This document shows, piece by piece, positions 1 through 45,633 of a stretch of 45,633 nucleotides of DNA; positions within the stretch are counted from its first letter, which is position 1, and every line of letters begins with the position of its first letter. Source of the DNA: Anaerolineae bacterium. GTDB lineage: Bacteria > Chloroflexota > Anaerolineae > Anaerolineales > Villigracilaceae. The translations under genes were made by a program, and so were the position numbers. The notes beneath the pieces are model-generated. The model saw nothing but the letters and a program-made list of their open reading frames with translations, was not told the origin of the DNA and ran no database searches. The stretch is taken from assembly GCA_018645405.1 (NCBI GenBank), contig JABGOQ010000062.1, positions 1 to 45,633 on the forward strand, written 5' to 3'.

Positions 1-126
1 CTGTTTCGCTTTGTTCCTATCGCTGACGATAAACTGTCAGGTGACTAGTAATTTTATAGTCTGACATATTTTCTCCATTTCAATTGATTTTGATGAGTAG
101 CCATCAAATTGATATTTTTAGAATGG

Positions 127-285
127 TTCACCAATGCGCCGCACTTGTTTTTGGCTTGCTTGCTGAAACCCAAACTTGGTGCGTGGCGTAAGCGTCGCTT
201 CGCTATACCCGTATCCGCCAAGGAAATTGTAGATGGTCAGCACTCAAGTTCGGGTCACGTGCGTCTCGGATTCTTTCATCCAAAG
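127..285 (-). repeat. Degenerate copy of an intergenic palindromic element
   Basis: The first 332 bases hold no convincing gene. Positions about 150-280 align colinearly, in opposite orientation, with the element at 24972-25096. Shared blocks include TTTTGGCTTG, TGGCGTAAGC and a stretch of about 26 bases around GGGTCACG with roughly four mismatches. The 63-codon open frame at 109-300 lies inside this repeat and is therefore unlikely to be a gene. The terminal inverted repeat is recognisable only at the right end, so this copy looks decayed. Confidence 0.6.
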
Positions 286-332
286 AACATAAACTGGTGA
301 ACTATCCTGTAGTATGCTATTATCCACAATAA

Positions 333-1901
333 TTGGACTATAGAAAAGAGCCAGTTTTGCGTGGAAATATAGTGCCAGATAATTTGTTCATAGAAGGTAG
401 ACCATTGCCATCACCAACCCCCTTTTTATTCTCGCTTATCCATCTTGACCCGCAAGGGGAAAAGCCACTATATTGGCAAATCTATGCTGCGTTGCGAGAA
501 GCGATTTTGACCCAGCACTTGCAGTCAGGCGTGCGTTTGCCCTCAACGCGAGATTTGGCGACAATGCTCAGTGTCTCGCGGAATACTGTTGTCAATGCGA
601 TGAATCAGTTGACTGTTGAAGGCTATCTGGAAGTTCGACCACGCTCAGGCACTTATGTCGCCGACGATTTGCCCGAAGCCTTACTGCATACGGCGATAGA
701 GGGCAACGAGAAAAAGAAACTTTTACCGAGCGACAATCGCGCCCTTTCTCAACGTGGGGGAAAATTAGCACTTAACTTGGGAGCCGCTAAGTCGAGGGGT
801 GGTCAGCATCTTGCTTTCTCATATAACCGCCCTGCTATAGACGAATTTCCTTTTCATATTTGGACGCGGCTGATCAACAAAGAATATCGTCAATCGCCAC
901 TTTCGCTCTTTCGTAACAACCCACAAGAGAGAGCGGGATATGCCCCCTTGCGCGAAGCGATTGCGACACATTTAAGAGTAGCGCGTGCTGTGCAATGTGA
1001 TGCGGAGCAGGTGATTATCGTATCTGGTTCTCAGCAGGGATTATATTTAGCCGCCCACACATTGCTTGATCCTGGTGATGATGTCTGGATAGAAAACCCC
1101 AATTATTTGGGTGCACGCATCGCATTTTTGAGCGCGGGCGCAAACTTAATCCCCGTTCCTATTAGAAAAGATGGCTTGGATGTGGCGGTAGGACAAAATT
1201 TATCGCCGAGTGCGCGTTGTGCTTATACAACGCCATCTCATCAATTCCCATTGGGATATATGATGAGCCTGAAAACGCGCTTAAAATTGCTCGATTGGGC
1301 AGAAAATGCGGGGGCGTGGATCATCGAAGATGATTATGACAGCGAATATCGCTTTAGCGGACATCCGGTGCCGGCCTTACAAGGCCTGGACAGAAATCGC
1401 CGTGTGATTTATCTTGGCACTTTTAGTAAAGTGATGTTCCCCAATATTCGGCTAGGCTATATCGTTGTCCCACCCGATTTAGTGGATGCGTTTAAAGCGG
1501 CACGCTTCACGATTGATACACAAAGTCAGAATGTAGTACAGGCGGCGATGACAGAATTCATCGTTCAGGGGTATTTCTCACGCCATATTCGGCGGATGCG
1601 TCGCTTATACGCTGAGAGATACGCTCTTTTAGTAGCAGAAGCTGAACGCATTTTAGGAGACCGATTGCCCTTGATCCAGTCCAATTCCGGGATGCACCTG
1701 ATCGGCTGGTTGCCATCAGGAAGCGATGATCAATTAATACGGGAAAAAGCAGATCAGCACGGAGTCAGTGTAGCCGCATTATCAGATTATTATTTGGGAG
1801 ATTGCCCGAAACCGGGCTTGCTGATGGGATTTGCAGATACCAAGCCAGAAGATATTCGAGCGGGCATCAACCGTTTGGCGAGGGTGTTGGATGAATTATG
1901 A
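333..1901 (+). CDS. MocR/PdxR-family regulator (GntR-type wHTH fused to aminotransferase-like domain)
   Basis: The protein has an N-terminal GntR-type winged helix at about residues 45-115 (PLYWQIYAALREAI, then LPSTRDLATMLSVSRNTV) followed by a fold-type I aminotransferase domain. The likely PLP lysine is K366 in the TFSKVMFP motif, and the cofactor aspartate lies in IIEDDYDSEYRFSG. At 522 aa it is slightly longer than the usual 460-500 aa. MocR proteins use PLP or its adducts as effectors and commonly control vitamin B6 or amino-acid genes; the target here is not evident. The frame opens with TTG at 333 without a clear ribosome binding site; GTG 372 or TTG 384 are alternative starts, and the HTH is intact in all cases. 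A hairpin terminator follows at 1981-2010, so it is probably monocistronic. Confidence 0.9.
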   Translation: MDYRKEPVLRGNIVPDNLFIEGRPLPSPTPFLFSLIHLDPQGEKPLYWQIYAALREAILTQHLQSGVRLPSTRDLATMLSVSRNTVVNAMNQLTVEGYLEVRPRSGTYVADDLPEALLHTAIEGNEKKKLLPSDNRALSQRGGKLALNLGAAKSRGGQHLAFSYNRPAIDEFPFHIWTRLINKEYRQSPLSLFRNNPQERAGYAPLREAIATHLRVARAVQCDAEQVIIVSGSQQGLYLAAHTLLDPGDDVWIENPNYLGARIAFLSAGANLIPVPIRKDGLDVAVGQNLSPSARCAYTTPSHQFPLGYMMSLKTRLKLLDWAENAGAWIIEDDYDSEYRFSGHPVPALQGLDRNRRVIYLGTFSKVMFPNIRLGYIVVPPDLVDAFKAARFTIDTQSQNVVQAAMTEFIVQGYFSRHIRRMRRLYAERYALLVAEAERILGDRLPLIQSNSGMHLIGWLPSGSDDQLIREKADQHGVSVAALSDYYLGDCPKPGLLMGFADTKPEDIRAGINRLARVLDEL

Positions 1902-1980
1902 GAGGGGGGAGATTTTCATAATAAAAAAACGGGCAAGATCCAGCTTTAAGTGCGAAAGAATTGGGTATCTTATAAAACGA

Positions 1981-2010
1981 AAAACGTCGAGATAGTTGTC
2001 TCGGCGTTTT
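1981..2010 (+). terminator. Intrinsic terminator after the MocR gene
   Basis: Twelve-base arms at 1981-1992 and 1999-2010 pair with one G-T type mismatch around a 6-nt loop. The stem starts with A4 and ends with T4, giving a run of T on either strand. Confidence 0.7.
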
Positions 2011-2068
2011 ATTCCGCCTAAATGACTATATCTAGCAAAACACTTAGCGCATTATATCATTTTCTGCC

Positions 2069-2097
2069 TTGACACCTTTCTCTCCTCGTGATAAAGT
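2069..2097 (+). promoter_or_regulatory. Sigma-70-type promoter of the TetR gene
   Basis: TTGACA at 2069-2074 is separated by exactly 17 bases from TAAAGT at 2092-2097. Transcription would start near 2104, about 36 bases before the TetR start codon. Confidence 0.65.
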
Positions 2098-2117
2098 ATG
2101 GCGCATTGATTGCCATA
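2097..2117 (+). promoter_or_regulatory. Candidate TetR operator
   Basis: The inverted repeat TATGGC (2097-2102) and GCCATA (2112-2117) is separated by 9 bases and spans the predicted transcription start. This is the expected place for autorepression by the TetR protein encoded just downstream. It is inferred from position and symmetry only. Confidence 0.4.
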
Positions 2118-2139
2118 TCGCACATAGAGAGCCAAAAAA

Positions 2140-2721
2140 ATGAGTCAAGATCGTCGTATTCGCAGAACACAAAAATTATTGGGTGAGGCACTAATTGAAC
2201 TCGTCTTGGAGAAAGGATATAAAAATATCACCATCCAGGATGTGACCGATCGCGCCGATATTGGCTATCGTACTTTTTTTCGGCATTATGATGGTCTGGA
2301 TGCACTATTTATTGAAATCGCCCAAGAGAGAGTATACGAACTCTACGATATTCTCGATCTGCCCCAAGCCTATGAAGCAGTTGCGGATCATATCGTCGTC
2401 TCTCGCGAGAGTGGCGTAACGCTTTTCAAACATGTTCAGGAAAACCCAAAGATTTTCCGTGTCCTTCTCTTGGATGATAATTTAAGTTTTGTCCTTCAGC
2501 CTGTTATGGAAATGGCACGTAAAAAAAATGAAGAACTTCTACGTGGCTTGCCTAGCGGAGATATAGATGTCTCTATTGCAGCAAATCACATCATCACCGC
2601 AATTTTTGGTCTCATGCGCTGGTGGCTAGAAAATGATATGCCCCATCCGCCATCAAAGATGGGCGAAATTTTTACCACGCTGATTATCCAGCCGACTTTT
2701 TTGGTGCTAACAAAAGAATGA
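2140..2721 (+). CDS. TetR/AcrR-family transcriptional regulator
   Basis: The 193-aa protein has a typical TetR N-terminal DNA-binding domain at residues 5-55, with the recognition region TIQDVTDRADIGYRTFFRHYDGLDALF. A helical ligand-binding and dimerisation domain follows. Length is normal for the family. It has its own promoter (2069-2097) with a candidate operator over the start site. It lies directly upstream and on the same strand as the MacAB-like export genes at 2886-8542, which makes it their most likely local regulator; this is inferred from position. The ribosome binding site is weak (GAGAGCC). Confidence 0.88.
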   Translation: MSQDRRIRRTQKLLGEALIELVLEKGYKNITIQDVTDRADIGYRTFFRHYDGLDALFIEIAQERVYELYDILDLPQAYEAVADHIVVSRESGVTLFKHVQENPKIFRVLLLDDNLSFVLQPVMEMARKKNEELLRGLPSGDIDVSIAANHIITAIFGLMRWWLENDMPHPPSKMGEIFTTLIIQPTFLVLTKE

Positions 2722-2731
2722 ATATAGCCCT

Positions 2732-2870
2732 GTTGGTTGAGTAGGCGATGCTTTTCGCCGTATCGAAACCAACAGTAATATGGAACCAGAGATGTGGTTT
2801 CGACACTTGTACTTGCGCCGCAAGTGCAGGTGTATGCTCCTCTAAAAGCATTCGGAGCTACTCAACCACC
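2732..2870. repeat. Palindromic intergenic element between TetR and export operon
   Basis: Terminal inverted repeats GGTTGAGTAG (2735-2744) and CTACTCAACC (2858-2867) bound about 135 bases that contain further internal hairpins: GTTGGTT...AACCAAC at the left, GCGAT...CGCC near 2745-2760, and ACTTGCG/CGCAAGT at 2811-2825. It fills almost all of the 164-bp gap. It resembles a non-autonomous MITE/REP-type element and may attenuate read-through into the ABC genes. Confidence 0.65.
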
Positions 2871-2885
2871 TTATAAAAGTAAAAA

Positions 2886-3605
2886 ATGACAACAACCACT
2901 CCAACCTTCCCTCTAATCGAACTCCGCGATGTAGTAAAAAACTACCAAAGCGAAGCAGGCATTTTTCCTGCGCTCAAAAATGTTAACCTTAGCATTGAGC
3001 GCGGTGAATTTCTTGGCATCATCGGCAAATCTGGTGCAGGCAAATCAACCTTGCTAAATATGTTTACGGGTGTTGACGAACTCACCACTGGTGAAGTCAT
3101 CGTCCACACAAATGAAGAGAGCGTCTCTTTACATACTCTCAGCGAAAACGATCTCGCCCTTTGGCGCGGACGCACAATGGGCGTTATTTACCAATCCTTT
3201 CAACTTTTGCCCATGCTGAGCCTCGTCCAAAACGTGATGATGCCAATGGATATGAGCGATCTCTATCACCCCCGCAAAAGTCGTGAGCGTGCCCTCGAAC
3301 TACTCGAAATGGTTGATATCCTCGAACACGCACACAAGACTCCCGATCTCATTTCGGGGGGGCAACAGCAACGGGTAGCGATAGCACGTGCACTCGCGAA
3401 TGATCCGCCCATGATCGTTGCGGACGAACCAACCGGCAGCCTCGATTCTGTCACTGCGGACCACATCTTCAAGCTCTTTGAGCGGCTCGTCCAATCTGGT
3501 CGCACCATCGTGATGGTTACGCATGATAAAGGATTGATGCCGCGATTCTCTCGCCATGTAGAAATTGCGGATGGCGAATTATTTAGCAATGGGGACAGAA
3601 AATGA
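2886..3605 (+). CDS. ABC transporter ATP-binding protein, MacB/LolD type
   Basis: This 239-aa nucleotide-binding domain has Walker [10 protein letters not shown] (residues 47-55), the Q-loop in [10 protein letters not shown], an intact signature SGGQQQR (157-163), Walker B with catalytic E181 in [10 protein letters not shown], and the H-loop in VTHD. It belongs to the MacB/LolD/FtsE group that powers FtsX-type permeases rather than substrate translocation through a channel. It overlaps the next ATPase gene by four bases (ATGA at 3602-3605), so the two are translationally coupled and probably form a heterodimer. No strong ribosome binding site is visible. Confidence 0.93.
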
Positions 3606-4750
3606 CGAATCGCACGCAACCCAAACTTGCTACCACTAAAGAAGCTGGTCTGATCGAGATGCAGCAAGTCGTTAAAACTTTCTCCAACGCTGCAGGTGAA
3701 TTCACCGCACTACGCGGTATCGACTTAACCCTAAATCGCGGAGAATTTGTTGCGATTATCGGCAAATCTGGCAGCGGAAAATCGACCCTTTTGAATATGC
3801 TCACCGGCATCGACCACCCCACAACTGGAAAAGTGATCGTTGAAGGTGTGGATGTTTACGCAATGAGCGAGAGCAAACGCTCGCTTTGGCGCGGACGTAA
3901 TTTGGGGATTGTTTTCCAATTCTTCCAATTGCTCCCGATGCTCAACCTGCTCGAAAACGTGATGCTCCCGATGGACTATGTGGGCATGTACGATGTTGAT
4001 GAACGCCCCAAACGCGCGATGGAATTATTACGGATGGTTGGGTTGGAAGAGCACGCCCAAAAATTACCGCGTGCTGTCTCGACCGGGCAACAACAAAGCG
4101 CAGCGATTGCGCGCGCCCTTTCCACCGATGCCCCCATCATTGTCGCTGATGAGCCAACGGGCAATCTTGATTCGCGCTCTGCCAACCATATTATTGATCT
4201 ATTCGCTGAGTTATCCGAGCGCGGTAAAACCATTGTCATGGTCACGCACGATGCGTCCATGACCAAACGCACTTCGCGTACCGTTGTCATCTCGGATGGG
4301 GAACTGGTTAACGAAACGATTGCTCAATCCCTGCCTTTGCTCTCTCAACCGCTAATGAAAGCACTGAGCAATAAAGTAGAAAAGCTGTCTTTTCACCCTG
4401 GAGAAACGATTATCCATAGCAAGGAGCCTGTTGAAAATTTCTTCATGATCGCCAAAGGCAACGTGGATGTGGTTTTGCATAAACGCCGCAAAGATGAAGT
4501 CGTCATTGCCCAACTTAGCGTGAATGATTTTTTCGGCGAAATGGAATTATTACGTGGCGGCAAATCTGTTGCCAATGTACGTGCAGCAGAAGATACGCCC
4601 GTTGAATTGCTTGCACTCTCTCGCGATGATTTTAATTGGTTATTGAAAGAATCCCCGCTGACGGAGAAGGCGATTGGCCATATCGTCCAAAAAAGGCTTG
4701 GAGAGCAGAAACAAGCTGATCGAAGGAAAAGAAGAAGATTGTTTGGGTAA
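3602..4750 (+). CDS. ABC ATPase with altered signature motif fused to a cyclic-nucleotide-binding domain
   Basis: Residues 15-240 form a MacB/LolD-type ATPase: Walker [10 protein letters not shown] (54-62), Walker [11 protein letters not shown] with E184, and H-loop VTHD. The signature motif reads VSTGQQQS (159-166) instead of LSGGQQQR, so one ATP site in a heterodimer with the preceding subunit may be weak. Residues about 250-365 form a CRP/PKA-like cNMP-binding domain with phosphate cassette [22 protein letters not shown] (309-330 region). The usual phosphate-binding Arg is replaced by K321, so binding of cAMP or cGMP is uncertain. A basic tail (RRKRRRLFG) ends the protein. Regulation of export by a nucleotide or by domain contacts is an inference. 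Confidence 0.9.
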
Positions 4751-4765
4751 AAACATAAAAGCCTA

Positions 4766-4823
4766 ACCACAAAGACACAAAGGTCACAAAGAAAAAACTT
4801 TGTGTACTCTGTGACTTTGTGGT
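4766..4823. repeat. Inverted repeat (CACAAAG type) upstream of the permease gene
   Basis: The 26-base arms 4766-4791 and 4798-4823 are imperfectly complementary around a six-A loop and are built of CACAAAG/CTTTGTG units. This is a REP-like intergenic hairpin. It lies between the second ATPase gene and the permease gene and may reduce or stabilise expression across the junction. Confidence 0.65.
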
Positions 4824-4877
4824 GCAAAACTATATTCACCCTCTTGCATTAGCGAGAGAAAATTAACGGAGCAACAC

Positions 4878-7310
4878 ATGCGCCCTCGATGGCGAAAAGT
4901 ACTTTCAGACCTTATAGATAATAAAGCCCGCACGATTTTGGTGGTTCTCTCCATTGCTGTTGGTGTTTTTGCAATTGGCGTGATCGCTGGTGCGTACAGA
5001 ATCATCTCTGATGATATGAGCGTTAGCTATGCAGCAAATAACCCCTCAAATATAGAATTACGGATGGATGATTTCGACGAGGATTTCCTCAATACTATTC
5101 GCAAATTTGACGGGATCAAAGAAGCAGAAGCACGGCGTGTCTTTAATATCCGCGCTCGTCCATTGGGTGAAACGCAGTGGACTTCAATAGATGTCGTTAC
5201 CTTGGAAGATTTCGAAGCGAATAAAGTTAATTTGCTCGTTCCTATTAGCGGAAAAGAAATCCCCTTGAAAAATGAAATTCTGTTGGAGCGTGATGTACTG
5301 GAGAAAATGGATGCCGCCCCCGGCGATACCCTCGAAGTGCAGCTTCGGGATAATAGCATCAAGCTCATAACTGTTACCGGCATCGTACAGGATTCTTCTA
5401 CGGGTGCGGTGGACTTCCTCGCACCTCCGCTGGCATATATTTCAACAGATACGCTCAAACTCTTCGATCAGCCCGAGCTTTTTAACCGCGTCTTCGCAAC
5501 TGTTGAAACGGGCCAGGATGATGATGAACATATTAATATCGTTTTATCTGCACTAAAAGAGAAGATTGAGAAAAATGATTATGAAGTCGGGCGCACTTTC
5601 CGCTCGCTGACGCATCAGCATCCACTTGAAAATACAATTAATGCAATTTTGGGTATTTTGATGGCTTTAGGGGTGCTGATCGTTTTCCTCTCCAGTTCTT
5701 TGATTGCGAACACACTGAGCGCGTTGCTTAATCAACATCTCCGTCATATTGGCGTGATGAAATTGATTGGCGGGCGCGATAAGACTATTTTTAAGATGTA
5801 TCTTGTCTTGCTGGTGGTTTTTGGCATTCTCGCGCTTTTAATTGCAGTTCCTGCTGGGGGGCAGGGAGCGTATGGGTTGGCACAGTTTATCGCCAATAAA
5901 ATGGGGTTCTTACTTCTCGGTTATCGCATCGTACCTAGTGCGCTCTTTATCCAGATTGCGGTGGGTTTGCTTGTGCCGCTTATCGCTGGATTTGTGCCTG
6001 TGATCAATGGTTCTCGGGTGACGGTCCAAAAAGCTATCAGTGGAGACCTTGCTGGGGAATCCAGCGAGCAAGCTGAAGGGGGAGCGAAACGGGAATCGCG
6101 TATAGAAGAGATCCAATTCAAAGCCACGCGGATGTTGGCAGACCGCGGCATCCGGATTAAGCGCCCCTTATTAATTTCTTTAAGAAATACTTTTAGACGA
6201 CGTGGACGTTTGATGCTGACGCTTTTCACCCTCACGATGGGTGGGGCGACTTTCATCTCTGTTTTCAATGTGCGTGTAACCTTACATGAGTATGTCAAAG
6301 ATGTGGGCAATTACTTCCTTGCCGATGTGACCCTCGATTTTGATACCCCCTACCGCGTGAGCGAAATTGAGCAATTTGCGCGCCAGGACCCGCGTGTGAC
6401 CCATGTGGAAGGCTGGGCTTTTTCTGGAGCAGATATTTTATACCCCAATGGGTCGACGGCTGATAATGTGAGCATTTTAGCCCCCCCTGCTGGAAGCGAT
6501 TTAGTTGAGCCACTAATGGTATCTGGGCGCTGGGTTGAAGCAGGTGATGAAAAGAAACTTGCAATTAGCGAAGGAATTTTCGACCTATATCCCGATTTGA
6601 AAGTAGGCGATTACCTCCCCTTGAAAGTGAATGGAAAAGAAGAAAGCTGGGAGGTTGTTGGCATTTTCAAATTTATTGGGATGGAAGGCATTCTCGGTTA
6701 TGCCCCCTATGAATATATCTCTCGAGATCAAAATATGGCAAACCGCTCTTTTTCCTACCGAGTTGTTACCAAGCAGCATGATCGCGCCTATCAAGAGGTG
6801 ATGGCAGAAGATTTGGACGCGTATTTTAGAGATAAAGGTTTCCATGTTCAAGAAGCAACACCCGGTCTTTCTACATTAGATAGTGCTTCTGAGAGCCTCG
6901 ATATTTTGATCAGCTTTTTGCTTATTATGGCGTTGCTGACTGCCGTTGTCGGCTCGATGGGCTTGGCAGGTACAATGAGCATGAATGTGCTTGAGCGAAC
7001 GCGTGAGATCGGGATTATGCGCGCTATCGGCGCAACCGATATTAGAATCATCACAATGGTGCTGGTTGAAGGCTTGCTGATTGGTGTTATCTCCTTTGTT
7101 TTGGGGATTTTTCTCGCAGTTCCATTCACTTATGGTTTATCATTTATTGTTAGCCAAGCAGTTTTTGAAACCCCGATTGCCGTGGTCTTCACGCCCATGG
7201 GCTATGGAATTTGGTTTGGTCTGGTTATTATTTTATCTACGCTGGCAAGTGTTTTGCCCGCTCGTAGTGCCGCACGGCTCACAATTCGTGAAGTCTTGGC
7301 GTATGAATAA
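4878..7310 (+). CDS. FtsX/MacB-like ABC transporter permease
   Basis: The 810-aa membrane protein has a duplicated FtsX-type layout. An N-terminal TM (about 17-40) is followed by a large extracytoplasmic domain, three TMs at about 260-385, a fourth TM (about 443-465), a second large extracytoplasmic domain, and three C-terminal TMs (about 675-800). The last block carries family-typical NVLERTREIGIMRAIGAT, and the first block has the matching HLRHIGVMKLIGGRDKTI. Such proteins transmit force to substrates outside the membrane (lipoproteins, peptides, macrolides). A GGAG-type ribosome binding site precedes the ATG. Together with the two ATPases upstream and the HlyD-like lipoprotein downstream it forms a tripartite exporter; its substrate is unknown. 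Confidence 0.92.
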   Translation: MRPRWRKVLSDLIDNKARTILVVLSIAVGVFAIGVIAGAYRIISDDMSVSYAANNPSNIELRMDDFDEDFLNTIRKFDGIKEAEARRVFNIRARPLGETQWTSIDVVTLEDFEANKVNLLVPISGKEIPLKNEILLERDVLEKMDAAPGDTLEVQLRDNSIKLITVTGIVQDSSTGAVDFLAPPLAYISTDTLKLFDQPELFNRVFATVETGQDDDEHINIVLSALKEKIEKNDYEVGRTFRSLTHQHPLENTINAILGILMALGVLIVFLSSSLIANTLSALLNQHLRHIGVMKLIGGRDKTIFKMYLVLLVVFGILALLIAVPAGGQGAYGLAQFIANKMGFLLLGYRIVPSALFIQIAVGLLVPLIAGFVPVINGSRVTVQKAISGDLAGESSEQAEGGAKRESRIEEIQFKATRMLADRGIRIKRPLLISLRNTFRRRGRLMLTLFTLTMGGATFISVFNVRVTLHEYVKDVGNYFLADVTLDFDTPYRVSEIEQFARQDPRVTHVEGWAFSGADILYPNGSTADNVSILAPPAGSDLVEPLMVSGRWVEAGDEKKLAISEGIFDLYPDLKVGDYLPLKVNGKEESWEVVGIFKFIGMEGILGYAPYEYISRDQNMANRSFSYRVVTKQHDRAYQEVMAEDLDAYFRDKGFHVQEATPGLSTLDSASESLDILISFLLIMALLTAVVGSMGLAGTMSMNVLERTREIGIMRAIGATDIRIITMVLVEGLLIGVISFVLGIFLAVPFTYGLSFIVSQAVFETPIAVVFTPMGYGIWFGLVIILSTLASVLPARSAARLTIREVLAYE

Positions 7311-7384
7311 AAATAGTTAGAAAGTTGGCATATTTGAAAGTTAAATGCTGAAGTCTAAAGTCTGAAATAAAAAAGGAAAAGAAA

Positions 7385-8542
7385 ATGAAAAAAACAAATC
7401 TATTAATATTACTGAGCTTGGCTTTAATTCTTACCCTTAGTGCCTGCGCTACGGAGGAAACACCCGTCCCTGAGCCAGCAGAGATCCAGAGTCTGGATTA
7501 TGTCGTAGCCGAGGGGCATATTCTCCCCATGCAAGATGTGCGCCTAAGTTTTTCAGCACGAGGCACAGTCGAAGAGATTTTGGTCGAAGAAGGCGAAAAA
7601 GTTGCCAAAGACCAGGTCATTATTCGCCTTGCCGATAGCGAGCAGGCTGAGGCATCCCTCCGCGCGGCAGAGCTTGCGTTGATCACCGCCCAAGATGCTT
7701 ACGACGATTTCGCCCGCACCGGTGGGTTGGCGACAGCCAATGCCTGGCAAGCCTATATGGATGCGCAAATTATCCGCGCCGAAGCTGAACGTGAATGGGA
7801 AAAAGTAGATGTCGATAATCTTGAAGATGATATCGAAGATGCCCACGCCGATCTCAATGATTTTGAAGAAGACCTCCAAGATGCACAAGATGACTTCGAC
7901 AAATATGCCGATCTCGATGAAGATAATTCCAAACGAAAAGATGCTGAAGATGATCTGGAAGATGCTCAAGAAGATGTAAATGAAGCCATGCGTGATTTGG
8001 AAGAGACGATTCGGGATTTGGATGAAGCCCGCGCCGATTTGGATGCCGCCCTTGGTGCAGAATCCGAAGCCAAACACACCTACGAATCACGCTCGGACGA
8101 TGGGCTTGCTACTGATACAAAAATATTTCTTGAATCCCAACTTCTGAACGCCAAAGCCCAAGTGGACGCAGCCGCGAAAGCCCTCGCCAACTACGAACTA
8201 AAAGCTCCCTTTGACGGTACAGTCACCGATATTAATGTAGAAGTTGGTCAATTAATAGGTGGAGAGATATGGGCAGCTCAGCTCGCCGATTTTACTGAAT
8301 TTTATATTGAAACCAGTGACCTAACAGAGTTGGAAGTGGTCAAAGTTTACGAAGGCCAGGCTGTGGCCGTTGTTCCTGATGCGTTGCCAGAGTTAGTTTT
8401 AGATGGTTATGTAGAGAGCATTGGGCAATCTTCCAAAACGCAGGCTGGCGATATTGTTTACACAGTCAATATCAGCCTGAACGAATTTGACCCCGCGCTA
8501 CGCTGGGGCATGACAGTAGAAGCCACGTTTTTGGCGGAGTAA
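7385..8542 (+). CDS. HlyD/MacA-family adaptor lipoprotein with acidic coiled coil
   Basis: The 385-aa protein begins with a lipoprotein signal peptide whose lipobox LSAC places the lipid-anchored Cys at residue 21. A biotinyl-lipoyl-like half domain (GTVEEILVEEGEKVAKDQVIIRLAD) leads into a helical hairpin at about residues 90-265, then the second half (APFDGTVTDINVEVGQLIGG) and a beta-barrel end. The hairpin is highly acidic, with repeated DLEDAQ/DLDEA units at residues about 140-235. This is the adaptor subunit of the export operon. In a likely monoderm lineage it would work without an outer-membrane TolC partner. An AAAGGA ribosome binding site precedes the start; a terminator follows at 8577-8631. 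Confidence 0.9.
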   Translation: MKKTNLLILLSLALILTLSACATEETPVPEPAEIQSLDYVVAEGHILPMQDVRLSFSARGTVEEILVEEGEKVAKDQVIIRLADSEQAEASLRAAELALITAQDAYDDFARTGGLATANAWQAYMDAQIIRAEAEREWEKVDVDNLEDDIEDAHADLNDFEEDLQDAQDDFDKYADLDEDNSKRKDAEDDLEDAQEDVNEAMRDLEETIRDLDEARADLDAALGAESEAKHTYESRSDDGLATDTKIFLESQLLNAKAQVDAAAKALANYELKAPFDGTVTDINVEVGQLIGGEIWAAQLADFTEFYIETSDLTELEVVKVYEGQAVAVVPDALPELVLDGYVESIGQSSKTQAGDIVYTVNISLNEFDPALRWGMTVEATFLAE

Positions 8543-8576
8543 ATACTCTACATATACAGAAAGCTAAGTTAAACCC

Positions 8577-8631
8577 AAACGCTATTCTGAAATCAATCCA
8601 TCAAATCGGTTGATCTCAAAATAGCGTTTTT
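8577..8631 (+). terminator. Terminator of the export operon
   Basis: Arms at about 8577-8599 and 8608-8631 (AAACGCTATT...AATAGCGTTTTT) form a long, slightly imperfect stem ending in a T run. It lies 35 bases after the adaptor stop codon. Confidence 0.75.
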
Positions 8632-8662
8632 AGGATAAGCGTTTTCTAGTAAGAGGCTGTAA

Positions 8663-9427
8663 TTAGAATCCCATCATCTCTTTAAAATAAGCAAAGAAGC
8701 CAACTTTTTCGTTGGGAATATGCTTGAAATCATCTGTACGTGAAGCCCCAAAGGTGCGTGTAAATAATCGCTGTATTTGCGCACCAAACATGGATACTTT
8801 CCGCGAGGCAGAAGGCTTAACCTCCAAGGGTGTCACAAAAGTGGGCGGATAAAAAACATCTACCTTGATAGGCTCTTCACCATCATATTCTTCTGCACGG
8901 CTCTCTTTCTTGAACTCAGGAATATCATCAGTGAGCGTGGAGAAAGATTCTGTCATCAAAAGATATTCATTTGCCTCGACTCCATTCTTAAGCAAGCGGT
9001 GAATGAGAATAACATTATCCCCAGCGAGTTCTTCGAATTGTCTTATTTTCTTGAGAACAACTTCCCCATGGTGCAGAAAAGCTTTTAATTTAAGACGGCT
9101 AATATGGGTGCAAGCATCACAATCGCAATAAGATGTATCGTGAGATAGTTCTGCTGCTTTATGGCGAAATGCTGGAAAAAAGGCCAAAACTTGTTGTAAA
9201 ATATCCTGTGCAGCTTGTGCATGGTTTCCATCCCAGAGGGCATATAGGAAGGCAGCATCTCCTTCGAGCTTGTTTAATATCAAAGGGTATTCTGCCTTAT
9301 CAATCACGGATTCCAGCAACTGGGAGATTATCTCTTCGGCGTGCAATAGACTGAGATTCCGTTGACGAATAAATTGGGTATATCCGCTAATATCGACGAT
9401 TACAAGAGCAGCATGTCTAAGTTTCAT
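8663..9427 (-). CDS. DUF2652 protein, class III nucleotidyl cyclase-like
   Basis: The 254-aa soluble protein starts with VDISGYTQF, which matches the first metal-binding motif of class III adenylate/guanylate cyclases (D12). NKLEGDAAFLY follows, holding the second Asp (D57). A CDCDAC motif at 101-106 could bind metal, as is common in DUF2652 members. The C-terminal part is unrecognised. Members of this family have not, to my knowledge, been shown to make cyclic nucleotides, and the transition-state residues cannot be assigned by eye. It is convergent with the export operon, whose second ATPase carries a cNMP-binding domain; a functional link is speculative. Confidence 0.75.
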   Translation of the reverse strand: MKLRHAALVIVDISGYTQFIRQRNLSLLHAEEIISQLLESVIDKAEYPLILNKLEGDAAFLYALWDGNHAQAAQDILQQVLAFFPAFRHKAAELSHDTSYCDCDACTHISRLKLKAFLHHGEVVLKKIRQFEELAGDNVILIHRLLKNGVEANEYLLMTESFSTLTDDIPEFKKESRAEEYDGEEPIKVDVFYPPTFVTPLEVKPSASRKVSMFGAQIQRLFTRTFGASRTDDFKHIPNEKVGFFAYFKEMMGF

Positions 9428-9470
9428 AGAATCTTTCTTTTGGAAATCAGAGTGTCCTATTTTACCTGCA

Positions 9471-9500
9471 AACGCTCCCTTGGGTATTTAAGGGAGCGTT
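9471..9500 (-). terminator. Hairpin between EamA transporter and DUF2652 genes
   Basis: An 11-bp perfect stem (AACGCTCCCTT at 9471-9481 and its complement at 9490-9500) has an 8-nt loop. On the minus strand it lies about 110 bases downstream of the EamA stop codon. The following T run is short, so it may be a weak terminator or a REP-like hairpin. Confidence 0.4.
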
Positions 9501-9612
9501 GCAAGAAAGGAGAAGAAAAGAAGAAGAAGTTTTTCATTAACTTAGATATGAAAGATATGAGGTTTCTTACTTCTCGCATCCTCAAGTCAGTGTTCTAAAT
9601 TATAGAATTAAA

Positions 9613-10503
9613 TTAAGTTTTTATTTTAGCTCTTAAAGTTGTGAAATAATACTTCCCCAGTACGACGATCAAAATACCACCGAGTATTAGAAAAGACGAG
9701 ATTAATAAGCGCAAACTTATTTTCTCGGCAACAAAGAGTACACCGCCTAAAGCAGCGATTACAGGAACAGATGATTGAACGACAGCAGCTTGTGTAATTG
9801 AAAGCCGACGGAGAGCACTGTACCAGATTGTATAACCAATCCCGGAAGTTATGCCGCCCGATAATATTGCCAAGACAACTCCTTTTGATGAAATATCTGC
9901 GCTTTGAAATCTGAGAAGAGCCAAGATTAGAACGAGCGGAAGTGAACGCATGAAATTATACGTGGTGTCCGAAAGCGGATTTGCCGAGTCTTTCCCCTTC
10001 AATGTGTAGATCCCCCAGGCAATCCCGGCGATTGTCATCAGGATGAAGCCAGTTAAAGAGGGCGCGCTTATGCCCGGTAAGACGAGATAGACAAATCCAA
10101 TAAATGCGATTGTGATGCCGACCCACTCAGTTGGGTGTAATTTGTTCCCAGTAAAAAATGATATTAAGATCATTGTTATTTGCACCGCCCCAAATAAAAT
10201 CAGCGCACCAGTCCCGGTATCCAATGTGATATAGGCAAATGAAAATGTTGCTGCATAGAGAAATAACATGAGGCTGGCAAACCAGCTTCCTTTGGAGGAA
10301 GAGTTGTTTTTCTTGGAATCAAATTGCAAGATCAGAAAAAGGATAAGCGCACCAGATAACAAACGAATTTCTGTAAAACTTGCCGCGTCAATCGTTTTTC
10401 CGCTCAGAGCTAATCGACCGAGCACCGAATTTGTTGCAAAAGCAATAAGGGCTAAGATTGTTAGCGTGATCGTTTTGAATAGTTTATGACTTTTAGTAGA
10501 CAC
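9613..10503 (-). CDS. EamA/DMT-family transporter (drug/metabolite exporter-like)
   Basis: About 296 aa with ten predicted hydrophobic helices arranged as two five-helix EamA repeats. The first is about residues 12-140; the second starts with GISAPSLTGFILMTIAGIAWGIYTLKGK. The family moves small metabolites or drugs across the cytoplasmic membrane; the substrate cannot be read from sequence. I place the start at GTG 10503 because AAGGAG lies six bases upstream. A frame extension to ATG 10539 would add 12 residues and place the ribosome binding site inside the gene. It appears to be transcribed alone, with a strong terminator upstream at 10723-10767. Confidence 0.88.
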   Translation of the reverse strand: MSTKSHKLFKTITLTILALIAFATNSVLGRLALSGKTIDAASFTEIRLLSGALILFLILQFDSKKNNSSSKGSWFASLMLFLYAATFSFAYITLDTGTGALILFGAVQITMILISFFTGNKLHPTEWVGITIAFIGFVYLVLPGISAPSLTGFILMTIAGIAWGIYTLKGKDSANPLSDTTYNFMRSLPLVLILALLRFQSADISSKGVVLAILSGGITSGIGYTIWYSALRRLSITQAAVVQSSVPVIAALGGVLFVAEKISLRLLISSFLILGGILIVVLGKYYFTTLRAKIKT

Positions 10504-10604
10504 ATCAATCTCCTTATAGAGACGATAAATGGGAATCACCTGTCTTATGGTTTTATTTGGATGCGAGATAGATGCTGCTTCTTACTCCCCCCAAGCTATA
10601 TATT

Positions 10605-10717
10605 TAGGACTTTCGCTCCAAAGGTTGAAAAAGGCTCAAAGGGGATTTGTAATCCCCGTCTTTGTGAAAGAATCGCTGGATTGCAAATCCAGCTAGAGCA
10701 GGGAAGCGAAAGTCCTA
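10605..10717. repeat. MITE-like palindromic element
   Basis: Perfect 13-bp terminal inverted repeats (TAGGACTTTCGCT at 10605-10617 and its complement at 10705-10717) enclose two nested hairpins: GGGGATT...AATCCCC near 10638-10654, and GCTGGATT...AATCCAGC near 10675-10693. It contains no open frame. The structure matches small non-autonomous insertion-type repeats. Confidence 0.7.
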
Positions 10718-10722
10718 ATATT

Positions 10723-10767
10723 AAAGAAAGACATCCGAAGTTTTAGAAACTTCGGATGTCTTTCTTT
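10723..10767 (-). terminator. Strong intrinsic terminator of the methyltransferase gene
   Basis: A perfect 21-bp stem (10723-10743 with 10747-10767, 3-nt loop) is followed on the minus strand by a T-rich stretch. It lies 15 bases after the methyltransferase stop codon. Confidence 0.85.
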
Positions 10768-10781
10768 GCAGAGACTTCGGT

Positions 10782-11531
10782 CTAAACTTTATTCATCCCG
10801 ATAAGCAAAGTAAAGTCCATCACCACTGTTTTCTTTTGACTTGTATCACCCCATGCAGACTTTAGTGCTTTATCGGTGTGTATAAGAAATTCATCCCCTT
10901 CTTCTTTGATGCACTGTCTTGCCGATGACCAGGTTTGGATATAGGCAAAGAGCTGATTGAAATCCCATTTCATTTTCATTTCGATCTGGGGGGGATCTAC
11001 TTTTTCAAAGGGGAATGGGACATTACGATAATGATCCCATAGGAGTTTGTTTCGCGGAGCCCAATAAGGTTTGATAGGGGTCAGGAAATTTTCTTTAATG
11101 GTTTTGTCAATCTCATCCGAGATAGAAAACCAGGCATATCCCCATGCTGTAAAAATCCCATTAGGCTTTAAAACTCGCTTCACTTCGGGAAAAAACAGAT
11201 CATAATCAAACCAATGCAGTGCTTGCGCAACGCAAACTAAATCAAAATAGTTTTCATCAAAGTTTGTTTTTTCTGCCGACTGGACTGAATAACTAACCCC
11301 AGGGTTTTTAATCGCATTAGCAATTTGTTCTTCGCTAATATCGGTTGCGTAGACTTCATCAAAATGCTTCGCTAGATCAACTGCGGCTTGACCGTTCCCG
11401 CAGGCGACATCCCATGCACTTTTCTTTTCTTCGCACAGTGTAGCCAAAAACGTATATAATTTTTGCGGGTAATGCGGGCGGATTTTTGCATATAGATCTG
11501 ATTTGTCGTTGAATAGTTTATGATATTCCAT
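10782..11531 (-). CDS. Class I SAM-dependent methyltransferase (Methyltransf_11 type)
   Basis: The 249-aa protein has SAM-binding motif I WDVACGNGQAAVDLAKHF at about residues 40-57, the acidic end of strand beta-2 in VYATDISEEQ, and a post-motif LVCVAQALHWF typical of small-molecule methyltransferases of the UbiE/trans-aconitate group. The substrate is unknown. It is flanked by unrelated genes and ends in a strong terminator, so it is probably a single-gene unit. Confidence 0.88.
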   Translation of the reverse strand: MEYHKLFNDKSDLYAKIRPHYPQKLYTFLATLCEEKKSAWDVACGNGQAAVDLAKHFDEVYATDISEEQIANAIKNPGVSYSVQSAEKTNFDENYFDLVCVAQALHWFDYDLFFPEVKRVLKPNGIFTAWGYAWFSISDEIDKTIKENFLTPIKPYWAPRNKLLWDHYRNVPFPFEKVDPPQIEMKMKWDFNQLFAYIQTWSSARQCIKEEGDEFLIHTDKALKSAWGDTSQKKTVVMDFTLLIGMNKV

Positions 11532-11656
11532 TAATTATTTCCAGCAGACACCCGGTTTTTATCTCCAAAATGAACCGTTTTTTATCGTGAGCATTTTTGG
11601 AAGAGGTTACATAGAGCAGACAAGAAAAAACCAAATGTCTTAATAATTATCATTTC

Positions 11657-11887
11657 TTATTCGTCCAATCCTGCTATCATCTCAAGATATAGTTCTTCGA
11701 CCTTCTCTCTCGCCCAGGGTGTTCTTCGTAGAAATTTCAGGCTGGATTTCAGAGAAGGGTCATGATTAAAGGAGCGGATATTAATCCGCGCGCCTAATTC
11801 TTCCCAGCCATAATGGTCAACGAGTTCGGTGACGATTTGCTTGAGGGTAATCCCATGTAGGGGATTTTTAGGTTGTTTTTGGCTCAT
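11657..11887 (-). CDS. VF530 (DUF2132) family protein
   Basis: The 76-aa protein is nearly all VF530 domain. The diagnostic stretch [21 protein letters not shown] is followed by [37 protein letters not shown]. The family has been described as DNA-binding from structural similarity; its cellular role is unknown. Length is typical. It stands 36 bases downstream of the VOC gene on the same strand and may be transcribed with it. Confidence 0.9.
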
Positions 11888-11923
11888 AAACGGAACTCTG
11901 CTTTTCTTCTTGATAATGCTATT

Positions 11924-12331
11924 TTACGCCGACCAAGCCCGATTTTGTAGAACGACCCGATATCCATCTATATCTTCGAATGTTTGTCCAATAAGATCCC
12001 AATAGTCGTTATAGGCGGTGACTAAAGTAAACCCGGCTGCTTTCATTTTCTCGCAGCATGCTGCCCAAATGGTTTTTTCGGGGATTTCGGGGATATAGAA
12101 GATCAGTAGGTTATCTTTTGTGGGGGCTTTGCCAACAGTTGCACCTTGATGATGGGTAAATTCCAAATGATAGGGGTGTTTGGGGTGCCCGATGATCGAG
12201 CCATCAAAGCCATTATGCCCTTGAAATTTTCCCAATAACTCAAAGCCTAATCCCTTGACATACATACGGGTGATTTCTGGTAAATTATCTGTAGGTCTGG
12301 CTACTCTCATAATAGCACTTTTTGGAATCAT
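11924..12331 (-). CDS. VOC (glyoxalase/bleomycin-resistance) superfamily protein
   Basis: The 135-aa protein has the beta-alpha-beta-beta-beta layout of VOC proteins: RVARPTDNLPEITRMYVKGLGFELLG at the start, HLEFTHH in the middle and FEDIDGYRVVLQNRAW at the end. Potential metal ligands are H55/H58-H59 and the acidic residue near the C-terminus, but the enzyme activity cannot be assigned. The start codon overlaps the stop of the toroid gene by four bases, indicating translational coupling. A GGAG ribosome binding site sits seven bases upstream of the chosen ATG. Confidence 0.85.
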   Translation of the reverse strand: MIPKSAIMRVARPTDNLPEITRMYVKGLGFELLGKFQGHNGFDGSIIGHPKHPYHLEFTHHQGATVGKAPTKDNLLIFYIPEIPEKTIWAACCEKMKAAGFTLVTAYNDYWDLIGQTFEDIDGYRVVLQNRAWSA

Positions 12332-13278
12332 TTGCTTTCTCCAAAATGTTTTAACACTTTCAATGCTCTCAAAGTATTCCAGCGGTTGGGACCTCCGGTC
12401 TGCTCCATATCAAAATGTACTTTCCCAGCATGCTTCGCTTGCACGGGCCATTTCATATCTTTGCGGCGTTTCTTCATCAGCACATTGAGTGCATCCTGCA
12501 TACGTGGATCGTAGCTTACGCCCGCAGCCTGAAAATAATCCAACGCGCGCAGAATATCATAAAACCAGCGGGAGGGATACGAGAGCATCAGGAATTTCTT
12601 GTTGATGATCTCGCCCGTGCGGTCGGACTTGAACAGTCTGTGCATAAGGATGAATTCTCTTGATGCCTTAGCAATCTTTTCGAGTTCGTCCACTCGGTAG
12701 ACGTAGCCATTTTTTGTGTATTCTAAAATCCCTTCGAGGATGGAGATTGTCGTATGCAGAGAACTGTGCACAGCGCCACCTTGGTTGCTTCGGCAATTAA
12801 AGCCCCCATCAGCCATATGATGCTGGATGATGAAATCGACAACAGAGTTTAGCTCTGCCTGATCGATTTCAAAATAACAGGCGTAGTTCAGGAACATTCC
12901 GTTGATGCAAACATCACTATCTGGTCTCTGCTTAGCGGGGTTGATGCCGCCGTCTGTGATTTTATGGTTTTGGGCAATGAACTCAATCGATTCTCTGATT
13001 TTCTGGTTTGTGGGGGAGATGCCCAGATGCTTTAAATCCAGCAGCGAATAATGTGATGAGATCCACTTGACCTGATAAAAACCCCGCCCCCAATGCCCTT
13101 CTGGTTTGCGAAAGCTGAGAAATTTTGCTCCCCATCCCTCGGTTGCGATGCGCTCTTGGAGTTCAGGCTTTTCAACGCCCAACAAATCGCGATGAACTTG
13201 GTATTGGATTGAAACGTCACCTTCGAGGAGCCAAGCTATCAGTTGATCTTCAGTTAAACTATCTGGCGTTTTTTTCAT
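12328..13278 (-). CDS. Prenyltransferase/squalene-cyclase-like alpha/alpha-toroid protein
   Basis: The 316-aa soluble protein contains repeated helical units with QW-like motifs (EGHWGRGFYQVKW, DGGINPAK, DGGFNCRSNQGG, GGPNRWNTLRALKVL), as in terpenoid cyclase/prenyltransferase toroids. It lacks the DCTAE or DxDD motifs of squalene and diterpene cyclases, so a terpene cyclase activity is not supported. Members annotated this way are widespread and uncharacterised. It is coupled by a four-base overlap to the VOC gene, so the two may share a function. Confidence 0.75.
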   Translation of the reverse strand: MKKTPDSLTEDQLIAWLLEGDVSIQYQVHRDLLGVEKPELQERIATEGWGAKFLSFRKPEGHWGRGFYQVKWISSHYSLLDLKHLGISPTNQKIRESIEFIAQNHKITDGGINPAKQRPDSDVCINGMFLNYACYFEIDQAELNSVVDFIIQHHMADGGFNCRSNQGGAVHSSLHTTISILEGILEYTKNGYVYRVDELEKIAKASREFILMHRLFKSDRTGEIINKKFLMLSYPSRWFYDILRALDYFQAAGVSYDPRMQDALNVLMKKRRKDMKWPVQAKHAGKVHFDMEQTGGPNRWNTLRALKVLKHFGESK

Positions 13279-13308
13279 AATTTTAATTTGATATTTTGCT
13301 ATCCATGA

Positions 13309-13851
13309 TTACTCAAGAACTTCGTATTTACTTTGTACAAAACCACTATCAAGGGCATGGGATTTAATGAGACGCAGTTTTTTGTCTCTATCTAATTCCC
13401 CAAAAAGCGGAATGCCGCTTCCTATCAGGATGGGTATTTGGGTAATGATCATTTTCTGGATTAAGCCAGCATTTAGAAAACCTTGAATTGTTTTCCCGCC
13501 ATCAATATACAGATGCTTTGCTCCAGATTTAAGAAGCTCATCAACTAACTCGATGGGAGAGCAGGATCTTGAGGCTACAGTTTTAGATAAATTCTCAGGG
13601 ATTTCAATCTTTTTACTGCTTAAAACAATGACGCGTTTTTCCCCATAGGGCCATTCTCCAAAGGAAAGCACCATCTCATAAGTATTACGTCCCATGACTA
13701 GCATATCCACAGATTCCATAAATTGATGGTATCCGAAGTCTTCTCCATTACCTTGGTTATCTCCATCACTTCCGGGGAGCCAATCAAGAGCACCATTTTC
13801 TCTGGCGATAAATCCATCAAGGCTGGTTGCGATATATACAGATGTTTTCAT
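13309..13851 (-). CDS. Dihydrofolate-reductase/RibD-C family reductase
   Basis: About 180 aa, beginning with MKTSVYIATSLDGFIARENGALDWLPG, the characteristic N-terminus of the YwjB/YyaP group of DHFR-like proteins. It also carries LVMGRNTYEMVLSFGEWPYG and SGAKHLYIDGGKTIQGFLNAGLI, which form the NADPH site. The group is distinct from housekeeping DHFR and its substrate is unknown. The frame is open to ATG 13899, but the family start fits ATG 13851, preceded by CGGAAA. It lies 30 bases upstream of the toroid gene on the same strand, so the block 13851-11657 may be one operon. Confidence 0.88.
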   Translation of the reverse strand: MKTSVYIATSLDGFIARENGALDWLPGSDGDNQGNGEDFGYHQFMESVDMLVMGRNTYEMVLSFGEWPYGEKRVIVLSSKKIEIPENLSKTVASRSCSPIELVDELLKSGAKHLYIDGGKTIQGFLNAGLIQKMIITQIPILIGSGIPLFGELDRDKKLRLIKSHALDSGFVQSKYEVLE

Positions 13852-13899
13852 ATTTTTTCCGTTTTTTTCGTGATGCGAGATAAATATCGCCTTTTGCAC

Positions 13900-14375
13900 G
13901 TGTAGTGCGACATGAATGTTGTGATACGGGGCGTTTTATGAAGGCGATTATAATCTACAAGGCGAAAGCAAATAGAAATAAACTATAATTTCCCCTTTGT
14001 TTAGAGACCCGAAAGGTTTTATTAAGGTGCATCTTTTATACGACGACTTTGAAAGAAAAGGTTCTGATTTAATTATGGCGAGATTGAAACCTTTTGGGTC
14101 TTTGGCAAGAAGTAAATCTAACGCACACCTGCATCCATAACGTGATCAAGCTCAAAACGCGCGAGAATCGGTATTTCATCCCACAAAAAATATTCGTATC
14201 ATTTGTATCATTCGCAAAATTCGTGATAAGAAAAGAGCCCTCATCTAAAACATTAGAGAAGTGTTGATCTTGACTATTTCCAAATCGGAGTTTTATTGTA
14301 TAATTCGTAGCAGTACCTTGGTACCATCTGCTTAATTGAATAAAAAAACAAAACGAGTCTTCAGGAGGATCACTA
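13900..14375. other. Intergenic region with divergent promoters
   Basis: This 476-bp spacer separates the minus-strand reductase group from the plus-strand protease gene. I see no credible gene. The 104-codon minus frame at 14069-14383 crosses the protease start and has no recognisable content. A TATAAT at 14298-14303 could be the -10 of the protease gene but has no good -35. The stretch around 14190-14235 is a low-complexity ATTCGT/ATTTGT repeat. Confidence 0.5.
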
Positions 14376-15785
14376 ATGTTCAAAACTGAAAACCTGTATC
14401 AGAACGACGACGCATGGGGCAAGAAAAGTTTGGGAAATTCGAATGAGACGATCAAAGGCTGGGGGTGTTTGCTAACCTCAGTAACAATGATGCTTAATGG
14501 GATTGGGTATGACGAAACCCCTTTAACTGTCAATGAAAAAATGAAAGCAAATGGCGGTTTTCAAGGGGCGTTTTTTATCCCCAGCGCGTTGCCTTATACT
14601 TATCCAAATCTGGTTTATAAAGATATGGAGCCTTGTGAATCTTTCCCTGCACCGATCTCTCGGATTGATGCGGCTGTCGCCGCCGGTAAGCCCGTGATTG
14701 TACAGGTGGACTGGAATAAGAAAGCCGGTGTGCAGACTCATTTTGTACTGATTAAAGAAAAAAAGGGAAGCGACTACATTATCTACGATCCCTATAAATA
14801 TGGTGGTGATGGACCGAGCAAAGATGTTTTGCTGACCCAGCGTTATAAATATCAAGGTAAAAATTTGAAATCGGAGATTAGCGCAGTACTCTGGTTTGAC
14901 GCTTATGGAATCCCACCGCAACCGCCAAAACCTAAAACACCTGTGAAAGTCCCCGCCGATTCGATCTCCGTTTTTGTTGCTGAGGACGATTTGGCATTCC
15001 GAGCAGACCCATCTGTGGGCGGCTATCTCGTTAAACGTTTGGTAGGTGAAACTGAGTTGAAGAGTCTCGAATCTGCTGCAGCAACGAAGAAGAAGCTCGG
15101 CGTGATGGGGCAGTGGCTCCATGCCCAAGACCCAGATGGGACACAGGCTTATACTGCTGCTTGGTATCTCTCCTTTAAAAAAGGTGAATCACCTCCCGGT
15201 AGTGAAGCAAGCACAACCGCTACAACTATCACGGCTACGACAACTACTTCTTCGGCAGCAAGCACGCCCAAGTCGACGAAACCTCTTCCTGCGGGCGCTC
15301 TCTCGCTTATCCCGACAGATAATATTGCTTTCCGTACCAGTACAGTTATTTCTCCAGAGACGTTAATTCGCCGAATCCCACCAACAGAGAAGGTGATTAG
15401 TTTAGAGCTGTCTGCCCAGACAATTAAGAAATTGGGCGTGATGGGGCAATGGCTAAATGTTCGCGACAATACAGGGAGTGATGGCTATGTGGCTGCGTGG
15501 TATGTGAAATACGAGAGTGGTTCAACTGCCGCAGCAGCAGAGACGACCAATGTCCTTGCCGAAGGGAGTGCCAGTACAGTAAAAACAACGGCACAGTCGG
15601 TTTCTTTCCGTAGCCAGCCCAAAATTAGCGGGGCGACTCTAATCCGTTATTTACCTGTCGGTGAAGTACTCACAATTATCGAAGCCGGTGGTGATGCGAA
15701 AATTGGCTCGAATAGTGATTGGCTCAAAGTTAAAGATTCCAGTGGGCGTGAGGGGTATGTTGCTGCCTGGTTTGTTGCCCGTTAG
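14376..15785 (+). CDS. C39-like cysteine protease domain followed by three SH3b-like repeats
   Basis: The 469-aa protein has an N-terminal papain-like domain of the peptidase_C39_2 type with likely catalytic C31 (GWGCLLTS), H122 (QTHFVLI) and D138 (YDPY). Three SH3-like repeats follow at about residues 190-268, 308-378 and 395-469, each ending in a variant of GYVAAWYV. Thr/Ser- and Ala-rich linkers separate them. No signal peptide is visible, so export would need another route or the protein is cytoplasmic. A strong AGGAGG ribosome binding site precedes the ATG. The domain set suggests cell-wall or peptide hydrolysis, but the substrate is not known. Confidence 0.85.
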   Translation: MFKTENLYQNDDAWGKKSLGNSNETIKGWGCLLTSVTMMLNGIGYDETPLTVNEKMKANGGFQGAFFIPSALPYTYPNLVYKDMEPCESFPAPISRIDAAVAAGKPVIVQVDWNKKAGVQTHFVLIKEKKGSDYIIYDPYKYGGDGPSKDVLLTQRYKYQGKNLKSEISAVLWFDAYGIPPQPPKPKTPVKVPADSISVFVAEDDLAFRADPSVGGYLVKRLVGETELKSLESAAATKKKLGVMGQWLHAQDPDGTQAYTAAWYLSFKKGESPPGSEASTTATTITATTTTSSAASTPKSTKPLPAGALSLIPTDNIAFRTSTVISPETLIRRIPPTEKVISLELSAQTIKKLGVMGQWLNVRDNTGSDGYVAAWYVKYESGSTAAAAETTNVLAEGSASTVKTTAQSVSFRSQPKISGATLIRYLPVGEVLTIIEAGGDAKIGSNSDWLKVKDSSGREGYVAAWFVAR

Positions 15786-15873
15786 AGAAAAGGGGCTCAT
15801 TCAGTTTTGTGTGAACCGCAATACGCAACACTGTCAAAACTTCACCCGCTTTCTTTTATAATGGAGAAATAAT

Positions 15874-17199
15874 ATGGACAATCTTACAGAAAATAAAATC
15901 CCTATCCTGAATATTGCCTGGTCACGCTACGCACAATTAGATGAAGCCGCTATAAAGCTCTCACGTCCACATTACGGCTTGCGTCGTTGGATAGCGATCC
16001 TGGGTGTTCTCGCAGCTATCTTCGCGGTCTTGACAGCAACTTACCCTGAGAAATTTCCCAACATAGGGCGTGAAATCCTCAAAGTTTTGTTGATACTTTC
16101 TCCGATTTCGGCATCGCTTCTCGCCGCGTTCTTTAATAAATTTTACGGCAGTGGTTCCTGGCTAACCATGCGGGCTGGTGCGGAAGAGATCAAAAAAGAT
16201 ATATATATATTCCGTACGGTCTTGAAAGACGAGCCAAAACGCCGCATCTGGCTTGAAAAAAGACTGGCTGATATTCAGCGTCAGGTTTATCGTGGTTTGG
16301 GTGGAGAAATGGCACTGGATCGTTATACAGGATCTCTTCCTCCTTACTACGATCGATCAAACCCTGAGAGTGATCCTGGCTTTAGCGATTTGGGCGGAGA
16401 CGAGTATTTCTCCTATCGTCTGCAAGATCAACTTGCCTGGCATATTGGCAAGGTCAACCGTATCCAAAAGGAGCGGTCACGTTTGCAGTGGTATATTCTT
16501 ATTGCGGGTGGAGCAGGTTCCTTCCTTGCGGCGATGGGTGGAGCGTTTTCTATCTGGGTTGCGGTAACTGCTTCTATCGTAGCTGCGCTCATCGGTTGGA
16601 CGGAATTACGCAATCTTGAGGATACCCTCAAGAATTACAGCAAGGTGGTGATTGAGCTAATGATTCTCTACGATCATTGGCAAAACCTGGAATTAGAAGA
16701 ACGCACACAGGTAGAAACTTTTAGGATGGTTAAAGCAACAGAAAGGATTCTCTGGAACCAAAATATGGAATATATCCGCTCGATGCGAGATGCTCTTTCT
16801 GATGCCGAACTTGACGAGGCAGATTTGATTGATGAGGTCTTGAAGAAATCTGTTGAATCGGATGCTCTCTTTAAGAAAAAATTACGTGATAGTCTTGTCA
16901 GCCATACAGATAAAACACTGCGCGAGGCAGAAGATACGCTGGTTGAGGCCTTTGATGTAGCACTTGGTTCAATCGCTGAAGAAGCCTCCTCCGACCTTGT
17001 ACAACAGGAACTGACAGCCATGGCAGGAGCAGTATCTGAAGTTGTCGAAAATACCATTAACCGTGCATCCAAACTGCGTTCTGCTATAGACGAGATAGCA
17101 TCAGACTACAAAGATGTTGAATTCAATGCCGAGACCCCTGCTGCTGAACTCCATGAAATGATGCAGCGTTTCCCCAAAACAGGTGAAGTGAAAGGATAA
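15874..17199 (+). CDS. DUF4231/SLATT-type four-TM membrane protein
   Basis: The 441-aa protein has TM pairs at about 39-55/68-88 and 205-222/226-243. The sequence LTMRAGAEEIKKDIYIFRT after the second TM is typical of DUF4231 of the SLATT superfamily. After residue 250 a long helical cytoplasmic region follows that is rich in acidic residues and likely coiled coil. SLATT domains have been predicted in nucleotide-signal defence systems to act as membrane effectors (established as a prediction by comparative genomics). No sensor nucleotidyltransferase is adjacent here. It lies 88 bases after the protease gene and may be co-transcribed with it; a convergent terminator follows. Confidence 0.75.
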   Translation: MDNLTENKIPILNIAWSRYAQLDEAAIKLSRPHYGLRRWIAILGVLAAIFAVLTATYPEKFPNIGREILKVLLILSPISASLLAAFFNKFYGSGSWLTMRAGAEEIKKDIYIFRTVLKDEPKRRIWLEKRLADIQRQVYRGLGGEMALDRYTGSLPPYYDRSNPESDPGFSDLGGDEYFSYRLQDQLAWHIGKVNRIQKERSRLQWYILIAGGAGSFLAAMGGAFSIWVAVTASIVAALIGWTELRNLEDTLKNYSKVVIELMILYDHWQNLELEERTQVETFRMVKATERILWNQNMEYIRSMRDALSDAELDEADLIDEVLKKSVESDALFKKKLRDSLVSHTDKTLREAEDTLVEAFDVALGSIAEEASSDLVQQELTAMAGAVSEVVENTINRASKLRSAIDEIASDYKDVEFNAETPAAELHEMMQRFPKTGEVKG

Positions 17200-17242
17200 G
17201 AGAGACGAAAAGAAGAAGAATAGCTAGAAAGATAGCTAAAAG

Positions 17243-17279
17243 AAAAGAGACCGAATTTCAAAAACTCGGTCTCTTTTTT
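17243..17279. terminator. Bidirectional terminator
   Basis: Arms AAAAGAGACCGA (17243-17254) and TCGGTCTCTTTT (17266-17277) form a perfect stem with T runs in both directions. It separates the convergent SLATT-type gene and the next minus-strand gene. Confidence 0.85.
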
Positions 17280-17754
17280 ATTCATCAACGAGAGCCATTA
17301 CTGAGCCAACTTTATCTTTGGGATAGGGCCAAACTTCACCCTCCACCCCGAGGGCGAGATAAAAATCTCCCGCACGGACTGAAACCATCCCTTCCAGTGT
17401 TTCGACGACAACTTCTTGGTCAGCATTTTCATTGACTGCATCCACAAGTGGGACTAAATAAGTCAATGCTTGTTTTACACAAAAGCCAGGGCGGGTGAGC
17501 ATATAGGTTTTTTCGAAGATTCCCGCTTCTACAGGCCAGCGATCTCCGGGAGGGGTATCAAGTTCACTCACAAGATAATCTCCCGCGTTTGCGGTCAGAA
17601 ACTCTCCCCACGGTGTAGCAATTTCAATATCCTGTGGTGTATCGGGCGCAGGCAAAAATCGCTCTACTTGTCGCTCAACTGTACTGCGATAAGCTTGAAA
17701 ATTTAGTGTTTTTATAATCGGGTCTTCTGAAGTAATTAGCACGGTATTGCTCAT
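17278..17754 (-). CDS. Hypothetical protein with two PGD/GDYLV-type motifs
   Basis: The 158-aa soluble protein is not recognised by name. It contains two related segments. The first is WGEFLTANAGDYLVSELD with DRWPVEAGIFEKTY (about residues 50-90), and the second is GMVSVRAGDFYLALGVEGEVWPYPKDKV (about 125-155). Each has the strand-turn pattern seen in small bacterial and phage proteins of the form GDYIV...GE.YPV.PDIF. Function is unknown. The start is set at ATG 17754, seven bases after AGAGGA; an upstream ATG at 17775 lacks such a site. Confidence 0.7.
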   Translation of the reverse strand: MSNTVLITSEDPIIKTLNFQAYRSTVERQVERFLPAPDTPQDIEIATPWGEFLTANAGDYLVSELDTPPGDRWPVEAGIFEKTYMLTRPGFCVKQALTYLVPLVDAVNENADQEVVVETLEGMVSVRAGDFYLALGVEGEVWPYPKDKVGSVMALVDE

Positions 17755-18159
17755 TTTTGATCCTCTCAAGTACATCTATTTTAACATAAAGAGCGTAAAA
17801 AAATCTTTTTATTATGATACTGAAAGGGGATTTAAAAGGTTGTCATTAAGATTGCAACCTGACCTACGTTGAACTACTGGATGAAATTCTGCACCATGCT
17901 ATGAAGAGGGTGAAGTAATTCGAAACGTTCCCCTTTCAATTTGCTTCCGAAGAAGTAGGTGAGAGGGGTAGTTGAGATTTTCATTAATGCAAGAATATTG
18001 ACAAGATAAAATGCTGATAAAAGGTTAACACATGAAATCAAAATGCAGGGTATAATCGCACAGCTTGATTAACAGAAGTTCTAACACAAGAGTAAGATTT
18101 TGATTTGGAACCCATGCTTGACCTAGCGACATACTAATTTATGAAAGGAGTTTCAAATC
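17755..18159 (+). promoter_or_regulatory. Cold-shock gene leader and promoter region
   Basis: This 405-bp spacer contains no gene. A TATAAT at 18051-18056 preceded by GGG is the best -10. Its TTAACA at 18025-18030 has a 20-base spacer, which is longer than optimal. Start near 18063 would give an untranslated leader of about 97 bases, as is common for cspA-type mRNAs that refold with temperature. A consensus TTGACA at 17998-18003 has no matching -10. Confidence 0.4.
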
Positions 18160-18369
18160 ATGTCTGAAAAAGAACAAGGTACAGTTAAATGGTTCAATGG
18201 TAGCAAAGGCTACGGTTTTATCGAACGTGCTTCAGGTGGCGATGTTTTCGTCCACTTCAATGCTATCGTTGGCGATGGCTACAAAAATCTGGAAGAAGGA
18301 CAACGCGTAGAGTTTTCTGTCACGCAAGGTGAAAAAGGCCTGCAAGCAGAAGATGTTGTTGTGCTCTAA
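18160..18369 (+). CDS. csp: Cold-shock protein, CspA family
   Basis: The 69-aa single cold-shock domain has RNP1 KGYGFI (residues 18-23 region) and RNP2 VFVHF, with the opening [14 protein letters not shown]. Such proteins bind single-stranded RNA and DNA and melt RNA secondary structure. An AAAGGAG ribosome binding site lies upstream and a strong terminator follows at 18391-18429, so it is a single-gene unit with a probable long 5' leader. Confidence 0.96.
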
Positions 18370-18390
18370 AACGATTAAGAATAAAACCTG

Positions 18391-18429
18391 AAAAAGCGAG
18401 ACAGCGAAAGAGCTGTCTCGCTTTTTTTT
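18391..18429 (+). terminator. Terminator of the cold-shock gene
   Basis: AAAAAGCGAGACAGC (18391-18405) pairs with GCTGTCTCGCTTTTT starting at 18412, and is followed by a T8 run. Confidence 0.92.
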
Positions 18430-18481
18430 GTTAAATTTTTTAATTACCTGACCTATTTCTGGTTATTATGTTTTTAGAATA

Positions 18482-18498
18482 AATTTGTCAGACAACTT
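18482..18498. promoter_or_regulatory. Upstream operator of the purine catabolic promoter
   Basis: AATTTGTCAGACAACTT differs at one base from the reverse complement of the downstream operator. Its core TTGTCAGACAA fits the TNGTNNNACNA consensus known for FadR-group GntR regulators. It lies just upstream of the -35 box; its centre is 52 bp from that of the second site, about five helical turns. Confidence 0.75.
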
Positions 18499-18499
18499 A

Positions 18500-18528
18500 T
18501 TGACATCCTCCCCAAAATTTGCTAAACT
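18500..18528 (+). promoter_or_regulatory. Strong sigma-70-type promoter of the catabolic operon
   Basis: A perfect TTGACA (18500-18505) is separated by 17 bases from TAAACT (18523-18528). Transcription would start near 18535, inside the second operator, giving a leader of about 54 bases. Confidence 0.85.
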
Positions 18529-18533
18529 ATAGG

Positions 18534-18550
18534 AAGTTGTCTGACAACTT
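18534..18550. promoter_or_regulatory. Downstream operator over the transcription start
   Basis: AAGTTGTCTGACAACTT is a perfect odd-centred 17-bp palindrome with core TTGTCTGACAA (TNGTNNNACNA). It covers the predicted +1, so bound repressor would block initiation. The GntR/UTRA protein at 21933-22649 is the obvious candidate to bind here. Confidence 0.8.
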
Positions 18551-18588
18551 AAGTTACCTCGACTAAATATAAAAAAGGACTAGACTCC

Positions 18589-19971
18589 ATGTCCACCCTT
18601 CTCGTAAAAAACGCTACAATATTAGTTACGATGGACGACCATCAACGTGAAATCGCGTCTGGTGGTCTTTTTATTCGTGACGGGTTTATAGAGCAAGTTG
18701 GCACCACCGCAGAACTCCCCAAAACAGCCGATGAAGTGCTTGATTTAAAGGGACATATCCTCTTACCGGGATTAGTCAACACCCATCATCATTTTTACCA
18801 AACCCTTACGCGCGTTGTCCCCCCCGCACAAGATGCCAATCTCTTTAATTGGCTCAAAACCCTCTATCCAATTTGGGCGCGACTGACGCCCGAAGATATT
18901 TACACATCCACCCAAACAGCCTTAGCAGAACTCGCCTTTTCAGGATGCACAACTGCCTCTGACCATCTCTACCTCTTTCCAAACGGTAGCAAGCTGGATG
19001 ACGAGATTGACGCCGCAAAAGAAATCGGGATGCGTCTCCATGCCTCCCGCGGCTCGATGAGTCTCAGCGAAAAAGATGGCGGGCTTCCCCCCGATTCGGT
19101 TGTAGATACAGAAGAAGCTATTCTAAAAGATTCCCAACGTCTCATTGAGCGTTATCATGATGCCAAAGCTGGCTCAATGACACAAATCGTGCTTGCGCCT
19201 TGCTCCCCTTTTAGCGTTACATCTGAGCTAATGAAGCAATCGGCAAATTTAGCAAGAGAATATGGGGTGCAACTCCATACCCATCTCGCCGAAACCGAAG
19301 ATGAAGAACAATTCTGCCTTGATATGTTCGGGCATCGTCCCGTTGACTATATGAAGGAAGTCGGCTGGATAGATGGTGATGTTTGGTTCGCCCACTCAGT
19401 TTACGTCAATGAAGATGAAATTGACCTATATGCTAAACATAATTGTGGCATAGCTCACTGTCCCACATCCAATATGCGACTTGCCTCCGGTATCGCCCCC
19501 ATCAAAGAAATGCTCGCCGCTGGCGTGGACGTTGGCATCGGCGTGGATGGTTCTGCCTCCAACGACGGCTCACATCTGCTCGGCGAAGCACGGCAGGCGA
19601 TGTTGGTGGCTCGTGTCAAAGAAGGCATTACTGGATATTCACTCTCCAGTGATAATCGCAAATTAATGACTGCACGCGATGCCCTGCATCTCGCCACACG
19701 TGGCGGCGCAAATGTTTTAGGCCGTCCTGACATCGGCTCTCTCGAAGTTGGTAAAGTCGCCGATTTCTTCGCGATTAAATTAAACACCCTTGATTACGCA
19801 GGCGCATTGCACGATCCAGTTGCCGCAACCATTTTTGCTCACCCGGTCAAATCGGCCTACACGGTTGTAAACGGCAAATTTGTTGTTAAAGAGGGGCAAT
19901 TGGTCAATGTGGATGAAGCAAAATTAATCGAAAAACATAATAAAGCTGCAACAAAACTCTTAGCGGGCTGA
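18589..19971 (+). CDS. 8-oxoguanine deaminase (amidohydrolase superfamily)
   Basis: The 460-aa metal-dependent deaminase has H66-x-H68 in NTHHHFYQTLTR, H232 in HTHLAETEDEE, H269 in FAHSVYV and D320 in VGIGVDGSASND, the full cog0402-type site. The combination HHHFYQTLTRVVPPAQ with CPTSNMRLASG is characteristic of 8-oxoguanine deaminase (8-oxoguanine to urate plus ammonia) rather than guanine deaminase. SsnA, encoded in the related E. coli cluster, belongs to the same superfamily and is the main alternative. It is the first gene after the operator-flanked promoter. A spacer of 57 bases, rich in ACTTTAAACTTACAACTT-type repeats, separates it from the adenine deaminase gene. Confidence 0.88.
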   Translation: MSTLLVKNATILVTMDDHQREIASGGLFIRDGFIEQVGTTAELPKTADEVLDLKGHILLPGLVNTHHHFYQTLTRVVPPAQDANLFNWLKTLYPIWARLTPEDIYTSTQTALAELAFSGCTTASDHLYLFPNGSKLDDEIDAAKEIGMRLHASRGSMSLSEKDGGLPPDSVVDTEEAILKDSQRLIERYHDAKAGSMTQIVLAPCSPFSVTSELMKQSANLAREYGVQLHTHLAETEDEEQFCLDMFGHRPVDYMKEVGWIDGDVWFAHSVYVNEDEIDLYAKHNCGIAHCPTSNMRLASGIAPIKEMLAAGVDVGIGVDGSASNDGSHLLGEARQAMLVARVKEGITGYSLSSDNRKLMTARDALHLATRGGANVLGRPDIGSLEVGKVADFFAIKLNTLDYAGALHDPVAATIFAHPVKSAYTVVNGKFVVKEGQLVNVDEAKLIEKHNKAATKLLAG

Positions 19972-20028
19972 AAGTTCTAACCTTCGAAGATTCAAACCTT
20001 AGACTTTAAACTTACAACTTAAAAAACT

Positions 20029-21816
20029 ATGACATCATCTCTCCCCCTCACTAAAAAGCTCGTCAACGTCGCCATGGGGCGCGAAACTGCCGACATCGTT
20101 ATTCGTAACGGTGTTTGGGTTAGCGTCCAATCTGGCGAATTCATCCCCAATACCGACATCGCCATCGTAGATGGGCATATTGCCTTCGTTGGCAAAGATG
20201 CCTCGCATACAGTATCGAAAGATACCATCGTCATTGATGCGGGTGGCAAATACCTGGTCCCCGGTCTGCTCGATGGGCATATGCATGTTGAGTCTGGGAT
20301 GGTGACAGTCACCGAGTTTGTGCGCGCTGTTGCCAAACGCGGCACGACAGGTATGTTTATTGACCCGCATGAAATCGCGAATGTTTTTGGGCTCAAGGGC
20401 GTCAAGCTGATGGTTGATGAAGCTGCTAAACAGCCCATCCATGTTTGGGTACAGATGCCTTCTTGTGTCCCTTCCGCACCAGGATTTGAAACCCCGGGTG
20501 CAGAAATTACACCCGATGACGTTGCTGAAGCGATGACATGGGATGGCATTATCGGTCTCGGTGAAGTGATGGATTTCCCTGGTGTTTTCAACGCCAGCGA
20601 GAAGATGATGGCAGAAATTGCCGCCGCTCGTGATGCTGGCAAAGTAATTGGCGGGCATTATCCTAATCTCGATATAGGTAGGGATTTTCACGGTTATGCC
20701 GCTGCCGGTATTGAAGATGATCACGAAGGCACGCGCCCCGAAGATGCTATTGCCCGTGTTCGTCAGGGCATGAAAGCCATGCTTCGTTATGGCTCTGGCT
20801 GGCTGGATGTGGAAACTCAAGTGGATGCGATTCTCAAACATAAATTGGACCCGCGCCGCTTCTTGCTTTGTACGGATGATTCACATGTAGGCACTCTCGC
20901 AAATGATGGACATATGGATAGAGTGCTGCGCCACGCTCTTGACGTGGGCTTGCCTCCGTTAACTGCGATTCAGATGATGACAATTAACACCGCAGAGCAT
21001 TTCGGTTTATCCCGTGAAATCGGGATGATCGCCCCCGGTCGTTGGGCAGATATACTTTTAGTCGATGACTTGAACGATTTTCATCCTGATATGGTCATCG
21101 CCAAAGGAAAAGTTATCGCAGAAAATGGTGAGTTGACGATAGAAATGCCACAGATCGAGTATCCAGCTTGGGCACGGGATTCTATCCACTTGGCTCACCC
21201 GCTTGGGGCGCAGGATTTTGTTTTGGAAACGGAAGCAAGTTCGGGCAAGAGCGTTACAGCGAACGTCATAGGTGTTATCGAAAATCAGGCTCCGACAAAA
21301 CATCTTAAGATAAAAATCCAGCCGAAAGATGGAGAAATCCAAGTAGATATTGAACGAGATATTGCAAAATTGGCTGTTGTAGAACGTCATAAATCCACGG
21401 GTAGAGTGAATGTCTCTCTGGTTAGCGGATTTGGTTTCACTGAAAAATGCGGTATTGCATCTACTTTTTCGCATGATAGTCATAATATCATCGTGACAGG
21501 AACGAGCGAAGAAGATATGGCGATTGCGGTGAATAAACTTACTGAGGTTGGTGGGGGGCAGGTGGTTGTGAAAGATGGCGAAGTGATTGGGCAAGTTGAG
21601 TTAGAGATTGCTGGGCTGATGTCTACAGAAGAGGCTTCGATTGTGTCAGAAAAGGCAACTTCTGTTTTGAATGGTTTTAAGGCTTGCGGTTGTACGCTGA
21701 ATAATCCCAATATGCAGTTTTCTTTACTTTCTTTGGTCGTTATCCCTGAGCTAAGAATTTCAGATTTAGGCTTGGTTGATGTGACAAAGTTTGAGTTTGT
21801 GCCAGTTATAGAATAG
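20029..21816 (+). CDS. ade: Adenine deaminase
   Basis: The 595-aa enzyme converts adenine to hypoxanthine and ammonia. It has the family opening LVNVAMGRETADIVIRNG, metal site GHMHVES (H84, H86, E88), IDPHEIANVFG, GHYPNL and LCTDDSH. The C-terminal domain carries VERHKSTGRVNVSLVSGFGF and GSEEDMAIAVN-like text typical of bacterial Ade. Length matches the family. No ribosome binding site is obvious before ATG 20029, but the N-terminus fits homologues. The product would feed the xanthine dehydrogenase encoded at 39813-42395. Confidence 0.95.
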   Translation: MTSSLPLTKKLVNVAMGRETADIVIRNGVWVSVQSGEFIPNTDIAIVDGHIAFVGKDASHTVSKDTIVIDAGGKYLVPGLLDGHMHVESGMVTVTEFVRAVAKRGTTGMFIDPHEIANVFGLKGVKLMVDEAAKQPIHVWVQMPSCVPSAPGFETPGAEITPDDVAEAMTWDGIIGLGEVMDFPGVFNASEKMMAEIAAARDAGKVIGGHYPNLDIGRDFHGYAAAGIEDDHEGTRPEDAIARVRQGMKAMLRYGSGWLDVETQVDAILKHKLDPRRFLLCTDDSHVGTLANDGHMDRVLRHALDVGLPPLTAIQMMTINTAEHFGLSREIGMIAPGRWADILLVDDLNDFHPDMVIAKGKVIAENGELTIEMPQIEYPAWARDSIHLAHPLGAQDFVLETEASSGKSVTANVIGVIENQAPTKHLKIKIQPKDGEIQVDIERDIAKLAVVERHKSTGRVNVSLVSGFGFTEKCGIASTFSHDSHNIIVTGTSEEDMAIAVNKLTEVGGGQVVVKDGEVIGQVELEIAGLMSTEEASIVSEKATSVLNGFKACGCTLNNPNMQFSLLSLVVIPELRISDLGLVDVTKFEFVPVIE

Positions 21817-21917
21817 ATGTGCACTGCATTTGAAAAATGCGTTGCACATCGGGTCTAGCAAAATGAGCGATTTTTAGAGACTTAAACTGCAACGCATCTG
21901 CTAGATGCAATGCAGTT
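21816..21917. repeat. Double hairpin between adenine deaminase and GntR genes
   Basis: Two related hairpins stand here. The first (21816-21850) has arms of 16 bases around GAA with two mismatches. The second (21885-21917) has arms of 15 bases around GCT with two mismatches. Both contain TGCAACGCAT/ATGCGTTGCA-like text, so they look like two copies of one REP-type unit. The first overlaps the last base of the ade stop codon. Confidence 0.65.
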
Positions 21918-21932
21918 CTAAGAGGAATTATT

Positions 21933-22649
21933 ATGGTTTTATCAACACCTTTTCAACAATTACAAAGCAATTTAGGCGAGGTTATTTCTTCTGTTTCGGC
22001 AGGAGAGCGTTTACCTTCTGAACCAAAATTGGCAAAACAATTAGGTGTTTCGCGCGCAACATTGCGCGAAGCAATGCGAACATTTGAGACCCAGGGATTG
22101 ATCCGTCGTCGGCAGGGTGCGGGTACTTTTGTGGTTGGTCAGGCCCCGGTATTGGAAAGCGGGCTTGAAGTTTTAGAAAGTATTCAGACAATGGCAACCC
22201 GCATGGGCTTGAGTGTAGCGGTAAAAAACCTAATGATTGAGACGGTTCCTGCTACTGAGAAGCAAGCCAAGAAATTGGGCGTTCCGCTGAAAACATCCCT
22301 CACACGAGTTGCTCGTGTGATTTGCACAAGTAATCGTGCAGCAGCGTATCTGGTTGACATCTTGCCTGATGAATTTCTTTCTGTGAATGAATTTCCTCAG
22401 GATTTTAAAGGATCTGTACTTGATTTTATGCTCGGGCGCGGAGATTTACCAACAGTGGCAAAGATTGGAGTAAATGCAAGCAGTGCTTCATCTTCTGTGG
22501 CAAAAGCACTTGAAATTCAACGTGGCGATGTTTTGTTGCGCTTGAGTTCACGCATTTATCTTGATTCAGATAAAGTCGTTGATTATAGTTTGGGCTATTT
22601 TTTGCCTGGTTATTTCAACTTTCACATTTTAGGGCAAGTACAATCGTAA
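21933..22649 (+). CDS. GntR-family regulator with UTRA ligand-binding domain
   Basis: The 238-aa protein has a GntR winged helix at about residues 8-68 (RLPSEPKLAKQLGVSRATLREAMRTFETQGLIRRRQGAGTFV). A HutC-type UTRA domain follows (about 85-235), which in relatives binds small carbon or nitrogen metabolites. It sits inside the catabolic gene set and is the most likely ligand-responsive repressor of the promoter at 18500-18528. The sites there resemble the FadR-group consensus rather than the classical HutC one, so the assignment rests on position. A GAGGA ribosome binding site precedes the ATG. Confidence 0.9.
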   Translation: MVLSTPFQQLQSNLGEVISSVSAGERLPSEPKLAKQLGVSRATLREAMRTFETQGLIRRRQGAGTFVVGQAPVLESGLEVLESIQTMATRMGLSVAVKNLMIETVPATEKQAKKLGVPLKTSLTRVARVICTSNRAAAYLVDILPDEFLSVNEFPQDFKGSVLDFMLGRGDLPTVAKIGVNASSASSSVAKALEIQRGDVLLRLSSRIYLDSDKVVDYSLGYFLPGYFNFHILGQVQS

Positions 22650-22692
22650 AATTCGATCGATTAAATTATAAAAAAGAGGAGTTTTGAACAAG

Positions 22693-23934
22693 ATGAAATT
22701 ATCAAAAGAAGAAGCAATTCAGGAAATCAAAAAACGTGTCGATGCAGCGCAAGACGACATCATCCAATTCCTGCGGGATATTGTTGCCATTCCCAGCATG
22801 AATGGTGAGCTAAAAGAAGTTGGCGAGCGTATTGCGGCAGAGATGAACAAATTAGGTTTTGACGAAGTCCGCTTCGATAAAATGGGCAATATCATGGGGC
22901 GTATTGGTGATGGTGAAAAAGTTATCGTCTACGATTCTCATATTGATACAGTTGGCATTGGCGACAGAGATAATTGGGAATGGGATCCATTTATCGGGAA
23001 GGTTGAAGATGGTATTCTTTTTGCACGTGGTGCAGTAGATGAAAAAGGATCGACCCCCGGTATGATATATGGATTAAGCTTCGCTCGTGATTTGGGCTTG
23101 CTCGATGGGATAACAGCTTGGTACTTCGGCAATATGGAAGAATGGTGTGATGGCATTGCCCCGAACACCTTCGTGGAAGTAGACCCTGGCATCCGTCCTG
23201 ACTTTGTTGTTATTGGCGAACCGACCAAAATGCAAGTCTATCGCGGTCATAAAGGTCGTATCGAATTAAAGATCACCGCTTCTGGACGCTCAGCCCATGC
23301 AGCAACCCATTATTTAGGCGATAATGCTGTCTATAAGATGATGGCAGTTATCACGCAAATTCGTGAGTTAGACCGCCGCCTTCGTCTTGGCTTAGGCTCT
23401 CACCCTTTGCAAGGTAACCCCACTGTTGCCGTAACAGACCTTAAAGTGACAACGGCTTCGCTTAATGCTGTTCCTAATGAATTTTCAATTTATCTTGACC
23501 GTCGTATCACTTCAAATGAACCTCACGATGATGTGATTGCGCAGATCAAAGGTTTGATTCCTGATTATCTACAAGATGAGATCAAGATAGAAGAGCTCTT
23601 TTATGATGAACCATCCTACACAGGATTCAAATTCCCTGTATCGAAGTATTACCCCGCCTGGTTGCAGGCAGATGACCACCCCATGACCCAAGCAGGGCAA
23701 AACACAATCAAAGCCCTTTGGGGTGAAGAACGTGAGTTAGATACTTGGGATTTTTCAACCAATGGCACTTATTGGGCTGGTAAGGCAGGAATCCCTGCTA
23801 TTGGTTTTGGTCCTGGCGATGAAAAATTTGCACACAGAGGTATGGAACAAGTGCCATTGAAAGAAGTTGTAGAAGCTACAGAGTTTTATGCTTTATTCCC
23901 CCAAATTTTATCTGAAAAGATGCTGGAGAAATAA
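22693..23934 (+). CDS. ygeY: YgeY-type M20 family hydrolase
   Basis: The 413-aa di-metal M20 amidohydrolase has H83 in DSHIDTVG, D116 in GAVDEKGS, the catalytic/metal pair E149-E150 in NMEEWCDG, and a distal H in FAHRGMEQVP. The ARGAVDEKGSTPGMIYGL and EEWCDG text matches the YgeY group, which co-occurs with selenium-dependent molybdenum hydroxylase genes and with anaerobic urate-degradation clusters. It probably hydrolyses an N-carbamoyl or peptide-like intermediate of purine ring breakdown. The start is ATG 22693, 11 bases after GAGGAG; TTG 22684 would be too close to that site. Confidence 0.9.
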   Translation: MKLSKEEAIQEIKKRVDAAQDDIIQFLRDIVAIPSMNGELKEVGERIAAEMNKLGFDEVRFDKMGNIMGRIGDGEKVIVYDSHIDTVGIGDRDNWEWDPFIGKVEDGILFARGAVDEKGSTPGMIYGLSFARDLGLLDGITAWYFGNMEEWCDGIAPNTFVEVDPGIRPDFVVIGEPTKMQVYRGHKGRIELKITASGRSAHAATHYLGDNAVYKMMAVITQIRELDRRLRLGLGSHPLQGNPTVAVTDLKVTTASLNAVPNEFSIYLDRRITSNEPHDDVIAQIKGLIPDYLQDEIKIEELFYDEPSYTGFKFPVSKYYPAWLQADDHPMTQAGQNTIKALWGEERELDTWDFSTNGTYWAGKAGIPAIGFGPGDEKFAHRGMEQVPLKEVVEATEFYALFPQILSEKMLEK

Positions 23935-23986
23935 AGGTCAGTTTCAAGACAATCCAATTTTATTTTTGAACTTTAGGAGGTTCAAC

Positions 23987-24940
23987 ATGCGTAGTTTTGC
24001 AGGTCGTGACATTTTGTCACTCAAAGAATTCGAACGAAATGAGTTTTACCGTGTATTTGAAGTAGCCGAAGAATTGGAGCCTATTGCTCGCAATCGTCAG
24101 AATATTGATCTTTTATCTGACAAAACTTTGGTAACCGCTTTCTATCAACCTTCCACTCGCACCCGCTTGGCACATGAATCTGCCATGCACCGCTTGGGTG
24201 GTCATGTCACAGGTTTCTCTGATGCAAAAATGACCCGTGCTGGCGATTTCTATCTGGAATCGATCAAAGATACCTTCAAGATGTTGGAATATTACGGCGA
24301 TATGATTGTAACGCGCCACTTCCAGCAAGGTGCTCCACATGAAGCAGCAAAATGGGCATCTGTACCTATTATCAACGGTGGTGACGGCTGGGGCGAACAT
24401 CCCACTCAGGTTTTGACCGATCTTTATACAGTGCTACGCTCAAAAGGTACTCTTGACGGTTTACGCTGGGTTGCTGTTGGTGATATGCGAATGCGCACTA
24501 TGCATTCACTTGGCTATGCTTTGACCCAATTCGATTGCCCGATTACTTTCGTAGCCCCTCCCGGCATGGAAATGCCCGAAGAATACGAAAAAGACTTCGA
24601 TGCAATGGCTTTAAATTATAGCTATGCCGAACACGTTGGTGATGTCATCGCTGATGCCGATGTGATTCTCGTAGAGCCAACCGTTCAGCCTGATTACACC
24701 AAATCACGCGATGAGCGTTCTGGTGAACTCCCCACCACGCCTGATAATTATAAAATCACCCGTGACCTTCTCGTCAACAAAGCCAAATCAGATGCAATCT
24801 TGCTCCACTCCCTGCCCCGCATGGATGAAATCCCATCCGATGTGGATATTACCCGCTGGTCACGTTATTGGCAGGAAGCATTCAACGGTGTTGTAATGCG
24901 CATGGCATTGCTCGCATTGATTTCTGGGAAGATGGAATAA
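23987..24940 (+). CDS. Aspartate-carbamoyltransferase-like protein of unknown acceptor
   Basis: The 317-aa ATCase/OTCase fold protein keeps the carbamoyl-phosphate site: STRTR (56-60), R110-H111, HPTQ (138-141) and HSLPR (274-278). The R of MRTMHSL (R170, equivalent to E. coli R167) is also kept. In contrast, the 80s-loop KKGE is RAGD (84-87), so E. coli K84 becomes A. The region aligned with TRVQ reads TVQ, so R229 becomes T232. K84 and R229 contact the aspartate side chain in true ATCase, so another acceptor is likely. It sits between YgeY- and YgeW-type genes. The start is ATG 23987 behind AGGAGG; the open frame extends upstream without support. Confidence 0.85.
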   Translation: MRSFAGRDILSLKEFERNEFYRVFEVAEELEPIARNRQNIDLLSDKTLVTAFYQPSTRTRLAHESAMHRLGGHVTGFSDAKMTRAGDFYLESIKDTFKMLEYYGDMIVTRHFQQGAPHEAAKWASVPIINGGDGWGEHPTQVLTDLYTVLRSKGTLDGLRWVAVGDMRMRTMHSLGYALTQFDCPITFVAPPGMEMPEEYEKDFDAMALNYSYAEHVGDVIADADVILVEPTVQPDYTKSRDERSGELPTTPDNYKITRDLLVNKAKSDAILLHSLPRMDEIPSDVDITRWSRYWQEAFNGVVMRMALLALISGKME

Positions 24941-24971
24941 ATTTCCACCGATATTTAATTGGATAAAAAAA

Positions 24972-25096
24972 CCGCGACGCGCGTGACCCAAACTTGCGTG
25001 CCTCTGGTCAACATTGTCGCTGGCGTAGATATTTTTCTGCTTACGCCAAGAAGATGCTTGGTCACGGCACTCAAGCCAAAATCACGCTCGTCGCGG
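24972..25096. repeat. MITE-like palindromic element between the two carbamoyltransferase genes
   Basis: Terminal inverted repeats of 15 bases (CCGCGACGCGCGTGA at 24972-24986 and its complement at 25082-25096) match at 14 of 15 positions. The interior also folds back (TTGCGTGCC with GGCACTCAAG; GGCGTAG with TTACGCC). A degenerate second copy lies at 127-285 in opposite orientation. No coding sequence is seen. Confidence 0.75.
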
Positions 25097-25110
25097 AGCT
25101 GTCCAAATTC

Positions 25111-25166
25111 GTAACGCGAGATTTATCTCGCACTTGAAAACAAAAGCGAGATAAATCTCGCGTTAC
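25111..25166. repeat. Perfect 21-bp hairpin upstream of the knotted carbamoyltransferase gene
   Basis: Arms 25111-25131 and 25146-25166 are exact reverse complements around a 14-nt loop. The arms contain an inner CGAGATTTATCTCG palindrome. There is no T run, so a transposon-type or mRNA-processing hairpin is more likely than an intrinsic terminator. Confidence 0.8.
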
Positions 25167-25191
25167 AAATAATCAAATAAGGAGTAATCAA

Positions 25192-26172
25192 ATGCAATCA
25201 GATTTACGAGGCAGAGACCTCATTGGCGATCTCGACTTCACCAAAGAAGAAGTCGAAACTATTTTAGATGTAGCTTGGGATTTGAAGAAAAAACGTGCAT
25301 TGGGAGAATCTCACGCCTATTTGCGCGATAAAACTTTAGCAATGCTTTTCTTCTTCTCCAGTACACGCACCCGTGGCTCATTTGAGTCTGGAATGGCACA
25401 ATTGGGCGGTCATGCCGCTTTTATCGAAAGCCGCACCACCCAAATCTCACACGGCGATACAGAAACTGAAATGGGCGAGATTTTTGGCCGCTATTTCGAT
25501 GGCATTGCCATCCGCCACGTGGACTGGGGCATCGGCAATCGTTATTTGAACTTGGTCGCTAGCGCATCCCGCGTCCCTGTATTGAATATGCAATGCGAAA
25601 TTTATCACCCACACCAATGTTTGGCAGATATTATGACCATCATCGAGAAGAAAGGTCGTAACCTGAAACGCAAGAAAATGGTCGTTTCTTGGGCGTATGC
25701 TTCTTCTTATCTGAAACCGATTTCCGTCCCGCAATCGCTTATTTTACAAATGCCGCGTTTCGGTCTGGATGTAGTTCTCGCACATCCGCCTGAGTTCAAA
25801 TTGATGCCTGAGATCATGGAGCAAGCCAAAGAACAAGCTCGTCTCGCTGGTGCTGGTTTTGAAGTCACCGATGATATGGAAGCCGCCTTCAAAGACGCAG
25901 ACATCGTCTATGCAAAATCCTGGGGTCCTCTATTGACCACCCAAGATCCCGACGAAGGCAAAGCCATCCAAGATAAATACTCGCATTGGATTACCGACCA
26001 ACGCAAAATGGATTTGGCAAAACCGGATGCCATTTATATGCACCCCCTCCCCGCTGACCGTGATGTAGAAGTCACCAGCGAAGTGATGGATGGACCGAAT
26101 TCAGTCGTCTTTGATCAAGCCGAAAACCGCATGCACGCACAAAAAGCGGTTATGGCATTGACAATGAGATAG
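25192..26172 (+). CDS. ygeW: YgeW-type knotted carbamoyltransferase
   Basis: The 326-aa transcarbamoylase has carbamoyl-phosphate motif SSTRTR (56-61), HPHQ (139-142) and MHPLPADRD (283-291). The segment WAYASSYLKPISVPQS (167-182) matches the proline-bearing loop of knotted transcarbamoylases such as YgeW and N-acetyl/N-succinylornithine carbamoyltransferases, and replaces the ordinary OTCase arrangement. The C-terminus DQAENRMHAQKAVMALT is typical. The acceptor of YgeW is not established to my knowledge. With carbamate kinase directly downstream it most likely runs towards carbamoyl phosphate. The protein is shorter than E. coli YgeW (about 396 aa). An AAGGAG site precedes the ATG. Confidence 0.88.
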   Translation: MQSDLRGRDLIGDLDFTKEEVETILDVAWDLKKKRALGESHAYLRDKTLAMLFFFSSTRTRGSFESGMAQLGGHAAFIESRTTQISHGDTETEMGEIFGRYFDGIAIRHVDWGIGNRYLNLVASASRVPVLNMQCEIYHPHQCLADIMTIIEKKGRNLKRKKMVVSWAYASSYLKPISVPQSLILQMPRFGLDVVLAHPPEFKLMPEIMEQAKEQARLAGAGFEVTDDMEAAFKDADIVYAKSWGPLLTTQDPDEGKAIQDKYSHWITDQRKMDLAKPDAIYMHPLPADRDVEVTSEVMDGPNSVVFDQAENRMHAQKAVMALTMR

Positions 26173-26182
26173 ATGTGATTCA

Positions 26183-26218
26183 TGAAGCGTGAAATGTAAT
26201 TCGTAAAAACACGCTTCA
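26183..26218. repeat. Short hairpin between ygeW-like and carbamate kinase genes
   Basis: TGAAGCGTG (26183-26191) and CACGCTTCA (26210-26218) form a 9-bp perfect stem with an 18-nt loop that contains a second GTGAAATG/CACGTTTTAC-like half repeat. Confidence 0.5.
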
Positions 26219-26240
26219 CGTTTTACTTGAAGAGGAAAAT

Positions 26241-27185
26241 ATGACAGAAAAAAAAGTAGCCGTCCTCGCTGTAGGCGGGAACGCGCTAATTGTAGATAAA
26301 ACGAAAAAATCAATCCCCGACCAATTTGACGCTGTCAAAGAGACGATGAGCCATATTGCCGGGATGATTGAAGATGGCTGGGATGTCGTCATCACGCATG
26401 GTAACGGCCCTCAAGTTGGCTTCATTTTACGCCGCTCAGAGTTGTCTCTTGACGAACTGCACCCTGTGCCGATGGATTACGCTGGTGCAGATACACAAGG
26501 CGCAATTGGTTATATGGCGCAAAAAGCCCTTCGTAATGAATTCAAAAAACGCGGCATTGATAAAACAGCCCTCACCGTTGTCACGCAAGTCCAAGTTGAC
26601 GCTGCTGACCCCGCTTTCCAGAAGCCTGCCAAACCCGTTGGTTCCTTCCTTGATGAAGCCACAGCCAAAGAACGCATGGCATTAGGACAAAACTTCGTTG
26701 AAGATGCTGGTCGTGGCTGGCGCAGAGTTGTCCCCTCCCCATTGCCCATGAATATCGTCGAAGTAGATGCCATCAAAAAGCTGATTGAGGGCGGATTCTC
26801 CGTTATCGCGGTTGGCGGTGGCGGGATCCCCGTTATAGAGAAAGAAAACGGCAATTTGCGCGGCGTAGAAGCTGTGATTGATAAAGATTTTGCCTCTGGC
26901 TTACTTGCCAACAACATCAACGCCGATTTGCTCATCATCTCTACCGCAGTCGAAAAAATTGCCATCAACTTTGGCAAGGATAACCAAGAATGGCTCGATG
27001 AAATGACCGTAGCTGAAGCTGAGAAATACATCGAAGAAGGTCATTTTGCCCCCGGCAGTATGCTCCCCAAAGTTCAGGCAATTGTCAAATTCCTGAAAGA
27101 AGGTGGCAAAAAAGCCCTCGTGACAGATCCACCAAATATCCAACGTGCCCTCAATGGTGAAACGGGTACTTGGATCGTTCCCTAA
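26241..27185 (+). CDS. arcC: Carbamate kinase
   Basis: The 314-aa enzyme converts carbamoyl phosphate plus ADP to ATP and carbamate, which decays to ammonia and CO2. Family motifs are VLAVGGNALI at the N-terminus, VITHGNGPQVGFILRRSEL, PMDYAGADTQGAIGYM, GRGWRRVVPSP and VAVGGGGIPVI. Length is normal. In E. coli the equivalent position in the cluster is taken by YqeA. Here it follows two transcarbamoylases and would give the energy yield of the pathway. A GAGGA ribosome binding site lies upstream; the palindrome at 27199-27223 follows. Confidence 0.96.
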   Translation: MTEKKVAVLAVGGNALIVDKTKKSIPDQFDAVKETMSHIAGMIEDGWDVVITHGNGPQVGFILRRSELSLDELHPVPMDYAGADTQGAIGYMAQKALRNEFKKRGIDKTALTVVTQVQVDAADPAFQKPAKPVGSFLDEATAKERMALGQNFVEDAGRGWRRVVPSPLPMNIVEVDAIKKLIEGGFSVIAVGGGGIPVIEKENGNLRGVEAVIDKDFASGLLANNINADLLIISTAVEKIAINFGKDNQEWLDEMTVAEAEKYIEEGHFAPGSMLPKVQAIVKFLKEGGKKALVTDPPNIQRALNGETGTWIVP

Positions 27186-27198
27186 TTAACCTTGTAGT

Positions 27199-27223
27199 AG
27201 GGGCGGGTCTCAGACCCGCCCCT
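27199..27223. repeat. Perfect GC-rich palindrome after the carbamate kinase gene
   Basis: AGGGGCGGGTCT (27199-27210) and its exact complement (27212-27223) are separated by a single C. It lies 13 bases after the kinase stop and 8 bases before the next start codon. It could partly terminate the operon or hide the next gene's ribosome binding site. Confidence 0.7.
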
Positions 27224-27231
27224 ATGCATAT

Positions 27232-29241
27232 ATGAAACGTATTCTCGCTTTCATCTCCTCTCCTCTCCTCATCCTCGCTGCTATCACCGCCCTCGCCTAC
27301 GGCATCCTCGCGCCCCAGCTTGGCTTCTACTGGGACGACCTCCCTATAGGATGGATTCGCTACGAACTCGGTCAAGAAGCCCTCACCCAATACTTCTCCA
27401 CAAACCGTCCCGCATGGGGAATATGGTACGGCATCCTCACAAAACTTATCCCCTACAAACCCCTTTATTGGCAAATATTCGCCCTCTTTTGGCGTTGGCT
27501 CACTGCCATCCTTTTTTTTGGCATTCTCCGTCAACTTTTCCCCGCTCGTAAAAATCTTGCCCTCGCCTCAGCTCTCCTTTTTCTCCTCTACACCGGCTTC
27601 AACCAGCAATTCGTCTCCTTTGTTTACGGCTATCATTTCACCACTTATTCGCTTTTTCTTTTTTCACTTCTTGCCATGTTATGGGGAATCAAAAAATCGC
27701 ACTTCATCTATTTAGGATTAATCGCATCAGCCTTAAATCTCATTATGGGAGAATATTTTTTTGCTTTGGATTTGATTCGTCCCCTGTTGCTTTGGATTGC
27801 CTTTAATCATATTGCTGATTCCAAACAACGGATTTCGCGCGTGTTTTCAACTTGGTTGCCCTACTTCGGCGTTTTCTCCCTTATGGTGCTTGGGCGTGCC
27901 TTCATCTTCAACAATCAGATTTACGAATACAGCCTCCTCGCTGAACTAAAAACTGCACCCCTTCTTACCATCTGGGCATTAATCAAAACCATCTTCTTTA
28001 GCCTGTGGACAACGCTCATCGCCGCGTGGGGGCAAGCCTTTGTACTCCCAGATTTTGAGTTACAGGGTAAAGTGACAATTACGATTTATCTTGCTATTAT
28101 TTTTATTTCTTTTGGGATGGTGTTGTTTGCGCTTTATAAAAAAAATAATATCATTGCTTCAGAGCAGAAACTGCCTCACAATGACGCACTATTTCTCATT
28201 GCTTTGGGCATCTTCTCTGCTCTCTTTGCAGGAATCCCATTTTGGCTAATTGACTTGCCGGTGTCCCTTGGTTTCCCTGCAAATCGATCAACTTTACCTT
28301 TTATATTAGGCAGTGTTTTCGTTTTAGCTGGTGTCGTTTCGCTTATTCCGCATAAAAATCTGCGCATAGCCTTTTTTGCCATTTTAATAGCCTTCTCTGC
28401 TGGCAGGCAATTTTTATGGGCAGATGAATTTAGACGAGATTGGACAGTCCAAAGAAATCTCTTTTGGCAAATGTCTTGGCGCATCCCCGATTTAGAAGCA
28501 AATACAACTGTTTTGCTCAACGAAGGTGCGCTCAAATTTTATGCTGATAACTCACTGAGTGCACCTCTCAATTGGATTTACGCACCAGATGCGACTGCTG
28601 AAAATATCCCCTTTATGTTATTTTATCCACGCACCCGCTTTGGTGTGGGTGGGAAAAAGCTGGCAGAAAATATGCCCTTAAAGCATGATTTTATTGCTGG
28701 AGAGTTTAACGGAAACACATCTCAGATGCTTTTAATTAACTTCTCTCCACCAGGATGTTTGCATATTATTGACCCTGAAATTGATTCTGAAAACAAATTT
28801 ATCTCCGATTTTCTGCTACGAGATGCCGCTCCCTTTTCTCGCCCAGAGTTGATTTTAGAGCACGACTTGTCGGAGTCAGTTTTACCTGAAATTTATTCAC
28901 CAGAACCCAAGCATGGATGGTGCTATTATTTTCAACAGGCAAGTTTAGCCCGTCAACGTGGGGATTGGGAGCGGGTGGTGAAGTTAAGTGAGAAAGCCTT
29001 CTCTTCTGGTGATCACCCCAATGACCCAACGGAGAATTTTGTCTTTATAGAAGCTTACGCCCACACCAATGCTTGGGGAAACGCCGAGCAACTATCCACA
29101 CGTGCGAAGCAGGTTTCTCCATCCTATATGAAACCTTTACTTTGCCCACTTTGGGAGCGTATAGATGCAGAGACATCTGATAGTTCAGAAAAGGAAGAGA
29201 CGCTATTTCGTGTAACACAAGAATTAGGATGTAAATCATAG
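27232..29241 (+). CDS. Multi-TM glycosyltransferase-like (GT-C-type) membrane protein
   Basis: The 669-aa protein has about ten to eleven hydrophobic helices in the first 400 residues and a C-terminal extracytoplasmic region of about 260 residues that ends in TPR-like helices. An acidic pair D35-D36 (FYWDDLPIG) lies in the first loop after TM1, where GT-C transferases carry their catalytic Asp. A specific family is not recognised. It has no ribosome binding site and its start abuts a palindrome. It has no obvious link to purine catabolism and interrupts the set between carbamate kinase and the importer, suggesting a later insertion or a read-through passenger. Confidence 0.65.
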   Translation: MKRILAFISSPLLILAAITALAYGILAPQLGFYWDDLPIGWIRYELGQEALTQYFSTNRPAWGIWYGILTKLIPYKPLYWQIFALFWRWLTAILFFGILRQLFPARKNLALASALLFLLYTGFNQQFVSFVYGYHFTTYSLFLFSLLAMLWGIKKSHFIYLGLIASALNLIMGEYFFALDLIRPLLLWIAFNHIADSKQRISRVFSTWLPYFGVFSLMVLGRAFIFNNQIYEYSLLAELKTAPLLTIWALIKTIFFSLWTTLIAAWGQAFVLPDFELQGKVTITIYLAIIFISFGMVLFALYKKNNIIASEQKLPHNDALFLIALGIFSALFAGIPFWLIDLPVSLGFPANRSTLPFILGSVFVLAGVVSLIPHKNLRIAFFAILIAFSAGRQFLWADEFRRDWTVQRNLFWQMSWRIPDLEANTTVLLNEGALKFYADNSLSAPLNWIYAPDATAENIPFMLFYPRTRFGVGGKKLAENMPLKHDFIAGEFNGNTSQMLLINFSPPGCLHIIDPEIDSENKFISDFLLRDAAPFSRPELILEHDLSESVLPEIYSPEPKHGWCYYFQQASLARQRGDWERVVKLSEKAFSSGDHPNDPTENFVFIEAYAHTNAWGNAEQLSTRAKQVSPSYMKPLLCPLWERIDAETSDSSEKEETLFRVTQELGCKS

Positions 29242-29366
29242 TTATTTATCCTTTTTATCCTTTATAATACCCTTAGTTTTAGAAGGAGGTAGCCTTATAA
29301 GAACAGTTACGTATAATGCTTATCAAAATATTGATTAGAATTTTAAACCTATTTGAAGGAGAAGAA

Positions 29367-30641
29367 ATGAATAAGAAAGTTTTGTGGTTCCTTAGTGTTT
29401 TAATAATTGCTTCATTCGTACTTGCTGCTTGTGGTGGCGGTGCTGAAGCCCCCGCAGCCGAAGAAGCTCCCGCTGCTGAAGAAGCCCCTGCCGAAGAGGC
29501 TCCTGCAGAAGAAGCTCCCGCTGCTGCAGAAGGTGCTTACCAGATTCCGACCGTTGAAGATGGCAAATATAATGTTGCTTTCGTCTATGTTGGACCCCAC
29601 GATGATGGTGGCTGGACACAAGCTCATGATGTTGGCAGAATGTGGGTAGAAGAAAATGTAGCAGATGTTCACACTGCTTATGTTGAGATCGTTGCTGAAG
29701 GTGCTGATGCCGAACAGGTTATCCGTTCCTTGGCTCGAGATGGTTTTGATGTAATTTTCACCACTTCCTTCGGTTATATGGATGCTTCCGAAATCGTTGC
29801 TGATGAGTTCCCTGATGTCGATATTGTCCATATCAGTGGTTTCAAATCGAATACCGCTAATTTTGGTAACTTGATGGGCGCAATGGAAGATATGAAGTAC
29901 TTAGCTGGTATGTTGGCTGGCTCTCGCGCAAAAATGGATGGCGGCGACAAACTTGGTTATATTGCTACTTTCCCCATTCCTGAAGAACTTCGCTTAGGGA
30001 ATGCTTTTGCGCTTGGTGCAGCAGAAACCTGCCCCGACTGTACGATTGATGTTCGCTGGATCTTCACTTGGCATGATCCAATCCTTGAAAAAGAAGCTGC
30101 TTCTTCCCTCTTTGATGCTGGCGCAAGTGTTGTCATGACTGGTGCTGATACTCCCGCACCTGCCGAAGTTGCTCCTGAAGGTAAATGGGGCATCACTTAT
30201 GACTATAGCGGCAACTGTGTTGTAGATGCCTGCCTTACTTCCATGTATTGGAATTGGGGCCCTGTCTATGGCGATATTGTTGAAAAATCCCGTGCTGGCG
30301 AATGGGTCGGCGGTTGGGAATACTTCGATGCTGATGCTGGCGCGATGGGCTTACTCGGCTTCATGGAAGGCGAAACGATGCAACCTGGCGTTGTTGATCT
30401 TCCTGCCGAAGATTTGGCTCTGATCGAAGATACTATGGCTGCTATGTTGGCTGGCGAGTTCACTCGTTTTGACGTCTTCAAAGGACCGATCACCGATAAT
30501 CAAGGGAATGTTATCCTTGAAGATGGTGTTAGCCTCGAGCAAGTTGACCTTGACGGATTTGCTCAATTTGGTAGCGATTGCGAAATTTGTATGTACTGGT
30601 GGAACGAGAATATCACTGCTGAACTTCCTTCGCTTGACTAA
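29367..30641 (+). CDS. BMP-family (Med/PnrA-like) ABC transporter substrate-binding lipoprotein
   Basis: The 424-aa protein carries a lipoprotein signal peptide with lipobox LAAC (Cys22), an Ala/Glu/Pro-rich linker (about 27-58) and a BMP/periplasmic binding domain. The domain starts with YNVAFVYVGPHDDGGWTQAHDVGRMWVEE and includes DVIFTTSFGYMD. Relatives bind purine nucleosides (PnrA) or purine bases, fitting import of adenine, xanthine or similar compounds. The open frame reaches ATG 29316, but GAAGGAG upstream of ATG 29367 and the signal peptide set the start. A terminator at 30660-30690 separates it from the ATPase gene, which would give more binding protein than transporter. Confidence 0.92.
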   Translation: MNKKVLWFLSVLIIASFVLAACGGGAEAPAAEEAPAAEEAPAEEAPAEEAPAAAEGAYQIPTVEDGKYNVAFVYVGPHDDGGWTQAHDVGRMWVEENVADVHTAYVEIVAEGADAEQVIRSLARDGFDVIFTTSFGYMDASEIVADEFPDVDIVHISGFKSNTANFGNLMGAMEDMKYLAGMLAGSRAKMDGGDKLGYIATFPIPEELRLGNAFALGAAETCPDCTIDVRWIFTWHDPILEKEAASSLFDAGASVVMTGADTPAPAEVAPEGKWGITYDYSGNCVVDACLTSMYWNWGPVYGDIVEKSRAGEWVGGWEYFDADAGAMGLLGFMEGETMQPGVVDLPAEDLALIEDTMAAMLAGEFTRFDVFKGPITDNQGNVILEDGVSLEQVDLDGFAQFGSDCEICMYWWNENITAELPSLD

Positions 30642-30659
30642 GTTTGTGTAAGAATAATG

Positions 30660-30690
30660 AGAGGCGACCCTAGTGGTCGCCTCTTCTTTT
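30660..30690 (+). terminator. Terminator/attenuator after the BMP gene
   Basis: GAGGCGACC and GGTCGCCTC form a perfect stem with a CTAGT-type loop, followed by TTCTTTT. It probably lets only part of the transcription reach the ATPase and permease genes. Confidence 0.85.
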
Positions 30691-30773
30691 AGCACTTTAA
30701 GCTCTTATTTTCTCTCATGGTATGATTCAGCTATTATTAATTTATAAAATTAGTTTCCACAGGAGCCTCGCCT

Positions 30774-32303
30774 ATGACTTCATCTCCTCCCTCACATGCA
30801 GTAGAAATGAAAGATATTGTCATCCGCTTTCCGGGTGTGTTGGCAAATGACCGCGTTAATCTCACTTTGAAGCACGGTGAAATCCATGCTTTATTGGGCG
30901 AGAATGGCGCAGGAAAAAGCACGCTCATGAGCGCGTTAGCGGGGCTTTATAAACCCTCTTCAGGGACAATGCGCGTGCATGGTGAATTGGTCGATTTTAA
31001 CTCGCCTAAAGATGCCATTGCAAAAGGGATTGGGATGGTCTATCAGCACTTTATGCTGGTCCCCACCCAAACCGTGACAGAGAATATTTTGCTCGGCTTG
31101 AATGAACCAAAATTCTTCATGGATTTACCCAAATACGATCAAAAAATTCGTGATTTGCAAGATCAATTTGGTTTAAGGGTTGATCCCACCATGAAAGTTT
31201 GGCAATTATCTGTAGGTGAGCAACAGCGCGTGGAAATTTTGAAAACGCTCTATCGCGGTGCTGATGTTCTTATTATGGATGAGCCAACGGCTGTGCTTGC
31301 ACCGCAGGAAATTGATGAATTGATGAATACGATGCGCTCCATGACGAAGCAGGGCAAATCTATCATTTTTATCAGCCACAAATTGAATGAAGTCACCGCT
31401 GTTGCCGACCGCCTGACGGTTTTGCGTAAAGGCGTTGCCACAGCAGAGGGGATGGATATTGAAGGGTTGACTGGTGAGAAATTAGCAGAATTAATGGTGG
31501 GGCGCAAAGTCATTTTCCGCGTAGAGAAAAAAGAACAAGAACCCGGTGATGTTGTTCTTGATTTGCGTGAAATTAGTGCGCAAAATAATAAGGGTGTGCG
31601 TGCATTAAATAAGCTTTCGCTTAAAGTGCATCAGGGTGAGATTTTGGGCATTGCCGGAGTCGCGGGCAACGGTCAAAGTGAATTGGCAGAAGTAATAACC
31701 GGGATGCGCGGCTGTGAGGGCAGTATCCTGATCAATGGAGAAGATGTCGCTAACACGGAACCAAGTGCAGCTATCGCACGAGGCGTGGCTCACATCCCAG
31801 AAGACAGGACGGGCGTTGGTTCTGCCCCCAATATGACCATCACTGAAAATACGATCATGAAAAACTATCGTGATCAACCAATTGGGAATAAGTGGAGCAT
31901 CAATTTTACTGAGGCACGCGATCATGCGCGTGGTTTGAAAGATGCTTACGATATTCTTGCCCCAAACGTGCGCACAATGGCTCGCAAACTTTCGGGGGGG
32001 AATTTGCAGAAAGTGATTTTGGCGCGTGAAATTACGACAAACCCCAAGTTGATGGTGGCGATGCAGCCAACACGTGGCTTGGATGTGGGCGCAATCGAAT
32101 CCATTCAGCGTTTGCTTCTTGAGCAACGCGAAGCAGGAACGGCGATTTTGCTCATCTCAGAAGAGTTAGAAGAGTTGCTCACCCTCAGTGATCGGATTGC
32201 CGTTTTGCATGAAGGCAAAGTAATGGGCATTATGGATGCTGAAAACGCAGATGTGAAAGAAATTGGTCTGATGATGACTGGTACCAAAAGGAGTGACGCA
32301 TGA
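30774..32303 (+). CDS. Sugar/nucleoside-type ABC ATPase with two nucleotide-binding domains
   Basis: The 509-aa tandem ATPase is of the RbsA/YufO type. The first domain has Walker A GENGAGKST (42-50), signature LSVGEQQR (145-152) and Walker B VLIMDEPTAVL. In the second, Walker A is degenerate (GVAGNGQSE), signature LSGGNLQK is intact and Walker B reads LMVAMQPTRGLD without the catalytic Glu, as usual in this family. It powers the two permeases encoded directly downstream (four-base ATGA overlap at 32300) together with the BMP lipoprotein. Confidence 0.95.
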   Translation: MTSSPPSHAVEMKDIVIRFPGVLANDRVNLTLKHGEIHALLGENGAGKSTLMSALAGLYKPSSGTMRVHGELVDFNSPKDAIAKGIGMVYQHFMLVPTQTVTENILLGLNEPKFFMDLPKYDQKIRDLQDQFGLRVDPTMKVWQLSVGEQQRVEILKTLYRGADVLIMDEPTAVLAPQEIDELMNTMRSMTKQGKSIIFISHKLNEVTAVADRLTVLRKGVATAEGMDIEGLTGEKLAELMVGRKVIFRVEKKEQEPGDVVLDLREISAQNNKGVRALNKLSLKVHQGEILGIAGVAGNGQSELAEVITGMRGCEGSILINGEDVANTEPSAAIARGVAHIPEDRTGVGSAPNMTITENTIMKNYRDQPIGNKWSINFTEARDHARGLKDAYDILAPNVRTMARKLSGGNLQKVILAREITTNPKLMVAMQPTRGLDVGAIESIQRLLLEQREAGTAILLISEELEELLTLSDRIAVLHEGKVMGIMDAENADVKEIGLMMTGTKRSDA

Positions 32304-33403
32304 ATCTTCCCTATACCGTAATTTTTGAAAAACGCACTGAAGATTATCCAAAATGGCTCCCTGCGGTCACTTCGCTGGCTTCTGTGATTGTCGCATTCAT
32401 TATCAGCGGCATTGTCCTAAAAATGATTGGCGGCGACCCAATACTTGTGCTCAAATTTTTCTTCTCCGCTACTTTTGGCTCTTGGGCAGTTTTTTCAGAC
32501 ACAATGGTTAAAGCAACACCGCTTATCATGGTTGGCTTGGCTTGTGCAGTGGCCTTCAAAATGAAACTCTGGAATATCGGCGCAGAAGGGCAATTTTATA
32601 TGGGCGCGTTTTTCTCCAGCCTTGTTGTCCTTATTCCAATGGTCAACTTGGAAACCACGCCAAAATTTATTGTCATCGCTTTGATGGTAATTATGGGTAT
32701 GATCGGTGGTGCAATTTGGGGCTTTATCCCCGGCTACCTCAAAGCCAAATATCAGGTCAATGAAATTATCATCACACTCATGCTCAACTATGTGGCTCTC
32801 TACTGGAATAACTTTTGGATTTTTGATAAATGGAGTGATGCCGGTTTTCAGATGACGCCCCAATTTGAAAAAGTAGCTTGGTTACCCCGTCTTTCAGATT
32901 TAGCCAAAGAATATAAAGCCTTTTCAGGAATCACCCTTCATTTGGGCGTGGTTTTCGGCATCATTGCCGCCATTATCATTTGGTGGATTCTTGAACGCAG
33001 TCATTGGGGCTATGAAATCAAACTCATTGGCGATAATCCCCAAGCGGCGCGTTATGCGGGTCTCAATATTACTAAAAACCTTGTTCTTGTGATGATGCTC
33101 TCAGGCGCACTCGCAGGCTTGGCGGGCATGTCAGAAATCAGCGGCGTTGTCCATCGTTTACAAGAGAAAATTTCTCCCGGGTATGGCTTTACAGGCATCA
33201 TTGTGGCATGGCTGGCGAAACTCAATCCCTTCGCCGTCATCATCGTTTCTATTCTTTTTGGCGCACTCATTATCGCGGGTCGTCAAATTCAGCCTTCAGG
33301 TATTGCCAATCTTCTGCAAGGCATCATCCTTTTTATGGTTATCAGTAGCGATGTCTTACTCCGCTACAAAATTCGCATCATTCGCTTAGAGCAGGAGGCA
33401 TAA
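32300..33403 (+). CDS. ABC transporter permease, first subunit (BPD_transp_2)
   Basis: The 367-aa permease has about nine to ten TM helices. It contains LWNIGAEGQFYMGAFF, GFIPGYLKAKYQVNEIIITLMLNYVALYW and VKLIGDNPQAARYAGLN-like text (KLIGDNPQAARYAGL), all typical of the YufP/NupP subunit of BMP-dependent importers. Its stop codon overlaps the start of the second permease by one base (TAATG). Substrate specificity is inferred from the neighbouring purine enzymes. Confidence 0.95.
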   Translation: MNLPYTVIFEKRTEDYPKWLPAVTSLASVIVAFIISGIVLKMIGGDPILVLKFFFSATFGSWAVFSDTMVKATPLIMVGLACAVAFKMKLWNIGAEGQFYMGAFFSSLVVLIPMVNLETTPKFIVIALMVIMGMIGGAIWGFIPGYLKAKYQVNEIIITLMLNYVALYWNNFWIFDKWSDAGFQMTPQFEKVAWLPRLSDLAKEYKAFSGITLHLGVVFGIIAAIIIWWILERSHWGYEIKLIGDNPQAARYAGLNITKNLVLVMMLSGALAGLAGMSEISGVVHRLQEKISPGYGFTGIIVAWLAKLNPFAVIIVSILFGALIIAGRQIQPSGIANLLQGIILFMVISSDVLLRYKIRIIRLEQEA

Positions 33404-34368
33404 TGAACTTAGAAATTATTCTACACGCAGGTCTGGCCACTGGCACGATCCTACTCTTTGCTGCAATCGGTGAAATATTCTCAGAACGCGCGGGCATACT
33501 CAATCTTGGCGTCGAAGGCATGATGCTTCTCGGCGCAATGGCGGGATTCAGCACATCGCTGGCGACTGGTAACGCATGGGTTGGTCTCATCGTTGCCATG
33601 CTTGCAGGAGGGATTTTGAGCCTCGCACATGGTTTGGTAACGATTCACCTCCAGGCAGATCAGGTCGTTAGCGGACTCTCTCTGACCTTTCTTGGTACTG
33701 GGCTTGCTCTCGTTTTAGGAGAGGGTCTTACAGGTCAACATCCACCGACAATCCCCATCGTAGATATCCCTCTGCTCTCCCAAATCCCCTTCCTCGGGAA
33801 AGTTTTCTTCTCCGAACATAGCTTGTTGGTTTATGTGGGCTATATTTTTGCCCCGCTAACAGCCTACTACATCTACAAAACCCGACCTGGGATGCACCTT
33901 CGCGCCGTTGGTGAAAAACCATCTGCCGCAGATACGCTTGGCATCAGTGTTTACGGCGTACGCTACTTCTACACCTTCGTCGGCGGGATGCTGGCAGGGC
34001 TGGCTGGCGCAACAATTAGCCTTGCTATTACGCCCGGCTGGTACTCCACCCAAACCACATCCGGGCAGGGATGGATAGCTGTAGGCTTGGTCATCTTTGC
34101 CCAATGGAATCCGATGCGCGCAGCATTTGGTGGTTATCTCTTCGGCATGCTCCGCAGATTTATCCTCGATTTGCAAGGTCCCGCCGTACTCTTTGGGATA
34201 GCAAATCCGCTCTATGTCAATTCAAATTATGGCTTCTTCCTTCAGATGATGCCTTTCGTCCTGACCATTGTCGCCCTCATCTGGGGCTCTCGCGCCGCCA
34301 CCAAAAAGCGACTCGGTGCCCCCGCCGCCCTCGGCGTGCCCTATATTCGTGGGGAGCGAGGCTTGTAG
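33403..34368 (+). CDS. ABC transporter permease, second subunit (BPD_transp_2)
   Basis: The 321-aa permease has about eight TM helices. Motifs are IGEIFSERAGILNLGVEGMMLLGAM at the N-terminus and GMHLRAVGEKPSAADTLGISV in the coupling loop, as in YufQ/NupQ. The C-terminal helix ends in a short basic cytoplasmic tail. It completes the BMP-type importer. A terminator follows at 34391-34427, marking the end of the importer operon. Confidence 0.95.
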   Translation: MNLEIILHAGLATGTILLFAAIGEIFSERAGILNLGVEGMMLLGAMAGFSTSLATGNAWVGLIVAMLAGGILSLAHGLVTIHLQADQVVSGLSLTFLGTGLALVLGEGLTGQHPPTIPIVDIPLLSQIPFLGKVFFSEHSLLVYVGYIFAPLTAYYIYKTRPGMHLRAVGEKPSAADTLGISVYGVRYFYTFVGGMLAGLAGATISLAITPGWYSTQTTSGQGWIAVGLVIFAQWNPMRAAFGGYLFGMLRRFILDLQGPAVLFGIANPLYVNSNYGFFLQMMPFVLTIVALIWGSRAATKKRLGAPAALGVPYIRGERGL

Positions 34369-34390
34369 CTACGGGTTAGATTCTAGAATT

Positions 34391-34427
34391 AAAAAACTCC
34401 GGGATTTTCAAAATCTCGGAGTTTTTT
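34391..34427 (+). terminator. Terminator of the importer operon
   Basis: Eighteen-base arms (34391-34408 and 34410-34427) pair with one mismatch and end in T6. The next 150 bases are AT-rich and hold the unassigned promoter of the following gene. Confidence 0.88.
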
Positions 34428-34578
34428 AATTTAAAAAATTTAAACCCTTTTGAAAATGGGGACTTGTGCATTTAAAGAATATGACAAAAATCGTACCTAT
34501 TAAGATATTTTTTTGTTACACTAACAACAAGAATATGGTTGGATGAGTTTATGCTTGAGATGTAGAGGGAGTTTTGTT

Positions 34579-35913
34579 ATGAAAAAAAGAAAGCAGATAA
34601 TTTTTGTTCTTTTTCTATCAGTATCTTTGTTATTTCCGTCAAATACGGTTTTTAGCCAAGGCGGCGATGATGAATTTGTTGCTGGTATGATATCTTGTTA
34701 TTTTAATTGGGGAATAGGTCTTGCTGAGGCTTTAGACGGAAAAGACGATATAGATACCTTACGAAATATTCGAGATTCATATCAGCTCAGCTTTGACGCT
34801 ATGGTTACTATGTGGGAAAACGGACAAAATAATGGCTCTGCCGACATTGCCAAGGTGATTCGCGGTGGTTTTATGAAATACTTAAATAAAAGCGTGGAGT
34901 TAGCCGAGGAGAGGGAAGGACAAGCAAACTCTAGCGTGCCCCCTGTCGTCTCCACAGTTCTTAGAGATGGGGCTGATTCTGTGGACGAGAATATGCCAAT
35001 AGAGCCAAACCCTGTTATTGATAAAATTCTACCTGTTCTCCAAAAACAAACAAAGCAAAACGCCACCGATATGCTATATGGTCATATCGCAAGCCGAATT
35101 CCAGACAGCGGCGCAGCAATTTCATCCAGTTCGCCTGCTCAGACTTATTATGTTGATGCGGGGCTGCCTCCCTCATCAGCCCCTCCTGTTACCTCGCAAG
35201 ATGGTAATGGAAATGGCAGCGGCGAGGCAATCAATATCCAGAAACCCTTACAATTTGCAAATAATGGTCTTTATGATGCGACGGTTCGTGTTGCCAGCTA
35301 TACGCCTGCAGATGGGGTTACGGCGGGTATGTCCAGTGCTTCTACAGTCGTCTTTCGGGACAGTAACCCTTCAGCCTATTTAGAACTCCCTATAGGTACT
35401 TATGTCTTTTGCTACTATTGGGATTTAGGCACAGATACCAATAATGATGGCTATGTTGATTATGCTCATAAGAATACAGGCAGCGTGACTTTAACCGCAC
35501 AATCAACAGATAATATGAACTCAGCACAAGTTGTTATGTTGAACCCAGGCAGTATGAATAATCCGAATGGCAAGTGTGGGGAGACCGCACCGCCACCATC
35601 GGGAAATGCTGGAGGGCTGACACCGCAAGAGTTGGCAAATCAGGGGACGTATACTTATCGAATATCATGCCCAACCGAAGAAAATTTAGGGGCTGATGCA
35701 GCGGTTATAACCTTTAAGTTTGTTGCAGGCGGTGTTAATGTTGAAGATGAAGGTGAAAATTCTTTTTACAAGAAAATTAACGTAAATACTTATACTCATA
35801 CTTATACTGATACTATTGATGCTACCTATACCTTTACTTTTACCAATACCGGTTTCACATTGCTTATCACCGGGACTGAGGGTAGTGCGACTTGCACTGG
35901 GATAAGGAGATAA
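34579..35913 (+). CDS. Secreted hypothetical protein
   Basis: The 444-aa protein has an N-terminal Sec signal peptide (MKKRKQIIFVLFLSVSLLFP, cleavage near NTVFSQ). A helical domain of about 100 residues follows (FNWGIGLAEALDGKDD...), then a Pro/Ser-rich linker, a beta-rich middle (NNGLYDATVRVASYTP; an LPIGTYVFCYYWDLGTDTNNDGYVDY segment that could bind Ca2+) and a beta-rich C-terminus. I do not recognise a family. The start is ATG 34579, eight bases after GAGGGA; the open frame begins earlier at 34543. It is two bases from the next gene, so the two are coupled. Confidence 0.75.
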   Translation: MKKRKQIIFVLFLSVSLLFPSNTVFSQGGDDEFVAGMISCYFNWGIGLAEALDGKDDIDTLRNIRDSYQLSFDAMVTMWENGQNNGSADIAKVIRGGFMKYLNKSVELAEEREGQANSSVPPVVSTVLRDGADSVDENMPIEPNPVIDKILPVLQKQTKQNATDMLYGHIASRIPDSGAAISSSSPAQTYYVDAGLPPSSAPPVTSQDGNGNGSGEAINIQKPLQFANNGLYDATVRVASYTPADGVTAGMSSASTVVFRDSNPSAYLELPIGTYVFCYYWDLGTDTNNDGYVDYAHKNTGSVTLTAQSTDNMNSAQVVMLNPGSMNNPNGKCGETAPPPSGNAGGLTPQELANQGTYTYRISCPTEENLGADAAVITFKFVAGGVNVEDEGENSFYKKINVNTYTHTYTDTIDATYTFTFTNTGFTLLITGTEGSATCTGIRR

Positions 35914-35915
35914 TC

Positions 35916-37106
35916 ATGCAAAGAAAAAAACAACTTGCACTTTTCCTTGCTCTGGTTTTCTTGCTCCTTCTTTCTTTGAGTTGTAATTTTGTCTCTTCCC
36001 TTTTAGGGAATTCTAAACAATTTGAAGATGGTCTGGTTCAAAATTATCACCCCGCTGCTTCGCCAGTATCGCAATATACGCTAAGTACGACGCAACAAGC
36101 GTTTGTAGATGCAAATGGTTATCCAGACCGTTTTACGATCTTCTTTTTCGACGAAATGTTGCCAGATGAACAAACATTTCCAATGCGGCACGAAAGTTGG
36201 TATTATGACGCACGCGGCTACGAGATCGTCTTTCGAAATGGCGATAAATTTACCGAGAGAACTGGTGCGCCAATCCAAATCGAGGGATTAGGGCGTACTG
36301 TCTACTCACCGCAAGGATTTACAGAAAAAATGAACTTGGACGCGCTCCTTAACACTCGAGGGGAAACAGGATTCTTCGTCCAGAATGTAGACGATGATTT
36401 GATAACTGGCGAACTCATCTTTATCAAAGGTTTAGCAGCTGGTTTTGAAGAGGGGCGTCTATCCTATGTCGAAACATTGCCATTGGGTGAAGCATCGACT
36501 GTGGCTGAAGCACCACCTTTGGTTGAAGCACCGTTGGATGATATTTTATTCCAGGATGATTTCTCGGATACCAACAGCGGCTGGAATCGGACTGACACGG
36601 AAAATAGTCTAAGAGATTATGACAATGGCGTATACCGTATATTGGTCAAGAGCCCAAATTATAGTGCTTGGGCAATTCCCCATCAATTCTTTGAAGAGAA
36701 CGTGAGCATAGAAGTTGATGCGACTACAGTCAGCAGAGAGGATGATAAGGATTATGGTTATGGGGTAATTTGCCGTTATTCAGGTTCAAAAAATAGCCGC
36801 AACTTTTACTTCTTCACTGTCAGTAACGATGGCGAAGCCATAATCGGAAAGGTAGTAAACCATAGTTCAGAATATATCTCTAGCGAGAAGATGCAGCCCT
36901 ATGATGTGATCAAGCAAGGCGCGGCTACAAATCACTTACGCGCGGACTGTATTGGCGACAATCTGACTTTTTATGTTAATGGTGAGGAAATTATTAGCAC
37001 AAGGGATTCGTCTTTTACTAGTGGCGGTATTGGATTTGTCGCAGCAACCATTGGTGCTCCCAGTACCGAAATTACTTTTGATAATCTAATTGTTCGTAAG
37101 CCATAG
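35916..37106 (+). CDS. Lipoprotein-like secreted protein with C-terminal concanavalin/LamG-like domain
   Basis: About 396 aa from ATG 35916 (AAGGAG upstream). A hydrophobic signal segment ends in LSLSC, a possible but non-ideal lipobox. The middle part is unrecognised. Residues about 215-396 form a jelly-roll domain opening with LFQDDFSDTNSGWNR and closing with ITFDNLIVRKP, as in many Chloroflexota extracytoplasmic proteins related to the DUF1080/LamG fold. Role unknown; it could bind glycans or peptides at the cell surface. It forms a two-gene unit with the preceding secreted protein. Confidence 0.78.
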   Translation: MQRKKQLALFLALVFLLLLSLSCNFVSSLLGNSKQFEDGLVQNYHPAASPVSQYTLSTTQQAFVDANGYPDRFTIFFFDEMLPDEQTFPMRHESWYYDARGYEIVFRNGDKFTERTGAPIQIEGLGRTVYSPQGFTEKMNLDALLNTRGETGFFVQNVDDDLITGELIFIKGLAAGFEEGRLSYVETLPLGEASTVAEAPPLVEAPLDDILFQDDFSDTNSGWNRTDTENSLRDYDNGVYRILVKSPNYSAWAIPHQFFEENVSIEVDATTVSREDDKDYGYGVICRYSGSKNSRNFYFFTVSNDGEAIIGKVVNHSSEYISSEKMQPYDVIKQGAATNHLRADCIGDNLTFYVNGEEIISTRDSSFTSGGIGFVAATIGAPSTEITFDNLIVRKP

Positions 37107-37249
37107 TGCGATTCTTTTTGAGAAGATATATTAAAAAAGCCTCTCTAAAATTCACATAGGCATACACTTGGGGCGATAAGGTGTCAATCTTGTTTTCAAC
37201 GAGAAGGGCTGGGGAGGCAAAAAGACAAAATGTCGCCTTTATAGGACGT

Positions 37250-37285
37250 AGACTTCGGGATTCTTAAAGCTCCTGAAGTCTTTTT
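37250..37285 (+). terminator. Terminator upstream of the threonine-synthase-like gene
   Basis: AGACTTCGGGA (from 37250) and TCCTGAAGTCT (ending near 37281) form an imperfect stem followed by TTTTTG. It should isolate the next gene from the secreted-protein pair. Confidence 0.7.
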
Positions 37286-37354
37286 GTTCTTGAGAAAGCA
37301 ATGATAAAATACATTCTACAATCTTTTGAAAAACAATCTACTAAAGGTGAAAAA

Positions 37355-38596
37355 ATGAATAACTTTCTTGGCTACCAATGTTCTCTTTGTGATACAAAAT
37401 ATTCTCCTAAAGAAGTAACCTATACCTGCCCGGCTGATGGCGGGAATTTAAACGTTTTGCTTGATTACGAAATGATTAAAGAAAAATATCAGCCCGACGA
37501 TATTACTTGCCGCACAGAAAACTCTCTCTGGCGATATTTACCACTTTTGCCCGTCTCAAACCCTGGCGGGGAAGAAACACCCCTCTATGCCGCAGGTTGG
37601 ACGCCAACTTTTTCTCTCCCCACTTTGGCTGAAAAGCTCGGCTTGGATAATCTCTGGCTGAAAGATGAAAGCTCTAATCCTACGGCCTCGTTCAAAGATC
37701 GCGCCAGTGCGATCTTGGTAGCGCGTGCCAAAGAAATTGGCGCGGAAGTGATCGTGACGGCCTCCACAGGTAATGCGGGCGCGGCTTTGGCAGGGATGTC
37801 TGCTGCGGTTGGGCAAAAGTCGGTTATTTTTGCACCAAAAACAGCTCCTGTAGCAAAGGTGGCTCAATTGCTCATTTTTGGTGCACAGGTAATGCTTGTT
37901 GATGGCACTTATGATGATGCCGTTGAGCTTGCTGTCAAAGCCGCAGATGAGTTTGGTTGGTATTGCCGCAATACGGGCTATAACCCCTTCACAATAGAAG
38001 GAAAGAAGACCGCTGCCTTCGAAATTTGGGAATGGTCGCTTAAGGCGCTTGGTGAAATAGATAAGCCTCTGACAATTTTCGTCTCTGTCGGCGACGGAAA
38101 TATCATCTCTGGTATCCATAAGGGTTTCAAGGATTTGTTGGAATTAGGCTGGCTAAAACAGATGCCGCGCATTTTTGGTGTGCAGGCAAAAGGTTCTGCC
38201 GCGATTGCAAATGCCTATAATGCGGGCACAGAGGAAATCACTCCGATTTCCGCGACAACATCGGCAGATAGCATCTCAGTGGATATGCCTAGCGATGGCG
38301 TACGTGCCGTCCGTGCTGCAACAGAGACGGGCGGGCAATATATCCTTGTTGATGATGATGCGATCATTGCTGCCATAGCAGAACTTGGCAAAGTGGGCGT
38401 TTTTGCAGAACCTGCTGGGGCTACAGCCTATGCCGGTTTAGTGGAAGCCATTTCAAAAGGCGCAGTGAATGCTGATGATCCCATTCTTGTTGTGAATACA
38501 GGTAGTGGTCTCAAAGATGTTGGCGCTGCGCTGAAAGCTGTCACTAAAGCACCGATCATCAGTCCAACTTTGGAGGCTGTGAAAGAAAATCTATGA
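37355..38596 (+). CDS. Threonine-synthase-like PLP enzyme (fold type II)
   Basis: The 413-aa protein has a small N-terminal Cys region (C9xxC12 and C25), then a fold-type II core with likely PLP lysine K114 in NPTASFKDR, STGNAGAALAG, and NTGSGLKDVGAALKA near the end. This is the threonine synthase (ThrC) group, which makes threonine from O-phosphohomoserine. No other threonine-pathway gene is present. Because related fold-type II lyases include diaminopropionate ammonia-lyase (YgeX of the E. coli cluster), a role in catabolic beta-elimination is possible. The start is ATG 37355 behind AAAGGTG. It overlaps the next gene by four bases. Confidence 0.85.
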   Translation: MNNFLGYQCSLCDTKYSPKEVTYTCPADGGNLNVLLDYEMIKEKYQPDDITCRTENSLWRYLPLLPVSNPGGEETPLYAAGWTPTFSLPTLAEKLGLDNLWLKDESSNPTASFKDRASAILVARAKEIGAEVIVTASTGNAGAALAGMSAAVGQKSVIFAPKTAPVAKVAQLLIFGAQVMLVDGTYDDAVELAVKAADEFGWYCRNTGYNPFTIEGKKTAAFEIWEWSLKALGEIDKPLTIFVSVGDGNIISGIHKGFKDLLELGWLKQMPRIFGVQAKGSAAIANAYNAGTEEITPISATTSADSISVDMPSDGVRAVRAATETGGQYILVDDDAIIAAIAELGKVGVFAEPAGATAYAGLVEAISKGAVNADDPILVVNTGSGLKDVGAALKAVTKAPIISPTLEAVKENL

Positions 38597-39726
38597 GCAA
38601 AAACTGGAGTACGCCTGCACGTTATCTAATCTTAGTATTATCAATTATTTTGGTTGTGGCTTTGGGCTGGTATATACGCCCGATCTTTCAGCCATTAGTG
38701 ATTGCGGGATTGTTCGCCTATATTATGATGCCGCTTGTTAATTTGATGAAAGACCGCTTTGGACTGAAGCATAAACTGGCTGTAAATTTGGTTTATTTTC
38801 TTTCTTTAGGCTTGGTGTTGGCGTCTCCTGTTCTTTTTATCCCTGAGCTGATTGCGCAAATTCAGGTTTTCTCAAATGATTTGGTGCGGATATATGAAGA
38901 AGCGCTGGTTTTTTTAAGTGAACCGATTCGTGTCGGTACTTTTGTTTTTGATGCGAGCGATTATCTCGTTGAATTAGAAAGCTCAGTTCTTGCTGTTTTA
39001 ACAGGTCTACCAGAACAAGCTTTGCATATTATTGAGAGTACTTCTCGTAATGCAGCCTGGTTTTTTGTGATCATTGTGGCCGTTTATTATTTCTTGTTGG
39101 ATTGGGATAAATTGCGTGAGTTGCTGATTCGCCAGGCTCCAGAAAAATATAGACGTGATGCGCGTTTAATTTTTTTGGAGATCAAGGAACTCTGGGCGGC
39201 GTATTTGCGTAGTCAGATCGCATTAATGGCGATTGTAGGGACTGTCTTTACGATTGCCTGGTTTTCGATTGGGCTTCCCGGCGCATTAATTATCGGGATT
39301 TTGACCGGGTTGCTAAATATCATTCCGGATGTTGGCCCGATGGTGGCAATGGTGATTGCGTTGGCTGTTGCCCTGCTGGAAGGCTCTCTTTTTCTACCAA
39401 TCTCAAATTTCTGGTTTGCGGTATTGATTTTTATCATCTTTTTGGTATTGGTCAATTTGAAAAATATTTGGTTGCGCCCGCGCTTGATGGGGCGCAGCGT
39501 TCATTTGCATGAAGGCTTGGTTTTTGTTGCAATTATGGCAGCTGTACTAATTCAGGGCATTCTCAGTGCAATCGTAATTGTCCCTGTGATTGCTTCTGCG
39601 CTCGTGATCGGACGTTATCTTAAGGCAGGTGTTTTAGGGTTGGAGCCAAACTTGCGTGAAGATTTGTTGGAAGAAATAGAAGTTGTTGAAGATATGAAAG
39701 AAGAAGCTGACGAAACGGAATTGTGA
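38593..39726 (+). CDS. AI-2E family (PerM/YhhT) membrane transporter
   Basis: The 377-aa protein has about eight hydrophobic helices. It includes the family-typical sequence GLPGALIIGILTGLLNIIPDVGPMVA in the second half and an acidic C-terminal tail (EEIEVVEDMKEEADETEL). Characterised members export small molecules, autoinducer-2 or sodium; the substrate here is unknown. Translation is coupled to the PLP-enzyme gene (ATGA overlap), suggesting the two are linked, for example by export of a product. Confidence 0.92.
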   Translation: MSKNWSTPARYLILVLSIILVVALGWYIRPIFQPLVIAGLFAYIMMPLVNLMKDRFGLKHKLAVNLVYFLSLGLVLASPVLFIPELIAQIQVFSNDLVRIYEEALVFLSEPIRVGTFVFDASDYLVELESSVLAVLTGLPEQALHIIESTSRNAAWFFVIIVAVYYFLLDWDKLRELLIRQAPEKYRRDARLIFLEIKELWAAYLRSQIALMAIVGTVFTIAWFSIGLPGALIIGILTGLLNIIPDVGPMVAMVIALAVALLEGSLFLPISNFWFAVLIFIIFLVLVNLKNIWLRPRLMGRSVHLHEGLVFVAIMAAVLIQGILSAIVIVPVIASALVIGRYLKAGVLGLEPNLREDLLEEIEVVEDMKEEADETEL

Positions 39727-39773
39727 GAATTGAAAGCTATTTTTATTAAAACTTTGCTAAATTCTAAAGAATG

Positions 39774-39813
39774 AAAAAAGAGCGCGGATGAAATTTCATC
39801 CGCGCTCTTTTTT
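39774..39813. terminator. Perfectly symmetrical bidirectional terminator
   Basis: Two 20-base arms (39774-39793, 39794-39813) are exact reverse complements, with A6 and T6 at the ends. It serves the convergent AI-2E and xdh genes and touches the first base of the xdh stop codon. Confidence 0.95.
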
Positions 39814-42395
39814 TAGAGTTTTAGCACTTTGCTTTTTCTCTTCTTCTTCGCCAACTTCATCGGGAACTTTGTCCTGCGTTTTCCATCAAATTGATAGAGC
39901 GCGTTTGCCACTGCCGCGGCAGTTGGTACTAAGCCAATTTCGCCGACTCCTTTCGCCCCGTAAGGTCCTAAGGGGTCAGGGACTTCAACGCCAATCACGT
40001 CTACGGGGGGCATTTCTTTTGCACGCAAAATGCCCAGCTTGCGGAAATTTGTATGGAGAGGAACCCCATCTTCCATTGGCAAATCTTCGCTGACCGCATA
40101 CCCAATCCCCATGTGAACAGCACCTTCTACTTGTCCTTCAAAGAGCATAGGGTTGTAAATCTTCCCTGCGTCATGCGCAGCGGTCACTCTCTCAATTTGC
40201 CCATCATCGTCAATTGCAACGAGTTGCGCCGCGTAGCTGTACGAGTAGTGGGTGATAACTTCATCTACAACAGCGTCTGGTTTTGTTGTCCAGTCTACAA
40301 TCCATTCGCCGAAGTATTCTTTGCCGACCAAATCAGCAAGGGTGTTATTCTTCAAATCTTTGTTTAGCTTCTCGCAGGCATCCAAGAGTGCGTTGCCGAG
40401 CAAGGATGTTGCCCGTGAAGCAGTCGTCATCCCCGCGTTTTGGTCAGATGCGGTATCTACGCGCACGTCAATCAAATCAGGGTGGATGCCGGTTTCGTTG
40501 CAAACGAGTTGACGCGCAATTGTGTTTACGCCTTGCCCCATCTCTGTCCAGCCGTGGTCAATAATGACTTTGTCAGGCGCAACAATCGAAATCAACGCCG
40601 AAGATTCATCGGGCATTCCGTTGCCGATGCCGGTGTTCTTTAATCCACAAGCCAAGCCTGCGTATTTTGTCTTTTCGTAGGCAGGTTTAATCGCTTCGAG
40701 GGCTTTTTGTACCCCAACGCCACCCGCCAAAACTTGGCCCGTTGCCGTCATCGAACCATCCTTCAGTGCATTATCGTAGCGGAACTGCCAGCGGTCGAAT
40801 CCGCCTTGCTCGCAGAGATCGTCAATCGAGCTTTCCATGCCAAAGGTGGCTTGGTTGACACCAAATCCGCGCATGGCACCGCAAGGCAGATTGTTTGTGT
40901 AGACAGCAAAGGCTTCTAAATCCGTTGCGGGGACGTGATACGCCGCAGTCGCATGGCTGGCAATTCTTGTGAGCACCTTTGCGCCTACAGAAGCGTATGC
41001 ACCGGTATCGCCCACAAATCGCGCTTTGATGAAAGTCAATTTACCATCTTTATCACAGCCCAATTCATAATCCATCCAAACCGGATGTCGTTTGGGGTGC
41101 ATGATAATCGATTCGTCTCGTGTGAGATGCACTTTGACGGGCAAGCCAAGCAATTTTGCCATCAATGCGGCGTGACCTTGTACGCTCAAATCTTCTTTAC
41201 CGCCAAATCCGCCGCCGTTTGGCACCAAAATCACGCGTACCTGCTCTTTTGATAAGCCGAGCAATTTTGCAATTTGTATTTGGTCTTCGTAGATCCCCTG
41301 ACTTTGCGAGTAAACTTTCACGCCCTCACCATCGGGCATGGCTACAGCCGCTTCGACTTCCATGAAGGCATGTTCTACGCGTTGCGTTTCGTAAACGCCT
41401 GTTGAGATAAACGCAGAGTTTGCGCGCGCTTCATCCATATCGCCGCGCACAAATACGGGGTGGGATAGGATATTCCCGCCCTCGTGCACTTTCGGGGATT
41501 CGGGAGTCATCGCCGCATGCATATCACTGACGACCTCGAGCGGTTCGTACGTAACCTTGATCTTGCTCATTGCATCACGAGCAATTGCCTCGCTTTCAGC
41601 AACTACGCTTGCGACTACGTCCCCGAGATAGCGAGTGATTTCTCCCTTTTTGAGCATCAGGGGCCAGTCTTGTTGAATTAAGCCGATAGTACGGTCACCC
41701 GGCACATCGTCAGCGGTGAAGATGCGTAGCACGCCTGCCATGCCCTCAACTGCTGAAGAGTCGATATCCAGTATTTTGGCACGGGGGTATTCGCTGAATT
41801 TCAATGCACCGTGTACCATCCCCTCGAAGCGGAGATCATCTGTATATTGATGATCGCCCAGCACCAATTCCCGTGCCTGGTATTTAGGATGCCGTGATCC
41901 CAATTTACCCTCACTGGTCGGGGTGGGGATTTCCTTCTCATCTCGAATGGCTTCTGCTGCATAATCAATCGCTTCAACAACCTTCGTGTAGCCTGTGCAA
42001 CGACAAATATGGGGGGTAAGTGCCTGCTTGATCTGGTCTTCGGTCGGAGTGGGGTTTTTCTTGATGAGCGTATCAGCACGCATGACGATGCCGGGCGTAC
42101 AAAATCCGCATTGAACACCGCCTTTTTCAGCGAAGGCATTGGCGAAAATATCGCGTTTATAATCGCCAAGCCCATCGGGCGTGGTGATACTGGTCTCGCC
42201 GATTTTCTTCATTGGCGTGATGCAAGAGAGCTTGGATTTTCCGTCAATATCCACCGTGCAAGCCCCGCAGTTTGCCTGCCCAGAACAGCCATCTTTGACC
42301 GATGTGATATTTTCGTGCTCGCGTAGATAGGTTAAAAGCGAAATTTCAGGGTCGCCATCGAATTCTTTTTCTTTGCCATTTAGGGAAAATTTCAT
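39813..42395 (-). CDS. xdhD: XdhD-type fused xanthine dehydrogenase (2Fe-2S plus molybdopterin domains)
   Basis: About 860 aa. In numbering from the upstream ATG 42407, the N-terminal domain has cluster cysteines C41, C47, C50, C62 (with a C-x5-C first spacing) and C100, C103, C135, C137 (CGFCTPG, CRCTGY). The molybdenum domain has GGFGGKEDLSVQGH, AMRGFG and GAKGVGEIG with likely catalytic E823. There is no FAD domain. The layout matches XdhD and selenium-dependent xanthine dehydrogenase; no in-frame UGA is needed, since selenium there is a labile cofactor. It would oxidise hypoxanthine/xanthine. I prefer ATG 42395 behind GAGG over ATG 42407. Accessory maturation genes are not in the window. 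Confidence 0.92.
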   Translation of the reverse strand: MKFSLNGKEKEFDGDPEISLLTYLREHENITSVKDGCSGQANCGACTVDIDGKSKLSCITPMKKIGETSITTPDGLGDYKRDIFANAFAEKGGVQCGFCTPGIVMRADTLIKKNPTPTEDQIKQALTPHICRCTGYTKVVEAIDYAAEAIRDEKEIPTPTSEGKLGSRHPKYQARELVLGDHQYTDDLRFEGMVHGALKFSEYPRAKILDIDSSAVEGMAGVLRIFTADDVPGDRTIGLIQQDWPLMLKKGEITRYLGDVVASVVAESEAIARDAMSKIKVTYEPLEVVSDMHAAMTPESPKVHEGGNILSHPVFVRGDMDEARANSAFISTGVYETQRVEHAFMEVEAAVAMPDGEGVKVYSQSQGIYEDQIQIAKLLGLSKEQVRVILVPNGGGFGGKEDLSVQGHAALMAKLLGLPVKVHLTRDESIIMHPKRHPVWMDYELGCDKDGKLTFIKARFVGDTGAYASVGAKVLTRIASHATAAYHVPATDLEAFAVYTNNLPCGAMRGFGVNQATFGMESSIDDLCEQGGFDRWQFRYDNALKDGSMTATGQVLAGGVGVQKALEAIKPAYEKTKYAGLACGLKNTGIGNGMPDESSALISIVAPDKVIIDHGWTEMGQGVNTIARQLVCNETGIHPDLIDVRVDTASDQNAGMTTASRATSLLGNALLDACEKLNKDLKNNTLADLVGKEYFGEWIVDWTTKPDAVVDEVITHYSYSYAAQLVAIDDDGQIERVTAAHDAGKIYNPMLFEGQVEGAVHMGIGYAVSEDLPMEDGVPLHTNFRKLGILRAKEMPPVDVIGVEVPDPLGPYGAKGVGEIGLVPTAAAVANALYQFDGKRRTKFPMKLAKKKRKSKVLKL

Positions 42396-42422
42396 GTGAT
42401 GCCTCATATATGGGGTAAGGAA

Positions 42423-42433
42423 AGGTCAGACCT
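42423..42433. promoter_or_regulatory. Candidate operator at the xdh transcription start
   Basis: AGGTCAGACCT is an odd-centred palindrome that shares the GTCAGAC core with the operators at 18482-18498 and 18534-18550. It lies immediately after the xdh -10 box. The outer bases differ, so common regulation is a suggestion only. Confidence 0.4.
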
Positions 42434-42462
42434 ATTAAATCATATGCGAAGAAGATTTGCAA
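42434..42462 (-). promoter_or_regulatory. Promoter of the xdh gene
   Basis: On the minus strand TTGCAA (42462-42457) and TTTAAT (42439-42434) are separated by exactly 17 bases. Transcription would start near 42427, within the candidate operator, about 30 bases before the start codon. Confidence 0.6.
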
Positions 42463-42503
42463 GATGAGTTGCTTTGTTAGAAGTGATTCATTAGATATTC
42501 GAT

Positions 42504-44633
42504 ATGCAGAAATTAAGCGGATGGGTTAAAATGGTTGGTATGGAGCTTATGAAAAAAACTTTAAAAGAAAAGCAGGAATATTTTTATGCGGCGCTATTAT
42601 GGGCATCGGTATGGGTAATTCCTTGGGGGAAAACACTGTCTTTCCAGGGGAATATCGAATTAGTTTTCTTAATTGATATGATAAAACTCGGCGTAGCTAT
42701 GGCTTTATTTATATTACCGGGTATTTTCTTATATATATTATTGTCACCTCAGGGTGATATAAATTCAGCGGGTTTTATTTCAATAGGGATCACTTTTTCA
42801 ATTTTTCTAATTTCTTTTCTCGGTTTAGCAGGGCGTATATTAGGGCTTTCTTTTGTGACAGTAAAAGGTATTTATGCTTTTATTGGCTTTATTGAAATTG
42901 TTCTCTTGGCATTTTTGGAAAGGCGAAATGAATTTACGAAAGAAAATTTTCAAGAAGTTTTTCGGCGTGGCGTGAGAAATACCCCCTTGGTTTTTGCTAT
43001 TTTCTTAGCAATGCTAATGATGTTTCACGACCAATTATTTTTTGTTGATGACTATACTTATCTAGCTTATTTGACAAATTGGCAAGACGCCGATGTTTTG
43101 GGATTCAGAAATATCGTTCATGAAATGGATGTTCTTGAGTTTCCAAGATACTGGTTGGCGATGTTGCCTATGAGTCAAGCATTGCTGGCAGACCTAAGTG
43201 GGGTTTCAGGACTTTTACTTTTGGGTAGCTATCTTGAATTTTATCTTGTGCCTTTGGCAATGCTCTCTTTATATTGGGTGGCGCGTTTCTTAGGCGCATC
43301 AAGAAATAAAGCAGGCTTTTCAGTATTATTTCAAATTATTTTATACGCGTGGATGATCCATGAATATGTTCCAACAGGGTTTTGGTTTTATTTAAACATG
43401 TCTGAAGATAAAGTTTTTGCGACATTTTTGATTTTTCCAGCCCTTCTTTTTTTTAACTTAAAATATATAGAAAAGAATGAACCTAAGAAATTGCTTCTCG
43501 TTTTTCTAGCAGGGGTGGCGATGGTATTAACGCACCCTGTGGTTTTTGTTTTCTCCGTTTTCATTATCCTTTTAATTGCACTTATTGCTTTTTTCTTAAA
43601 AAATTTTTCTTTGGGTAACTTTTTTAAACTTTCAGCGAGCTATGCACTAATGATGTTGCCCCATTTCTTTATTCGCTTATACTTAAAAAACTATCTTTCT
43701 ACTAACGCTACAAGCGTTAAAGAAACATTTGAATTTGAGGCGGTTGTACGCGTAGTTAATGATATTTTTTATGGACTTGTTCCTGATACTTTATTATTGA
43801 TGGATATAGGTATCCAAAATAAAGCAGGGCATGTAATTATCCTTATCTTTCGGTACTTACCGGTAATTATCTTTATACTTGCATTCATCATCGCTTTCAA
43901 AAAAATCAAAGACGGGCAGTTATATTGGTATGTCTTCGCTTCCATTTTTCTGACACTTTTTGCCACTATCCCATATACTGGATGGATTTTAGGTTATTTC
44001 GTTTCTGGGCGAATGATTTCGCGTGCTTCTTGGTTTCTTCCCTTAGGGATTGGCATAGTTCTTATTTGGGATAGCACAAATAAGTTTCTGAAAACTCAAA
44101 AGATATTTTTGCAAAAAAACAAGATTTTTCTAATCGGAATCTTGCTTTCTTTTATTTTTGTTAGCCCTATCCTTTTTGCGGATATTTCAGGGCGTTTTTC
44201 TGCTTATTTTGAGGGCATAAAATATTATAAAGAATTATCTCAAATAGGTAATTATATTGATGAAAACACAAACGCGCCTGTTATGGCGATTGCCTTAGAT
44301 TATAGAGATACACAGTTTTTACCCGGTGTAGCAAGAAATGCGAGAGTGATTTCTTTTCGGGAGAGAAAGTTGGAGAATCCGCATAATCACTCTCTTTCTG
44401 TTGAAGAAATTAAAGCCAGAGTTTATGCCAGCGATTTTTTGCGGGAGTTGGAAGGAGAAATTGATAGAAATGAGTATTGCTCCATTATCAAAGAATATGA
44501 TTTGCGCTTCGTTTTAGCTGAAGATGAGAATCTAAATCTTTTTCTGTCTGCAGTAGAAGAATGTGAAAAAGGGCTCGATATTGTCTATAAAACAGAGCAT
44601 TTTCTTTTACTCGATTCCCATCTTTCCGATTAA
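42504..44633 (+). CDS. Multi-TM glycosyltransferase-like (GT-C-type) membrane protein
   Basis: The 709-aa, AT-rich gene encodes about 12-13 hydrophobic helices followed by a C-terminal extracytoplasmic domain of about 140 residues. An acidic pair D182-D183 in FFVDDYTYLAYL lies just after a TM, as expected for a GT-C transferase using a lipid-linked sugar. No family is named with confidence. Several in-frame ATGs lie close together at the start (42504, 42531, 42540, 42549) and the true one is unclear. It is three bases from the downstream GT2 gene, which could make the lipid-linked sugar it uses. Confidence 0.7.
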   Translation: MQKLSGWVKMVGMELMKKTLKEKQEYFYAALLWASVWVIPWGKTLSFQGNIELVFLIDMIKLGVAMALFILPGIFLYILLSPQGDINSAGFISIGITFSIFLISFLGLAGRILGLSFVTVKGIYAFIGFIEIVLLAFLERRNEFTKENFQEVFRRGVRNTPLVFAIFLAMLMMFHDQLFFVDDYTYLAYLTNWQDADVLGFRNIVHEMDVLEFPRYWLAMLPMSQALLADLSGVSGLLLLGSYLEFYLVPLAMLSLYWVARFLGASRNKAGFSVLFQIILYAWMIHEYVPTGFWFYLNMSEDKVFATFLIFPALLFFNLKYIEKNEPKKLLLVFLAGVAMVLTHPVVFVFSVFIILLIALIAFFLKNFSLGNFFKLSASYALMMLPHFFIRLYLKNYLSTNATSVKETFEFEAVVRVVNDIFYGLVPDTLLLMDIGIQNKAGHVIILIFRYLPVIIFILAFIIAFKKIKDGQLYWYVFASIFLTLFATIPYTGWILGYFVSGRMISRASWFLPLGIGIVLIWDSTNKFLKTQKIFLQKNKIFLIGILLSFIFVSPILFADISGRFSAYFEGIKYYKELSQIGNYIDENTNAPVMAIALDYRDTQFLPGVARNARVISFRERKLENPHNHSLSVEEIKARVYASDFLRELEGEIDRNEYCSIIKEYDLRFVLAEDENLNLFLSAVEECEKGLDIVYKTEHFLLLDSHLSD

Positions 44634-44636
44634 AAA

Positions 44637-45584
44637 ATGAAGCTAATTATTTATCTCCCTGCCTATAATGAAGAAAAGCAGATTAGAAATGTGCTTTTGA
44701 ATTTACCTGAAAAATTAGAAAATATAGAAAAAATTCAATATCTTGTTGTAGACGACGGTAGCCAAGATAGAACAAAAGAGTATGCGCTAGAATCTGGAGC
44801 AGAGGTTATTTCGCATGGAAGCAATCGTGGTGTTGGCGCCTCTTTTTACTCTGCCATAGAATTTGCTTTGAAGAATGATACTGATATTTTGGTAAGTATT
44901 GATGCAGACGGCCAATTTGATTCAAATGAAATTCCTACGTTGATTGCTGAAATAGAAGAAAATAATGTTGATATGATAGTCGGCAATCGTTTTTCTTCTG
45001 GTAGACCCCAAAATATGTCTAAAATTAAGTATTGGGGAAACAAAAAAATAGCCCAGCTAATAAGTTATATTTCTGCCCAAAAATTTCAAGATGTTTCTTG
45101 CGGTTATCGTGCTTATAACCGCGAGGCTTTATTACGCCTCAATATCTTTGGTAAATTTACCTACACTCACGAGTCGATTTTATCTTTAGTATATCAAGGC
45201 TTGCGCGTCAAAGAACATCCTGTTAAAGTAAGTTATTATGCAGATAGAAAATCTCGTATTGCTCACTCTATTCCCCGTTACGCTCTGCGGGCTAGCGCGA
45301 TAATCCTACGCGTCTTGCTAGACTACTCTCCCATTCGTGTATTTGGTGCGCTCGGTACGATTTTCTTTCTGATAGGCTCTGCCTTTGAAGTATTTCTTTT
45401 ATCCTATTATGTGTTTAGCGGAAGTTTTACGCCATATAAAGCCACCGGTTTTATTGGTTTAGCGTTTATTATTCTGGCCATGTTCGTTTTCTTGCTCGCT
45501 TTAATTGCAGATATGTTGTTACGGATGCGGATTTTGCAGGATAGGCAGTTATACGAGTTTAAGAAAAATTTGTATGAGAACTAG
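44637..45584 (+). CDS. Family 2 glycosyltransferase, DPM1/GtrB-like with C-terminal TM pair
   Basis: The 315-aa protein has a GT-A domain with YLPAYNEEKQI, VVDDGSQDRT (about 37-46), the DxD metal site in SIDADGQFD (D89, D91) and SCGYRAYNREALL. Two TM helices follow (about 238-260 and 272-296). Such enzymes load a sugar onto polyprenyl phosphate at the membrane. It would supply the donor for the GT-C-like protein encoded immediately upstream. The gene is complete; the last 49 bases of the window hold no feature I can support. Confidence 0.93.
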   Translation: MKLIIYLPAYNEEKQIRNVLLNLPEKLENIEKIQYLVVDDGSQDRTKEYALESGAEVISHGSNRGVGASFYSAIEFALKNDTDILVSIDADGQFDSNEIPTLIAEIEENNVDMIVGNRFSSGRPQNMSKIKYWGNKKIAQLISYISAQKFQDVSCGYRAYNREALLRLNIFGKFTYTHESILSLVYQGLRVKEHPVKVSYYADRKSRIAHSIPRYALRASAIILRVLLDYSPIRVFGALGTIFFLIGSAFEVFLLSYYVFSGSFTPYKATGFIGLAFIILAMFVFLLALIADMLLRMRILQDRQLYEFKKNLYEN

Positions 45585-45633
45585 CCACCAGACAGTTTCA
45601 TAAATATTTACAAAGAGAGATGCGGATCGGCAA

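Follow-up and report, generated by a model that had tools for sequence, protein, structure and literature searches.

The window, one whole contig of 45,633 nucleotides from an Anaerolineae genome, carries a purine-breakdown gene block that we read, at evenly balanced confidence, as a Chloroflexota variant of the reductive (yanthine) urate pathway in which an ATCase-like (ATCl) and a YgeW-like (OTCl) carbamoyltransferase would between them phosphorolyse both ureido groups. In E. coli and C. difficile this pathway comprises XdhD, YgfK/UacX, SsnA, HyuA, YgeW/UacY, YgeY and YgeX (PMC12507026). The source genome has homologues of XdhD, YgfK, SsnA, HyuA, YgeW, YgeY and YqeA, but differs in having these genes on several contigs rather than in one cluster, in pairing an extra ATCase-like enzyme with the YgeW-like one, in that YgeX was not found, in the attached 8-oxoguanine and adenine deaminases and BMP importer, and in the F420-linked NpdG gene that adjoins SsnA. 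A first-pass annotation had described a rearranged purine/ureide region with missing and added steps, and proposed a distinct pathway variant; the observation proved real in part and the interpretation right in part.

Gene content of the contig

All genes described here except the xanthine dehydrogenase lie on the forward strand. An 8-oxoguanine deaminase (18589-19971; 8-oxoguanine to urate; NF006055 682 bits, cut-off 532) is followed by an adenine deaminase (20029-21816; adenine to hypoxanthine; TIGR01178 532 bits, cut-off 472.5) and a GntR/UTRA transcriptional regulator (21933-22649; PF00392 and PF07702) that is probably the local regulator of the block; the latter two had gone unnamed. There follow a YgeY-family M20 hydrolase (22684-23934; TIGR03526 452 bits, cut-off 321.5; 39% identity to E. 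coli YgeY), ATCl (23987-24940, 317 residues), OTCl (25192-26172, 326 residues) and a carbamate kinase (CK; 26241-27185; TIGR00746 376 bits, cut-off 358; 52% identity to E. coli YqeA). The 669-residue protein encoded next (27232-29241) gave zero Pfam or NCBIfam matches and by eye is a membrane protein; it has homologues at 37-48% identity in loci L047, L052, L059 and L064, and some close relatives keep the gene. An ABC importer, probably for a nucleoside or purine, consists of a BMP/PnrA substrate-binding protein (29316-30641; PF02608), an ATPase (30774-32303; NF047930 466 bits, under the cut-off of 670) and two permeases (32300-33403, NF047929 179 bits, under the cut-off of 400; 33403-34368, NF047928 160 bits, under the cut-off of 465). 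Further along are ThrCl, a threonine-synthase-like PLP enzyme (37301-38596; PF00291; TIGR00260 181.5 bits, cut-off 167), and, on the reverse strand, a selenium-dependent-type xanthine dehydrogenase with fused Fe-S and Mo parts (39813-42407; TIGR03311 944 bits, cut-off 830).

The first-pass calls of 8-oxoguanine deaminase, YgeY, carbamate kinase, ThrC-like gene and BMP importer all held. The xanthine dehydrogenase, in contrast, had been taken for an XdhD-type enzyme, but fails the TIGR03313 cut-off (228 bits against 1102) and shares 25% identity with XdhD of E. coli. Across 80 named ATCl loci, the 8-oxoguanine deaminase is present in 42, the adenine deaminase in 41 and, at a loose 25% threshold, the regulator in 72 and the BMP protein in 32.

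The ATCase-like enzyme

ATCl was rightly recognized as ATCase-like, but family conservation places its start at 23987 (MRSF), not at 23888 as in the ORF list. It passes TIGR00670 (246 bits, cut-off 237), fails NF002032 (216 bits, cut-off 263) and carries the motifs STRT, HPTQ, HSLP and VEP. In an alignment of the family, the carbamoyl-phosphate residues and R167 are conserved in 36/36 sequences, HSLP replaces HPLP in 35/36, and the 240s loop is altered. The RxQxxER motif of the ATCase 240s loop was not found in the window ATCl; R229 of that loop and S80 of the S80/K84 loop of ATCase are altered in all 36 sequences, though the alignment is uncertain in both loops and a Gln may persist. The same genome's PyrB, unlike ATCl, has TRIQKER and SVSKGES; this separate PyrB (adjoining a PyrC-like ORF, by eye) and an ArgF are encoded elsewhere. 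Among the matches listed, ATCl orthologues are 66-86% identical, as against 37-43% for PyrB. Because the carbamoyl-phosphate site is complete, a purely structural role is unlikely.

Among the closest described systems are the pseudo-ATCases (PMC4016543), of which subgroup 2 occurs in Nocardioides, adjoining ygeW, xdhABC and hyuA, and subgroup 3 in marine bacteria. These share with ATCl intact STRT and HPTQ motifs and a changed RxQ site. ATCl joins the motif of one subgroup (HSLP/VxP, as in subgroup 3) to the type of context of another (subgroup 2), and differs further in its linkage to carbamate kinase and ThrC-like genes and in its frequency in one class (60/249 genomes).

The Rubrobacter ureidoglycine carbamoyltransferase (UGTCase; Rxyl_2847; PMC4016543), which phosphorolyses a ureide in the oxidative uricase-allantoin route, is likewise ATCase-like, belongs to purine catabolism and adjoins carbamate kinase and purine genes. 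That ATCl is such a UGTCase, serving an allantoate-type route, is nonetheless improbable: its motifs are HSLP/VEP, not the HPLA/AIA of the Rubrobacter group; a YgeW-like partner accompanies it nearly always; and the source genome gave zero uricase (PF01014) matches and no allantoinase among the 6 NCBIfam-typed of its 14 Amidohydro_1 hits, the other 8 being judged by eye. Within these searches, covering uricase and part of the amidohydrolases, there was no sign of a classical uricase route in the genome, as had been noted for the contig.

The YgeW-like partner

OTCl is 35% identical to E. coli YgeW but lies far under both YgeW NCBIfam cut-offs (195 against 453 bits and 189 against 500 bits). 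The OTC and AOTC models score higher (254 and 251 bits, against 195 for YgeW) and AOTCase structures rank among its best matches, as would be expected of an arginine-related block in which OTCl would be an acetylornithine carbamoyltransferase, YgeY a deacylase like ArgE, and ATCl a spare PyrB. We regard such a block as very improbable, even more so than a UGTCase role for ATCl, given that genuine ArgF and PyrB are encoded elsewhere, that, among the gene families surveyed around it, purine deaminases and carbamate kinase recur, and that OTCl has a short 80s loop with Gln and an HPLP motif, not the long 80s loop with Trp and the HCLP of AOTCase.

Comparison with the YgeW-encoded transcarbamylase (YTCase; PMC4581275) points the other way. 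OTCl shares its proline-rich loop, its short 80s loop with Gln, and Q160, S200, K203, K270, D334 and E344; these six residues and Q98 are kept in 37/37 OTCl sequences, making seven of the eight proposed second-substrate residues, the exception being D124, which is V or C. The published residue K363 could not be placed, the E. coli protein having W at 363. OTCl differs in length (326 residues against 396), in being without the 240s-loop insertion, and in having HPLP where YTCase has HCLP. The proline-rich loop, seen in the sequence, is that of members with a trefoil knot, which OTCl may share; its structure model has a pLDDT of 77.6. OTCl and E. coli YgeW group together in a tree built without any AOTCase. 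The YgeW-type assignment of the first pass stands for the active site and the grouping, but not by family score.

Conservation of the block

Neighbourhoods were compared for 59 ATCl loci of the class and for the 80 named ATCl loci, 18 of which are contigs already in the 59; 17 PyrB neighbourhoods from ATCl genomes served as control. OTCl, CK and ThrCl were found at 57, 50 and 36 of the 59 loci and at 77, 66 and 30 of the 80 (60, 52 and 21 of the 62 further loci left once shared contigs are removed), as against 0/17 PyrB loci with any of the three. These counts, with the control, indicate that the ATCl-OTCl linkage is not due to chance, and the co-occurrence of the two transcarbamoylases across relatives, suggested earlier as a survey, is borne out. 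Family membership, linkage, orthology, the carbamoyl-phosphate sites and the YgeW-like site of OTCl are in our view established from sequence.

Within the class, ATCl, OTCl, CK and ThrCl are thus conserved as a block, to which some relatives add SsnA, YgfK, XDH or a HyuA-like gene. This supports the earlier idea that urate is broken down anaerobically by a separate version of the pathway to which enzymes have been added. In G031, one strand of one contig reads FAD subunit-SsnA-YgfK-PALP-ThrCl-CK-OTCl-ATCl with a few other genes interspersed; the order in G127 is 8-oxoguanine deaminase-HyuA-like (33%)-adenine deaminase-like (36%)-ATCl-OTCl-CK-ThrCl-PALP (44%)-SsnA-NpdG. In 7/60 ATCl genomes, SsnA and ATCl are about 11 kb apart or less (uniform-placement tail 1.4e-7, wider windows), and in most ATCl loci SsnA falls outside the stretch examined; YgfK lies within 10 kb in 3/9 ATCl genomes that have it (uniform-placement tail 8e-5, wider windows). 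Proximity of XDH says little by itself, since XDH-type genes also lie near 3/17 PyrB control genes.

Pathway genes elsewhere in the genome

The contig had been reported as devoid of hyuA, ygeX and ygfK, and this is correct within the window. The genome, however, encodes YgfK on contig C109 (TIGR03315 1347 bits, cut-off 835; 44% identity to E. coli YgfK), SsnA on C143 (NF005540 518 bits, cut-off 444), a D-hydantoinase on C47 (TIGR02033 531 bits, cut-off 393; 38% identity to E. coli HyuA), which may instead have a general dihydropyrimidinase role, and the YqeB maturation factor on another contig. C109 also carries a partial XdhD homologue (39% identity to E. coli XdhD, the best of 18 proteins tested), with 465 bits to TIGR03313 over the truncated piece, the cut-off of 1102 applying to full length. 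Of the genes named as absent, YgeX alone went unmatched genome-wide (no TIGR03528 match at E ≤1e-90). "Missing steps" was therefore mostly wrong: the pathway is scattered over several contigs, not truncated. No full standard yge/ygf cluster was found in one place in the genome, and in relatives G031 and G127 the pathway genes are largely clustered. The source genome (G000) is a metagenome-assembled genome (MAG) with 5% contamination; the composition of C109 agrees with that of the other contigs, but YgfK went unmatched in the other 12 genomes of the same family that were sampled.

YgfK is rare in the class (28/249 genomes matched, 27 over cut-off); it occurs in 9/60 genomes with ATCl and 19/189 without, no clear enrichment. 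SsnA and YgeY exceed their cut-offs in 187/249 and 183/249 class genomes, ATCl present or not, so that genome-level co-occurrence is weak evidence. Li et al. described Chloroflexota clusters around SsnA without YgfK and UacX; by contrast, we find YgfK near ATCl in three of the genomes that have it.

The fate of YgeY and YgeX

In the source organism the genome's own YgeY would make ATCl redundant if it acts as in E. coli. The order of steps might accordingly be that of E. coli, with OTCl acting as YgeW, YgeY hydrolysing the other ureido group, and ATCl being a side enzyme on a related ureide (from pyrimidines or hydantoins, for example) or a regulator or partner of OTCl. YgeY adjoins ATCl in the window and lies near it in 29/80 named and 18/59 class loci, and YgeW and YgeY suffice in E. 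coli (PMC12507026). We nevertheless think an E. coli-like order unlikely, though much less so than either the UGTCase or the arginine reading, because 23/60 ATCl genomes, G127 and G165 included, were without a hit to TIGR03526 at E ≤1e-95, in a search that scored at most seven candidates per genome, yet still have ATCl and OTCl side by side. YgeY is matched in 37/60 ATCl genomes as against 146/189 others (Fisher p 0.028, an optimistic value because the 23 include incomplete MAGs and mutual relatives and because of the limit on candidates).

None of the 60 ATCl genomes gave a YgeX match (chance probability 0.25). When E. coli YgeX was compared with the 18 proteins tested, the best match was ThrCl, at 26%. 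ThrCl and/or a second PALP protein, on contig C180, are candidates for its replacement. There is a considerable chance, only a little below that of the main reading, that ThrCl is simply a linked threonine synthase, the lyase step falling to the other PALP protein or to an unlinked enzyme: ThrCl passes the threonine synthase cut-off, it was not seen near ATCl in 23/59 and 50/80 loci (some being short contigs), and the PALP488 protein is linked to ATCl in 27/59 class loci. On the other hand, two further ThrC-like ORFs (by eye) are present in the genome, and ThrCl directly follows CK in many loci.

Proposed pathway and implications

Under the preferred reading, in which both ureido groups are phosphorolysed, the window would hold the purine-entry and ureide-cleaving half of the pathway, and other contigs the ring-opening half. 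Adenine deaminase, 8-oxoguanine deaminase and the selenium-type xanthine dehydrogenase would funnel purines to urate, which the homologues of XdhD and YgfK (C109), SsnA (C143) and HyuA (C47) would convert to 2,3-diureidopropionate (DUPA). OTCl, as a compact YgeW, and ATCl would each remove one ureido group from DUPA by phosphorolysis, and the two carbamoyl phosphates would yield, through carbamate kinase, up to 2 ATP per urate; in E. coli, 1 ATP per urate is expected, the second ureido group being hydrolysed by YgeY. The resulting 2,3-diaminopropionate would be cleaved to pyruvate and ammonia by ThrCl and/or the C180 PALP protein in place of YgeX. Our guess is that ATCl takes the 2-ureido group, since it retains the arginine to which the alpha-carboxylate binds in ATCase. 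What ATCl, OTCl and ThrCl act on and catalyse, how much ATP results and how the ureido groups are divided between the enzymes are all inferred from the sequence features above. Somewhat more tentatively than the reading as a whole, ATCl may represent an undescribed activity on DUPA or its mono-ureido product, with both ureido groups conserved, YgeY unneeded, substrate-level ATP at that stage doubled, and YgeX independently replaced by a ThrC-like or new PALP enzyme.

Work on gut bacteria established the reductive urate pathway in 2025. Among the open points listed in a commentary (PMC12990295) are the order in which the two ureido groups are cut and the age of the pathway, either ancient or recently acquired as an adaptation to the gut. 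The block bears on both. Organisms with two dedicated carbamoyltransferases and no YgeY match make it possible to address which ureido group each enzyme removes; and the block does not seem peculiar to the gut, because it is also found in MAGs with isolate names that point to the environment (e.g., NC_groundwater, fen, SulCav). If the proposed role of ATCl is true, it would be a new activity for a textbook enzyme family, would correct probable pyrB misannotations, and would offer a higher-energy module for urate-degrading strains. For the organism itself, the block suggests that uric acid may yield it more energy than the pathway as found in gut bacteria provides.

Gene content of the window

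The source genome is a 3.9-Mb metagenome-assembled genome in 208 contigs (completeness 96%, contamination 5%), of which the window is the whole of one contig, C44. Profile searches gave, from 18589 onward, 8-oxoguanine deaminase, adenine deaminase, a GntR/UTRA regulator, YgeY, an ATCase-like carbamoyltransferase (ATCl, 23987-24940), a compact YgeW-like carbamoyltransferase (OTCl) and carbamate kinase (CK). Next come a 669-aa protein with no family assignment, a BMP-type ABC importer and two proteins that passed no family cut-off, then a threonine-synthase-like PLP enzyme (ThrCl) and an AI-2E-type membrane protein; a selenium-dependent-type xanthine dehydrogenase (XDH) is encoded on the opposite strand. 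Family conservation places the ATCl start (MRSF) at base 23987, so the gene does not overlap ygeY. Searches for RNA families and tRNAs found none in the window. At 15874-17199 lies a SLATT-domain protein (NF033634, 60/41 bits), of a kind linked to defence or signalling.

Two extra carbamoyltransferases

The genome encodes four OTCase-family proteins. ATCl and OTCl are extra carbamoyltransferases beside a classical PyrB on C83 (TRIQKER motif, 45% identical to E. coli PyrB, with a PyrC-like ORF nearby by eye) and an ArgF on C85 (DTWTSMG, 36% identical to E. coli ArgI). ATCl orthologues, 66-86% identical, occur in 60 of the 249 genomes of the class sample, the window genome counted; PyrB proteins were 37-43% identical to ATCl among the matches listed. 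The 13 ATCl sequences in a tree of 48 carbamoyltransferases formed one group (support 100/100), and OTCl fell with E. coli YgeW (100/99), in a tree limited by long branches and by its lack of AOTCase rows.

Among the YgeW substrate-site residues listed in PMC4581275, Q98, Q160, S200, K203, K270, D334 and E344 are kept in 37/37 OTCl sequences, and at five of these seven positions E. coli ArgI has another residue; OTCl lacks D124 and C330 of YgeW. Because these site residues are conserved, OTCl plausibly shares the substrate of YgeW, despite its smaller size and scores under curated cut-offs. All 36 ATCl sequences retain the carbamoyl-phosphate residues S52-T55, R105, H134, Q137 and R167. In ATCase, residues of the 80s and 240s loops hold the second carboxylate of aspartate; the corresponding ATCl loops are unlike these, with alignment uncertain in both and a Gln perhaps kept, and could accommodate an uncharged side chain, for example ureidomethyl. 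Structure models, of moderate confidence, gave just the expected ATCase and OTC/AOTC folds, and no substrate was read from them.

Barba et al. (2013, PMC4016543) divided pseudo-ATCases into three groups, found the gene of one group next to ygeW, xdhABC and hyuA in a single Nocardioides, and assayed one pseudo-ATCase, a ureidoglycine carbamoyltransferase from Rubrobacter. Set against these groups, ATCl has the HSLP/VxP motif of group 3 but the gene context of group 2. In searches of open-licence papers, no listed title or abstract described the Chloroflexota ATCl-OTCl-CK-ThrC block or a function for it.

Conserved linkage across genomes

Loci were retrieved from 58 of the 60 ATCl genomes, 59 in all because G229 contributed two; the window genome and one with a contig-end fragment (G032) were excluded. 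These neighbourhoods contained OTCl in 57, CK in 50, ThrCl in 36, PALP488 (a second PALP-family protein) in 27, YgeY in 18 and 8-oxoguanine deaminase in 9; several loci are short contigs, where a missing partner may mean a contig end. Identity thresholds for locus counts were set by us at 55% for OTCl, 50% for CK, 40% for ThrCl, 60% for YgeY and 25% for gntR and BMP. The 80 named ATCl loci had OTCl in 77, CK in 66, 8-oxoguanine deaminase in 42, adenine deaminase in 41, BMP in 32, ThrCl in 30, YgeY in 29 and PALP488 in 24, and OTCl followed ATCl within 1.5 kb in 72 of the 74 with room. The two sets are not independent, 18 of the 80 being contigs of the 59-locus set; the other 62 had OTCl in 60, CK in 52, 8-oxoguanine deaminase in 39, adenine deaminase in 38, BMP in 29, YgeY in 22, ThrCl in 21 and PALP488 in 15. 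Of the 80 best named loci, 78 were labelled Chloroflexota or groups that we assign to Chloroflexota, and it is from these relatives that the phylum of the window genome is deduced.

As a control, the surroundings of 17 PyrB genes in ATCl genomes were scored at the same thresholds; OTCl, CK, ThrCl, PALP488, YgeY, SsnA, YgfK, purine deaminases and BMP were found in none of them. An XDH-family match was present in 3/17 when all XDH-family references were counted (1/17 with the narrower count), and two weak HyuA matches fell under threshold. The suggestion of the first-pass annotation that the region is a distinct pathway variant is supported by conserved linkage, with OTCl in 57/59 and 77/80 ATCl loci versus 0/17 PyrB loci.

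Relatives of a 23S_rRNA_IVP protein (PF05635) recur inside the block, among others in L044, L045, L046, L071, L080 and L085 and at L119:11536-12048. They were found in 19 of the 59 loci, in the OTCl-CK slot in 11 and the ATCl-OTCl slot in 8, and the versions in the two slots are distant from each other. Such a relative occurs in 16 of the 80 named loci, which overlap the 59-locus set, 14 of them in one of these slots, and in 0/17 PyrB loci. ATCl was also found at 79-80% identity in genomes labelled KSB1 and Lentisphaerae (L140, L143), by either lateral transfer or misbinned contigs; L140 holds XDH, an SsnA-like gene (43%), ATCl, OTCl, CK and ThrCl within 7.8 kb.

Urate pathway genes on other contigs

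In the urate breakdown outlined by Li et al. (2025, PMC12507026), XdhD forms yanthine from urate, YgfK dihydroyanthine, SsnA ureidomethyl-hydantoin and HyuA 2,3-diureidopropionate (DUPA), after which YgeW and YgeY, then YgeX, lead to pyruvate; the Chloroflexota clusters described there around SsnA contain an F420-type reductase and neither YgfK nor UacX. Steps that had been taken as missing proved to be encoded elsewhere in the window genome: YgfK and an XdhD homologue on C109, SsnA together with the F420 reductase NpdG on C143, and a hydantoinase on C47. Each of the four enzymes was the top match of its E. coli counterpart among 18 proteins of the genome compared. A 19-kb stretch of C109 holds YgfK (L105:8425-11535; 1347 bits vs cut-off 835), the XdhD homologue, an FAD subunit and the F420 genes cofC, cofD and cofE. 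The tetranucleotide match of C109 to the other contigs was 0.971 as against -0.02 to 0.69 for loci of other genomes, which are also GC-richer, so that this is a mild test. The absence of ygeX held genome-wide (no match at E ≤ 1e-90), and the suggested search for yqeB located the gene on C79; YqeB serves as a marker for selenium-dependent molybdenum hydroxylases (PMC2276186).

No other genome of the class sample came near this YgfK score (second best 1039), and YgfK was not found in any of the 12 further same-family genomes in the sample; the gene was perhaps acquired laterally. After SsnA on C143 (L036:6014-9687) come NpdG (NADPH-dependent F420 reductase, 213/150) and then a reductive-dehalogenase-like Fe-S protein (162.5/160 bits). 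NpdG also lies near SsnA in L083, L095, L117 and L173, and the Fe-S protein was not found near SsnA in these four loci. The F420-dependent luciferase-family reductase proposed for Chloroflexota was rejected as a candidate: the genome has one PF00296 protein, with no reference protein in the surrounding 15 kb. A second cluster (C161:1-16007, L029), possibly another heterocycle pathway, comprises deaminase-like and SsnA-like (257/444) amidohydrolases, a second YgeY-like protein (NF009555 421/321, TIGR03526 272/321.5), XDH subunits and an extracellular solute-binding protein.

In some relatives, the block and pathway genes lie close together. A single strand of one G031 contig reads FAD subunit-SsnA-YgfK-PALP488-ThrCl-CK-OTCl-ATCl, with a few other genes interspersed; G165 has ATCl-OTCl-CK-ThrCl-PALP488-SsnA-YgfK; G210 has XDH-YgeY-ATCl-OTCl-CK-ThrCl-PALP488-YgfK; and G127 has 8-oxoguanine deaminase, HyuA-like (33%) and ade-like (36%) genes, ATCl-OTCl-CK-ThrCl, a PALP488 relative (44%), SsnA and NpdG. 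SsnA is within about 11 kb of ATCl in at least 7 of the 60 ATCl genomes (G165, G039, G127, G137, G237, G031, G217); of the 9 ATCl genomes with YgfK, 3 have it no more than 10 kb from ATCl. As a rough guide, uniform-placement tails were 1.4e-7 for SsnA (13 kb each side) and 8e-5 for YgfK (20 kb each side). Genome-level co-occurrence was set aside as a test, since SsnA and YgeY are so widespread in the class that their presence discriminates poorly; YgfK presence was not clearly enriched with ATCl.

Removal of the ureido groups

Of the two ureido groups of DUPA, E. coli removes one phosphorolytically with YgeW and the other hydrolytically with YgeY, in disputed order (PMC12990295). We propose that in the Chloroflexota block both would be removed by phosphorolysis, OTCl taking one and ATCl the second, which would make YgeY dispensable. 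In agreement with this, 23 of the 60 ATCl genomes had no YgeY match (E ≤ 1e-95); these include G127 and G165, whose clusters are full, and four nearly complete genomes, G067, G164, G202 and G243. YgeY was matched in 37/60 ATCl genomes versus 146/189 others (p 0.028, relatedness ignored). The main point against double phosphorolysis is that the window genome keeps YgeY. The YgeX and YgeY searches used tight limits (E ≤ 1e-90 and E ≤ 1e-95), with at most seven candidates scored per genome.

YgeX matches were found in 5 of the 249 class genomes, at 505-521 bits, under the cut-off of 532; none was an ATCl genome (0/60, chance P 0.25), and no other reference protein was found in the five loci, of which two are contigs shorter than 9 kb. 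Both ThrCl and PALP488 belong to the PALP family and show linkage with the block, and either could act on 2,3-diaminopropionate in place of YgeX. PALP488 belongs to no specific family (best cysK, 93 bits vs 351), and in the window genome it stands alone on C180. A ThrC-like ORF on C90 (L024) seems by eye to be fused to a C-terminal response-regulator receiver domain.

Double phosphorolysis by OTCl and ATCl is a good hypothesis, with close to an even chance of being right. That the block belongs to the reductive urate pathway is a considerably safer reading, which we hold to be likely. Neither the overlap between the two locus sets nor the XDH matches at 3/17 PyrB loci altered these estimates. 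We regard the block as a real and conserved variant, probably functional, of this recently described pathway.
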